Shown here: positions 1 to 39,501 of the stretch, one piece after another | Layout: every line of letters starts with the position of its first letter | How positions within the stretch are numbered: position 1 is the stretch's first letter | Program-made: the position numbers and the translations under genes | Notes under the pieces: model-generated | The model's input: the letters and a program-made list of their open reading frames with translations, nothing else | Databases searched by the model: none | What the model was told of the DNA's origin: nothing | Assembly: GCA_012520945.1 (NCBI GenBank) | Contig: JAAYNH010000008.1 | Coordinates: 1 to 39,501, forward strand | DNA length: 39,501 bases | Direction: 5' to 3' | Origin: Treponema sp. | Lineage (GTDB): Bacteria > Spirochaetota > Spirochaetia > Treponematales > Treponemataceae

Positions 1-170
1 TAACGATGGATTCATCATTTCGTCAAGATTTAGGTGCAGACAGCCTTGATACTTATGAATTGGTTTATGCAATTGAAGAAGAACTTGGTGTAAGTGTACC
101 TGACGAAAAAGCAAGTGAATTTGAAACAGTAAGAGACGCTTACGATTTTATCAAATCACAAAAAAACTAA
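1..170 (+). CDS. acpP: acyl carrier protein, C-terminal part (5' end outside window)
   Basis: Partial gene; the reading frame has codons starting at base 3 and ends with TAA at 168-170. The visible part includes the phosphopantetheine attachment motif LGADSLD, with the serine codon at 42-44. It is followed by the acidic helix [17 protein letters not shown] that is standard for acyl carrier proteins. The protein carries growing fatty-acyl chains on a 4'-phosphopantetheine arm in fatty acid and lipid synthesis. It lies directly upstream of rnc, a common bacterial neighbour, and a hairpin terminator separates the two. The family assignment is firm; the N-terminal residues are not in the window. 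Confidence 0.93.
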
Positions 171-190
171 TTTCTTTTTTTAGTTAGAAA

Positions 191-247
191 GGGTTTTGGA
201 AATTATGATCAATTTATGGTTTTAGTTTTTCAAAGCCCATTTTTTTA
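191..247 (+). terminator. rho-independent terminator (or attenuator) after acpP
   Basis: Bases 191-202 pair with 227-238, giving about 12 bp with two G-T pairs around a 24-base loop. A T-rich run follows from 240. It would end acpP transcripts. The rnc start codon is only about 10 bases beyond the T run, so the same hairpin also sits in the leader of any transcript that reads through into rnc. Confidence 0.75.
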
Positions 248-257
248 AATTTTTATT

Positions 258-989
258 GTGAAAGTAAATTTTTTTGCTAAAAATAAAATTTCCGCGAGTC
301 GAAAAAAATTATTGTTAGATTTTCAAAAAAATAACAATCTAAATTTTAAAGATATTAGTTTACTTGATTTGGCTTTTACTCATCGATCTGTTGTAAATGA
401 AAATTCTTTTTTACATGAAAATAATGAACGAGTAGAATTTTTAGGTGATGCTGTTTTAGAAATGGTAACTGCTGCATATTTATATGAAAAATATAAAACA
501 GAAAGTGAAGGAGATTTGGCAAAAATCAAAAGTGCAGTAGTTTCTGAGGCTTCATTAGCAGATATTGGATTAAAACTTGGCGTTGATAAGTGTTTGCTTT
601 TAGGAAAAGGAGAGGAAAACACAGGTGGCAGAAAAAAGAAAGCAATTCTTGCCGATTGTGTTGAAGCAATTATTGGTGCTTACTATCTTGACTCCGGTTA
701 TAAAGCCACAGAAAAATTTATTTTACTCTGGATGATTGCTGTTGTGGAAGGATTTAAGCAAAATCCTGCATTGAAAGATTACAAAACGCAATTACAAGAA
801 TTGTGTCAAAAGCAATTTAAAGTTTGTCCGAAATATCAAATGATAAAAAAAAGCGGTCCTGATCATAATCGTACATTTTGGATGAGTGTTGATATTAATG
901 GAACGGTTTTTGGTCCTGCAAAAGGAAAAAACAAAAAAGAGGCGGAACAGTCCGTTGCAAAAATAGCTTTGAATAATTTTGAAAAATAA
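258..989 (+). CDS. rnc: ribonuclease III
   Basis: A 243-residue double-stranded RNA endonuclease that processes rRNA precursors and structured mRNAs in the cytoplasm. The catalytic signature NERVEFLGDAVL carries E57, E60 and D64, and the second metal-binding pair is D133 and E136 in DCVEAIIGAYYLDSG. The spacing agrees with the known family residues. The C-terminal 70 residues form a double-stranded RNA-binding domain (KTQLQELCQKQ … KGKNKKEAEQSVAKIAL). The start is GTG at 258, with no in-frame ATG until deep in the domain. There is no Shine-Dalgarno sequence, because the T run of the acpP terminator directly precedes the start. Expression therefore needs read-through, an internal promoter or processing of the hairpin. 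Confidence 0.95.
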   Translation: MKVNFFAKNKISASRKKLLLDFQKNNNLNFKDISLLDLAFTHRSVVNENSFLHENNERVEFLGDAVLEMVTAAYLYEKYKTESEGDLAKIKSAVVSEASLADIGLKLGVDKCLLLGKGEENTGGRKKKAILADCVEAIIGAYYLDSGYKATEKFILLWMIAVVEGFKQNPALKDYKTQLQELCQKQFKVCPKYQMIKKSGPDHNRTFWMSVDINGTVFGPAKGKNKKEAEQSVAKIALNNFEK

Positions 990-1017
990 TATAAAAAAAT
1001 ATATAAATTTCCATTAA

Positions 1018-1689
1018 CTAAAATATGTAAGAAAATTTATTTATTGCTTTTTTGCTGTATCTAAAACCTAAGTCTAATTGAAACTCATATGTTATATCAT
1101 AAGGTTCAATATTATTATTTGAGCCGAAGTTACCATTGTCTAAACTTGCAAAACCGTTAATTAAAATAGTCCAATGTTTTGAAAGAGGTAATTCCAGTCC
1201 TAGTTGTATTCCTGCACCTAAATTGAAATAATTGAAGCGGTCAGACATTTGATATAAAAAGTGAAGACCTGGAGCAAAATTAATGCGGACATAATTCCAC
1301 ATATCCGTTTTGAAAATAGGTCCAGCAAATAAATCAAAGGCATAACGTAAAACTTGTTTTGGTTCTTGAAGTACGGAATTAAAAGCACTATTTAGTGGAT
1401 AAAAGATAGCAATTCTCACCGTGGAGTCAATAGGTTTCATATTAAATGTTGTAAAACTCAAATATGCACCAATCATAAAATCATCAAAAACAAAATTACT
1501 TCTGTCATTTTGTTTTTGAATACGTGTTACATTGCTTATTGTTATGCCTTCATTAAAAACAATAAAAGGGGCCTCTTTAATTATGGGAAAACCTGTAACC
1601 GGATGGAGTTCATCTGTATCTGAGACTTCTTGTGTGTGTGCAAAAATCGTTAAAAATATTAATGTAGAGCAAAGAAAAATTTTTTTCAT
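1018..1689 (-). CDS. secreted beta-barrel-like protein of unknown function
   Basis: A 223-residue protein with a cleavable-type signal peptide (MKKIFLCSTLIFLTIFAHTQ). The mature part is rich in alternating polar and hydrophobic residues and aromatic girdles (YVRINFAPGLHFLY, FNLGAGIQLGLELPL, YEFQLDLGFRY). It ends in phenylalanine, as outer-membrane barrels do. I do not recognise a named family. It is the last gene of a four-gene minus-strand operon of exported proteins. The stop codon of the preceding gene lies 10 bases before its ATG, and an AGGTA ribosome site lies in that gap. Outer-membrane or periplasmic location is inferred from composition only. Confidence 0.7.
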   Translation of the reverse strand: MKKIFLCSTLIFLTIFAHTQEVSDTDELHPVTGFPIIKEAPFIVFNEGITISNVTRIQKQNDRSNFVFDDFMIGAYLSFTTFNMKPIDSTVRIAIFYPLNSAFNSVLQEPKQVLRYAFDLFAGPIFKTDMWNYVRINFAPGLHFLYQMSDRFNYFNLGAGIQLGLELPLSKHWTILINGFASLDNGNFGSNNNIEPYDITYEFQLDLGFRYSKKAINKFSYIF

Positions 1690-1699
1690 ATTATGTTAC

Positions 1700-2050
1700 C
1701 TAGTTTGAAATTTTATACAAAGTCATAAATTGTGAAACTATGCCACTATTCCAAGTTAGATACATCATATTACCGCGAATGTCCCATTCCGTTACAACTG
1801 TGTCGGTTTGATCTTCATCACGAATAATGTAAAAAATTAATGAATTAAGTAAAACCTCGTATTTTCCTGATATATTTGATGAATATCCTGTTTCATTATC
1901 AACAATTATCGCAGTGAGAGAACCATCATTTGAAAATGAAATTTTGCTGCCGTTATTATCAGCCCAAGAACCATAAAACGGACTAGGGGTGTAACAACTA
2001 ATAAATAAAAAAAATATTATTAAAATTATACTAAAAAATTTTTTTTTCAT
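1700..2050 (-). CDS. small lipoprotein of unknown function
   Basis: A 116-residue lipoprotein. I start it at the ATG at 2050 (MKKKFFSIILIIFFLFISC) because GAGGTAAGT lies just upstream, and because a longer in-frame extension would run back through the end of the preceding gene. The lipobox is FISC, with the acylated Cys at residue 19. The mature domain of about 97 residues reads GSWADNNGSKISFSNDG … GKYEVLLNSLIFYII, with a WDI … YLTW strand near the end. This resembles small lipocalin-like "copper resistance/META-type" beta proteins, but I would not name a family. It is third in the FN3 operon, 31 bases after the previous stop. Confidence 0.75.
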   Translation of the reverse strand: MKKKFFSIILIIFFLFISCYTPSPFYGSWADNNGSKISFSNDGSLTAIIVDNETGYSSNISGKYEVLLNSLIFYIIRDEDQTDTVVTEWDIRGNMMYLTWNSGIVSQFMTLYKISN

Positions 2051-2081
2051 ACTTACCTCAAGTTGTGTAATTTTATTGGTA

Positions 2082-4244
2082 TTATTCTTCACCAATTGTC
2101 CAACTAACTTCAACGCGTGTTGAACCAACCGGTTCAATGCCATAAGTTCCACCTCCGGCATTTCCACCTTTTATTTCAATTTTGTCATAATATACTTTAC
2201 CGGGATACATACCTGTACATTCCATTGTTCCGTCCATTGTACCATTTGCACTCATGTTTGCAGTTGTATTTGTGTTACCTGTTACACAAAAATAAACTCC
2301 TTGAGAAGCATCGTTATTAATATAAAAATCCGCAAAATTTTCGTATCTCATGGTAATTCTTGCACCTAAACCTTGAATAGCTGCATTATATTCAAGTGTA
2401 CCGCTGATTATGCCATTTACTTTTTCATTACCAATTTTATCCATATCATTCGATTTATTCATAAGTGTTAGTTTTTTATGACTGTTTTTAATGGTTTTAT
2501 TATATTCTCTCATATATTGTTCGTGGCTTAACGCTCCGTAACCAAAGTCATTTGGAGAGTAATTTGTTCCTTGTCCAAGAGAGTTTACCGCTAAAACTTT
2601 GTAATAATAATATGTTCCGGCTTTTGCTGTATCATTGTTATCTATATATGATAGGTCAGAAATCGGCGAATCAAAAACCTTTCGCCAACCGCTGTCTGTT
2701 TTTACGGAACGATATAGAATGTAGCCGTCAGGGTCATCGTTATTTGGTTTTTCCCACATGATTTTTACCGGATAAACACCGGAACCATTTGCACTTGCAC
2801 CGTTTATGTAAAAGTTTTTAGAAACATTTATTGTTTGCGGTGCAAAAGGAGCAGGAGTTGTAGCATTACTAAATATGCTTTCTATGCCTTTTGAGTTTTG
2901 TGTTTTAATTTTGTAAAATTTTGTTGGCACATTAATATTTACAGTGTAAAAACCATCTTCATCAGTTTGTATATCTGAGGCAGCAAAAGATTGTAACAAA
3001 GTTGAAAAGTCTCCGTCATTTGATGCATCGCCATAAATATTATATGTATAATTTTGTTTTTCTGTATCCGTGCCGATAGCAGCATTAAAGCGTAAAAAAT
3101 TTTCACCTATAAGAGTTTTAGACGATTCTATTTTTGTCGGAGCACTTAAAATATAACCTTCAGCAATTGAATCAGAAAGTTGACTTTTTAGCTTTGTGCC
3201 TGTTTCAGCATCTAGTGTCCAAGCCTGAACTTTATAGTAATAAAAAATACCGGGTTTGAGAGTAGTTGTATCAGTAAATGATGTGGTCGTTGTTCCCGCA
3301 GTTAATAAAGATAAAGATGAATCTTCGCTGGATGTTCTGTAAACACTGTATTTTACTTCACTGTCTGCAACAACTTCAGACCAAGTAATTTTTATGGACG
3401 CTAATGTGTCTCCGCGTCCTTCGCCTGAGACAACTTCTACGGATGAAACTTTTGAAGGGGCACCTGCAACTAAAGCATAACCAAGAGCTAAATTGCTTTG
3501 TACACTTTGAATAAAATTTGAATTTTCGGCAATTATTGCATAATAAAAATCTACACCTTGTTCTTTTTCAGTAATGTAATTTGTAAAATAATTCATATTT
3601 GCTGTTACAGAAGCAATTTTTTCTAAACCGGAACCATCTGCATTTGTTGTCCGAAAAATTAAATATTGTGATGCATTGTTTGAGTTTTTCCATGAAACTG
3701 TGATACTTTCTGTGGAGTTTCCCAAATCTGCTTGTACATCTGTTGGGGAGGAAAAAAGAGTAGCGGCTTTTGAAACGGTAAAGTCACTAGCCTCGAAATT
3801 TGAGCGGGTGTTAACGGCAGAAATTCTATAAAAATAAGCATAAGAATATTCAACACTTGAGTTCGTTGGATTGTGTAAAATAACATCATTGTATGTTGTT
3901 CCGTAAACATAATCTTGGAAAGCTAGAAAATCTTCATCATTTGGTGTTTCAAAATTGCCTGAAGCGTTTTTTTCTTTAACAATCGCCTTTTCAATTTCAT
4001 AATAAATTGCATTCGGTACGGCATTCCAACTTATAAAAATAGTACTCGGAGAAAGACCTTGAGAAACAAATACTTGAGTTGTTGGAGAAAGTTTTGTTGC
4101 AACAGTTTCTTTTGTTAGCAAGGTAGATAAATTTCCTAAGTTTTTGCCTGTTTGCATTGGTACTTTATCTTGAAATAAATAAGAACAAGAGTTAAAACAA
4201 AAAAGAGTAAAGATTAGCAAAAGAAAATGTATGTTAATTTTCAT
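2082..4244 (-). CDS. fibronectin type III repeat lipoprotein, 720 residues
   Basis: The start is chosen at the ATG at 4244 (MKINIHFLLLIFTLFCFNSC), which restores a lipoprotein signal with lipobox FNSC. The ATG is 1 base beyond the stop codon of the upstream gene, so translation is probably coupled. About five fibronectin-III-like units follow. Each has a SWNAVPNA-, SWKNSNNA- or TWSEVVAD-type strand, a YYYK-V strand (KPGIFYYYKVQAW, KAGTYYYYKVLAV) and a closing region with LS or SDS. The last 130 residues are not FN3: they hold a Lys/Asn-rich stretch and then a glycine-rich domain (NGIISGTLEYNAAIQ … EIKGGNAGGGTYGIEP). Likely a surface or periplasmic scaffold or binding protein; the ligand is unknown. 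Confidence 0.8.
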   Translation of the reverse strand: MKINIHFLLLIFTLFCFNSCSYLFQDKVPMQTGKNLGNLSTLLTKETVATKLSPTTQVFVSQGLSPSTIFISWNAVPNAIYYEIEKAIVKEKNASGNFETPNDEDFLAFQDYVYGTTYNDVILHNPTNSSVEYSYAYFYRISAVNTRSNFEASDFTVSKAATLFSSPTDVQADLGNSTESITVSWKNSNNASQYLIFRTTNADGSGLEKIASVTANMNYFTNYITEKEQGVDFYYAIIAENSNFIQSVQSNLALGYALVAGAPSKVSSVEVVSGEGRGDTLASIKITWSEVVADSEVKYSVYRTSSEDSSLSLLTAGTTTTSFTDTTTLKPGIFYYYKVQAWTLDAETGTKLKSQLSDSIAEGYILSAPTKIESSKTLIGENFLRFNAAIGTDTEKQNYTYNIYGDASNDGDFSTLLQSFAASDIQTDEDGFYTVNINVPTKFYKIKTQNSKGIESIFSNATTPAPFAPQTINVSKNFYINGASANGSGVYPVKIMWEKPNNDDPDGYILYRSVKTDSGWRKVFDSPISDLSYIDNNDTAKAGTYYYYKVLAVNSLGQGTNYSPNDFGYGALSHEQYMREYNKTIKNSHKKLTLMNKSNDMDKIGNEKVNGIISGTLEYNAAIQGLGARITMRYENFADFYINNDASQGVYFCVTGNTNTTANMSANGTMDGTMECTGMYPGKVYYDKIEIKGGNAGGGTYGIEPVGSTRVEVSWTIGEE

Positions 4245-4245
4245 C

Positions 4246-7200
4246 TTACCACCATCCATATTCTGAAGATTTAGTCCAATCGGTATTGTCACCTGAGCCG
4301 TATAAAGTTGATGAATCACTGTACCATTTTATTGGTAACCATTTTCGTCTATTTACTTCATCACCGGAAATGGAAATTATGTCTGTTTTTACTCCATTTT
4401 GTGTAACAGAAATATTGACGGAATTTTTTGAGCCTGTAAAAGTTACGATGCCTGAGTAACATTCAGGTAAATAGTCATAAAATTTAGTAACATTCAAATT
4501 TGCAGAATCAAAATCCGATAATGCACTGTTGACTCCGGTTGTTTTTCCACAACGTGTCCATCCGCTTTTATCAATCGTAAAAAACGCGTCAATATAAGTT
4601 GATAAATCTTCTTGTCCCGGATATGTTAAATAACGGTTTTGAAAATTAATCATCTCATACCAAATTTTCCAATCTTTGTTTTTTAAGGAGAAAGTGCCCG
4701 CTCCGCCGGAAATTGTACCGCTAGGATAAGAAGATTTATTGAAACCTTCCGCAACAGCTAACATTATACATCGTGCAAATTCCGTTTCAGTAATTTTTCT
4801 AAAAGCAAAAACATTATCATCATCACTAAAAGAACAAGTTATTATTTGTGAGTCTAACCCTGTTCGCGTTGTTGTTATGGCAACATAATGTTTGTAATCT
4901 CTTAAAACATATAAAAGGCCTTTGTTTACATCTGTAGCAGAGGTTTTTTTTGCTGACAGTGAAATTGTATTACCTAATGTAGAAATATCCGTATTTGCAA
5001 TGTCAGGATTTGAAATTATTACTTGTCCTGTTGTGATATTGATTGATGCAATGTTTTGCCAATTAGGTGAGTTATTTAGGTTTTTCACAGAAATAATATA
5101 GTCGGTTTCCGGAGCACGTTTTTTCTTTACAGTATCATATAAATTCCAAGTAATTCTTTCTGAAAAACTTGATTTACCATTTTCAGGCACATTTGTTGCA
5201 GTAATATCAATTGCAAAAGTATATCCTTTATTGATAGCTTCGCCAAAACTGTCTGTGTTTTCAGTGTTTTTAAGTTCCGCTAAATATGTTGTTTTTGGAA
5301 CAAGCGAGTCACTTTGATATTTAATTGCAAAATCAAAAGATTCGGTTCTGTCGATACCTTTAGGTATATAAATAAATTTATCGCCGGAAGCATCTAAAAC
5401 TACATCGGTTTTGTGCCAATTATTTGTGCCTGAAACGGTTTTCCATAATGTTGGATTTGAAGATGACTTACCCAAATATGGTTTATCCCACGTTATTATA
5501 ATTTTTCGTGGATCTTCTGCTTTTGATGCATTAACATTGTGGCCATATCCTAATGCGGAGCCAATGTCGGAAACGTCATCAATGTTTGTATAATCAATCA
5601 ATGATGCAACATTATCTTCTTTATTTTTTAACGGAATAATTGTATATCGATACGGAAATCCCCACGCAATTTTATCTTGATTAAAATCATAGCTTGAATC
5701 ACTATTAATTAATTCTTTGTAATAATCTTGCAATGTAATATTTGAACCCAAGTCTATAGCTTGTGTAGTATTTGAGTTGACATCTTCATTATTAAGTGTG
5801 ATTTTACAATCCGATGCAGAAACGACATATGAATCTGTGGAAATAGATGTAGAGCAATCAAGAGAAAGGCGAGAGCGTTTTACAGCATATCCTTGAGCTC
5901 CTGAAATTTTGTTCCATGAAACAATGATTTTACTTGTATCCGTTGCTTTGCTTGCACTGGCATTTGTTAAAGCAGGTCCTAAAACATAAACATTGGTTTT
6001 GAAACTTTCTGTTACAATTTGTTCGGAATCAACTGTGTTTTCAGCTTTGACACACAAGCGTAAATGTCGACCGGCAACTCTGGCATCATGAAAACCAATT
6101 GGATTCAATATTGAAAAGAATATTGAGCCATCGTCATTTAAGACAAATCCGTCAGACTCAATATTTGAAATGTCAGAAACCTCTTTTTCAATGTAACCTA
6201 GTGTTCCTGTCAAACTAATATTAGCATTGTTTTCAAAATTTCGAATAGATTTTAGTTCTTCAGGTAAAACATACTCATCATACTCATATTCATAATATAT
6301 TGAATATTTTTGTGCTTTTTGTACGGGTGCCCAACTAATGTTGATTTTATCATATTCAGGTTCATGCCAAGTTATGTTTGCTTTACCTAAAGTTTGAAAT
6401 GGTTCGTCTTGTAAATCATCACTTGTTTTTTCAACGGCAAAACCGCGAATTGCAGTTAATTTATATTTTCGTGCATCTCCTGAAACTGCTGAATCTTCAA
6501 AACATATGACTGTGCCATTTGTAGCAGTTTCTAAAAATGTGTCAAGTGCAACTTCTATTGCTGCCGTTGAAAATGAATCAACAATCCATTGATCTAATTC
6601 TTTTGTTGCTTTTACATATTCTAATTTATATTCACAAGTGTTATCATATTTCCATTTAATTAAAAACTTATCTTTATAGCCGTCAATAATTGAAAAGTCA
6701 TCAATTGAATGAATTTGTGTACTGTCGGTAATAAATACTCTTTTTGATGCATCAATACTTTCAATAACAGAATTATTATCATGGGCATCTACAATTTTTA
6801 ACGTATAATTATAATAGCCACGGTCTTTCGGTTCCGAAGGACTAGCACCTGTTAATTCAAAAATTCGTATAAAATTGTTTAGCTCGGAAATTGAGTTAAA
6901 TTTACGGTTTTGTGCTTCATGAACAGTTGAACCGTCACTTTCTAAATCTGTTTTTATTTCTTGCAAAATAAAATTATAATTATCTTCCATATTGAAGGTT
7001 TCCCAAACTAATTTAAAACCGACTGAATTTTTAATAATGGCAGTCTCATCTTCATTTTTCACAGGATTTGTGTTAGTTACATTGAAAGATGGAATTGTCA
7101 AAGGCCAACCGATAGTTTGGGCAATTGAAAAATCACTGGAAATGATGCGATTTGTATCGGCAAAAGATTGCACTTTGTAAATATAACGTAAACCTCGTTT

Positions 7201-8181
7201 TATTGAATTATCGATAAATGAAAATTCCTCTCCTGGAATATATTCTGCAGGGCGTAAATTTGAGGCAATTTCAATAAAATTTTCTGAATTTTCATTTTCA
7301 TTATAGATTTGACGATAAACCTTGAAATAAATTTTTTCGCTTTTGTATACACCGTTACCTAAGGCAACATCGACAAAGTTAGGTAAAATAAAGGAAAGCT
7401 CAACTTTATCCGGAAAATTTCCTTTTGAAGCGATAAGGTTTTGTGGGGCATCCGGTCTTAATCGGCGAGCTGTTTCTGCGTCCACTATTTCTGAAATCTC
7501 AACTTGATTGTGGTCATTTACATTAAATGCTTCTACAGTGAAAAAATATTTTGTACTTGGATTTAAATTAGTAAAAGTAACAAAAGTGTCGGAAGTTTCA
7601 GCACCATTTAGAGTTTTTTCTGCAACAACGGAACCTTTTTCATCTGAGCATTGAATTATATAGCGTACATTTTTTTCATAGGTTTCGCTATTTACATTAT
7701 TCATCCACCAATAAATTCGAATTGTAGAATCTCCTGAGGCTTTGTCTTTTTCAATTAAACTGATTACAGGTTGTGCAAGACTAGTGCCACAAACCGTTGT
7801 ACTAAAATCTGATGTTGTTCCGTCGGATTTAGCAGCACGTACTTTATAATAAGTCGTTGTTCCGGCAGCACAAAAAAAATCTTTGTTTGTTATGTCTTTG
7901 TTTGTTTCTGCTACCTGTTTAAAAGTTTCAAAAGGATTTGTCGCTGAAAAAATATCATATCGTATCGCTTTAGGAATTCCTGACCACGAAAGTGTAATTT
8001 TTCCTTTTACACCTTGACTGGCCATAATATTTTGAGGGGCACCCCAAAGAATGTTTTCAGATGTTGTGTTGCTTGCCGGTAAAGATGAACCGAAGTTTGG
8101 TGATGGCAAAAGTTGATTATCACATGAAACTAAAAAACAAAAAAATAAAATAAAAAAAATAAATTTGAATAAAGTTTTCAT
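4246..8181 (-). CDS. giant fibronectin type III repeat lipoprotein, about 1311 residues
   Basis: First gene of the exported-protein operon. The signal peptide is MKTLFKFIFFILFFCFLVSC with lipobox LVSC. I favour ATG at 8181 over the adjoining GTG at 8184, because AGGA is then correctly spaced. The protein is a string of divergent FN3-like domains. Each starts with a phrase such as APQNIMASQG, APQNLIASKG or TNASASKATD, then a buried-Trp strand (LSWSGIPKA, VSWNKISGA) and a YKV/YTI strand. Two long insertions occur between domains. The last 190 residues form a different domain with WYEMINFQNR and the ending WTKSSEYGWW. A lipid-anchored repeat protein of this size suggests adhesion or glycan binding. 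The function is not determined by sequence. Confidence 0.82.
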   Translation of the reverse strand: MKTLFKFIFFILFFCFLVSCDNQLLPSPNFGSSLPASNTTSENILWGAPQNIMASQGVKGKITLSWSGIPKAIRYDIFSATNPFETFKQVAETNKDITNKDFFCAAGTTTYYKVRAAKSDGTTSDFSTTVCGTSLAQPVISLIEKDKASGDSTIRIYWWMNNVNSETYEKNVRYIIQCSDEKGSVVAEKTLNGAETSDTFVTFTNLNPSTKYFFTVEAFNVNDHNQVEISEIVDAETARRLRPDAPQNLIASKGNFPDKVELSFILPNFVDVALGNGVYKSEKIYFKVYRQIYNENENSENFIEIASNLRPAEYIPGEEFSFIDNSIKRGLRYIYKVQSFADTNRIISSDFSIAQTIGWPLTIPSFNVTNTNPVKNEDETAIIKNSVGFKLVWETFNMEDNYNFILQEIKTDLESDGSTVHEAQNRKFNSISELNNFIRIFELTGASPSEPKDRGYYNYTLKIVDAHDNNSVIESIDASKRVFITDSTQIHSIDDFSIIDGYKDKFLIKWKYDNTCEYKLEYVKATKELDQWIVDSFSTAAIEVALDTFLETATNGTVICFEDSAVSGDARKYKLTAIRGFAVEKTSDDLQDEPFQTLGKANITWHEPEYDKINISWAPVQKAQKYSIYYEYEYDEYVLPEELKSIRNFENNANISLTGTLGYIEKEVSDISNIESDGFVLNDDGSIFFSILNPIGFHDARVAGRHLRLCVKAENTVDSEQIVTESFKTNVYVLGPALTNASASKATDTSKIIVSWNKISGAQGYAVKRSRLSLDCSTSISTDSYVVSASDCKITLNNEDVNSNTTQAIDLGSNITLQDYYKELINSDSSYDFNQDKIAWGFPYRYTIIPLKNKEDNVASLIDYTNIDDVSDIGSALGYGHNVNASKAEDPRKIIITWDKPYLGKSSSNPTLWKTVSGTNNWHKTDVVLDASGDKFIYIPKGIDRTESFDFAIKYQSDSLVPKTTYLAELKNTENTDSFGEAINKGYTFAIDITATNVPENGKSSFSERITWNLYDTVKKKRAPETDYIISVKNLNNSPNWQNIASINITTGQVIISNPDIANTDISTLGNTISLSAKKTSATDVNKGLLYVLRDYKHYVAITTTRTGLDSQIITCSFSDDDNVFAFRKITETEFARCIMLAVAEGFNKSSYPSGTISGGAGTFSLKNKDWKIWYEMINFQNRYLTYPGQEDLSTYIDAFFTIDKSGWTRCGKTTGVNSALSDFDSANLNVTKFYDYLPECYSGIVTFTGSKNSVNISVTQNGVKTDIISISGDEVNRRKWLPIKWYSDSSTLYGSGDNTDWTKSSEYGWW

Positions 8182-8209
8182 CACAAATTCCTGTAATATA
8201 ACAATGAAT

Positions 8210-8238
8210 ATTATACACTAAAATATATTAATATACAA
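8210..8238 (-). promoter_or_regulatory. promoter of the FN3 lipoprotein operon
   Basis: Read on the minus strand this is TTGTAT, 17 bases, TATAAT, with the -10 at 8215-8210. The predicted start near 8203 leaves a leader of about 21 bases that carries the AGGA ribosome site. Confidence 0.65.
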
Positions 8239-8293
8239 ATATAATAAAGTAAATATAAATAAATATAATAAAATTAATAATGTAAAAACTTAT

Positions 8294-8314
8294 ACTGTAA
8301 TTAAACTGTAATTA
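8294..8314 (+). repeat. tandem 10-base direct repeat upstream of the tmRNA promoter
   Basis: ACTGTAATTA occurs at 8294-8303 and again at 8305-8314, an 11-base period of about one helical turn. It ends 12 bases before the -35 hexamer of the tmRNA promoter. It could be an AT-rich UP-like element or an activator site; no regulator can be assigned. Confidence 0.4.
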
Positions 8315-8326
8315 ATTAGAAAAAAA

Positions 8327-8355
8327 TTGACATTTTGTTTATTATTAATTATACT
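8327..8355 (+). promoter_or_regulatory. strong sigma-70-type promoter of tmRNA
   Basis: TTGACA at 8327-8332, a 17-base spacer and TATACT at 8350-8355. The predicted start at about 8362 lies 10 bases before the mature tmRNA 5' end. Confidence 0.85.
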
Positions 8356-8371
8356 TATATTACGAAAGCTT

Positions 8372-8722
8372 GGGGGTGCACCGGTTTCGACGGGTGTGGT
8401 CGTGGGCTTGAACTGCAGGTGAGGTCGCCGGTCCTCTAAACCGACAAAATTTATAACTGCCAACAATTCAAGCAGTTACGCAATGGCAGCATAGTTTGCT
8501 TTGCGCGGAAACTTCATTGTGCCGCTCTGAACGGTGAATGTTTCTGTCGATAATCGGGGCTTGCTGTGAAGGTTGTCTGATTTCTTTACGGGACTTTTAT
8601 CAGAATAAGGGAATGACGCTTTCGGTGCTGACACCATTCCCCGACAAATATCTCGCACCGATAAACCTGTAGACGTTCCTGTCTCCTACATTCGGACGGG
8701 GGTTCAATTCCCCCCATCTCCA
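8372..8722 (+). ncRNA. ssrA: transfer-messenger RNA (tmRNA)
   Basis: A 351-nt RNA that rescues stalled ribosomes and adds a degradation tag. The acceptor stem pairs GGGGGTG (8372-8378) with CATCTCC (8715-8721), with the discriminator A at 8722. The T arm is GGGGG (8698-8702), loop TTCAATT, CCCCC (8710-8714). The 5' region has the conserved CACCGGTTTCGACGGG. The mRNA-like part reads A-N-N-S-S-S-Y-A-M-A-A then TAG, from 8459 to 8494. The tag ends AMAA instead of the usual ALAA. CCA is not encoded at the 3' end and must be added enzymatically. A near-consensus promoter precedes it. Confidence 0.96.
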
Positions 8723-8764
8723 AACCATTTTTCCCTATTCGGTTCATGCTAAAGATGTGATAAA

Positions 8765-9655
8765 ATGATTAATGTAATTCGTGCTGACATTTTAGGATAT
8801 TGCATGGGAGTTCGCCGTGCTGTTGAAATGGCTGAAAACTGCCTTGAAAATAATGTAAAAACACAAGGAAGTGTTTTTTCTTTTGGACCATTGATTCATA
8901 ATAAAACCGCTTTAAAAACATTAGCATTAAAAGGACTGTCTGTATTAGATTCTGAAAATATTGATTCTCTTAAACATAATGATACTGTGATTATTAGAGC
9001 ACATGGTATTCCTCCAAAAATTAGGCACAAAATTGAGACTACCGGAGCGAAAATTGTTGATGCAACTTGTCCCAGAGTACTTTCAAGTCAAAAACGTGCT
9101 TCTAATTTTGCAAAAAAAGGGTTCACTATAATTTTAGCAGGTGATAAAAATCATGGTGAAGTTGCAGGCATTGCCGGTTGTGCTGAAAGTTTTGGTGCAA
9201 AGTGTATTGTTGTAGAAAATGTTATGGATGCAAAAAAAATACCACAGTGTAATGATAAAGCAATTTTGCTCAGTCAAACAACAATTTCGCACAAAGAATA
9301 TGATGATATTGCAAGAATTTTACAAAAACGAATGGAACATTTCCAAGTTTTTGATACAATTTGTCCGGCAACTAGCGAAAGACAAAAATCTTTGGAAAAA
9401 TTAGCAAAAAAAGTTGAAGGTATTATTGTTATTGGCGGAAAAAATTCTGCAAATACTCAACGTCTTTTTCTAGCTTCTCAAAAATATTGTGATGATAATG
9501 CATATGAATGTAAAATTTCTTGTCATATTGAAACTCCTGATGAAATTCCTGAAAATTTTTTTCAATTAAAATCAATAGGTATTACTGCGGGTGCTTCAAC
9601 TCCTGACAATATAATAGATGAAGTTGAAGAGATTTTAATAGGAAAATCTTGCTAA
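8765..9655 (+). CDS. ispH: 4-hydroxy-3-methylbut-2-enyl diphosphate reductase
   Basis: A 296-residue enzyme of the last step of the MEP isoprenoid pathway. It makes isopentenyl and dimethylallyl diphosphate and uses a cysteine-bound iron-sulfur cluster. The three cluster cysteines are C13 (GYCMGVRRAV), C102 (DATCPRV) and C200 (TICPATSERQ). The substrate-site motifs GPLIHN and HGEVAG (H130, E132) are intact, as is the C-terminal TAGASTPDNIIDEV. The protein is full length for the short form that lacks a fused S1 domain. The ATG at 8765 has only a weak upstream ribosome site (GATGTGAT). It lies 43 bases after the tmRNA, and I see no separate strong promoter or terminator between them. Confidence 0.96.
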   Translation: MINVIRADILGYCMGVRRAVEMAENCLENNVKTQGSVFSFGPLIHNKTALKTLALKGLSVLDSENIDSLKHNDTVIIRAHGIPPKIRHKIETTGAKIVDATCPRVLSSQKRASNFAKKGFTIILAGDKNHGEVAGIAGCAESFGAKCIVVENVMDAKKIPQCNDKAILLSQTTISHKEYDDIARILQKRMEHFQVFDTICPATSERQKSLEKLAKKVEGIIVIGGKNSANTQRLFLASQKYCDDNAYECKISCHIETPDEIPENFFQLKSIGITAGASTPDNIIDEVEEILIGKSC

Positions 9656-9752
9656 TATTTTAAGAATAACATTTGTTTTTATGAGTAGAATAATATTTTT
9701 ATATATTTATAATCATTTATCATAGCATAAATTTGTTATTAAAAAAATTAAA

Positions 9753-9782
9753 TTGACAAATAAAAAATGTTTATGAAATTAT
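9753..9782 (+). promoter_or_regulatory. candidate promoter of the PL1-PL9 lyase
   Basis: TTGACA at 9753-9758 is a perfect -35. The best -10 is AATTAT at 9777-9782 after 18 bases, only four of six matches. A start near 9789 would give a leader of about 145 bases. It is the only well-matched -35 in this 279-base AT-rich gap. Confidence 0.35.
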
Positions 9783-9882
9783 TTTAAAAAAATTGTTAAT
9801 ATATTGTTATTGATTACAAAATTAAAATATATATAACAAAATAATGCGACAGTTTTATCCAATTAATTATCTGTAAATTTTC

Positions 9883-9896
9883 TAACAATATTGTTA
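9883..9896. promoter_or_regulatory. 14-base perfect palindrome upstream of the PL1-PL9 lyase
   Basis: TAACAATATTGTTA reads the same on both strands and ends 25 bases before the Shine-Dalgarno sequence. Two further ATTGTTA half-sites lie at 9792-9798 and 9803-9809. It could be an operator for substrate control of the lyase, but AT-rich sequence makes such palindromes fairly common. Confidence 0.35.
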
Positions 9897-9934
9897 CAAT
9901 TACCATAGGTATTAGAATTACAGGAGGTGTAATT

Positions 9935-12900
9935 ATGATAAAAGGTAAAGGGAAAATCTTCTGGCTTGTTGCTGCTTGTCTGATAGCCATTAGCTTTCTC
10001 GCTGTCGGATGTGGCAAAGAAGCCGAACTCGACGTTTTAGGTACAGGTGAACGTGGTATTGTTAGCCAAGGTTCAGTTAGTTTAAAAGTATACGGTGCTT
10101 GGTATGAGTCCGTATATGCTGAGTGGTCAGGTTCCAGCCAATCTGTCTACTATGGAACAAGTAGTAATCCAACAACACCGGTTGATTCTAACTTGATTCG
10201 TGCAGTTTCCGGTGGTTATCGTGTTGATATTCCCGGATTAAATGGAAATACAACATATTATGTTAAAGTAGGAACTACTGTTTTCAATGCAAAAACATTG
10301 GCACACGTACGTGAAGGTTATGCTTTTGTTAACGGAACAACAACCGGAGGTTACAAAAACGGAGCCGGTGGTGCGAAAATTCTTTATGTGAATAACTCAA
10401 ATAAAGATTCTATCAAGTGTGATGTTACAAAAGGTTCAACAACTTCTTCTTATACCGGCTTGGGCAACATAATGAAAGCTCGTGAAAGTGCAAAAGATGA
10501 AACTCCTCTTATTGTGCGTTTTAGCGGTTCAATTTCTGCTCCAAGCGGTGTAGATTCAAACAAATTGTTGAATATTAAAGCAACTAAGAACGTTACTTTT
10601 GAAGGTCTTGGTTCAGATACAATGTTCAACGGTTGGGGGCTAAACGTTCGTGCATCTTCGAATATTGAAATTTCAAACATCGGTTTCAAAGACTTCGTTG
10701 ATGACTCTGTTTCAATTCAAGTAGACAATGATCACATTTGGGTTCATAACTGTGATTTCTTTATCGGTGCTAACGGTGGTGGCGATAAAGCAAAGGGTGA
10801 TGGTTCATGTGATATTAAAGATAATTCAACTTATATTACAATTTCTTTTAACCATTTCCACAATACAGGAAAATCTTCCCTTTGCGGTATGAAGAGTGAG
10901 ACAGCCGGAAAAGGCTTCGTTACATATCATCACAACTGGTTTGATGTTTCCGGTTCACGACATCCACGTGTTAGAACAATTACGGTTCACGTTTATAATA
11001 ACTACTTTGACCACTGTTATTCAGCTGGTATAGCTGCAACAATGGGTTCATCGGTTTTTGTTGAAAATAACTATTTCGAAGATGTTACTATGCCAATCAT
11101 TACAGCAAGTCAAGGTCACTCAATTAAAGATCGAGATTCGGATTTCTGTTCAGGTGAAGATGGCGGTGTAATTAAAGCTTACGGTAATACTTTTGGAACA
11201 TGTGGCGGTTCAATCACATACCTCGATGGAAGTTTGAAAACTGTAACTAAAAAATGTGTAGGTTGTACTGCATATAAAGGAGGAACAAGTGTTAGTTCTT
11301 CAGTGTCTGCAGAAGATTGGCCGGATTTTTATGCTGCAACTTCACGTAATGCACAAGTTCCATCAACATTTAAGGCATACAAAGGCGGAAGTACATATAA
11401 CAACTTTGATACAAAGAATTTTTATAGCTACAATGTTCAATCTGCTTCAGATGCACGCACAACAGTTACGGCTTTAGCCGGACGTTGCGGTACAGGTTCT
11501 TCAGCCGGTAGTGTTATTGATCAAGATAATGGCTCTGAAAATACAACACCTACTCCAACTCCTGAACCAACACCTACACCGGAACCAACTCCAACTCCTT
11601 CCGGTGCAACAGTTTATTCACTTTCTGCAAGTAGTTTGTCAACTGCAACACTTACATCAAACAAAACATACGATGCATTTACAGTTCTTGCTACAAGTGC
11701 AAAACCTGTGAAAATTGTTTCAGCTAGTGCTTCATATAGTGGTACTTCTTATACAAAAGCATTTGATCTCGGTGGTGGTGCAAACGGCGTTGATGCTCAA
11801 TATCGTGCATTCAAATTTGAGGCAAAGAAAGATGCAAAACTCACTGCGATTGTTAATGCTAACTCAGACAGAGTGTTGACTCTTTCTAACGGTTCTGCAG
11901 TTATTACTACAAAGACAATTAAAGATACAACAGCATTTACATATACAATTCCTGCAGATGGAACATATTATTTGTACTCAAAATCAAGTGCTATTCGTGT
12001 ATTCTATATTTCACTTGAAACGGTTGCCGTAAATGTTCCTCCAACAGTTTCTGTCAGTGTTGCTTCTACAGGTACTGTAGGTGTTGGTGTAACAATTAGT
12101 GCAAGTGCTTCAGATTCAGATGGTTCAATTGCAAGCGTTAGTTTCTATGTTAACGGTTCAAGAAAATCAACAGATACATCAAGTCCTTATGCTATGACAT
12201 GGACACCGGATGCTGCCGGTACATACTCAATTTATGCTATAGCAACAGATAATAATGGTGCTACGGCTACATCTTCATCAAAAAATATTACAATTACTGC
12301 TCCTGTTGTTGCAAATAAAGCTCCAACTGTATATCTTACAGAACCGTCAAATGGTACTGTGAAAACAGTTGGCGACAGTGTTGTTATTCGTGCAAATGCT
12401 TCAGATTCTGACGGTTCAATTAACAATGTTAAGTTTTATGTTAACGGTTCAAGAAAATCAACAGATACATCAAGTCCTTATGCAATGACATGGATTCCTG
12501 CAGATCCGGGAACATACACAATTTATGCTTTAGCAGAAGATGATAAGGGTGCAACAACAGCTTCATCTTCCGTTCAAATTACTGTAAATGCAGCTTCAAG
12601 TGGCGGTTCAACTCCTCCTTCTTCTTCAGCTTCATCTGTAAACTTTAACAGCCAAAGTACTGCAACACTTTCTTCAAACAAAACAATTGGAGATTTTACA
12701 ATTATTGCAACAAGTGCAAAAACTGTGAAAATTGTTGCTAATACAGCTTCTGTAAATGGTGTTTCTTATACTAAAGCATTGGACTTAGGCGGTGGTTTTA
12801 GCGGTGTGTTGCCAACATATAGAGCAGTTAAATTTAATGTTGGTCAAGGTGCTAATGTTACAGTTGTTGCTAGTGCAAATGCTACACGTACATTAGTTCT

Positions 12901-14452
12901 GTCAAACGGAACAAAACAAATCGGTACAAAATCCGTTTCAGCAACTGCAACAGCATTTGTATTCAATAATTGTGCTGAAGGAACATACTACGTTTATTCA
13001 GCAAGTAGTGCAATTCGTATTTATTCAATTGAAGTTTCCGGTTCATCAAGTTCCGGTGGTGGTTCAACATCTCCTGACCCAACTCCTGATCCAGGAACAG
13101 GCGGTTCATCAGGTTCAGGTTCTGTTAGTTTCAGTCAAAGCGGTAAAACACAAAGCGGTGTTGGAACACGTTCAGCAATTCATGGTGTGAAAATTAATAC
13201 AAGTAATGTTGGTTCATCAATTAGAGTTTCTACTGCATCACAATTTGTTGACGCTCTTAAATCTGTTCAAGCCGGTGGTGTTATCATCATGCAAGCAGGT
13301 ACATACAAATTCAGTGAGCAAGTTAATATTTCATACGGTAATAATGGTTCTGCAAATGCATACAAATACATTGTTCCTGAAAACGGCGGAAGTGTAACAT
13401 TGGACTTCTCAGGACAATCATATAATTCTTCAGATACTTCAAAGAATGCTCGTGGTCTTCAATTGGAAGGTAATTACTGGCATATTTATGGTATTAGATT
13501 CTATGGTGCTGCAGATAATGGTCTTTATGTAGCCGGTAATAACAATATCATTGAGTATTGTGTATTTGAAGCTAACCGTGACACAGGTTGTCAAATTAGT
13601 CGTCGTGCTTCTTCATTGAGTTCAATCAATGATTGGCCTTCATATAATACTATTATTAACTGTACATCTTTTAACAATAATGATCCTGCAACAGGTGAAA
13701 ATGCTGACGGCTTTGCAGCAAAACTTACGTGCGGACCGGGCAATGTTTTTGACGGATGTATAGCTTATAACAACGTTGACGATGGTTGGGACTTGTATGC
13801 AAAAACTGCTACCGGACCAATAGGTGTTGTAACAATTAGAAACTGTATTGCATTACGCAACGGTCAAACATCAAGCGGTGCTTGCACAGCAAATAGTGAC
13901 GGAAACGGATTTAAACTTGGTGGTGCAGGCGTTGGTTCAGCTCACGTTATTAGAAACTCCATAGCTTTCTCAAATAAAAAGCATGGTATTACTGATAATA
14001 ACAATCCTAAACTTGCTGAAGTTTCATATTGTACATCATATAATAATGGAACGGGCGACAGTAACGGTGCAAACTTCCAATTGAATCGTGCCGGAACAAG
14101 TTTGAAAATTGCAAATATTATTGGTTACAAACCTACAGGAACAACATCTGATAGCATGATTGGTAAAATTTCCAACTCTATTTATTACAATACAAAAAAA
14201 TACTATCATGTGTCTTCTGAAACATCGATTAATAAAGATAAACCTGGAACAGTAATCAGTACTCCGGCGGCAAGTATATTCAAGAGTACAAGTATTCCGT
14301 CAATAGGATATAATTTCCATGCAAACTGGAGAAACAGTGATGGTACAATTAATACTCAAGGTGTTTTAGCTAGAGGTACAAATTCTTATGGAACAATGGG
14401 AGCTGCTTTTGGTTCACAAGCTGCAACAGTTTTAGCAACATATATTAAATAA
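9935..14452 (+). CDS. bifunctional lipoprotein pectate lyase (PL1 + PL9) with Ig-like and carbohydrate-binding-like modules
   Basis: A 1505-residue lipoprotein (lipobox AVGC, Cys26) with a strong AGGAGGTG six bases before the ATG. Domains in order: a beta-sandwich of FN3 type (about 44-118); a PL1 pectate lyase (about 120-480); a TPTPEP linker (about 537-557); a carbohydrate-binding-like module A (558-695); two Ig-like domains (701-788, 794-885); module B (about 898-1037); a Gly/Ser/Pro linker; a PL9 lyase (about 1065-1505). The PL1 part shows DHIWVHNCDF (H267), TISFNHFHNTGKSS and SRHPRVR (R342, R347). The PL9 part shows NADGFAAKL (D1258), NVDDGWDLY (D1282, D1283, D1286) and DGNGFKLGG (K1327). 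These fit the calcium ligands and catalytic lysine I recall for Erwinia Pel9A. It should cleave polygalacturonate by beta-elimination at the cell surface. Confidence 0.93.
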   Translation: MIKGKGKIFWLVAACLIAISFLAVGCGKEAELDVLGTGERGIVSQGSVSLKVYGAWYESVYAEWSGSSQSVYYGTSSNPTTPVDSNLIRAVSGGYRVDIPGLNGNTTYYVKVGTTVFNAKTLAHVREGYAFVNGTTTGGYKNGAGGAKILYVNNSNKDSIKCDVTKGSTTSSYTGLGNIMKARESAKDETPLIVRFSGSISAPSGVDSNKLLNIKATKNVTFEGLGSDTMFNGWGLNVRASSNIEISNIGFKDFVDDSVSIQVDNDHIWVHNCDFFIGANGGGDKAKGDGSCDIKDNSTYITISFNHFHNTGKSSLCGMKSETAGKGFVTYHHNWFDVSGSRHPRVRTITVHVYNNYFDHCYSAGIAATMGSSVFVENNYFEDVTMPIITASQGHSIKDRDSDFCSGEDGGVIKAYGNTFGTCGGSITYLDGSLKTVTKKCVGCTAYKGGTSVSSSVSAEDWPDFYAATSRNAQVPSTFKAYKGGSTYNNFDTKNFYSYNVQSASDARTTVTALAGRCGTGSSAGSVIDQDNGSENTTPTPTPEPTPTPEPTPTPSGATVYSLSASSLSTATLTSNKTYDAFTVLATSAKPVKIVSASASYSGTSYTKAFDLGGGANGVDAQYRAFKFEAKKDAKLTAIVNANSDRVLTLSNGSAVITTKTIKDTTAFTYTIPADGTYYLYSKSSAIRVFYISLETVAVNVPPTVSVSVASTGTVGVGVTISASASDSDGSIASVSFYVNGSRKSTDTSSPYAMTWTPDAAGTYSIYAIATDNNGATATSSSKNITITAPVVANKAPTVYLTEPSNGTVKTVGDSVVIRANASDSDGSINNVKFYVNGSRKSTDTSSPYAMTWIPADPGTYTIYALAEDDKGATTASSSVQITVNAASSGGSTPPSSSASSVNFNSQSTATLSSNKTIGDFTIIATSAKTVKIVANTASVNGVSYTKALDLGGGFSGVLPTYRAVKFNVGQGANVTVVASANATRTLVLSNGTKQIGTKSVSATATAFVFNNCAEGTYYVYSASSAIRIYSIEVSGSSSSGGGSTSPDPTPDPGTGGSSGSGSVSFSQSGKTQSGVGTRSAIHGVKINTSNVGSSIRVSTASQFVDALKSVQAGGVIIMQAGTYKFSEQVNISYGNNGSANAYKYIVPENGGSVTLDFSGQSYNSSDTSKNARGLQLEGNYWHIYGIRFYGAADNGLYVAGNNNIIEYCVFEANRDTGCQISRRASSLSSINDWPSYNTIINCTSFNNNDPATGENADGFAAKLTCGPGNVFDGCIAYNNVDDGWDLYAKTATGPIGVVTIRNCIALRNGQTSSGACTANSDGNGFKLGGAGVGSAHVIRNSIAFSNKKHGITDNNNPKLAEVSYCTSYNNGTGDSNGANFQLNRAGTSLKIANIIGYKPTGTTSDSMIGKISNSIYYNTKKYYHVSSETSINKDKPGTVISTPAASIFKSTSIPSIGYNFHANWRNSDGTINTQGVLARGTNSYGTMGAAFGSQAATVLATYIK
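12146..12483 (+). repeat. exact 47-base repeat within the two Ig-like domains
   Basis: Bases 12146-12192 are identical to 12437-12483, 291 bases (97 codons) apart. One mismatch then precedes a further 10 identical bases. The encoded run from FYVNGSRKS to SSPYAMTW is the same in both domains, while the flanks differ. This suggests recent duplication or gene conversion. Confidence 0.85.
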
Positions 14453-14478
14453 TATAGGCAGTCTACATTAAATTAATT

Positions 14479-14512
14479 ATGCCCCGGTATATTTTTGCCG
14501 GGGCATTTTATA
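14479..14512 (+). terminator. rho-independent terminator after the PL1-PL9 lyase
   Basis: GCCCCGG (14481-14487) pairs with CCGGGGC (14498-14504), extended by two A-T pairs outside, and ATTTTATATT follows. It is one of the few GC-rich hairpins in the window. It lies between two convergent genes. Confidence 0.9.
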
Positions 14513-14561
14513 TTATAGAAAATATGAACTTTTTACTATTTTGTTATTATTAAAAATAAAT

Positions 14562-15254
14562 TTAATTGCTGATTTTTGTACCGATAAAGATTTTATCGTC
14601 TAAAATGTCACGGATGTTTTCAATGTTTTTGCCACCTGCACAAATTACTGTGATGTCGAATTCACTTGCTTTACGACTAGCAATAGGATCAAATGGAGTA
14701 TTTTTACCCGGAACCCATTCCTCTCCAACAATTTTCATAAAATCTTTCCATGAGATTGTATCTAAAGGTTTTGCATTAGGATTTTTTCGTGGATCATCCG
14801 TATAAACTTTTTCAATATTTGAAAGATTAATAACAGTTTTTGCACCGAATTTATGAGCAAGCAAAACAGCATCTGTATCGGTTGAAAAACCCGGTTTCCA
14901 ACCTGCAGCAACCAAAATGCGTCCGTTAAAGTTTTCAACTGCTGTTGGATCATAGACAACATCATCTTTGCATAAAGAACCAAAAATAGCTTTTAAAAGC
15001 TGTGCATTTAAACGAGTTGCAGTAATACCGATCCAGTCTGCTTCATTGTTGTTATATGCAGAATCGCCACAAATAGTTTTATAGGCATTTTGGTATATGC
15101 GTGCAGGAGCACCACCTCCGATAACTAAAATTAATCGGCGTTTTTCATCAACATTAAGCCATTCTTTTACTGTGTTTAGAAAGTTATTTAAAAACTCGGT
15201 GTCTGGTTTATCCGGAACAACAATTGAACCACCAAGAGAGATAACTTTTGTCAT
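14562..15254 (-). CDS. pyrH: UMP kinase, archaeal-type
   Basis: A 230-residue amino-acid-kinase-fold enzyme that phosphorylates UMP to UDP for pyrimidine nucleotide supply. It shows SLGGSIV at the N-terminus, LVIGGGAPAR for phosphate binding, GWKPGFSTDTDAVLLA, and NIEKVYTDDPRKNPNAKPLDTISW for nucleotide binding. It is shorter than the usual bacterial hexameric enzyme and resembles the archaeal branch, as I would expect in treponemes. AGGAGG is placed seven bases before the ATG. It is the last gene of the cysS-sigma-antisigma-TIG operon, 20 bases after the previous stop. No special link with the sigma factor is evident other than co-transcription. Confidence 0.9.
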   Translation of the reverse strand: MTKVISLGGSIVVPDKPDTEFLNNFLNTVKEWLNVDEKRRLILVIGGGAPARIYQNAYKTICGDSAYNNNEADWIGITATRLNAQLLKAIFGSLCKDDVVYDPTAVENFNGRILVAAGWKPGFSTDTDAVLLAHKFGAKTVINLSNIEKVYTDDPRKNPNAKPLDTISWKDFMKIVGEEWVPGKNTPFDPIASRKASEFDITVICAGGKNIENIRDILDDKIFIGTKISN

Positions 15255-15274
15255 ATTTTTTCCTCCTAAAATGT

Positions 15275-16942
15275 TTAGTAAATACCTAAAACTTGAATAT
15301 TACTCCAAAAAGAACTGTACTTTTGTATTTCCGGTGAAGATTCTTCCCAAATTGATTGCATAGCAAATGTTTTTGGAATATAAACAGTTTTACTATTGCT
15401 TGTTGCAGGTTTTATATTATTCCAACCACGTGAAAAAATTACGTGTTGTGAATCTAAATTTCCAAAGTAGAAATCTGCGTTTTTTGTAATATGTCTAAAA
15501 GCCTCATGTTTTTTTCCTGCACCTAATGCAACATCTACAGGCATCCAACCAAAATTTTCCAAATAAATTTCAAGCCACCAATGATTTTGATTTGTTAATC
15601 CTGCATCAATTAAAATGCCACTGAGAGGAATTGCAGGAATTCCACAGGAGCGAGCCATAGCACAAAAAAGAATTGTAAAATCATAAGCGTCTCCAACTTT
15701 TTTTTCAAGCAATTCGGAAATATCTTCTGACTTTCTTGTATTTTGTAAAACGGTAAACTCGGAAATCATATAATTGTAAAGTTTTTGTGCTATGTAATAA
15801 GGATTAGTTTCTTTTGCGATAATTTGTTTTGCTAATTTTATAATTGCCTCATCGTTTGATGGAATAATTTGATTGGCTACTAAATACGAAGCATAAATTT
15901 GTTTTGATTTTTCAGATAATTGATCAATTTTTTGTGGTTTGATATTTGTATTGACTGCACATGTTTGAACAACAAAGTTATGTGCAATAGATATTTTTTT
16001 TTGCATATTTTTTTTCACTAAAAATTGATGAACAATCGTACCTGCATAATCGGGAATTACAGGTTCAGGCACGGATAAAGTAACTTCGACATTTCTTTGT
16101 GTTGTTGTAATTTGAGGTTTAGGAACACGAATTGAAATAGAGCTTTCCGATTGGGCAATAATATCTGAAATATCTGCTTGCAAAGCTAAAAGATAAATTC
16201 TTTTGTCTGAAAATTGCTTTGTTCCGCTTGAAATATCAATATTAAAATTTTGTTTATTGCTTTCACCTTTTTCTGTTAAAATATATATTTTTCCTGATGT
16301 AGCACCGTCAGGAACTCGAACACGAATTTCTTGATCACTCCAAAAATCATAATCATAGTTAGCGTCGTTACAAGAAATATAATTATCAGTGTCACTTTCT
16401 TGAATAGGAGAGGGGAAAATTACTTGAGAAGAACCACGAGTTAGTCCAAAGTTTTTTCCATTCAATGTAATAATTTGACCAACTTTAGCACTTAATTCCT
16501 TAATACTTAAAATGACAGGAGTTGTAGTTTGAGAATCATGTTTTACTTGGACAGGAATGTCAATTTTATTAGCAAAAATTTTTGCATCCGATTTTCCGCC
16601 TTTTGTTATAACATATACTAAACCATCTTCAACATTTTGAGGTATTTGAATTTTTATAACTTCATCATTCCATGATATGTAAGATGAGGCAGTGAGACGA
16701 GAGCCTGAAAATTCAACATAAGAAGAACCTCTATCATGTCCGAAATTTTCTCCGTGAATTGTGATAATATCTCCGGGCAAAGCTGTTGATGGATTTAATA
16801 TTTTAATATGAGGTTGTTTTTTTTCAATATTTGTTGAAAGAACAGAAATTAAAAAACTTAATACTATTAAGAATAAAATTAATATTGTTCGTAGAAAAGG
16901 ATATTTTCTGAAACTATAGCCTATTTTAGAAAAAAAATTCAA
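15275..16942 (-). CDS. membrane-anchored TIG/IPT-domain protein with a transglutaminase-like domain lacking its cysteine
   Basis: A 555-residue protein with one N-terminal membrane segment (TILILFLIVLSFLISVL) and no lipobox. Two IPT/TIG domains follow (IKILNPSTALPGDIITIHGENFGHDRGSS and ILSIKELSAKVGQIITLNGKNFGLTRGSS, each quoted only in part of its length). The C-terminal half holds a transglutaminase-like core: KKVGDAYDFTILFCAMARSCG, NHWWLEIYLENFGW and MPVDVALG. The histidine and aspartate of the triad are present. The cysteine expected in G-x-C is alanine (codon GCT), so classic thiol chemistry is not expected unless a nearby cysteine replaces it. The gene follows the anti-sigma gene after 3 bases and is probably translationally coupled to it. 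Likely a periplasm-facing envelope protein. Confidence 0.8.
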   Translation of the reverse strand: MNFFSKIGYSFRKYPFLRTILILFLIVLSFLISVLSTNIEKKQPHIKILNPSTALPGDIITIHGENFGHDRGSSYVEFSGSRLTASSYISWNDEVIKIQIPQNVEDGLVYVITKGGKSDAKIFANKIDIPVQVKHDSQTTTPVILSIKELSAKVGQIITLNGKNFGLTRGSSQVIFPSPIQESDTDNYISCNDANYDYDFWSDQEIRVRVPDGATSGKIYILTEKGESNKQNFNIDISSGTKQFSDKRIYLLALQADISDIIAQSESSISIRVPKPQITTTQRNVEVTLSVPEPVIPDYAGTIVHQFLVKKNMQKKISIAHNFVVQTCAVNTNIKPQKIDQLSEKSKQIYASYLVANQIIPSNDEAIIKLAKQIIAKETNPYYIAQKLYNYMISEFTVLQNTRKSEDISELLEKKVGDAYDFTILFCAMARSCGIPAIPLSGILIDAGLTNQNHWWLEIYLENFGWMPVDVALGAGKKHEAFRHITKNADFYFGNLDSQHVIFSRGWNNIKPATSNSKTVYIPKTFAMQSIWEESSPEIQKYSSFWSNIQVLGIY

Positions 16943-16945
16943 TTT

Positions 16946-17680
16946 TTATCGTCCTGTTAATAAAGATGGATTTAATGTAATTGTAATAGAATTTTGTGTT
17001 GATGAAAATTCAGGTTTGAAAATGTCTAAGTTTTGTAGTTTAGAATCATTTATATTGATATTTTCAACATTGATTAATTTTGAAATAGGAGCAAAATCTT
17101 CGTTGGAAACAGCTCTTATGCTAACAAACTTTGGCGGACGATTTTTTACATATTGAAATTGTTCGCTAGAATTTTCATCTGAATTGTCAAAAAAAGAAGC
17201 TAAGGTTGCACTTTGTAAATCTGAAACAACACTGCGGTTTTTTAATAGTGATGCTTGATTAATTGACGAATTTGATTGAATAGTGGCAATCGAATTAATG
17301 TTTTGTTGCACAAGATTCTTTTTTGCAGTAAATAAACGCAAAGGTAAAATTAATGCAAATACTGCCGCTGCAGCAATAGCAGGTGCAAAAAGACGTATAT
17401 TTGTATAATTAAAAGATGTTTTAGATTTTGCTTTTTTTGTTACGTTGGCAAAACGCATTTTTATTTGTAATCTTTCAAAACTTGCATCAACATAACTTTT
17501 AGATAATGTTAGTGAATTATTATCTTTTTGTAAATAATCATGAGTCATTTGGATTTTTTTTAAAAGTGAGTTACATTTATCACAAGAACTAATATGTTTT
17601 TCAAAATCATCTTTGAAAACTTTTGGGAGTTCTCCGTCAATGTATACACTTAATAAATCTTTCTCAGGACAAGTAGACAT
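16946..17680 (-). CDS. anti-sigma factor with zinc-finger (zf-HC2) domain and one membrane segment
   Basis: A 244-residue protein that should hold the adjacent ECF sigma factor at the inner membrane. The N-terminal domain has the zinc-binding pattern H29-x3-C33-x2-C36 (HISSCDKC), with C4 nearby, typical of ZAS-type anti-sigma factors. A single membrane segment follows at about residues 95-118 (APAIAAAAVFALILPLRLF). The 125-residue outer part is Asn/Ser-rich and not recognisable; it would be the periplasmic sensor. GGAGAAG lies before the ATG. The start overlaps the end of the sigma gene by 17 bases, a normal coupled arrangement that balances the two proteins. Confidence 0.88.
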   Translation of the reverse strand: MSTCPEKDLLSVYIDGELPKVFKDDFEKHISSCDKCNSLLKKIQMTHDYLQKDNNSLTLSKSYVDASFERLQIKMRFANVTKKAKSKTSFNYTNIRLFAPAIAAAAVFALILPLRLFTAKKNLVQQNINSIATIQSNSSINQASLLKNRSVVSDLQSATLASFFDNSDENSSEQFQYVKNRPPKFVSIRAVSNEDFAPISKLINVENININDSKLQNLDIFKPEFSSTQNSITITLNPSLLTGR

Positions 17681-18206
17681 TATCTTCTCCTATTAATTTT
17701 ACCAATTGTTCTCTTGCACGGAAAATTCTAATTTTCACGTTGCCTTCTGTAATGCCTAAAATTCTTCCAATTTCTTTATAATTTAGTTCACCATATTCAC
17801 GCAAAACAATAACTTCTTTTAGATTTTCAGGTAATTTATTTAATGCTTCCTGTACAATTTTACACGATTCAGCTTTGAGTAATTCCGTTTCACCGGAATC
17901 AACTTTTCGTGTTCCTTCTTTTAAAACCTTTTCGTATGCTTTTTTTTCACGTCCTTTGCGTTTTGCATAATTTAATGATGCATTTTTTACAACGCGAATA
18001 AGCCAAAATTTAGCATCATCAATTGACGGAAAAACCAAAGCTTTTTCATGTGCTTTTATGAGAGAATCATGAGCTAAATCTTCTGCAACATCTTCATTTC
18101 CAACAATTCTATAAGAAATTTTGAATAGAAGTTGCATTGTAGTTTCATATATTTTGTTAAAGTCTTGCGGTCTATCCGCCTTTACTTCCTCTCTATTGTT
18201 AAACAA
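17664..18206 (-). CDS. ECF-family RNA polymerase sigma factor
   Basis: A 180-residue sigma factor with region 2 (LLFKISYRIVGNEDVAEDLAHDSLIKAHEK, about residues 27-56) and region 4 (LPENLKEVIVLREYGELNYKEIGRILGITEGNVKIRIFRAREQL, about 123-166), joined by a short charged linker. There is no region 1 or 3, as in all ECF factors. The start codon is TTG at 18206, with GGAGA seven bases upstream. No better in-frame ATG exists before region 2. It begins 50 bases after cysS and is probably transcribed with it. The overlapping anti-sigma gene shows it is released by an envelope signal. The two motifs above are quoted as contiguous ranges for location only. Confidence 0.92.
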   Translation of the reverse strand: MFNNREEVKADRPQDFNKIYETTMQLLFKISYRIVGNEDVAEDLAHDSLIKAHEKALVFPSIDDAKFWLIRVVKNASLNYAKRKGREKKAYEKVLKEGTRKVDSGETELLKAESCKIVQEALNKLPENLKEVIVLREYGELNYKEIGRILGITEGNVKIRIFRAREQLVKLIGEDNVYLS

Positions 18207-18256
18207 TAATATTCTCCAAAGGTTACATTTTTATCAATAAAATAAAAATTCATAAA

Positions 18257-19771
18257 TTAATTTGTTTTCCAAATCGTGCCTTCAGTCGTATCTACCAAAA
18301 TAATTCCACGAGATGCCAAGCTGTTTCGAATTTCGTCTGCACGTTCATAATTTTTTGATTTTTTAGCGTCATTTCGTTCGGCAATCAATTTTTGCACCTC
18401 AGATTCTAACTCAGGTGCTAATTTTCCTGTAGCGATATTTTTTTCTTCTTCATATAATTTAATTGAATTTTCAATTAAATCCAAACCAATTACAGTATCC
18501 ATTTTAGAAATAACAGCCAAAGTTTCCATTGCACTCATATTTTTATCTTTTATTGCACCTTGAAGTTCTGAAAGTGCTTTAGGAGTTGCTAAATCATTTT
18601 CTAATGATTCAGTAAATGCATTAATCCATTTTAAACCGGTATCATTAATTTGAGTTTGAGAAATTAACGTTGTTGTAGGAATATCTGCGGTTTCTTCAAC
18701 AACTTGTGCAATACATTTGCTAATACGTTGTATTAATGCTTTGCGTGAATTTTTTGCACTGTCCATAGCGTCCCATGAAAAAGCAACTTGACTTCGATAA
18801 TGTGCTCCAAGTAAAAAAAATCGATAATCCAAAGGCTCATATCCTTTGTCTATTAGTGATTGTAAAGTTAAAAAGTTTCCGCTGGATTTAGACATTTTGC
18901 CACCTGTGCTTTCGGAATCATTTTTATCTTTTGCAATTATTAAAAATTCATTGTGTAGCCAATAATTTACCCATTTTTTTCCTGTAGCTCCTTCACTTTG
19001 TGCAATTTCATTAGTGTGATGAATTGGAATGTGGTCAATTCCGCCTGTGTGAATGTCAAATTGCTCACCTAAATATTTCATACTCATTGCAGAGCATTCT
19101 ATATGCCACCCGGGATAACCAATACCCCAAGGACTGTCCCAAACGAGAGCTTGATTTTCAAATTTTGATTTTGTAAACCAAAGAACAAAGTCATGCGGAT
19201 TTCGTTTGTTTTTATCTACTACAACAATATCGCGTTTACCGGCACCTGTTTTTAAATCATCTAAATTTAACATTGCTAATTTGCCATAGTTAGGGAAAGT
19301 AGTTACATCAAAGTATAAATTGCCACCTGCCATATATGTATGACCGTTTTTTTCCAAACGTTTGATTAACTCAATCATTTCATTAATATGTTCTGTTGCT
19401 TTACATACAATGTTCGGACGACGAATATTTAATCGATCAATATCATTAAAAAATGCTTCAGTGTAAAATTGAGCAATTTCTAAAACAGATTGTCCGCGTT
19501 CTTTTGCAGTTTTTAACATTTTATCTTCGCCGTCGTCCGAATCACCTGTTAAGTGCCCAATATCAGTAATATTCATTACATATTTAACATCATATCCAAG
19601 AAAAGAAAGTGCTCGATTAAGTAAATCTAAAAAAACATAGGCACGTAAATTTCCAATGTGTGCATAATTGTAAACAGTCGGACCACAACCGTAAAAGCTA
19701 CATTTCCCTTGTTGAATTGGCACAAAAACTTCTATTTTGCGCCCCATTGTATTATATAATTTCAGTGCCAT
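18257..19771 (-). CDS. cysS: cysteinyl-tRNA synthetase
   Basis: A 504-residue class I aminoacyl-tRNA synthetase that charges tRNA-Cys. It has the HIGH-type motif in YAHIGNLRAY and the KMSKS motif in GGKMSKSSGNF (about residue 292). Zinc ligands are visible in YGCGPTVYN, HIECSAMS and HHTNEIAQSE. The C-terminal anticodon-binding helices end with the usual KSKNYERADEIRNSLASRGI segment. GAGG lies six bases before the ATG. It is driven by a near-consensus promoter that overlaps the divergent murB promoter, and it leads an operon continuing into the sigma factor genes. Length is normal for the family. Confidence 0.97.
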   Translation of the reverse strand: MALKLYNTMGRKIEVFVPIQQGKCSFYGCGPTVYNYAHIGNLRAYVFLDLLNRALSFLGYDVKYVMNITDIGHLTGDSDDGEDKMLKTAKERGQSVLEIAQFYTEAFFNDIDRLNIRRPNIVCKATEHINEMIELIKRLEKNGHTYMAGGNLYFDVTTFPNYGKLAMLNLDDLKTGAGKRDIVVVDKNKRNPHDFVLWFTKSKFENQALVWDSPWGIGYPGWHIECSAMSMKYLGEQFDIHTGGIDHIPIHHTNEIAQSEGATGKKWVNYWLHNEFLIIAKDKNDSESTGGKMSKSSGNFLTLQSLIDKGYEPLDYRFFLLGAHYRSQVAFSWDAMDSAKNSRKALIQRISKCIAQVVEETADIPTTTLISQTQINDTGLKWINAFTESLENDLATPKALSELQGAIKDKNMSAMETLAVISKMDTVIGLDLIENSIKLYEEEKNIATGKLAPELESEVQKLIAERNDAKKSKNYERADEIRNSLASRGIILVDTTEGTIWKTN

Positions 19772-19782
19772 AAAAACCTCTG

Positions 19783-19811
19783 TTGAAAATCTGTATTATT
19801 TCCATTATACT
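19783..19811 (+). promoter_or_regulatory. promoter of murB, predicted to give a leaderless mRNA
   Basis: TTGAAA at 19783-19788, 17 bases, TATACT at 19806-19811. Seven bases later comes the murB ATG (19819). The predicted transcription start therefore coincides with, or is one base before, the A of ATG, and there is no Shine-Dalgarno sequence. Confidence 0.75.
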
Positions 19812-19832
19812 GCTTTATATGAATGCTTGCAA
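19804..19832 (-). promoter_or_regulatory. promoter of cysS, overlapping the murB promoter
   Basis: On the minus strand TTGCAA (19832-19827), 17 bases, TATAAT (19809-19804). The predicted start at about 19797 gives a 25-base leader with GAGG. Its -10 shares four base pairs with the -10 of murB, and its -35 lies inside the murB coding region. The two promoters cannot be occupied together. Confidence 0.75.
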
Positions 19833-20724
19833 TATTGAAGATATATTAAATATTAATAAAATTGATGCAGAATTAGAATCAGATGCAGATTTCAAAGATT
19901 TGTGTACTTTTAAGGTTGGCGGAAAGATAAAAGTCTTGGTTTCTCCAAAAGATGTTAAAAGTTTTACAAAGCTAATTAGTGTTTTTAATAAGAAAAAAAT
20001 TAATTATTTTATATTAGGGGGAGGGTCAAATATAGTACCTCCGGAAAAGGATTTTAAAAAAATTGTACTTTCAACAAAAAAATTAAATAAAATAACTTAT
20101 GATGGTGAAAAACTAATTTGTGGTTCCGGTGCAAAAATTGATGAAATTATTCAATATTGTAAAGATAATTCATTAACAGGTATGGAAAATTTTTGTGGTT
20201 TGCCCGGAACTATCGGTGGAGCTGTATATATGAATGCACGTTGTTATGATAAGTCAATTAGTGATATACTTTTAGAAGTAAAATATGTCCAAAATGATAC
20301 CGTGCAAATTTATAAAAAAAATAAAGATGATTGGGATTATAAAGTGTCTCCTTTTCAGAAAAATAAAAAATGTATAGTAGAAGTATTTTTTGAAGTAAAA
20401 AAAGGTCATAAAAAAGAAATTATAGCAAATTGTGAAAATTTCTTTTTAGATAGATATGAAAAAGGACATTTTAAATTTCCGTCAGCGGGTAGTGTTTTTA
20501 AAAATAATCGTAATTATGGTAAGCCGTCCGGTAAAATTATTGATGAAGCTGGTCTTTGCGGTAAAATTATCGGTGGAGCACAAATTGCTCCATGGCATGG
20601 AAATTTTATTATTAATACAGGTAAAGCCACTGCCGATGATATAAAAAAATTGGTTAATTATGTAAAAATGCACGTAAAAAAACAAACCGGATTTAAACTT
20701 GATTGTGAAATCATTTTTTTATAG
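19819..20724 (+). CDS. murB: UDP-N-acetylenolpyruvoylglucosamine reductase
   Basis: A 301-residue FAD enzyme that reduces enolpyruvyl-UDP-GlcNAc to UDP-MurNAc in peptidoglycan precursor synthesis. Motifs: TFKVGGKIKVLVSP, LGGGSNIVPP (FAD phosphate contacts), GMENFCGLPGTIGGAVYMNA, KFPSAGSVFKNN with the catalytic-type serine, and SGKIIDEAGLCGKIIGGAQI. I start it at the ATG at 19819. A longer reading from TTG at 19783 would use the promoter -35 as a start codon and adds an unrelated hydrophobic stretch. With the ATG start no Shine-Dalgarno sequence exists and the mRNA should be leaderless. Confidence 0.95.
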   Translation: MNACNIEDILNINKIDAELESDADFKDLCTFKVGGKIKVLVSPKDVKSFTKLISVFNKKKINYFILGGGSNIVPPEKDFKKIVLSTKKLNKITYDGEKLICGSGAKIDEIIQYCKDNSLTGMENFCGLPGTIGGAVYMNARCYDKSISDILLEVKYVQNDTVQIYKKNKDDWDYKVSPFQKNKKCIVEVFFEVKKGHKKEIIANCENFFLDRYEKGHFKFPSAGSVFKNNRNYGKPSGKIIDEAGLCGKIIGGAQIAPWHGNFIINTGKATADDIKKLVNYVKMHVKKQTGFKLDCEIIFL

Positions 20725-20768
20725 TACATATTTGTTTTTTCTATTAACATTTATTTAATAATGGTTAG

Positions 20769-20797
20769 TTGACAGATTTTCATTTGCGTTTTATAAT
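20769..20797 (+). promoter_or_regulatory. perfect-consensus promoter of the double cNMP-binding regulator
   Basis: TTGACA at 20769-20774, exactly 17 bases, TATAAT at 20792-20797. The predicted start is at about 20804, 14 bases before the GTG start codon. This is the best match to consensus in the window. Confidence 0.9.
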
Positions 20798-20817
20798 GAT
20801 ACAATGGGGTTTAGGAA

Positions 20818-21987
20818 GTGTTACAGTTATCGTTTGTTAATTTTAGAAAAGGCTCTTATATCTTTGTGGAAGGCAAGGCCGGCGGTGATAAATTTTACAT
20901 CATTCAGAACGGTAAAGTACGTAGCTACAAAGAATTAGAAATTGGTGACGATGTAGCTGTTACATATGGTCCGGGTGATTTTATCGGTGTTATTCCGTGT
21001 ATGTCAGGACACTCTCAGATTGAAACTGTTGTTGCTTTAACAGATGTTGTTGCAATTGCTGTACGTCGCGATCAATATCCGGCTCTTATTGCAAAAAATA
21101 CTCCCGTTGCTATGAAAATTATTAGAACTTTTGCCAACAGAATGCGTATATTAAATGAAACGTTGACAAAGGTTACTCTGAAAAACAATATTATTTCGTC
21201 CCCTGAACAACTTTTTGTAATTGCTCAATATTATGAGAAAGTAGGTCAACCCAATCTTGCAATTTATGGTTATTATCAATATATAAAAGCTTGTTCGCAG
21301 GGCTATGATGTTGAAAAAGCCAAACAACGATTTGTTGCATTAAAACCGCGCACTAATGCTGTTTATTTTGAACCGACTAATGATTTAATGCGTTCTTATC
21401 CTAAAAACACAATGATTTTTTCTGAATGTCAGAATGGTCAAGAGATGTTTATTATCCAAGAAGGACAGGTAAAAATATCTAAAGTTGTTGACGGTAATGA
21501 GGTAATTTTAGCGGTATTAAAAAAAGGTGATTTTTTTGGTGAAATGGCCTTGCTTGAAAATAAACCGCGTTCTGCCAGTGCTATTGCACATGAAGATTGT
21601 AAATTGATGGTTGTAAATCGTCAAAACTTTGAAAAATTAGTTAGTAGCCAACCACAATTAATTGCCAGTTTGACAACAACTTTATCTGAACGTTTGTGGG
21701 CAATGTCACGTCAATTAGCTAATACGCAAATTCGCGATCCATTATTTAAACTATTTGATATGTTATCTTTACAATTAGAAAAAGCACGTGTTGTTGTAAC
21801 TTCAGGTACAGCATATCAGTTTGATATTACTCCTTATGATTTGGCAAATATGTGTGGTATTCCTCAGGAAGAACAAGGCTCACTTTTGGCTACTTTTGTA
21901 AAAGATTCCAGAATTAAACTTGTAAATAATAAAATTTTTGTACCTGATTGTTATGAAATAACAAAAATTGGACCTCTTTATAGATAA
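20818..21987 (+). CDS. double cyclic-nucleotide-binding domain protein with CRP-like C-terminus
   Basis: A 389-residue cytoplasmic regulator with a GTG start. The first cNMP domain spans about residues 9-110 and the second about 190-310, separated by a short TPR-like helical stretch (FVIAQYYEKVGQPNLAIYGY). The second domain has the intact phosphate-binding cassette FFGEMALLENKPRSASA. The first reads FIGVIPCMSGHSQIETVVA and lacks both the FGE motif and the arginine, so it probably does not bind a cyclic nucleotide. The last 75 residues (YDLANMCGIPQEEQGSLLAT … IFVPD) look like the winged helix of CRP/FNR proteins. AGGA lies unusually close to the start. A DNA-binding role is likely but not certain. 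Confidence 0.85.
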   Translation: MLQLSFVNFRKGSYIFVEGKAGGDKFYIIQNGKVRSYKELEIGDDVAVTYGPGDFIGVIPCMSGHSQIETVVALTDVVAIAVRRDQYPALIAKNTPVAMKIIRTFANRMRILNETLTKVTLKNNIISSPEQLFVIAQYYEKVGQPNLAIYGYYQYIKACSQGYDVEKAKQRFVALKPRTNAVYFEPTNDLMRSYPKNTMIFSECQNGQEMFIIQEGQVKISKVVDGNEVILAVLKKGDFFGEMALLENKPRSASAIAHEDCKLMVVNRQNFEKLVSSQPQLIASLTTTLSERLWAMSRQLANTQIRDPLFKLFDMLSLQLEKARVVVTSGTAYQFDITPYDLANMCGIPQEEQGSLLATFVKDSRIKLVNNKIFVPDCYEITKIGPLYR

Positions 21988-22077
21988 ATTTCATTATTTT
22001 ACATCTAAATAAATTTTTGATTAATTTTAATTTATAAAATCATTTTAAAAATTCTTTAATTTTGTCGATAGTAAAAT

Positions 22078-22605
22078 ATGAAGAGAATTGTATTTTTTAT
22101 ATTTTTATTTAGTAATTATTTTCTTTTTTCGCAGTCTTCAGATTTACCGCATGGATACAGAAATATTAATCTTGGTATGACTTTAGAGTCTGTTAAAAAA
22201 GAATTGTTGTCCGATTCTGTTTTTGGCTATAGAGGAGACCGTGATGTTAGTTTGTTGCCGAATGGTTATAAACAGACAATCATTGAAACTTCAAATAACG
22301 GTTTTTTGAGTGCTACTTGGTTTTTATTTAATGAAAATAGACTTTATAATATGACAATAAATATCAATCGTGAGCTGATGGACTATCATTCAGTTTTTTT
22401 AACATTATGTAATAAATATGGACAGCCTGAATTTTTGAATCCTGAAAAAGCTATATGGCAAAACGAATGGATACAAATGACTTTGGAAAGACCTCTTTCA
22501 ATTAAATATATGGATATGATTGTTTTTAATAGTTTACAAGAAGAGTCCGGTGTTGACCAAAGTGTGCGTGAAATGCTCAGAGAAGATTTTTTGGACAGTC
22601 TATAA
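22078..22605 (+). CDS. small secreted protein of unknown function
   Basis: A 175-residue protein with a signal peptide (MKRIVFFIFLFSNYFLFSQ). The mature part opens with LPHGYRNINLGMTLESVKKEL, a pattern common in periplasmic proteins where a short helix follows "G-M-s-ve-vk". It then alternates strands and helices (ATWFLFNENRLYNMTINI, FLTLCNKYGQPEFLNPEKAIW). I do not recognise a named family. No Shine-Dalgarno sequence and no convincing promoter is visible in the 90-base AT-rich gap before it. Its stop overlaps the stop of the convergent DUF192 gene by a few bases. Confidence 0.7.
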   Translation: MKRIVFFIFLFSNYFLFSQSSDLPHGYRNINLGMTLESVKKELLSDSVFGYRGDRDVSLLPNGYKQTIIETSNNGFLSATWFLFNENRLYNMTININRELMDYHSVFLTLCNKYGQPEFLNPEKAIWQNEWIQMTLERPLSIKYMDMIVFNSLQEESGVDQSVREMLREDFLDSL

Positions 22606-23043
22606 GATTAGTTTATCTCCAACTTTAATATTAACTTTTTCAAACCAGTTTTGTGGAACTTCTAATGCATAACGAACGCTTGAAGTGCTTTTAATTGTTG
22701 CTAAACTGTATGGCGTCATGTGAAAAATATCTTTTATAATACCATTTGTGTCGATGTAAGCAATGGAAAGAGGTAGTGGTGTATTTTTCATCCAAAAGCT
22801 TAAAATTTGATCTTTTTCAAAAATAAAAAGCATACCCGTTCCTTCAGGGATTTTTTTTCTTTCCATAAATCCAAAATTTCGTTCGTCAGGTGTTTTTGCA
22901 ATTTCTACTTTTATGTAAACTGTTGTGCCATCTGAACGTTCAAGTGTAAAAACTTTTTTTTCAAGTTTACTTTGTGAACAAGAGAATAAAAGCGGTAAAA
23001 AACAAAAAGAAAAAATAATTAAAGAATTTTTAAAAATTTTCAT
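22600..23043 (-). CDS. DUF192-family lipoprotein
   Basis: A 147-residue lipoprotein with lipobox LFSC at residue 22 and the whole DUF192 domain behind it. Family marks are TPDERNFGFMERKKIPEGTGMLF, then ILSFWMKNTPLPLSIAYID, IKDIFHMTPYS and YALEVPQNWFEKVNIKVGD near the end. The family is a small conserved beta protein without an established function. AAGGAAA precedes the ATG by nine bases. It lies 17 bases after the TPR gene stop and is likely in the same transcript as the TPR and PilZ genes. The tail overlaps the convergent gene's stop codon region. Confidence 0.9.
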   Translation of the reverse strand: MKIFKNSLIIFSFCFLPLLFSCSQSKLEKKVFTLERSDGTTVYIKVEIAKTPDERNFGFMERKKIPEGTGMLFIFEKDQILSFWMKNTPLPLSIAYIDTNGIIKDIFHMTPYSLATIKSTSSVRYALEVPQNWFEKVNIKVGDKLIL

Positions 23044-23060
23044 ATATAGGTTTCCTTAAT

Positions 23061-24197
23061 TTATAAATTTTCTAACGCTTTTTTTGCCAGTTCATCATTT
23101 TTGTCAAATGCAAGAACAGTTTCAAAAAAAGTTTTTGCTTTTTTTGTGTCGCCTTTTTTTAAATATAAAATGCCTAAATTACTCATAATTTTTGTATTTT
23201 CGGGTTCAATTTTTAGTGCTTCAAAAAGTTTTTGTTCACATTCAGCTAAATTTCCCATTTCTAGCAAACAAATTGCAAGTTCATTATATGTATCGCTATT
23301 GTTGCCACCTAAAATAATGGCTTGTTCAAAAGCTTTTGAAGCATCGTGCCACTGTTCAAGTCGACGTAAAGCCCAACCGAGCATAAACCAGGCATTCCAT
23401 ACTTTTGGATTTTTTTTAATAAATGCCTTTATTTCATCAAGGGCTTTTTCTTCATTGTTATTTTGTATTGATTCATAAGCAGATTTAAATAAATCATCTT
23501 CTAAATTACGTGATTTTATGTCGTTGATAATTTCTTTAGCACGTTGCCTTTTATAACGAACGTTTTCATCTATATTTTTTTCATCAATACTCTCCGTTAA
23601 GATAAGAAAACTCTCAAAATATTCTTTACATAAAGAAAAATTTTTTTGTTTAAGATAAAAAAAGCCTGCATTAAAATATGCATCAGGGAATGGATCTTCA
23701 ACACAAAGACAAATTTTATAATATTTTTCAGCTTCAGCATCATATGCATCGGCATCTTCATGTAGTCCACTGCGTCTGTAACTTGAAGCTCTTTCATCAA
23801 AAAAGAGTGCGGAGTTTAAAATTGTAATCATATTTTCAGGATCTAAACCACGCAAAGAAGCAAAAATTTCTTCAGCAATATCAAAGTCTTCATTCCGTGC
23901 TTTTAAGATAGCCGCTTCCATTAGTTCTGTTTGAATTTCCGGTCGTGCACTTTTAAGTAAATATCTATAATAATCAATATGTTGATTGTTAGTATCATAT
24001 GCTAAAATTGTCAAAATACCTGCTAGAATCATTTCTAATGTTAAAGATGATGTATCAAAATCATCTTTGTGTGCTTGCTCTTTAGTAATTTGAACAGGAA
24101 GTGGAATTGTATTGTCTACGGAGAAATCTTTTACCGGTAATTTGAAAGACTCGGGTAAATTAATAAAAACTACTGAATTTAATGCTTCTGATGCCAT
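23061..24197 (-). CDS. tetratricopeptide repeat protein
   Basis: A 378-residue cytoplasmic-type protein without a signal peptide or membrane segment. The N-terminal 60 residues are unique (VVFINLPESFKLPVKDFSV). The rest is helical, with TPR units. Those at the C-terminus are clear: VWNAWFMLGWALRRLEQWHDA, DTYNELAICLLEMGNLAECEQ, IMSNLGILYLKKGDTKKAK. TPR arrays bind partner proteins; no partner can be named. AGGTGA lies five bases before the ATG. The 8-base gap after the PilZ gene makes co-transcription very likely, so a part in c-di-GMP-linked behaviour is possible. Confidence 0.85.
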   Translation of the reverse strand: MASEALNSVVFINLPESFKLPVKDFSVDNTIPLPVQITKEQAHKDDFDTSSLTLEMILAGILTILAYDTNNQHIDYYRYLLKSARPEIQTELMEAAILKARNEDFDIAEEIFASLRGLDPENMITILNSALFFDERASSYRRSGLHEDADAYDAEAEKYYKICLCVEDPFPDAYFNAGFFYLKQKNFSLCKEYFESFLILTESIDEKNIDENVRYKRQRAKEIINDIKSRNLEDDLFKSAYESIQNNNEEKALDEIKAFIKKNPKVWNAWFMLGWALRRLEQWHDASKAFEQAIILGGNNSDTYNELAICLLEMGNLAECEQKLFEALKIEPENTKIMSNLGILYLKKGDTKKAKTFFETVLAFDKNDELAKKALENL

Positions 24198-24205
24198 TGA
24201 ATCAC

Positions 24206-25045
24206 CTATGATTTTTTTTGATTTATTGATGTCGCTTTTGACAATTGATTTTTACGAACTGTCGTTAGATAATTATTTATTCGAATTTTGAAAGGCATTG
24301 GAATTTCTTTTTCATCAAAACTTATGTTTGCCGCAATTAAACCTTTACGACCTTGAATTGCAGAAACAGCAACAACTTTTCCCTTTAATGAAATTGTTTC
24401 CGTTGGATCTTGGAAATCCAAACGTAATAGAGTTTCTTTATCTTGAACAAATTGTGGCAAGCCAAGTAAAATAATTTTAGCACCTGAAAATGAAAGGTCA
24501 CGTACAACACAATGCCTAGGTACATTTTGAATTTCCACAATTGTTTCTTCTTTAACAAGATTTAGTTTTCTTTTTGATTCATCATTTATTATAATGCGTT
24601 CTTCTTTGCGTCGAACAGCATTAACATTTGCTTCTAAAAGAGTACCGATTTTTTCAATAAAATCATCAGGTGGTCGTTGTGAAAAACCTAATGTTATAAT
24701 TGCTAAGTCATTAGAATTCATATATTTTGTAATTTTTGTAACACGAGTTGTAATAAAAAAACTAATAGGTTGGTTATCATCTTGTAAAAAATAAAAACGT
24801 AATTGTACAGTTGTAGGATTTCGGGATAATGCTTGAAAAGCGCCACCTTTTGTGCCAATAATGATTTTAGACTGTAAAAATGATGTAGAGTTAATGATAC
24901 ATGGCCATTGAGCACCTTCACTTTTTATATAAATTTGACGAGGGTTGATTTTTAGAGTTTTAATAACTTCTTTTGAGAATATAATTTCTACATCACGATA
25001 TAAGTCATAATATTTTGAAATTTGCTGGCTAGTGAGAATCCCCAT
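24206..25045 (-). CDS. PilZ-domain c-di-GMP-binding protein, PlzA-like
   Basis: A 279-residue protein with two parts: an N-terminal beta domain (about residues 10-135) of the kind found in spirochaetal PlzA-type proteins, and a canonical PilZ domain (about 143-270). The c-di-GMP-binding residues are intact: RKEER (R146, R150) and DLSFSG (D183, S185, G188). Such proteins translate c-di-GMP level into motility or host-association behaviour in spirochaetes. A promoter lies immediately upstream, its -10 ending seven bases before the ATG. There is no Shine-Dalgarno sequence, so the mRNA is predicted to be leaderless. It heads a PilZ-TPR-DUF192 operon. Confidence 0.88.
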
Positions 25046-25052
25046 ACAATCA

Positions 25053-25081
25053 ATGATAAATAATTATTTGAAAATCGTCAA
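25053..25081 (-). promoter_or_regulatory. promoter of the PilZ operon, predicted leaderless
   Basis: Minus strand: TTGACG (25081-25076), 17 bases, TATCAT (25058-25053), seven bases, ATG at 25045. Each hexamer matches consensus in five of six positions. Confidence 0.65.
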
Positions 25082-25105
25082 TGCTTTTGTTAGTGCTTTT
25101 TATAG

Positions 25106-25140
25106 AAAAAAAAGACTTCGATATATATTCGAAGTCTTTT
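25106..25140 (-). terminator. terminator of rpsU
   Basis: A perfect 12-base-pair stem, 25110-25121 with 25129-25140, around a 7-base loop. In the rpsU direction it is followed by a run of eight T. It insulates rpsU from the PilZ promoter just downstream. Confidence 0.9.
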
Positions 25141-25148
25141 ACTTAGTA

Positions 25149-25364
25149 TTAATTAATAAGAGCTTTTTGAATCATGTGTTTTACGTGTTTTTTCATTAAC
25201 TTGCGTTGTATTGTTTTATTCTTGCGGTTTTGGATAGTTGAAGGTTTTTCGTAAAATTCACGCTTTTTAAATTCGCGGATTATGCCTTCTTTTTCAACCA
25301 TGCGTTTAAAACGTTTGATCGCTTTTTCCAAGTTCTCAGTGTCATCAACATCAATACGAGCCAT
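25149..25364 (-). CDS. rpsU: 30S ribosomal protein S21
   Basis: A 71-residue basic protein of the small ribosomal subunit, needed near the anti-Shine-Dalgarno end of 16S rRNA. The start at 25364 ([19 protein letters not shown]) is chosen because GGAGGTG then stands nine bases upstream. A further in-frame GTG at 25376 would lie inside that ribosome site. It has the usual RRF-type helices ([20 protein letters not shown]) and a lysine/arginine-rich tail ([17 protein letters not shown]). It is a single gene with its own terminator. On the mRNA, CACC at 25387-25384 can pair with the GGTG of the ribosome site, forming a small hairpin. Confidence 0.95.
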
Positions 25365-25381
25365 AAATATATTCACCTCCC

Positions 25382-25700
25382 TTCGGGTGTACCGTAAGAA
25401 TCACCTCATATTATTACATATTGTAAAAAAACAATCAATAGGTAATTATGGAAAGATATTAAAAAATTGTTTTAAAAAATTATTACATATAAATTATAAA
25501 ACAATAATGTTATTTTAATAAAATTATGTATATTTTGTTAAAATATTTATAAAATAATATCATAAAAAACAATAAAGTACAAATGATAGACTGAAAATTA
25601 TTTAAATATAAACTATAATAAATTGTAATAAATTGGCAAAGTCTGTTTTTTTTTGCTATTTGTTACAAAAATGTTGTTTAATAATTAGTATTTTCAATTT
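25382..25700. other. AT-rich intergenic region between rpsU and the second lyase
   Basis: About 320 bases, mostly A and T, with no supported gene. It must hold the divergent promoters of rpsU and of the PL1 lyase. The rpsU leader occupies the left end. On the lyase side weak candidates are TTGGCA (25633-25638) with TATTTG (25657-25662), and TTGCTA (25653-25658) with TTTAAT (25677-25682). None is convincing. Confidence 0.5.
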
Positions 25701-25712
25701 GGAGGTGTGAAA

Positions 25713-27491
25713 ATGACTAAAAGTTTTGTTGTTAAAACAATTTTGGCGATGTTACTAATTGTAACATTTGTATTTAGCGGTTGTAAATTAATTGAAAATG
25801 ATGAACTGTACGCTTTTCAAACAGAAGATAGTCGTGCAACAATTACGGGTATTTCATCATTATATTCAAATGATTTAACGCATGGAACATATACTTCAAG
25901 TTTTTCAAAAGGTAATTATAAAATTTATGCAACTTCTTCAAAAAAAGTTACTGTTCCGTATTCAAGTGCAAGTCTTGAAGGTAAAAGTTTTACTCAAAGC
26001 TTGAATCTTGGTGGTGGCGGTAGTGTTGGTTCATATCGTTGTGTTGAATTTTCAACAGGCGGTAAAGCTACTATTACTGTTTTTGCAAAAGGAGCTAGTG
26101 GTCGTTATTTGGCAATTTATAATTCAAGCAAAAGCCAGCTTGATAAGAAAAATACATCATCATCTATTGCAAAATATACTTTTACGGTTTCTTCTTCCGG
26201 CACATATACTTTAATGTCTACCGGTTCTGCAATTGAGATTTTCTATATTAAAACAGATGCAAGCGGTACAAGTAGTTCATCATCAAGCTCAAGTTCATCA
26301 TCAAGTTCAAGTTCATCAAGCGGTTCAACAGCCGGTTCCGGTACAATTTCAATTAATGACAGACCTGTAGGTTTTGCAAGTGTTTCTAAGCCGTCAAATT
26401 CAGTTACAGTTTCAAGTCGTTCAGATTTGATTAATTATGCAAAAAAAGGCGGATACATTATTTACGTAAATGGCATGATTGATATGTCAGACGGATATCT
26501 TCCTTCAAGTGGCGGTGGCGGAAGTTCAAAATTAGATGCATTAGTTAAATCAAATACATCCGGTAAATATTCTTCATATACAGCTTTCCGTGATGCATAT
26601 GCAAAAGGTTGTTCAACTTCAACAGATGATAAATCTTCGTCAAGTCCTTCAAGTTCATTAGGTAAATATCTTTGGGCTTGTAATAAAGCATATGGTGATA
26701 TTATCAAATTGAATGTTGCTTCAAATACGTGGATTATTGGTAAAAGCTCATCATCCGGTATCAAAGGCGGTATGGTTAATATTTCAAGTGTTTCAAATGT
26801 TGCTATTCGTAATCTTATTATTCAAGATGGTTATGATCCATTCCCACATCATGAAAAAAATGATGGTTACAATTCACAATGGGATAATCTTCTTATACAA
26901 GGTACATCACAAAATATTTGGATTGACCATTGTACATTCAGAGACACAATGGGTGTAATAAATGTTAAAACCGGTGGTTCAACAACTGAAAAATGGCAAA
27001 CATATGATGGTTTGTGCGATATGAAAGGTTCAATTAAGAATATCGTTATTTCATACTGTAAGTTTATGGACCATGATAAAACAATGTTAATTGGTTCAAG
27101 CGACAGTGACGGATCAAATTCAACAAGAACAATTACAGTGCACCATAACTATTTTTATAACTGTGGACAACGTTTACCAATGGTTCGTAACACAAAATTA
27201 CACTTGTTTGGAAACTACTATGATTCATCAAGTCCGCGTTATGCAAACCAGTATGCTTGTGGCGTTCGTAAAAATGCTTTGATTGTGTCCGAAAAGAATT
27301 ATTTTGGAAAAGGTATCAAATATAGTTTCAAAGATAGCTATGGAAAGCTTTATTCAAGCGGTGATGTTGATAATTCCAGTGGTGGATGCAAAACTTCTAA
27401 GAGTTCATCAAAACCGTTTAGCGTTTCATATAGTTATTCTGCAAACTATAATAATGCTAAGTCATATGCAGGAACTGGTACTTTGAAGTAG
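25713..27491 (+). CDS. lipoprotein pectate lyase, family PL1, with N-terminal carbohydrate-binding-like module
   Basis: A 592-residue lipoprotein (lipobox FSGC, Cys24). The ATG at 25713 stands five bases after GGAGGTG, so I prefer it to the GTG at 25707 that overlaps the ribosome site. A beta module (about residues 45-180) is homologous to the two modules in the larger lyase: SFTQSLNLGGGGS, GRYLAIYNS, GTYTLMSTGSAIEIFYI. A polyserine linker follows, then the PL1 lyase (about 215-592). Family residues are NIWIDHCTF (D405), DGLCDMKGS, FMDHDKTMLIGSSDSD and QRLPMVR (R487, R492), the catalytic-arginine motif. It should cut polygalacturonate at the cell surface and act together with the larger enzyme. 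Confidence 0.94.
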   Translation: MTKSFVVKTILAMLLIVTFVFSGCKLIENDELYAFQTEDSRATITGISSLYSNDLTHGTYTSSFSKGNYKIYATSSKKVTVPYSSASLEGKSFTQSLNLGGGGSVGSYRCVEFSTGGKATITVFAKGASGRYLAIYNSSKSQLDKKNTSSSIAKYTFTVSSSGTYTLMSTGSAIEIFYIKTDASGTSSSSSSSSSSSSSSSSSGSTAGSGTISINDRPVGFASVSKPSNSVTVSSRSDLINYAKKGGYIIYVNGMIDMSDGYLPSSGGGGSSKLDALVKSNTSGKYSSYTAFRDAYAKGCSTSTDDKSSSSPSSSLGKYLWACNKAYGDIIKLNVASNTWIIGKSSSSGIKGGMVNISSVSNVAIRNLIIQDGYDPFPHHEKNDGYNSQWDNLLIQGTSQNIWIDHCTFRDTMGVINVKTGGSTTEKWQTYDGLCDMKGSIKNIVISYCKFMDHDKTMLIGSSDSDGSNSTRTITVHHNYFYNCGQRLPMVRNTKLHLFGNYYDSSSPRYANQYACGVRKNALIVSEKNYFGKGIKYSFKDSYGKLYSSGDVDNSSGGCKTSKSSSKPFSVSYSYSANYNNAKSYAGTGTLK

Positions 27492-27517
27492 TGATTTAAT
27501 TTTCGCATATTAAATAA

Positions 27518-27552
27518 AAAAAGCTCGTGAGTAAAAACTTGCGAGCTTTTCT
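27518..27552 (+). terminator. terminator of the second pectate lyase
   Basis: Bases 27519-27532 pair with 27537-27550 (14 pairs including two G-T, loop AAAA), ending in TTTT. Confidence 0.88.
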
Positions 27553-27565
27553 AGTTTGTGATAGC

Positions 27566-27609
27566 ACAAAAAAAAGCACATGAGTCAAAAAATTGAATTA
27601 ATGTGCTTA
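27566..27609 (-). terminator. terminator of the HU gene
   Basis: AAGCACAT (27574-27581) pairs with ATGTGCTT (27601-27608). On the minus strand the stem is followed by a T run. It lies 21 bases beyond the HU stop. Confidence 0.8.
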
Positions 27610-27629
27610 TAATGATTGTAGGAAAAAAA

Positions 27630-27914
27630 TTATTTTTTTACTTTATTAACCATGTCTTTAAGGGCTTTTCCGGCTTTAAATTTAGGTGATTTTGAAGCTT
27701 TAATTTTAATTTCTTCACCTGTTAAAGGATTGCGACCCATACGTGCGGAGCGTGATGAAATATCAAATGTTCCAAATCCAATGAGTTGAACACTTTCTCC
27801 CTTTGTAAGTGTCTTTGAAACAACATTTATAAAGGCTTTTAAGGTAGCTTCCGTATCTTTTTTTGTTAAGCCGGTTTCTTTTGCCATTGCATCAATAAGT
27901 TCTGATTTGTTCAT
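27630..27914 (-). CDS. HU-family nucleoid DNA-binding protein
   Basis: A 94-residue basic protein that bends and compacts DNA as a dimer. It has the helical N-terminus MNKSELIDAMAKETGLTKKD, the core GFGTFDISSRSARMGRNP with the DNA-contacting arm around GRNPLTGEEIKI, and FKAGKALKDMVNKV at the end. Length and motif fit HU/IHF exactly; HU rather than IHF is the more likely assignment because spirochaetes usually carry a single homodimeric form. AGGGGAT lies before the ATG. A -10 of TATACT is at 27961-27956 without a good -35. Confidence 0.94.
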   Translation of the reverse strand: MNKSELIDAMAKETGLTKKDTEATLKAFINVVSKTLTKGESVQLIGFGTFDISSRSARMGRNPLTGEEIKIKASKSPKFKAGKALKDMVNKVKK

Positions 27915-27965
27915 TTTAAGAATAATCCCCTTTAATTTAATTCATTTGTAACATTAGTATAACAT

Positions 27966-27982
27966 ATAATCATTCTCATTAC
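27966..27982. promoter_or_regulatory. possible Fur-like operator between HU and the NifU/GGGtGRT operon
   Basis: On the minus strand AATGAGAATGATTAT resembles stacked NATWAT-type Fur half-sites. It lies over the -35 region of HU and about 55 bases upstream of the -10 of the iron-sulfur-linked operon. This is a resemblance by eye only. Confidence 0.3.
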
Positions 27983-28035
27983 TAGTTTTTTTTTGTGATT
28001 TTATACATTCTATAGCAATTTTTTTTATTTTTCGT

Positions 28036-28041
28036 TATACT
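28036..28041 (+). promoter_or_regulatory. -10 element of the NifU-like/GGGtGRT operon
   Basis: TATACT, with a weak TAGCAA 17 bases upstream (28013-28018). The start near 28048 gives a leader of about 38 bases carrying AGGAG. Confidence 0.45.
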
Positions 28042-28085
28042 GTTTTAAAATTATTAATCAGAATAATTATTTTTAGGAGTAAAAG

Positions 28086-28787
28086 ATGGTATACACTTCA
28101 GAAGTGGAACATATGTGTCCATTGGCTAAAGCTACTTATCATGGTCCAGCCCCGATTCCTTCGGAAGGAAAATGGGTTAAAGTTAAAGAAATCAAAGATG
28201 TTTCAGGTTTTACACACGGTGTAGGTTGGTGTGCTCCACAACAAGGTGCCTGTAAACTTACATTAAATGTAAAAGATGGCATCATTGAAGAAGCACTTGT
28301 TGAAACACTTGGTTGTTCCGGTATGACCCATTCAGCTGCAATGGCAAGTGAAATTCTTATTGGAAAGACTTTGCTTGAAGCATTAAATACAGATCTTGTT
28401 TGTGATGCTATTAATACTGCAATGCGTGAGCTTTTTTTACAAATTGTTTATGGACGTACGCAATCCGCTTTTTCAGAAGGTGGTCTTTCAATAGGAGCTT
28501 CATTGGAGGACTTAGGAAAGGGACTTCGCAGTCAAGTAGGAACAATATTTGCTACAAAAGCAAAAGGTCCTCGTTATTTGGAAATGGCTGAAGGATATGT
28601 TGAAAAAGTTGCAGTTGATGCAGATGGTGCAATTATTGGATATAAATTTATTCATTTTGGAAGAATGATGGATTTTATTAAAAAGGGTGATGATCCTGCA
28701 ACTGCAATGGATAAATCTCGTGGTTCTTACGGTCGTACAACTGAAGAAGACGGCGCTGTAAAATTAATTGACCCACGTCATGAATAA
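28086..28787 (+). CDS. NifU-like iron-sulfur scaffold-type protein paired with GGGtGRT protein
   Basis: A 233-residue protein with a NifU/IscU-like N-terminal half. Conserved cysteines are C11, C49 and C56 (GWCAPQQGACKL) and C77 in ETLGCSGMTHSAAMASE, which corresponds to the GC-x-x-S motif of the scaffold family. A further cysteine sits in DLVCDAIN. The C-terminal half (EGYVEKVAVDADGAIIGYKFIHFGRMMDFI) is specific to this subfamily. It is always, as far as I know, found beside the GGGtGRT gene, as here, with 17 bases between the two. AGGAG precedes the ATG. A role in binding or delivering an iron-sulfur cluster is inferred from the cysteines. Confidence 0.82.
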   Translation: MVYTSEVEHMCPLAKATYHGPAPIPSEGKWVKVKEIKDVSGFTHGVGWCAPQQGACKLTLNVKDGIIEEALVETLGCSGMTHSAAMASEILIGKTLLEALNTDLVCDAINTAMRELFLQIVYGRTQSAFSEGGLSIGASLEDLGKGLRSQVGTIFATKAKGPRYLEMAEGYVEKVAVDADGAIIGYKFIHFGRMMDFIKKGDDPATAMDKSRGSYGRTTEEDGAVKLIDPRHE

Positions 28788-28804
28788 TACGGAGGAAAAC
28801 GAAA

Positions 28805-29812
28805 ATGGCAGAAATTAAATTTGAAAGCTACGAACGCCGTATTGATAAAGTTCTTGCAGCACTTAAAGAAAACGGCATTTCATCAATTAAAGAAGCAAAA
28901 GAAATCTGTGATAAAGCAGGTATCGATCCATATAAAATTGTTGAGGAAACACAACCAATTTGTTTTGAAAATGCAAAATGGGCATACGTTTGTGGAGCTG
29001 CAATTGCAATTAAAAAGGGTTGTACAAATGCTGCAGATGCAGCTGAAGCAATCGGAATTGGATTACAATCATTTTGTATACCCGGCTCTGTAGCCGATGA
29101 TCGTAAAGTTGGTATTGGACATGGAAAATTGGCTGCACGTCTTTTGCGTGAAGAAACAAAATGTTTTGCTTTTTTAGCCGGACATGAATCATTTGCTGCA
29201 GCTGAAGGTGCTATAAAAATTGCACAAAAAGCCGATCAAGTACGTAAAGAACCATTGCGTTGCATTTTAAACGGACTTGGAAAAGATGCTGCACAAATTA
29301 TTAGTCGCATTAACGGCTTTACATATGTTCAAACTGAATTTGATTATTTTACAGGTGAGCTTAAAATTATTAAAGAAATTCCTTATTCAAAAGGTGATCG
29401 TGCAAAAGTAAAATGTTATGGTTCGGATGATGTTCGCGAAGGTGTTGCAGTAATGTGGCATGAAGGAGTTGACGTTTCAATCACAGGGAACTCTACAAAT
29501 CCAACACGTTTTCAACATCCTGTTGCAGGAACATATAAAAAAGAATGTGTAGAAAAAGGAAAAAAATATTTTTCTGTAGCTTCCGGAGGTGGAACAGGAC
29601 GTACATTGCACCCGGATAATATGGCTGCCGGTCCTGCTTCTTACGGTATGACCGACACAATGGGACGTATGCATTCAGATGCACAATTTGCAGGTTCTTC
29701 ATCAGTACCGGCTCACGTTGAGATGATGGGTTTTTTGGGAATCGGTAACAATCCAATGGTTGGTGCAACTGTTGCTGTGGCTGTAGATGTTTCAAAAGCC
29801 CTATCAAAATAA
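28805..29812 (+). CDS. GGGtGRT family protein
   Basis: A 335-residue protein of an uncharacterised conserved family named for the motif seen here as SGGGTGRTLHPDN. Other strongly conserved-looking stretches are GLQSFCIPGSVADDRKVGIGHGKLAARLL, NGLGKDAAQIISRINGFTYVQ and the Gly/Ala-rich end (GIGNNPMVGATVAVAVDVSKAL). There is no signal peptide or membrane segment, so it is cytoplasmic. GGAGG is nine bases before the ATG. It forms a two-gene operon with the NifU-like protein and ends at a bidirectional terminator. It is probably a client or partner of that protein; the reaction is unknown. Confidence 0.88.
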   Translation: MAEIKFESYERRIDKVLAALKENGISSIKEAKEICDKAGIDPYKIVEETQPICFENAKWAYVCGAAIAIKKGCTNAADAAEAIGIGLQSFCIPGSVADDRKVGIGHGKLAARLLREETKCFAFLAGHESFAAAEGAIKIAQKADQVRKEPLRCILNGLGKDAAQIISRINGFTYVQTEFDYFTGELKIIKEIPYSKGDRAKVKCYGSDDVREGVAVMWHEGVDVSITGNSTNPTRFQHPVAGTYKKECVEKGKKYFSVASGGGTGRTLHPDNMAAGPASYGMTDTMGRMHSDAQFAGSSSVPAHVEMMGFLGIGNNPMVGATVAVAVDVSKALSK

Positions 29813-29864
29813 TATTTTTACACATTAGTGTTGATCATATTATAGAAGGATTTGAATTAATTGT

Positions 29865-29906
29865 AAAAAAAGTCGGTTTCTTTTTTTAGAAATCGGCTTT
29901 TTTTTA
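29865..29906. terminator. bidirectional terminator between the GGGtGRT operon and the E2-like gene
   Basis: Bases 29869-29880 pair with 29889-29900 (12 pairs, two G-T). T runs follow in both directions. It serves both convergent genes. Confidence 0.88.
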
Positions 29907-30797
29907 GTCAATATCATGAACAATTGTTGTAGGTGGCTCTTCTAAAAGTTCAGGATTTTTTAGATATTTGCGTATTTCATGTAAAGCCGCCGCATAATAA
30001 TGTCCATCACAAATTCTTTCATCCATAGTAATATTTAATTCAAGATAACGAATTTTATGAACGGAACCATCATTTAATATTTCATTTTGTCGACGTATTG
30101 CACTAAATGAAATAAACATCGGAACATTTCCAAAGTCATATAAGTGATGGTAAATTGGTGGAATGCCCAAAGATGCCATAGATGTAATAACTAGAGAACC
30201 GTGAAAAGGACTGACATTTAGTAAAAATTTTGGTAGCCATCCATGATAATCAAGCCATATTAAAAATTTTATAATAGCTTTAAGCATAAATCTGGGAATA
30301 AAACCTAAAAATTTTGCTACAAAATCAAAGGCGTTATTTTCTTCTGTATTTGAATCTTTAAATTCATCAATTTTTTCGTTAAATTGAGTATAAACATCGT
30401 GCAACGTTGCATTTTGATTAAAAATAAATTTCATCATTGTTTCAGGTGCATCTATTTTAAGTTCTTTTTTTACTGCCATAATAATTTCAATGTTATGACG
30501 AGCAAAAATTCTAAGTCCACTTAAAAAACGATTAATTCCCGGTTTTTGTGATACTGCACGAATGTATGCTGCGATTAAAATATGCATTGCACTTAGTCCA
30601 TGCATTCCATCAGCTCTTTTTTTGTGAATATATTTGTCAATTTTATTCATAGGAATGGAATCTTTAAAATAGTTTGATGCACCTATTCTTGTTGGCATTA
30701 TAAATGGTCCTACAATGGAGATAGGGTCAATTGTTCGAAGTCTGCGTCCGTCGCTACGGTCACCAAAACGCTTTTTGTGTTTTATAGTGCTGTTCAT
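29904..30797 (-). CDS. stand-alone 2-oxoacid dehydrogenase E2-type acyltransferase-like protein
   Basis: A 297-residue protein that has the catalytic-domain fold of E2 acyltransferases but no lipoyl domain and no subunit-binding domain. Family features include the segment GLSAMHILIAAYIRAVSQKPGINRFL and the C-terminal DERICDGHYYAAALHEIRKYL. In true E2 enzymes the second motif is DHRxxDG, with the histidine as catalytic base. Here it is glutamate (E260, codon GAA), with a histidine only at 266. No pyruvate dehydrogenase genes lie nearby. The promoter ends six bases before the ATG, so the mRNA is predicted to be leaderless. The enzyme activity and substrate are unknown. Confidence 0.75.
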   Translation of the reverse strand: MNSTIKHKKRFGDRSDGRRLRTIDPISIVGPFIMPTRIGASNYFKDSIPMNKIDKYIHKKRADGMHGLSAMHILIAAYIRAVSQKPGINRFLSGLRIFARHNIEIIMAVKKELKIDAPETMMKFIFNQNATLHDVYTQFNEKIDEFKDSNTEENNAFDFVAKFLGFIPRFMLKAIIKFLIWLDYHGWLPKFLLNVSPFHGSLVITSMASLGIPPIYHHLYDFGNVPMFISFSAIRRQNEILNDGSVHKIRYLELNITMDERICDGHYYAAALHEIRKYLKNPELLEEPPTTIVHDID

Positions 30798-30803
30798 TTA
30801 TAT

Positions 30804-30833
30804 ATTATATATTGAGAATACTGAAAATGTCAA
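30804..30833 (-). promoter_or_regulatory. promoter of the E2-like gene, predicted leaderless
   Basis: Minus strand: TTGACA (30833-30828), 18 bases, TATAAT (30809-30804), six bases, ATG at 30797. Both hexamers are perfect and no Shine-Dalgarno sequence can fit. Confidence 0.85.
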
Positions 30834-30856
30834 TTTTTTTATAAAAACTTATGTCA

Positions 30857-30885
30857 TTGTATTTTTTTATCAATGCATATATAAT
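30857..30885 (+). promoter_or_regulatory. promoter of argH, predicted leaderless
   Basis: TTGTAT (30857-30862), 17 bases, TATAAT (30880-30885), seven bases, ATG at 30893. The same -35 and -10 pair drives the FN3 operon. Confidence 0.75.
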
Positions 30886-30892
30886 ATGCTTC

Positions 30893-32305
30893 ATGAATAA
30901 GAAAAAAAATGCTTTAGATGGTGGAAATCATGCTGCTTTATGGCATGGAAGATTTACAGAAGGACCGGATGCTGAAGCTATAGCTTTTGAAACTTCTATT
31001 TATGTTGATTCAAGAATGGCATTTGATGATATTGCCGGTAGTATAGCACATGCAAAAATGCTTGGTGAAATGAAAATCATATCCCGTGATGAAGCTGAAC
31101 AAATTGTTAATGAGCTGGAAAATATTAGACATGATTTAAAAAATGGAAGTCTTCAAATAAATGAAAGTGCAGAAGATATTCATTCTTTTATAGAAGGTGT
31201 ACTAACGGACAGAATTGGTGAAGCAGGAAAAAAATTACATACAGGACGTAGTAGAAATGATCAAATTGCATTGGATGAACGATTGTGGTTGCGTCGTGCA
31301 ATTCCGGATTTACAAAAACGCATTCATACATTAATTAAAACATTAACTGAAATTGCTGAAAATCATACTGAAAGTTTGCTTAGCGGTTATACTCATTTAC
31401 AAAGGGCACAACCTGTAACATTAGCTCATCATTTGTGTGCATGGTGCTGGATGCTAGTTCGCGACTATGAACGTTTTAGTGATGCATTGAAACGTATCGA
31501 TTTATCTCCGTTAGGAAGTGGTGCGTTGGCAGGAAGTACGTTACCGCTAAATCGTGAAATGGTTGCTTCATTTTTAAGTTTTTCCGGTGTAACACAAAAT
31601 TCTTTAGATAGTGTTTCTGATAGAGATTATTTCCTTGAGATGAGTTCTGCATTGGCAATTTTACAAACTCATTTATCACGTTTTTGTGAAGAAATTGTTT
31701 TGTGGAGTACAGAAGAATTTAAATTTATAGATTTGTCGGAAAAATGGTCTACAGGTTCAAGTATTATGCCACAAAAGAAAAATCCTGATTTTGCAGAATT
31801 AATTCGTGGGCGTACAGGAAAAGTTTATGGTAACATGGTCGCACTTTTTACTATGATAAAAGCTTTGCCACTTTCATATAATCGTGATTTACAAGAAGAC
31901 AAGTCTTCATTTTTTGATGCATATGATACTGTCTATTCTTGTCTTGGTATTTTTATCCATATGATCGGTAGTACGAAGTGGAATGTTGATAAAATGGCTG
32001 CATCTTGTTTTGGTGGATATGCTAATGCAACTGACTTGGCTGATTATGTTGTAAGAAAAGGAATGCCATTTAGAACTGCACATGGAGTAGCAGCTCGATT
32101 AGTGCGTAAAGCTATTGAAAAAAAATGTAACTTGGAAGATTTATCTTTAGAAGAAATGAAAAGTGAAAGTGATTTAATTGAAGAAGATATTTTTGACATG
32201 ATTAGTCCGCGAGCTTGCATGGAAGGAAGAAAAACTACAGGTGGTCCAAGCCCGAATTGTGTTAAAGAACAAATTAAACAATTGAAAAACTTTGTGAAAA
32301 AATAA
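30893..32305 (+). CDS. argH: argininosuccinate lyase
   Basis: A 470-residue enzyme that splits argininosuccinate into arginine and fumarate. The family signature GSSIMPQKKNPD (around residue 288) is intact, as are LHTGRSRNDQIA, SGYTHLQRAQPVTLAHH and SVSDRDYFLE. I use the ATG at 30893 (MNKKKNALDGG). An in-frame ATG at 30851 lies upstream of the -35 hexamer and adds 14 residues unlike the family. No other arginine gene is in the window, so it is an isolated locus here. It is followed after 15 bases by the cyclase gene. Confidence 0.95.
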   Translation: MNKKKNALDGGNHAALWHGRFTEGPDAEAIAFETSIYVDSRMAFDDIAGSIAHAKMLGEMKIISRDEAEQIVNELENIRHDLKNGSLQINESAEDIHSFIEGVLTDRIGEAGKKLHTGRSRNDQIALDERLWLRRAIPDLQKRIHTLIKTLTEIAENHTESLLSGYTHLQRAQPVTLAHHLCAWCWMLVRDYERFSDALKRIDLSPLGSGALAGSTLPLNREMVASFLSFSGVTQNSLDSVSDRDYFLEMSSALAILQTHLSRFCEEIVLWSTEEFKFIDLSEKWSTGSSIMPQKKNPDFAELIRGRTGKVYGNMVALFTMIKALPLSYNRDLQEDKSSFFDAYDTVYSCLGIFIHMIGSTKWNVDKMAASCFGGYANATDLADYVVRKGMPFRTAHGVAARLVRKAIEKKCNLEDLSLEEMKSESDLIEEDIFDMISPRACMEGRKTTGGPSPNCVKEQIKQLKNFVKK

Positions 32306-32320
32306 ATTATAAAGAATTTT

Positions 32321-33595
32321 ATGAAAAAAATATTTTTTTTATTTTCCATAATTTTATTTATCCTAATAGTTTTGTGTTTTATTTATATTGTTAGGATTTT
32401 GCCTCAACACTTGCTACCTTTTAGTTCAGGATTAATTTTTCTTTTTGTTGCATTTTACTTTTCCGGCATTTTTTTTGTAACATATGTTTCAGACAAAGAT
32501 AATAAATTTATTAGAAAAGAAAATTTTGATGACTTGGAATTAATTTTACTTAGTTTAAATTTCGAAAAAGACATATGCATTGAAACGGCAAAATGGATTT
32601 TTCAATATTTAGTTTTAGATTACGTTTGTTTTTCCGGAGTGGCAATTTATTTTTCCGGTAAAAAACAATTTGAAGATGAAGTTCTTGAGCGGATAAAAAA
32701 TTATAACAAAAAATTAAACGATAAAGAAATTGTTAGTTTTATAAATAATTCATTTGTAATAGGATTTAAAACTTCACCTGAAGAAAGTGCAAAATTATTT
32801 TTTAAAGTTTCGGATTTTTATTCAAATTATCAAATATTACAAATAAAAAAACTTTTTATTCCGATTACTCGAATTTTAACAAAAGCATTTTTTTCAATAA
32901 ATTCAATAACTGCAAACAAGGAAAAAAATCAATTACATTATGCTTTTTCTAGATATGTTTCACCTGAGGTTGTAAATCAACTCGTTCATGATCCAAATAT
33001 GTTACACGTTGGCGGAAAAAATAAAAATCTTTCCGTTATTTTTACTGACTTAAATAACTTTACTATTCTTTCAGATTCTATGGAGCCTGAAAAATTAGTT
33101 CGTGTTTTAAATATGTATTTAAATGAAATGAGTGAAGTAATAATTGCTTTAGGTGGCACAATTGATAAATTTGATGGGGACGCTATTTTAGCTTTTTTTG
33201 GTGCTCCAACTGATATGGAAAATCATGCACAACTTTGTTGTCGTGCAGCATTACGTATGAAAAAAATGGAACAAATTTTAAATGAACAACTACTACATGA
33301 AAAAATGATAAAACTTCCTTTGATAACACGCATGGGTATTAATACAGGAAATATGATTGTTGGAAATATAGGTTCGTTAAAAAGATTAGATTATACAGTT
33401 ATAGGTAGGAATGTTAATATTGCTTCACGTATTGTAAATGAAAATAAAAAATACGGAACAAGTATTTTAGTTAGTGAATCAACATGGAATTTAGTAAAAA
33501 ATGATTTTGAAGGACGTTTTGTTGATACGGTTGCATTGCGTGGTGTTCGTAAACACGTTGCAATTTATGAAATATTATCTGAAAAAGGAGAATAA
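32321..33595 (+). CDS. membrane-bound class III adenylate/guanylate cyclase
   Basis: A 424-residue protein with two N-terminal membrane segments (FFLFSIILFILIVLCFIYIV and LIFLFVAFYFSGIFFVTYV). A 170-residue linker without a recognised sensor domain follows, then a class III cyclase domain from about residue 238. The metal-binding aspartates are D243 (FTDLNNFT) and D287 (KFDGDAIL). The DYTVIG … VNIASRI segment gives the base-selecting threonine and the transition-state Asn and Arg. Lys in TIDKF and Thr in DYT favour ATP over GTP. Without a Shine-Dalgarno sequence it probably depends on transcription from argH. A TATAAA stands seven bases before the ATG but lacks a well-placed -35. Confidence 0.9.
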   Translation: MKKIFFLFSIILFILIVLCFIYIVRILPQHLLPFSSGLIFLFVAFYFSGIFFVTYVSDKDNKFIRKENFDDLELILLSLNFEKDICIETAKWIFQYLVLDYVCFSGVAIYFSGKKQFEDEVLERIKNYNKKLNDKEIVSFINNSFVIGFKTSPEESAKLFFKVSDFYSNYQILQIKKLFIPITRILTKAFFSINSITANKEKNQLHYAFSRYVSPEVVNQLVHDPNMLHVGGKNKNLSVIFTDLNNFTILSDSMEPEKLVRVLNMYLNEMSEVIIALGGTIDKFDGDAILAFFGAPTDMENHAQLCCRAALRMKKMEQILNEQLLHEKMIKLPLITRMGINTGNMIVGNIGSLKRLDYTVIGRNVNIASRIVNENKKYGTSILVSESTWNLVKNDFEGRFVDTVALRGVRKHVAIYEILSEKGE

Positions 33596-33613
33596 TAATT
33601 ATTTTACTTTATA

Positions 33614-34762
33614 ATGGAAAAGCGTAATTTTCTTTTTTTGTATTTAAATACCGGTAGTGGGCATCTATCTCCCTCAAAAATTTTAAAAACTGAATTTGAA
33701 ATATTTATGAATAAAAATAATGTAGATGGTTCAGTTACTTTATTAAATGGTTTCGCTGAATATCAAAAAATTGCACATACTTTTTTTGAGGATGGTTATA
33801 GATACACATCATTGTACTTGCAGGGGGCATATTCTTTTTTTTATGACATAACAACTATTCCATCAATTTTAAATTTTGTAAAATTTTGTTGTGGTTTAAG
33901 AACTGTTTCATTTTTAAAAAAAATTATAATTAAAAATAATATTACAGATGTTGTAAGTTTTCATTTTGCAGTTACACCTTCGGCTAGTAAAGCATGTAAA
34001 AAAATTTTTCTTGAAACAGGAAAAAAAATTCCCGTAACACAAGTAATAACAGATCCATTTACAGCTCATCCTGCATGGTATTTAGTTCCTAACGCAAAGT
34101 TTGTTGTTTTTTCAAAACAGATTAAGGAAAAAATTATTAAAGAAAAGTTAATAGACGAAAATGCAAAAATTGAAAATTTTGATTTTATTATCGGAAATAA
34201 ATTTTACCCACCATCAAAAGATGAAATATTTGAATTAAAAACAAAACATTTTTCGAATTTTTCTAATTATGATTTTACTAAAAAAACTATTTTAGTTGTC
34301 GGTGGTGGAGATGGACTAAAAGGAATGTATAAATTAGTTAAAGAATTTTGTTCCATAAAAGATTTTAATTTTATTGTTATTTGCGGAAAAGTAAAAAAGC
34401 GACTTGAAAAAGTAAATAAAATTATTAAAAAAAATAATTCAAAAAACATTTTTGTTTATGACTATGTTAATTTCATAAGTGATTTTATAAAAATTTCGGA
34501 CTGTGTAATAACTAAAGCAGGTGCAAATATAATGATGGAAGTACTTGCATGTAAAAAACCAATTATTGTTTCTAATTATATTCATGGCCAGGAAAAAGGA
34601 AATGTGGAACATATTATTAAAAGTAGAGCAGGGTGGTTTATTCAAAGTCCAAAAAAAATTATACAAAAAATTTTATCATTAAAAAATGTTGAAGATATTA
34701 TTACTGAAAAGTTTGAAAAACGCGACTATGAAAGATTGATAAAATTCATTGTAGATAGATAA
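33614..34762 (+). CDS. GT28-type glycosyltransferase, MGDG-synthase/UgtP-like
   Basis: A 382-residue enzyme of the MurG/diacylglycerol glucosyltransferase type. The N-terminus has the nucleotide-sugar/lipid loop NTGSGHLSPSKIL. The middle has ITDPFTAHPAWYLVPNAKFVV, typical of diacylglycerol glycosyltransferases. The C-terminal Rossmann part has VVGGGDGLKGM and the sugar-nucleotide signature TKAGANIMMEVLACKKPIIV followed by GQEKGN. It probably adds a hexose to diacylglycerol on the inner face of the membrane. The following GT4 gene suggests a second sugar or an alternative anomer. No ribosome site is visible, and it lies 18 bases after the cyclase. Confidence 0.85.
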   Translation: MEKRNFLFLYLNTGSGHLSPSKILKTEFEIFMNKNNVDGSVTLLNGFAEYQKIAHTFFEDGYRYTSLYLQGAYSFFYDITTIPSILNFVKFCCGLRTVSFLKKIIIKNNITDVVSFHFAVTPSASKACKKIFLETGKKIPVTQVITDPFTAHPAWYLVPNAKFVVFSKQIKEKIIKEKLIDENAKIENFDFIIGNKFYPPSKDEIFELKTKHFSNFSNYDFTKKTILVVGGGDGLKGMYKLVKEFCSIKDFNFIVICGKVKKRLEKVNKIIKKNNSKNIFVYDYVNFISDFIKISDCVITKAGANIMMEVLACKKPIIVSNYIHGQEKGNVEHIIKSRAGWFIQSPKKIIQKILSLKNVEDIITEKFEKRDYERLIKFIVDR

Positions 34763-34777
34763 CTTTAGGTAGTTAGC

Positions 34778-34805
34778 TTGACTAATGTTCTATTAGAAGT
34801 ATAAT
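34778..34805 (+). promoter_or_regulatory. promoter of the GT4 gene, predicted leaderless
   Basis: TTGACT (34778-34783), 16 bases, TATAAT (34800-34805), six bases, ATG at 34812. It lies in the 49-base gap after the GT28 gene. Confidence 0.75.
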
Positions 34806-34811
34806 TTAATT

Positions 34812-36029
34812 ATGAATATTGCATTATTTTCAGATTCATATATTCCGACAAAAAGTGGTATTGTTACAGTTGTTGTTCAACTTAAAAAAGTACTCATGGA
34901 TATGGGACATAATGTCTTTGTAGTAACTGTTGATACAAAAAAAGACAATGAAAAAGATGATTATGTTTTAAAATTAAAAAGTGTACCGCTCGGCTTAGGA
35001 ACAGATCAGTTTATTAGTTTTCCTGAAAAGAAAAAAGTATTAAAATTTATTCGTGATAATAATATTGACATTATCCATTGTCATACTGAATTTTTTATTG
35101 CTCATATGGCAAAGATTGTCGGAAAGAAATTTAATATTCCAACTATTGTTACAACACATACAATGTGGGAAGATTTTTATAAACATTATCTTCCAGGTGC
35201 AAAATATTTTATTCCGGTAAGCATGATTCGTAAACTTACCAAGAGACTTTATAAAAAGTTTTATGCTATGATTAATGTTTCTAGTAAAGCAAGAAATTAT
35301 TTTAAAGAAAGTTTTATGTTACCAAATATTCCTTCTGCAATAATTCCAAATGCAATTGATACATCACTGTTTTTACATAAAGAAGTAAAAGATGAGGATT
35401 TAAAAAAGATAAAACAAAATTTAGGAATTAATTTAGATGATAAAGTTATTCTTTTTGTTGGTCGGATAGGAGAAGAAAAACGAGTATTAGAATTACTTGA
35501 TGAATGTATAAAGATTGTAAATAAAAATGAAAATGTAAAGTCTGTTTTTGTTGGAGACGGACCGGCTTTTCATCAAATGACACAAGTTGTTAAACAAAAA
35601 AAATTAACAGAAAAAATTCTTTTTACAGGCTTTGTTAAATGGACAGAAGTATATTTATATTACAGAATTGCAGATGTTTTTGTTACAGCTTCAATGTCAG
35701 AAATGCATTCTATGACTATTCTTGAAGCAATGCTTTCAAAATTACCAATTGTTGCACGTGATGATTTAAGTTTTCATGATACTATCTTCAATGAAAAAAA
35801 TGGATATCTCTGTAAAACCGATAATGAAATTTCAGAAAAAGTTTGTGAGTTAATTCTAGATGAAAATAAATTAAAAAAATTTGGTGATAATAGTTTAAAA
35901 ATTGCAAATAATTTTTCAATGGAAACTTATGCGAAAAAAACAGTTCATTTTTATGAATATATTATTGAGCATTATCCAAATTCAATTGATGAAAATGATT
36001 TGAGAGAAAAAATTGAAAAATTAAATTAA
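34812..36029 (+). CDS. GT4-family glycosyltransferase, probable diacylglycerol glucosyltransferase
   Basis: A 405-residue GT-B enzyme. The N-terminal domain starts FSDSYIPTKSGIVTVVVQLKK and has DIIHCHTEFF and PTIVTTHTMWEDFYKHYLP, as in lipid glucosyltransferases of Acholeplasma and gut bacteria. The C-terminal donor domain has LFVGRIGEEKRVLELL, FVGDGPAFHQM and the E-x7-E motif SEMHSMTILEAM. It probably transfers a hexose from a nucleotide sugar to diacylglycerol or a monoglycosyl lipid. Its own promoter, with the -10 ending six bases before the ATG, predicts a leaderless mRNA. The downstream outer-membrane protein gene follows after 4 bases. Confidence 0.86.
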   Translation: MNIALFSDSYIPTKSGIVTVVVQLKKVLMDMGHNVFVVTVDTKKDNEKDDYVLKLKSVPLGLGTDQFISFPEKKKVLKFIRDNNIDIIHCHTEFFIAHMAKIVGKKFNIPTIVTTHTMWEDFYKHYLPGAKYFIPVSMIRKLTKRLYKKFYAMINVSSKARNYFKESFMLPNIPSAIIPNAIDTSLFLHKEVKDEDLKKIKQNLGINLDDKVILFVGRIGEEKRVLELLDECIKIVNKNENVKSVFVGDGPAFHQMTQVVKQKKLTEKILFTGFVKWTEVYLYYRIADVFVTASMSEMHSMTILEAMLSKLPIVARDDLSFHDTIFNEKNGYLCKTDNEISEKVCELILDENKLKKFGDNSLKIANNFSMETYAKKTVHFYEYIIEHYPNSIDENDLREKIEKLN

Positions 36030-36033
36030 TTTT

Positions 36034-37674
36034 ATGGTGTTTATGAAATTACTTAAAAGAATATTTTTTTTAGTTTTTATTTTTATATCCTTAAATTTAT
36101 TTGCCTTACCTGAGCAAAAATTAATTAATTCATCACATTGGATTTATGATGCATTAAATGATTTGTGCATTGAATCAAAAGTTGTTTCGATATTACATAG
36201 AGCACCATTATCAATAATGGAATTAAAATTTGTTTTTAAGAAAATTGATTATGAAAAACTTTCGATTAGTGGAAAAAAACAATATGAAAAAATTCAGTCT
36301 TTTTTTAATAAAGAAAATTTAAGTTTTAAAACAGGAGAATTAAAACTTGCTTTTGATATTGAAACGGCATTTGAAATATATTTAAAAAAAGACAAAGATG
36401 AAAAATTTTTTTATCCTTATCAAAAAAAAATAGCACCGATTAATTTGCCATTGTTTTTTTCTTTTAATAATTTTTTGACTACGCAAATGGATATTGCTTT
36501 TATTCAAAATATACAAGCACAAAAAGATGCAAATGTATTTATGAATATTCCATATACTACTTCTCAGTTTGATTTGGATTTTCCTTATTTTACATATAGT
36601 AGTTTAGGTTATATTTTTAATGATTCAACAATTGTTAATTTCAAAATTGGACGTTATCCTTTTTATTATGGAAAATCTCATTTAGGTAGTATAATTATTT
36701 CTGATTATTGCACAAATGAAATTACTTCGGAATTAAAAATTGTAACCGATAAATTTGGATATAGCCTGAATGTTACGCAATTAAATCCACCTCGTGATGA
36801 CAATATTTCACCTTCATATATATATTTACATGGATTGGAATTTTCTCCATTTAAAAATTTACGCATTAGTTTACTTGAAGGTGTTTTAATTAATAATCCT
36901 TTTGAATTACGATTTTTAAATCCACTAATGATTTTTCACGGTTATGCGTCATGGAATGATTATTACGGTATGGGAACACATGGAAATCTAGCACAAAAAG
37001 AAGCGTCATTAATGGGAGTTATTTTTGATTATACTCCATGTAAATATTTAAATTTTAATTTTATTTATGCAATGAATCAGTTTCAAACATATTGGGAGTT
37101 AAAATATTTTTCTGAGGCTGCAGAAAAAATTCCAGATGCCTTTGCTTTACAATTTTGCATGGATTTTAATCTTCCTTTGAACAAAGGTTATGTTTATGGT
37201 TATGCTGAAGCTAGTTATACTTCGCCATATATGTATTTAATGGAAGGAAAAGATTGGTCTTTTGCTAGAATTTATAGGGAATTAAATCCGGATCATCAAA
37301 AGCATATTGAATGGACAGGAAGTCCTTTTGGTCCGGATAGTATTATTGCGACTATGTGTGCAGGATATAAAATACCTAAACTATTTTCTTTATCTGCAAA
37401 ATATTTATTTGCTATGCAAGGTGAAAATTCTGAAACCTCTGTTCTTTTTAGTGATTACTGGCCTAAAACCGTAAGTGAAGCACGTAATTGGTTTCCTACA
37501 GGCATATTAACTTTTACACATTCAATTTCTATTTATGGTTCTTATGAATTTTCTGAAAAATTTTCTATATGTATACAACCTATTTTTATAATTAAGAAAA
37601 ATGCAAAACATATTCTTGAAAATAATAAAACTGATTTTGAGTTAATTACTTCATTAAAATATAATTTTTTTTAA
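36034..37674 (+). CDS. large outer-membrane beta-barrel protein, Wzi-like
   Basis: A protein of up to 546 residues; a start at the in-frame ATG at 36043 (MKLLKRIFFLVFIFISLNLFA) gives a cleaner signal peptide. An N-terminal helical part of about 85 residues (WIYDALNDLCIESKV … RAPLSIMELKFVF) precedes a long run of amphipathic strands with many aromatic residues. The last residue is Phe, as in outer-membrane barrels. The pattern "ydaL … rPls" then barrel is like capsule-assembly Wzi proteins, but identity cannot be shown by eye. It lies 4 bases after the GT4 gene and is paralogous in layout to the next gene. Confidence 0.68.
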   Translation: MVFMKLLKRIFFLVFIFISLNLFALPEQKLINSSHWIYDALNDLCIESKVVSILHRAPLSIMELKFVFKKIDYEKLSISGKKQYEKIQSFFNKENLSFKTGELKLAFDIETAFEIYLKKDKDEKFFYPYQKKIAPINLPLFFSFNNFLTTQMDIAFIQNIQAQKDANVFMNIPYTTSQFDLDFPYFTYSSLGYIFNDSTIVNFKIGRYPFYYGKSHLGSIIISDYCTNEITSELKIVTDKFGYSLNVTQLNPPRDDNISPSYIYLHGLEFSPFKNLRISLLEGVLINNPFELRFLNPLMIFHGYASWNDYYGMGTHGNLAQKEASLMGVIFDYTPCKYLNFNFIYAMNQFQTYWELKYFSEAAEKIPDAFALQFCMDFNLPLNKGYVYGYAEASYTSPYMYLMEGKDWSFARIYRELNPDHQKHIEWTGSPFGPDSIIATMCAGYKIPKLFSLSAKYLFAMQGENSETSVLFSDYWPKTVSEARNWFPTGILTFTHSISIYGSYEFSEKFSICIQPIFIIKKNAKHILENNKTDFELITSLKYNFF

Positions 37675-37692
37675 TCTAAGGAAATATTTAAT

Positions 37693-39480
37693 ATGAAAAA
37701 AATTTTTTTAACTTTATTTTTATTTTTTTGTGTATTTAATTTATTTGCACAAGTTGCTATTTCTCCAACACATGATTTTTATTCTGCATTAGAAATATGG
37801 CAAAATAAAAAAATTGTTTCTAATTTACCGCCATTAAAACCATATCCTATTTATATGGTAAAAAATATTTTAGAAGATGTTTTATCAAGTGATGATGAAA
37901 AAGAAATTCAGATTGCACAAAATCTTTATAATGAAATTTTTAATAAAAGTTTTCATGCAAATTTTGAAATTTTTGATTATGCAAAGCATTCAAAAGAAGA
38001 AAATAATAATTTATTTTTTGTTAAGCCGGGAATTTTTGGAGATATTAATCTTTATCAAAATTTATCTTTCAGTTATGATTTTAATATAATTGCAATTCAT
38101 AAATATAATAATGTAAAAAATTTAAGCACTTATGATTATGTTGATCAAAGTATTCCTGTTTTTTCAAGTTTACCATATACATTTTTAGATCCGGCAATTG
38201 TTGGTCCTTTAAAAATGTTTATTGAATTTGAAGGTGGTTTTACATATGAAATAAAAAACTTTTATGTACAAGCAGGAATTAATCATTTGAATTTTGGTTC
38301 TTTTTATGATGATAGTATTGTTTTATCACCGGATGCAAAACATAGTGCAAATTTTTCTTTTGTAATAAATAAAAATAGATGGAATTATACACATGGATTA
38401 TTTGCTTTATGTGCATCTAATGATAAAGGTATTTTTTTCCCTGATAAGTTTTTAATATTGCATTCGCTTAATGTAAAAATTAATAAATGGCTTAATGCAT
38501 CTTTTTATGAAACAATTATATATGGCAACAGATTTGATTTTTCTTATTTATTACCTGTACCTTTTATGTCTTCACAAGCACTCTCATATTATTCTGATAA
38601 CTTAACAATGGGTATGACTTTTGATGTAGGTGTTTTTAAAGATTGGATTTGGTATACGGATTTTATTATTGATGATCTTGGTGTAAATGAACTCTTAAAA
38701 TTAGATTTTGATGCAAAGATTCGTGGTTCATTAAAAACCGGTGTGAAATTTTCTCCTTCAAATTCAATGTCAAAGATTGTGGATTTAATTAATTTAAATT
38801 ATACAATCGTAACTCCTTATATGTATACACACTGGCAAGAAAATAAAAATGTTTTAACAGGTGAAAATGTTTTTGGAAATTCAAACACAGCTAATTTTCA
38901 AAACTTTACTAATTTTGGAAAATCATTTGCATCACAACTTTGGCCTAATACAGATCAAATTAAATTACAGATTGCAATTTCGCCAATCCAAAAATTAAAA
39001 ATAGATTTTTTTACTGCTTTTTCACGTCATGCAAATGTAAATGAAGATTTAACAGTTGATGAAGCCATAGAATATTTAAATGCTCCAAAAGATGCATATG
39101 TTTCTGACGGCTCAATAAATAATCATCAAGTAGTAAATGGAGAATATTTGCACAGTGCAAACTCAAGATTTATGTTTTTGACACAAGACACAAAAATGTA
39201 TATTACACAAATTGGGTTTGAGGCAAAATATGATTTACCAAAATATAAATTCGGTAAAATTACTTTAAATTTAGGTTATAGTTTTGAATATATTTATAAT
39301 TGGGGTGTGCAGAATAATTTATTTGAAGGACGTGCACAAAAAGATGGAGTAGCATTTGAAAAAGATAGTTCTGGGTCTGCAACAGAAACTGATGTTCAAA
39401 AAGCAATTTCTGAATGGAAAAACAAATTAACAAATATATGTTCACATTATTTTAAGTTTTCAGTTAAATATGTTTACTAG
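37693..39480 (+). CDS. large outer-membrane beta-barrel protein, Wzi-like paralogue
   Basis: A 595-residue protein with a signal peptide (MKKIFLTLFLFFCVFNLFAQ). A short helical domain (HDFYSALEIWQNKKIVS … LKPYPIYMVKNILEDVL) has the same layout as the preceding protein. The rest is a barrel with strands such as FTYEIKNFYVQAGINHLNFG and YGNRFDFSYLLPVPF, ending in Tyr. AAGGAA lies nine bases before the ATG, and the gap to the previous gene is 18 bases. Base composition is very low in G+C. Likely an outer-membrane partner of the glycan or glycolipid genes upstream; substrate unknown. The remaining 21 bases of the window hold no gene. Confidence 0.7.
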   Translation: MKKIFLTLFLFFCVFNLFAQVAISPTHDFYSALEIWQNKKIVSNLPPLKPYPIYMVKNILEDVLSSDDEKEIQIAQNLYNEIFNKSFHANFEIFDYAKHSKEENNNLFFVKPGIFGDINLYQNLSFSYDFNIIAIHKYNNVKNLSTYDYVDQSIPVFSSLPYTFLDPAIVGPLKMFIEFEGGFTYEIKNFYVQAGINHLNFGSFYDDSIVLSPDAKHSANFSFVINKNRWNYTHGLFALCASNDKGIFFPDKFLILHSLNVKINKWLNASFYETIIYGNRFDFSYLLPVPFMSSQALSYYSDNLTMGMTFDVGVFKDWIWYTDFIIDDLGVNELLKLDFDAKIRGSLKTGVKFSPSNSMSKIVDLINLNYTIVTPYMYTHWQENKNVLTGENVFGNSNTANFQNFTNFGKSFASQLWPNTDQIKLQIAISPIQKLKIDFFTAFSRHANVNEDLTVDEAIEYLNAPKDAYVSDGSINNHQVVNGEYLHSANSRFMFLTQDTKMYITQIGFEAKYDLPKYKFGKITLNLGYSFEYIYNWGVQNNLFEGRAQKDGVAFEKDSSGSATETDVQKAISEWKNKLTNICSHYFKFSVKYVY

Positions 39481-39501
39481 ATACTTATGAAAAAGAATTA
39501 A

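Follow-up and report, generated by a model that had tools for sequence, protein, structure and literature searches.

A probable lipoprotein of a Treponema genome joins PL1 and PL9 pectate lyase domains in a fusion apparently separate from that of Ruminococcus

The DNA analysed here, hereafter the window, is a stretch of 39,501 nucleotides from a Treponema sp. assembly (GCA_012520945.1, contig JAAYNH010000008.1). It carries an intact open reading frame with an ATG start, which encodes both a PL1 and a PL9 pectate lyase domain (Table 1). A lipobox signal is followed by a beta-sandwich module, PL1, a first CBM-like module, two Ig-like domains, a second CBM-like module and PL9. The domain matches thus confirm the two binding-like modules and two Ig-like spacers that the initial annotation had placed between the lyases. 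The stem-loop behind the gene is the sole terminator-like site within positions 9500-14700, and the flanking genes are housekeeping genes, with ispH upstream and a UMP kinase gene downstream on the opposite strand. This UMP kinase (14562-15254, minus strand) passes the cut-off of the archaeal-type family TIGR02076 and falls well short of the cut-off set for the bacterial family TIGR02075. Elsewhere in the window, four open reading frames in a row start with signal-peptide-like or lipobox-like sequences (1018-8184, minus strand), and two large ones among them have fibronectin III-like matches and are otherwise without family. Positions 36034-39480 (plus strand) code for proteins of 546 and 595 aa without a Pfam match, in a stretch of ∼25% GC.

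Table 1. Features of the PL1-PL9 gene and its flanks (positions in the window)
Feature	Position	Strand	Basis or remark
Ribosome-binding site AGGAGGTG	9922..9929	+	sequence; 5 nt upstream of ATG
PL1-PL9 fusion gene, 1505 aa	9935..14452	+	
Signal peptide with lipobox FLAVGC26	9935..10012	+	predicted lipidation
N-terminal beta-sandwich module	10055..10294	+	AlphaFold2 model; homologue matches
PL1 pectate lyase domain (D257, D289, D293, K313, R342, R347)	10355..11509	+	PF00544
Pro/Thr/Glu-rich linker	11510..11602	+	sequence
CBM-like module a (8wc1/8x8h type)	11603..12028	+	
Ig-like domain 1 (Big_7)	12029..12310	+	
Ig-like domain 2 (Big_7)	12311..12592	+	
CBM-like module b (8wc1/8x8h type)	12611..13054	+	
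Gly/Ser/Pro linker	13055..13144	+	sequence
PL9 domain (D1258, D1282, D1283, D1286, K1327)	13145..14449	+	1ru4 homology
Intrinsic terminator stem-loop, 11 pairs, T-rich tail	14479..14506	+	

The PL1 domain belongs to its family by a PF00544 match of 80.4 bits (cut-off 24; E 1.9e-22), and it aligned with the solved pectate lyases 3vmv (E 9e-27) and 7xks (E 1e-26). The modelled PL1 region is a parallel beta-helix, like these two structures. The PL9 domain aligned over residues 1073-1383 with the structure of Erwinia chrysanthemi Pel9A (1ru4, E 5e-33), an enzyme that differs from the window protein in having a single catalytic domain. All five active-site positions are identical: D1258, D1282, D1283, D1286 and K1327 correspond to positions 184, 208, 209, 212 and 248 of the 1ru4 chain, which become D209, D233, D234, D237 and K273 of Pel9A with a precursor offset that we take to be 25. 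The window protein is unlisted at E 0.01 for the Pfam model of the Pel9A-like beta helix (PF22842), which matches only 12 of 39 fused homologues. The score against the PelX exo-pectate disaccharide-lyases (NF041903) stayed below the equivalog cut-off, with 117.2 bits against 1490.

What these residues do in PelC-type and Pel9A enzymes is well established. We compared them across aligned domains, fused and unfused, of which 81 were PL1 and 86 PL9. The calcium Asp residues, the Lys and both Arg of PL1 were the same in 61 of 61 fused PL1 domains, as were the five PL9 residues in 61 of 61 fused PL9 domains. Deviations were confined to unfused rows, namely a single gap at each of four PL1 positions and at one PL9 position, and one Ser in the D257 column. 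The key residues named in the initial annotation (R342/R347 and the five of PL9) are indeed kept at their positions, and its picture of two catalytically complete-looking lyases with binding-like modules behind a lipobox is borne out by the domain, residue and pattern matches.

The N-terminal module was modelled as strands only (pLDDT mostly 84-91), and it precedes PL1 in homologues too, where the matches begin at about residues 42-58. Both Ig-like domains matched Big_7 (E 5e-27), and the second shares 75% nucleotide identity with the first over 227 nt. The CBM-like modules matched 8wc1/8x8h with best E values of 1.9e-10 and 7.7e-8. Both entries bear the title 'A carbohydrate binding domain of a putative pectate lyase', and our literature search found no paper on their ligand. 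A model of module b built from 13 sequences (pLDDT 87.6) matched the folds of 8x8h (Z 22.0) and 8wc1 (Z 21.3); its match to the R. flavefaciens module 5fu5 (Z 12.5) barely exceeded those to many other beta-sandwiches. From these likenesses the two modules may bind pectin. CBM77 (PF18283) and dockerin (PF00404) gave no match in the window. The lipobox conforms to the standard pattern of a lipoprotein signal and ends at C26, which suggests that the protein is probably lipid-anchored and could be exposed at the cell surface. As 11 of 60 Bacillota fusions match the same pattern, we do not claim that lipoboxes are absent from them. The window holds a second pectate lyase gene (25707-27491, plus strand), in which an 8wc1-type CBM precedes PL1 (PF00544, E 8.6e-35). 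Moreover, six relatives (L106 and the genomes G004, G014, G017, G026, G045 and G053) have a stand-alone CBM-like open reading frame (mostly 180-190 aa, one of 284 aa) at ∼2 kb from where a PL9 gene of PelX size gives its PL9 match.

The host genome encodes three copies of spirochaetal FlaA (PF04620), whereas 14 control genomes had none, and the window codes for a PilZN3 protein; both point to a spirochaete, probably of the Treponemataceae. The genome also contains seven PL1 regions, pectinesterase domains in four open reading frames, one GH28 open reading frame, one GH88/105 and KduI; with these pathway genes, the host is likely to use pectin. On contig C109 of the host (5158-11855), three PL1 open reading frames in a row followed by a GH28 match form a pectinase cluster. 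Treponemataceae are reported to respond to pectin-rich feed, and according to PMC11003169 their PL1 and PL9 enzymes are without functional studies.

The initial annotation had regarded the fusion of PL1 and PL9 as uncommon. This did not hold. A contig scan confirmed 272 relatives, and among the best 80 by similarity to the window query, 60 carry PL1 and then PL9 in a single open reading frame according to ORF checks. Since the 80 were ranked by similarity to the query, this figure indicates a widespread fusion, not its frequency among all PL9 proteins. The fused loci belong mainly to Ruminococcus, other Oscillospiraceae, Lachnospira, Eubacterium and a Clostridium, cultured strains included, and Pfam revealed an additional PL1-CBM2-CBM-PL9 protein in Anaeromicropila populeti (L010). 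CBM77 was present in 22 and a type I dockerin in 20 of the 39 Bacillota fusions scanned. The architecture was published in 2010 and again in 2014 for R. flavefaciens FD-1 ORF00696, with the layout SIGN-UNK-PL1-UNK-PL9-UNK(CBM)-Doc (PMC2930009, PMC4081043), and it also occurs in a rumen metaproteome (PMC7480376). A Ruminococcus PL1/PL9-CBM77 protein is reported to be active on low-methyl homogalacturonan (PMC11003169), and CBM77 is entered as a binder of that polymer (PMC5943554). The 60 loci, the published layouts and the reported activity show a fusion that is already widespread and partly characterised, which largely refutes the claim of rarity on the initial annotation's own terms. What is new here is the spirochaete host setting and the different accessory parts on a known architecture.

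The Ruminococcus enzymes (RfPL1/9 with CBM77) resemble the window protein in the order of the lyases, in being exported and in having a binding module, and the catalytic residues are common to their relatives and the window protein. However, they carry a dockerin where the window protein has a lipobox, and CBM77 where it has 8wc1-type modules; the paired Ig spacers are not listed for ORF00696, and their PL9 belongs to another clade. The closest PL9 domain (64%) is that of the A. populeti protein, which also has an 8x8h-type module ahead of PL9 but differs by the presence of CBM2 and the absence of the Ig pair; its PL1 was not found with the window PL1 as query (BLAST, E 1e-4).

The order of domains invites the explanation that the window gene and the Ruminococcus genes descend from one ancestral fusion that moved as a unit by horizontal transfer and later had its binding and anchoring parts exchanged. 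The identical PL1-PL9 order and the common N-terminal module speak for it, and the GC content of the gene (0.38-0.39, against ∼0.28-0.35 across the surrounding 8 kb) would fit a transfer. The PL9 tree, in contrast, groups the window PL9 with Lachnospiraceae CBM-PL9 proteins (support 96/93), and one clade of the window PL9 and the Ruminococcus-type fused PL9s was rejected (p-AU 0.0016, a guide only, because the grouping was chosen once the first tree had been seen). With the window PL9 outside the Ruminococcus-type set, the fusion looks separate. Kinship with the PelX-like PL9s of the family was not the best tree and was not rejected (p-AU 0.18). The window PL1 also falls outside the Ruminococcus group, on a long branch (∼1.6-2.1 changes per column) without firm placement; unfused PL1 rows nest inside the set of window and Ruminococcus fusions, so we set the PL1 test of this set aside as evidence. 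One clade of the window PL1 with another PL1 of the host (C77) and that of G014 was rejected (p-AU 0.007). We consider common descent with the Ruminococcus fusions unlikely.

The same long branch may mean relaxed constraint, as would be expected if a single domain were an active lyase and the other were kept for binding or as a spacer. Against this, the catalytic and calcium residues are all kept in both domains and PL1 models as a pectate-lyase helix, and we judge such a loss of activity to be distinctly improbable. That two genes were joined through similar modules during assembly of the metagenome bin is very hard to believe. The host assembly is in 119 contigs and the gene has internal CBM and Ig repeats of 75% nucleotide identity, but the two module blocks share no exact repeat longer than 47 nt, the reading frame runs uninterrupted and has a ribosome-binding site and terminator of its own, and the architecture recurs in many other assemblies, including those of cultured strains.

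In the family, 54 of 274 genomes match at E 1e-20. The fetched regions contain two further single-ORF fusions, G082 (L137) and G118 (L138), and ten tandem pairs of PL1 then PL9, each on one strand, with their stop-to-stop frames spaced -11 to 332 nt apart. The other three of the five fusion candidates (G126, G136 and G145) proved to be tandem genes by ORF check. The two confirmed fusions share with the window protein the order PL1-CBM(-CBM)-PL9, the CBM type and the lipobox, whereas Big_7 Ig domains were not found in them at E 0.001; they are separate fusions by the PL9 AU test, in which a single clade of G082 and G118 was rejected. In the CBM tree, the first CBM of G118 pairs with a first CBM of a PL1 gene and the second with the second CBMs of PL9 genes (100/99 each), as if the inner modules had been lost when the parent genes joined. 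Most of these family genomes are draft assemblies; no exact repeat shared by the tandem genes is longer than 26 nt, which makes assembly chimeras at these loci unlikely. Taken together, the two fusions, the ten pairs and the mosaic of G118 suggest that fusion of tandem PL1 and PL9 neighbours probably recurred. For modules a and b of the window protein, the CBM tree gave no resolution into PL1-side and PL9-side modules, and no tandem-pair sister of the window gene was found among the family relatives; its origin from neighbouring genes is thus proposed by analogy. A broader proposal, that PL1-first fusions arose repeatedly and independently in spirochaetes and Bacillota from conserved tandem pairs and were selected for coupling both cuts on one anchored chain, is one we put forward tentatively and lean against.

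We hold with good confidence that the window gene encodes a secreted pectate lyase, bifunctional, calcium-dependent and probably lipid-anchored, in a spirochaete that uses pectin, and that it formed by fusion of PL1-(CBM) and CBM-PL9 genes separately from Ruminococcus PL1/9. Its activity and ligand are predicted from sequence. The two CBM-like modules would dock on low-methyl homogalacturonan, which the PL1 and PL9 beta-helices would cut by beta-elimination, a chemistry expected from family membership, with Arg as the base in PL1 and Lys in PL9. The unsaturated oligogalacturonides released could be taken up for GH88/105 and KduI-type steps, and methylated pectin would first be processed by the pectinesterases of the host. 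A complementary attack by PL1 and PL9, as suggested in the initial annotation, is plausible. Together with its relatives, both fused and unfused, the window gene constitutes a natural set in which to ask whether joining the lyases improves pectin breakdown, and how a lipid anchor serves a bacterium that has no cellulosome, in place of the dockerin used by Ruminococcus.

Follow-up and report, generated by a model that had tools for sequence, protein, structure and literature searches.

Five genes on one contig of a Treponema sp. raise the question of whether this organism starts translation of part of its proteins on mRNAs that have no leader. They lie in a window (the whole stretch of DNA analysed) of 39,501 nucleotides. 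An earlier note had claimed that in each of them a gap of only 6-7 bases separates the -10 box of the promoter from the ATG and that none has a Shine-Dalgarno (SD) sequence. All boxes and spacings are as claimed, and no scored SD motif precedes any of the five. The sites and genes are the following:

19783..19821 (+): murB promoter and start; -35 TTGAAA at 19783-19788, 17-base spacer, -10 TATACT at 19806-19811, 7 bases, ATG at 19819-19821
19819..20724 (+): murB, with FAD_binding_4 and MurB_C (Pfam; gene call), predicted leaderless
20769..20820 (+): decoy, TTGACA-17-TATAAT-6-ATG (ATG at 20804)
24206..25045 (-): gene of a PilZN3-PilZ protein, PlzA homologue (PDB 7mie), predicted leaderless
25043..25081 (-): PilZ gene promoter and start; -35 TTGACG at 25081-25076, 17-base spacer, -10 TATCAT at 25058-25053, 7 bases, ATG at 25045-25043
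29904..30797 (-): E2-like gene, 2-oxoacid dehydrogenase acyltransferase-like (Pfam PF00198, partial match), predicted leaderless
30795..30833 (-): E2-like gene promoter and start; -35 TTGACA at 30833-30828, 18-base spacer, -10 TATAAT at 30809-30804, 6 bases, ATG at 30797-30795
30857..30895 (+): argH promoter and start; -35 TTGTAT at 30857-30862, 17-base spacer, -10 TATAAT at 30880-30885, 7 bases, ATG at 30893-30895
30893..32305 (+): argH, argininosuccinate lyase, predicted leaderless in the window
34778..34814 (+): GT4 gene promoter and start; -35 TTGACT at 34778-34783, 16-base spacer, -10 TATAAT at 34800-34805, 6 bases, ATG at 34812-34814
34812..36029 (+): GT4 gene, family 4 glycosyltransferase (Pfam), predicted leaderless

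Promoter geometry alone is no proof of a start, as the decoy shows: its ATG (20804) does not share the reading frame of the cNMP-binding gene behind it. That gene probably starts at GTG 20818, which would give it a leader of about 14 nt from the decoy promoter. Further chance matches to the same geometry occur inside genes of the window.

The -10 box at gene starts genome-wide

The geometry was tabulated over 563,227 bases of the same genome, window included. Codon usage was the sole basis for calling the 400 genes, which exclude any of under 240 bases, any that run off the end of a stretch and any that lie less than 60-90 bases from it. A -10 hexamer stands at a gap of 6 or 7 bases before the start in 49 of these genes (about one in eight), and 300 dinucleotide shuffles of the upstream regions, the control proposed in the earlier note, gave a mean of 11.1 and a maximum of 23 genes. 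Sampling was not random, as some contigs had been picked for showing a promoter-like match. With the window removed, however, the count is 44 of 371 genes, and with those contigs removed as well it is 24 of 174; sampling bias therefore does not make the result.

The proposed sharp peak is present in the 208 genes that lack a strong SD motif, with 27 genes at gap 6 and 22 at gap 7 against about three per position at gaps 15-45. A strong SD motif precedes 192 of the 400 genes, and none of these 192 has a -10 at gap 6-7, which extends to the genome the claim that genes with a clear SD lack the geometry. The same 192 genes led us to reject a genome without SD use, of the Bacteroidetes type. None of the 49 genes of the class has a scored SD motif, which in part follows from how the class is defined, as an SD site and the -10 need the same bases. 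Their start codons are 47 ATG, two GTG and no TTG, compared with 318 ATG, 29 TTG and four GTG in the other 351 genes. Of the 208 genes with no strong SD motif, 159 fall outside the class, which leaves much SD-less initiation unexplained.

Could the class be made of chance hexamers in AT-rich DNA and misplaced starts? Single chance matches do exist, both at ATG 20804 and inside genes; the gene caller misplaces some starts, such as that of the gene at 22078; by eye, several matches in the flanks of the named loci resemble internal ATGs of a sigma-factor-like gene; and the shuffle mean allows for about 11 accidental members among the 49. Nevertheless, 49 lies above the shuffle maximum of 23, only 132 of 10413 ATGs inside genes (1.3%) have the hexamer at gap 6-7 as against 12% at gene starts, and the PilZ geometry recurs, at gap 6-8, in 74 of 80 loci (the best 80 of 422). 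The shuffles, the internal ATGs and the position profile refute chance as a general explanation, to which we give next to no weight, although single genes may still be chance. The starts of the coaX-like and cmk-like genes are supported by Pfam matches from residue 2 or 3. For the PilZ gene, homology runs from residue 1, and the 60 bases that precede the window copy contain no alternative in-frame start.

Promoter character and mode of initiation

The class has promoters of the sigma-70 type, with a TTGACA-like -35 box 16-18 bases before the -10, albeit not in every gene. Under a rule of a TTG start and at least 4/6 matches, -35 boxes occur at spacer 17 in 12 of the 49 genes and, over the range 8-29, in at most two at each of the remaining spacers; at spacers 16-18 they occur in 15/49, compared with 7/77 like hexamers located 20-45 bases from starts. 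In most of the 49 genes the box is unrecognisable by that rule; with the genes aligned on the -10 alone, a T occupies the first -35 position in 40. A TGn precedes the -10 in 19/49 class genes and in 4/77 background hexamers. Moreover, 45 of the 49 are divergent or first in their unit, as against 210 of the 351 others (Fisher p 5e-6).

These features bear on a second reading, according to which the main promoters lie elsewhere than at the TATAAT-like hexamers: transcription would start further upstream, and the AT-rich motif would keep the start unstructured or bind ribosomal protein S1. The genome is indeed low in GC. Nakagawa et al. (PMC5397173) caution that leaderless promoters should not be taken as a simple explanation for the AT bias that SD-less genes show at -20 to -10, and their six spirochaetes have a negative mean on an axis tied to leaderless or S1 signals. 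However, this reading predicts none of the exact position of the motif, the -35 peak at spacer 17, the TGn excess or the concentration at unit heads, and the motif is present in a relative of 51% GC (G004) too. We regard it as improbable.

Ordinary sigma-70 promoters very probably make leaderless mRNAs here, alongside a normal SD system. Promoters of the form TTGaca-17-TATAAT, some with a TGn extension, would place the end of the -10 6-7 bases before the ATG, and RNA polymerase would start on the A of AUG or at most two bases away. Ribosomes would then load directly on the 5'-terminal AUG, while the SD pathway would serve about half of the genes. Leaderless messages are loaded by the 70S ribosome, or by the 30S subunit with IF2 and initiator tRNA, without SD pairing. 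Both the exact transcription start and the translation of the leaderless message are what we infer from this arrangement; the class would represent about 14% of genes and about one in five first-of-unit genes.

A missing IF3 was rejected as the cause of the class, as a search of 21 genomes found IF3 in 20, among them this one; the single miss is a 63% complete genome. A pattern search of the draft genome for the 16S 3' end, which carries the anti-SD, had no match.

Conservation among relatives

The PilZ gene (plzA), followed on the same strand by a TPR and then a DUF192 gene in a three-gene run, was compared in the best 80 of 422 loci of the Treponema group, two of them (L181, L197) from one assembly. 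The best -10 lies at gap 6-8 in 74 of these best 80 loci, and the spacer is 17 in 77, with a score that slightly favoured 17. Without the spacer bonus and with near-identical upstream regions removed, gap 6-8 is found in 52/60, compared with 13% in shuffles, and spacer 17 in 54/60. Two cultured relatives have the geometry at plzA, Treponema ruminis RU1 (L201) at gap 7 and Treponema zioleckii kT3 (L166) at gap 8. An SD-like word occurs upstream in five of the best 80 of 422. murB and neighbours of murB and plzA were scored too, after rows without a usable ATG had been dropped (murB 2/53, cysS 1/53, TPR 1/79); the cNMP gene was not used as 37 of its 59 rows missed one. In murB, 7 of 51 loci have an SD motif, 29 have the -10 at gap 6-8 and eight more at 9-10, whereas the adjacent cysS has an SD motif in 50 of 52. 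SD-less is not the same as leaderless, because DUF192 often lacks an SD (the motif is present in only 26 of 57 scored loci) yet rarely has a -10 (three matches). The leaderless form of argH is not conserved, SD-like motifs being present in some relatives; within the family the gene seems to have both SD-led and leaderless versions and to change from one to the other, which makes it a useful case for work on shifts in initiation mode.

Relatives have the peak as well, weaker than in the genome itself: 15 of 236 genes at gap 6-7 in G004 (shuffle mean 1.9, maximum 7) and a modest excess of 16 of 239 in G010 (mean 5.7, maximum 14). Two further genomes have small excesses, with 9/204 genes for 1.4 expected (G023) and 14/297 for 7.2 expected (G057). 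E. coli K-12, used as a negative control with the same method, has 0 of 154 genes at gap 6-7. Across the phylum, 120 genomes were scanned with a strict pattern, a coarse test with many matches inside genes, and spacing 6-7 was compared with 14-15; the latter was added because a reversed-pattern control proved unsuited, as reversal destroys all promoters and so says nothing specific about their distance from the ATG. The scan gave 234 matches versus 88 in the ten genomes of the family of this treponeme, one of which, of 1.1 Mb, has no excess (G079, 1 versus 1). The other families pooled gave 2591 versus 1706, with a clear excess in some (such as f16, 1024:552) and none in f7 (17:28). The comparison of PilZ and argH genome by genome shares several contigs with the 80 PilZ loci, and the two are not independent. 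The flanks of the named loci, where the sigma-factor-like matches mentioned above lie, were set aside as a genome-wide sample, since all surround PilZ and further copies passed the motif filter.

The spread of gaps suggests a third reading, in which very short leaders (1-8 nt) form an SD-less continuum as the start codon slides against a fixed promoter. Gaps 8-10 are populated (15 of the best 80 of 422 PilZ loci; 9-10 in murB), gaps 11-14 appear in several genomes outside the family (for PilZ, by eye, in 6/8 genomes from other families of the order), and a -10 at gaps 7-10 makes leaders of 1-4 nt as likely as none in part of the set. On the other hand, gaps of 6-7 are the commonest and a pyrimidine usually stands at -1, both of which speak for a start on the A of ATG. 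That pyrimidine is found in 40/49 class genes versus 91/144 other SD-less genes of the same genome (p 0.02), in 15/15 versus 59/90 in G004 (p 0.005) and in 13/16 versus 54/88 in G010 (p 0.16). We hold this reading to be possible but less likely than not; it overlaps the leaderless explanation and is not counted against it.

More speculatively, leaderless initiation may be kept by selection for particular treponeme genes, which we put forward with considerable doubt: plzA in nearly all loci compared and murB in most appear leaderless or nearly so, next to an SD-led TPR gene and an SD-led cysS, respectively. If so, plzA and murB synthesis may follow the state of the initiation machinery (IF2/IF3 balance, 70S monosomes) and not SD competition, and a c-di-GMP receptor and cell-wall synthesis would be tied to translational state.

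Treponemes and known leaderless systems

If 5' ends confirm the predictions, treponemes would join the bacteria with a substantial leaderless transcriptome. SD-based annotation will then misplace starts in treponemes, expression constructs for other hosts will need an SD of their own, and plzA and murB would lend themselves to testing leaderless translation in a spirochaete one gene at a time. In agreement with the earlier note, which knew of no description in treponemes, our literature search found none of leaderless genes for Treponema, most matches to 'leaderless' and 'Treponema' being judged by entry only; in the two T. pallidum papers among them the word refers to antimicrobial peptides or to a cited gene finder.

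Leptospira belongs to the same phylum as Treponema. Differential RNA-seq of Leptospira interrogans gave 430-450 genes with a primary start at most 10 nt from the start codon, and 184 primary starts exactly on it at 30 C (PMC5243855). These 5' ends were measured, whereas those of this treponeme are predicted from sequence; the authors report sigma-54 sites and no other promoter motif, in contrast to the sigma-70-type promoter seen here. TA-led (leaderless) genes were predicted in six of 18 spirochaete genomes (Zheng et al., 2011; PMC3160421), in a paper whose main text does not contain the word 'Treponema'. They resemble our class in having a -10-like hexamer about 10-12 bases before the start, no SD and a shuffle control, and the Treponema class has the -10 excess over shuffles, the lack of SD and the preference for AUG that define bacterial TA-led genes. 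Their mean share is 3.9% (1.8-6.9%) compared with about 14% in this treponeme, although the methods differ and the shares are not strictly comparable.

Leaderless genes are thus already familiar in bacteria, with mapped cases in Leptospira and predicted ones in six spirochaete genomes. The earlier proposal of a second class of translation initiation for a real share of genes gains sequence support (49/400, promoter-linked, in relatives) but is not new in kind. Actinobacteria and Deinococcus-Thermus have the same architecture beside SD-led genes as Treponema, with higher mean leaderless shares (19.2% and 39.4%, respectively; PMC3160421).

A -10 hexamer next to the start codon

The earlier note had read promoters set for leaderless mRNAs before five genes of the window (murB, the PilZ gene, the E2-like gene, argH and the GT4 gene), and all five promoter-to-ATG geometries proved exact when read from the sequence. 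Pfam matches identify the genes as murB, a PilZN3-PilZ protein, a 2-oxoacid dehydrogenase acyltransferase-like protein, argH and a family 4 glycosyltransferase. The one solved structure matched by the PilZ protein is PlzA (7mie, E 1.5e-19). Residues 232-285 of the E2-like protein (29904-30797) match only the end of the acyltransferase domain, and the protein is therefore probably a very divergent or reduced relative. A similar promoter precedes the cNMP-binding gene:

20769-20820: predicted promoter, TTGACA-17-TATAAT-6-ATG; this ATG and the gene's GTG at 20818 lie in different frames

A transcript from this promoter would have as its first codon an AUG opening a short frame that overlaps the cNMP-binding gene, which lacks a usable ATG in 37 of 59 loci of relatives.

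Elsewhere in the window, a gene at 25707-27491, preceded by a clear Shine-Dalgarno (SD) motif, GGAGG, and a long AT-rich region, encodes a protein that is probably secreted and contains a serine-rich stretch. At 28086-29812, a NifU-like gene and, behind it, a member of the GGGtGRT family each have a clear SD motif. A tmRNA lies at 8372-8722 (tag ANNSSSYAMAA).

The window is one entire contig of a 2.19 Mb draft genome, about one quarter of which was sampled as stretches (563,227 bases, window included). Gene calling relied solely on codon usage and the frequency of start codons, which kept upstream signals from influencing the starts. Hexamers differing from TATAAT at no more than one position (T1, A2 and T6 fixed) were then scored by their gap, the number of bases to the start codon. 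A strong SD motif precedes 192 of the 400 called genes. The peak predicted for genes without one is present: among these 208, the hexamer stands at gap 6 in 27 and at gap 7 in 22, against a background of about 3 matches per position at gaps 15-45. These 49 genes form the predicted leaderless class. In 300 shuffles of the upstream regions the count averaged 11.1 and never exceeded 23. SD-led genes do lack the geometry, as the earlier note had observed within the window (0/192 with a -10 at gaps 5 to 10). Among ATGs inside genes, 132 of 10413 have a -10 at gap 6-7. The class comprises 44 of 371 genes outside the window, and 24 of 174 outside the contigs singled out earlier for promoter-like matches. 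Loosening the hexamer to TANNNT gives an excess of about 56 genes (14% of 400) at gaps 5-9, and one of about 49 among those SD-less genes that come first in their unit; first-of-unit genes number 255 in all. The class does not explain the 159 further genes without a strong SD motif.

Promoter character and functions of the class

Members of the class look like promoter-bearing genes. A -35 box (TTG, at least 4/6 matches) occurs at a spacer of 17 bases in 12/49, and no other spacer in the range 8-29 has more than 2; pooling spacers 16-18 gives 15/49, against 7/77 for comparable hexamers located 20-45 bases from starts. Aligned on the -10 alone, with no -35 search, the first -35 position is T in 40/49. 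TGn precedes the -10 in 19/49 (4/77 for the comparable hexamers), and the upstream gene is divergent or more than 30 bases away in 45/49, compared with 210/351 remaining genes. The start codon is ATG in 47 and TTG in none, and a pyrimidine directly precedes it in 40/49, against 91/144 other SD-less genes (p 0.02).

Most simply, the class would be explained by RNA polymerase, carrying the main sigma factor, starting on the A of AUG and by ribosomes loading directly onto this 5' AUG. Such direct loading is established in other bacteria. IF3 was found in 20 of 21 genomes searched, the source genome among them; since IF3 is present and about half of the genes are SD-led, the normal initiation pathway exists alongside.

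Pfam scans covered 43 of the 49 genes and gave matches in 38, mostly housekeeping functions with no single theme, including FtsH-like protease, cytidylate kinase, type III pantothenate kinase, NAD synthase, histidyl- and class II (prolyl-type) tRNA synthetases, methylenetetrahydrofolate reductase and fumarase. In four genes (cytidylate kinase, pantothenate kinase, an Exo_endo_phos protein and a HAD hydrolase) the domain match begins at residue 2, 3 or 4 and at the first profile position, which supports the start codon independently of upstream DNA. At L050:11777-13975, the pantothenate kinase and histidyl-tRNA synthetase genes diverge over 57 bases and both have the leaderless geometry, so that two promoters would share this gap.

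Conservation among relatives

Two related genomes of the same family gave 16/239 genes in the class (G010; shuffle mean 5.7, maximum 14) and 15/236 (G004, 51% GC; mean 1.9, maximum 7), with 3 and 5 -35 boxes at spacer 17 and a pyrimidine at -1 in 13/16 (p 0.16) and 15/15 (p 0.005), respectively. A third member of the family has 9/204 against 1.4 expected (G023), and a genome of another family of the phylum 14/297 against 7.2 (G057). The same method placed 0/154 genes of E. coli K-12 in the class. In a coarse phylum scan, promoter-like pairs were commoner 6-7 than 14-15 bases from an ATG in families f16, f28, f33, f34 and f9; three genomes of family f7, taken to be Borrelia-like partly from a PlzA match, had no excess of such pairs near ATG.

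Orthologues of the PilZ protein align from residue 1. By eye, 14 of 15 family loci among the 23 inspected have TTGAC-17-TATNAT or a near variant 6 to 9 bases before the ATG, L143 being the sole one with no clear promoter. The remaining 8 loci come from outside the family but within the order: 6 have a distance of 11 to 14, so that the predicted leader would be only a few bases long and again leave no room for an SD site, and 2 have a distance of 7. For the Treponema group, 80 named loci were taken as the best of 422. Their top-ranked -35/-10 pair lies at gap 6 in 16 loci, gap 7 in 47 and gap 8 in 11; its spacer is 17 in 77, under a score that admitted spacers 16-18 and slightly favoured 17. 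An SD-like word stands upstream in 5 of these 80. A stricter rerun dropped this preference, admitted spacers 15-19 and used only upstream regions less than 80% identical to one another; it gave gap 6-8 in 52/60 and spacer 17 in 54/60, against gap 6-8 in 13% of block shuffles.

By comparison, 50/52 scored loci of neighbouring cysS have an SD motif, as do 68/78 of the TPR gene that follows PilZ; for the DUF192 gene, which comes third in the PilZ run (22600-23043; L156-L235), the figure is 26/57 scored loci, and a -10 is rare. Divergent from cysS, murB has an SD motif in 7/51 loci, a -10 at gap 6-8 in 29/51 and at gap 9-10 in 8 more. For argH, inspection by eye found TATAAT 6-7 bases before a possible start in G010 and G003 besides the source genome, and SD-like motifs in other relatives. 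These locus comparisons suggest that the leaderless form is kept nearly everywhere by the PilZ gene and mostly by murB, and switches in argH.

Leaderless genes in other spirochaetes

Leaderless genes are a known bacterial class. Zheng et al. (2011; PMC3160421) predicted them in 6/18 spirochaete genomes (mean 3.9%), and 430-450 genes of Leptospira interrogans have a transcription start within 10 nt (PMC5243855). In Nakagawa et al. (2017; PMC5397173), six spirochaetes score a negative mean on the axis that these authors connect with leaderless or S1 signals. A paper on the Borrelia ribosome calls leaderless transcripts frequent there (PMC10618245), in contrast to the f7 genomes in our coarse scan. 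Literature searches, with most subscription papers outside their scope, returned no description of leaderless genes in Treponema. The treponeme genes are a well-supported fresh case of the known class; their share, obtained by a different method, is larger than that in the spirochaete prediction of Zheng et al. (2011), and for at least one gene the leaderless form is conserved between species.
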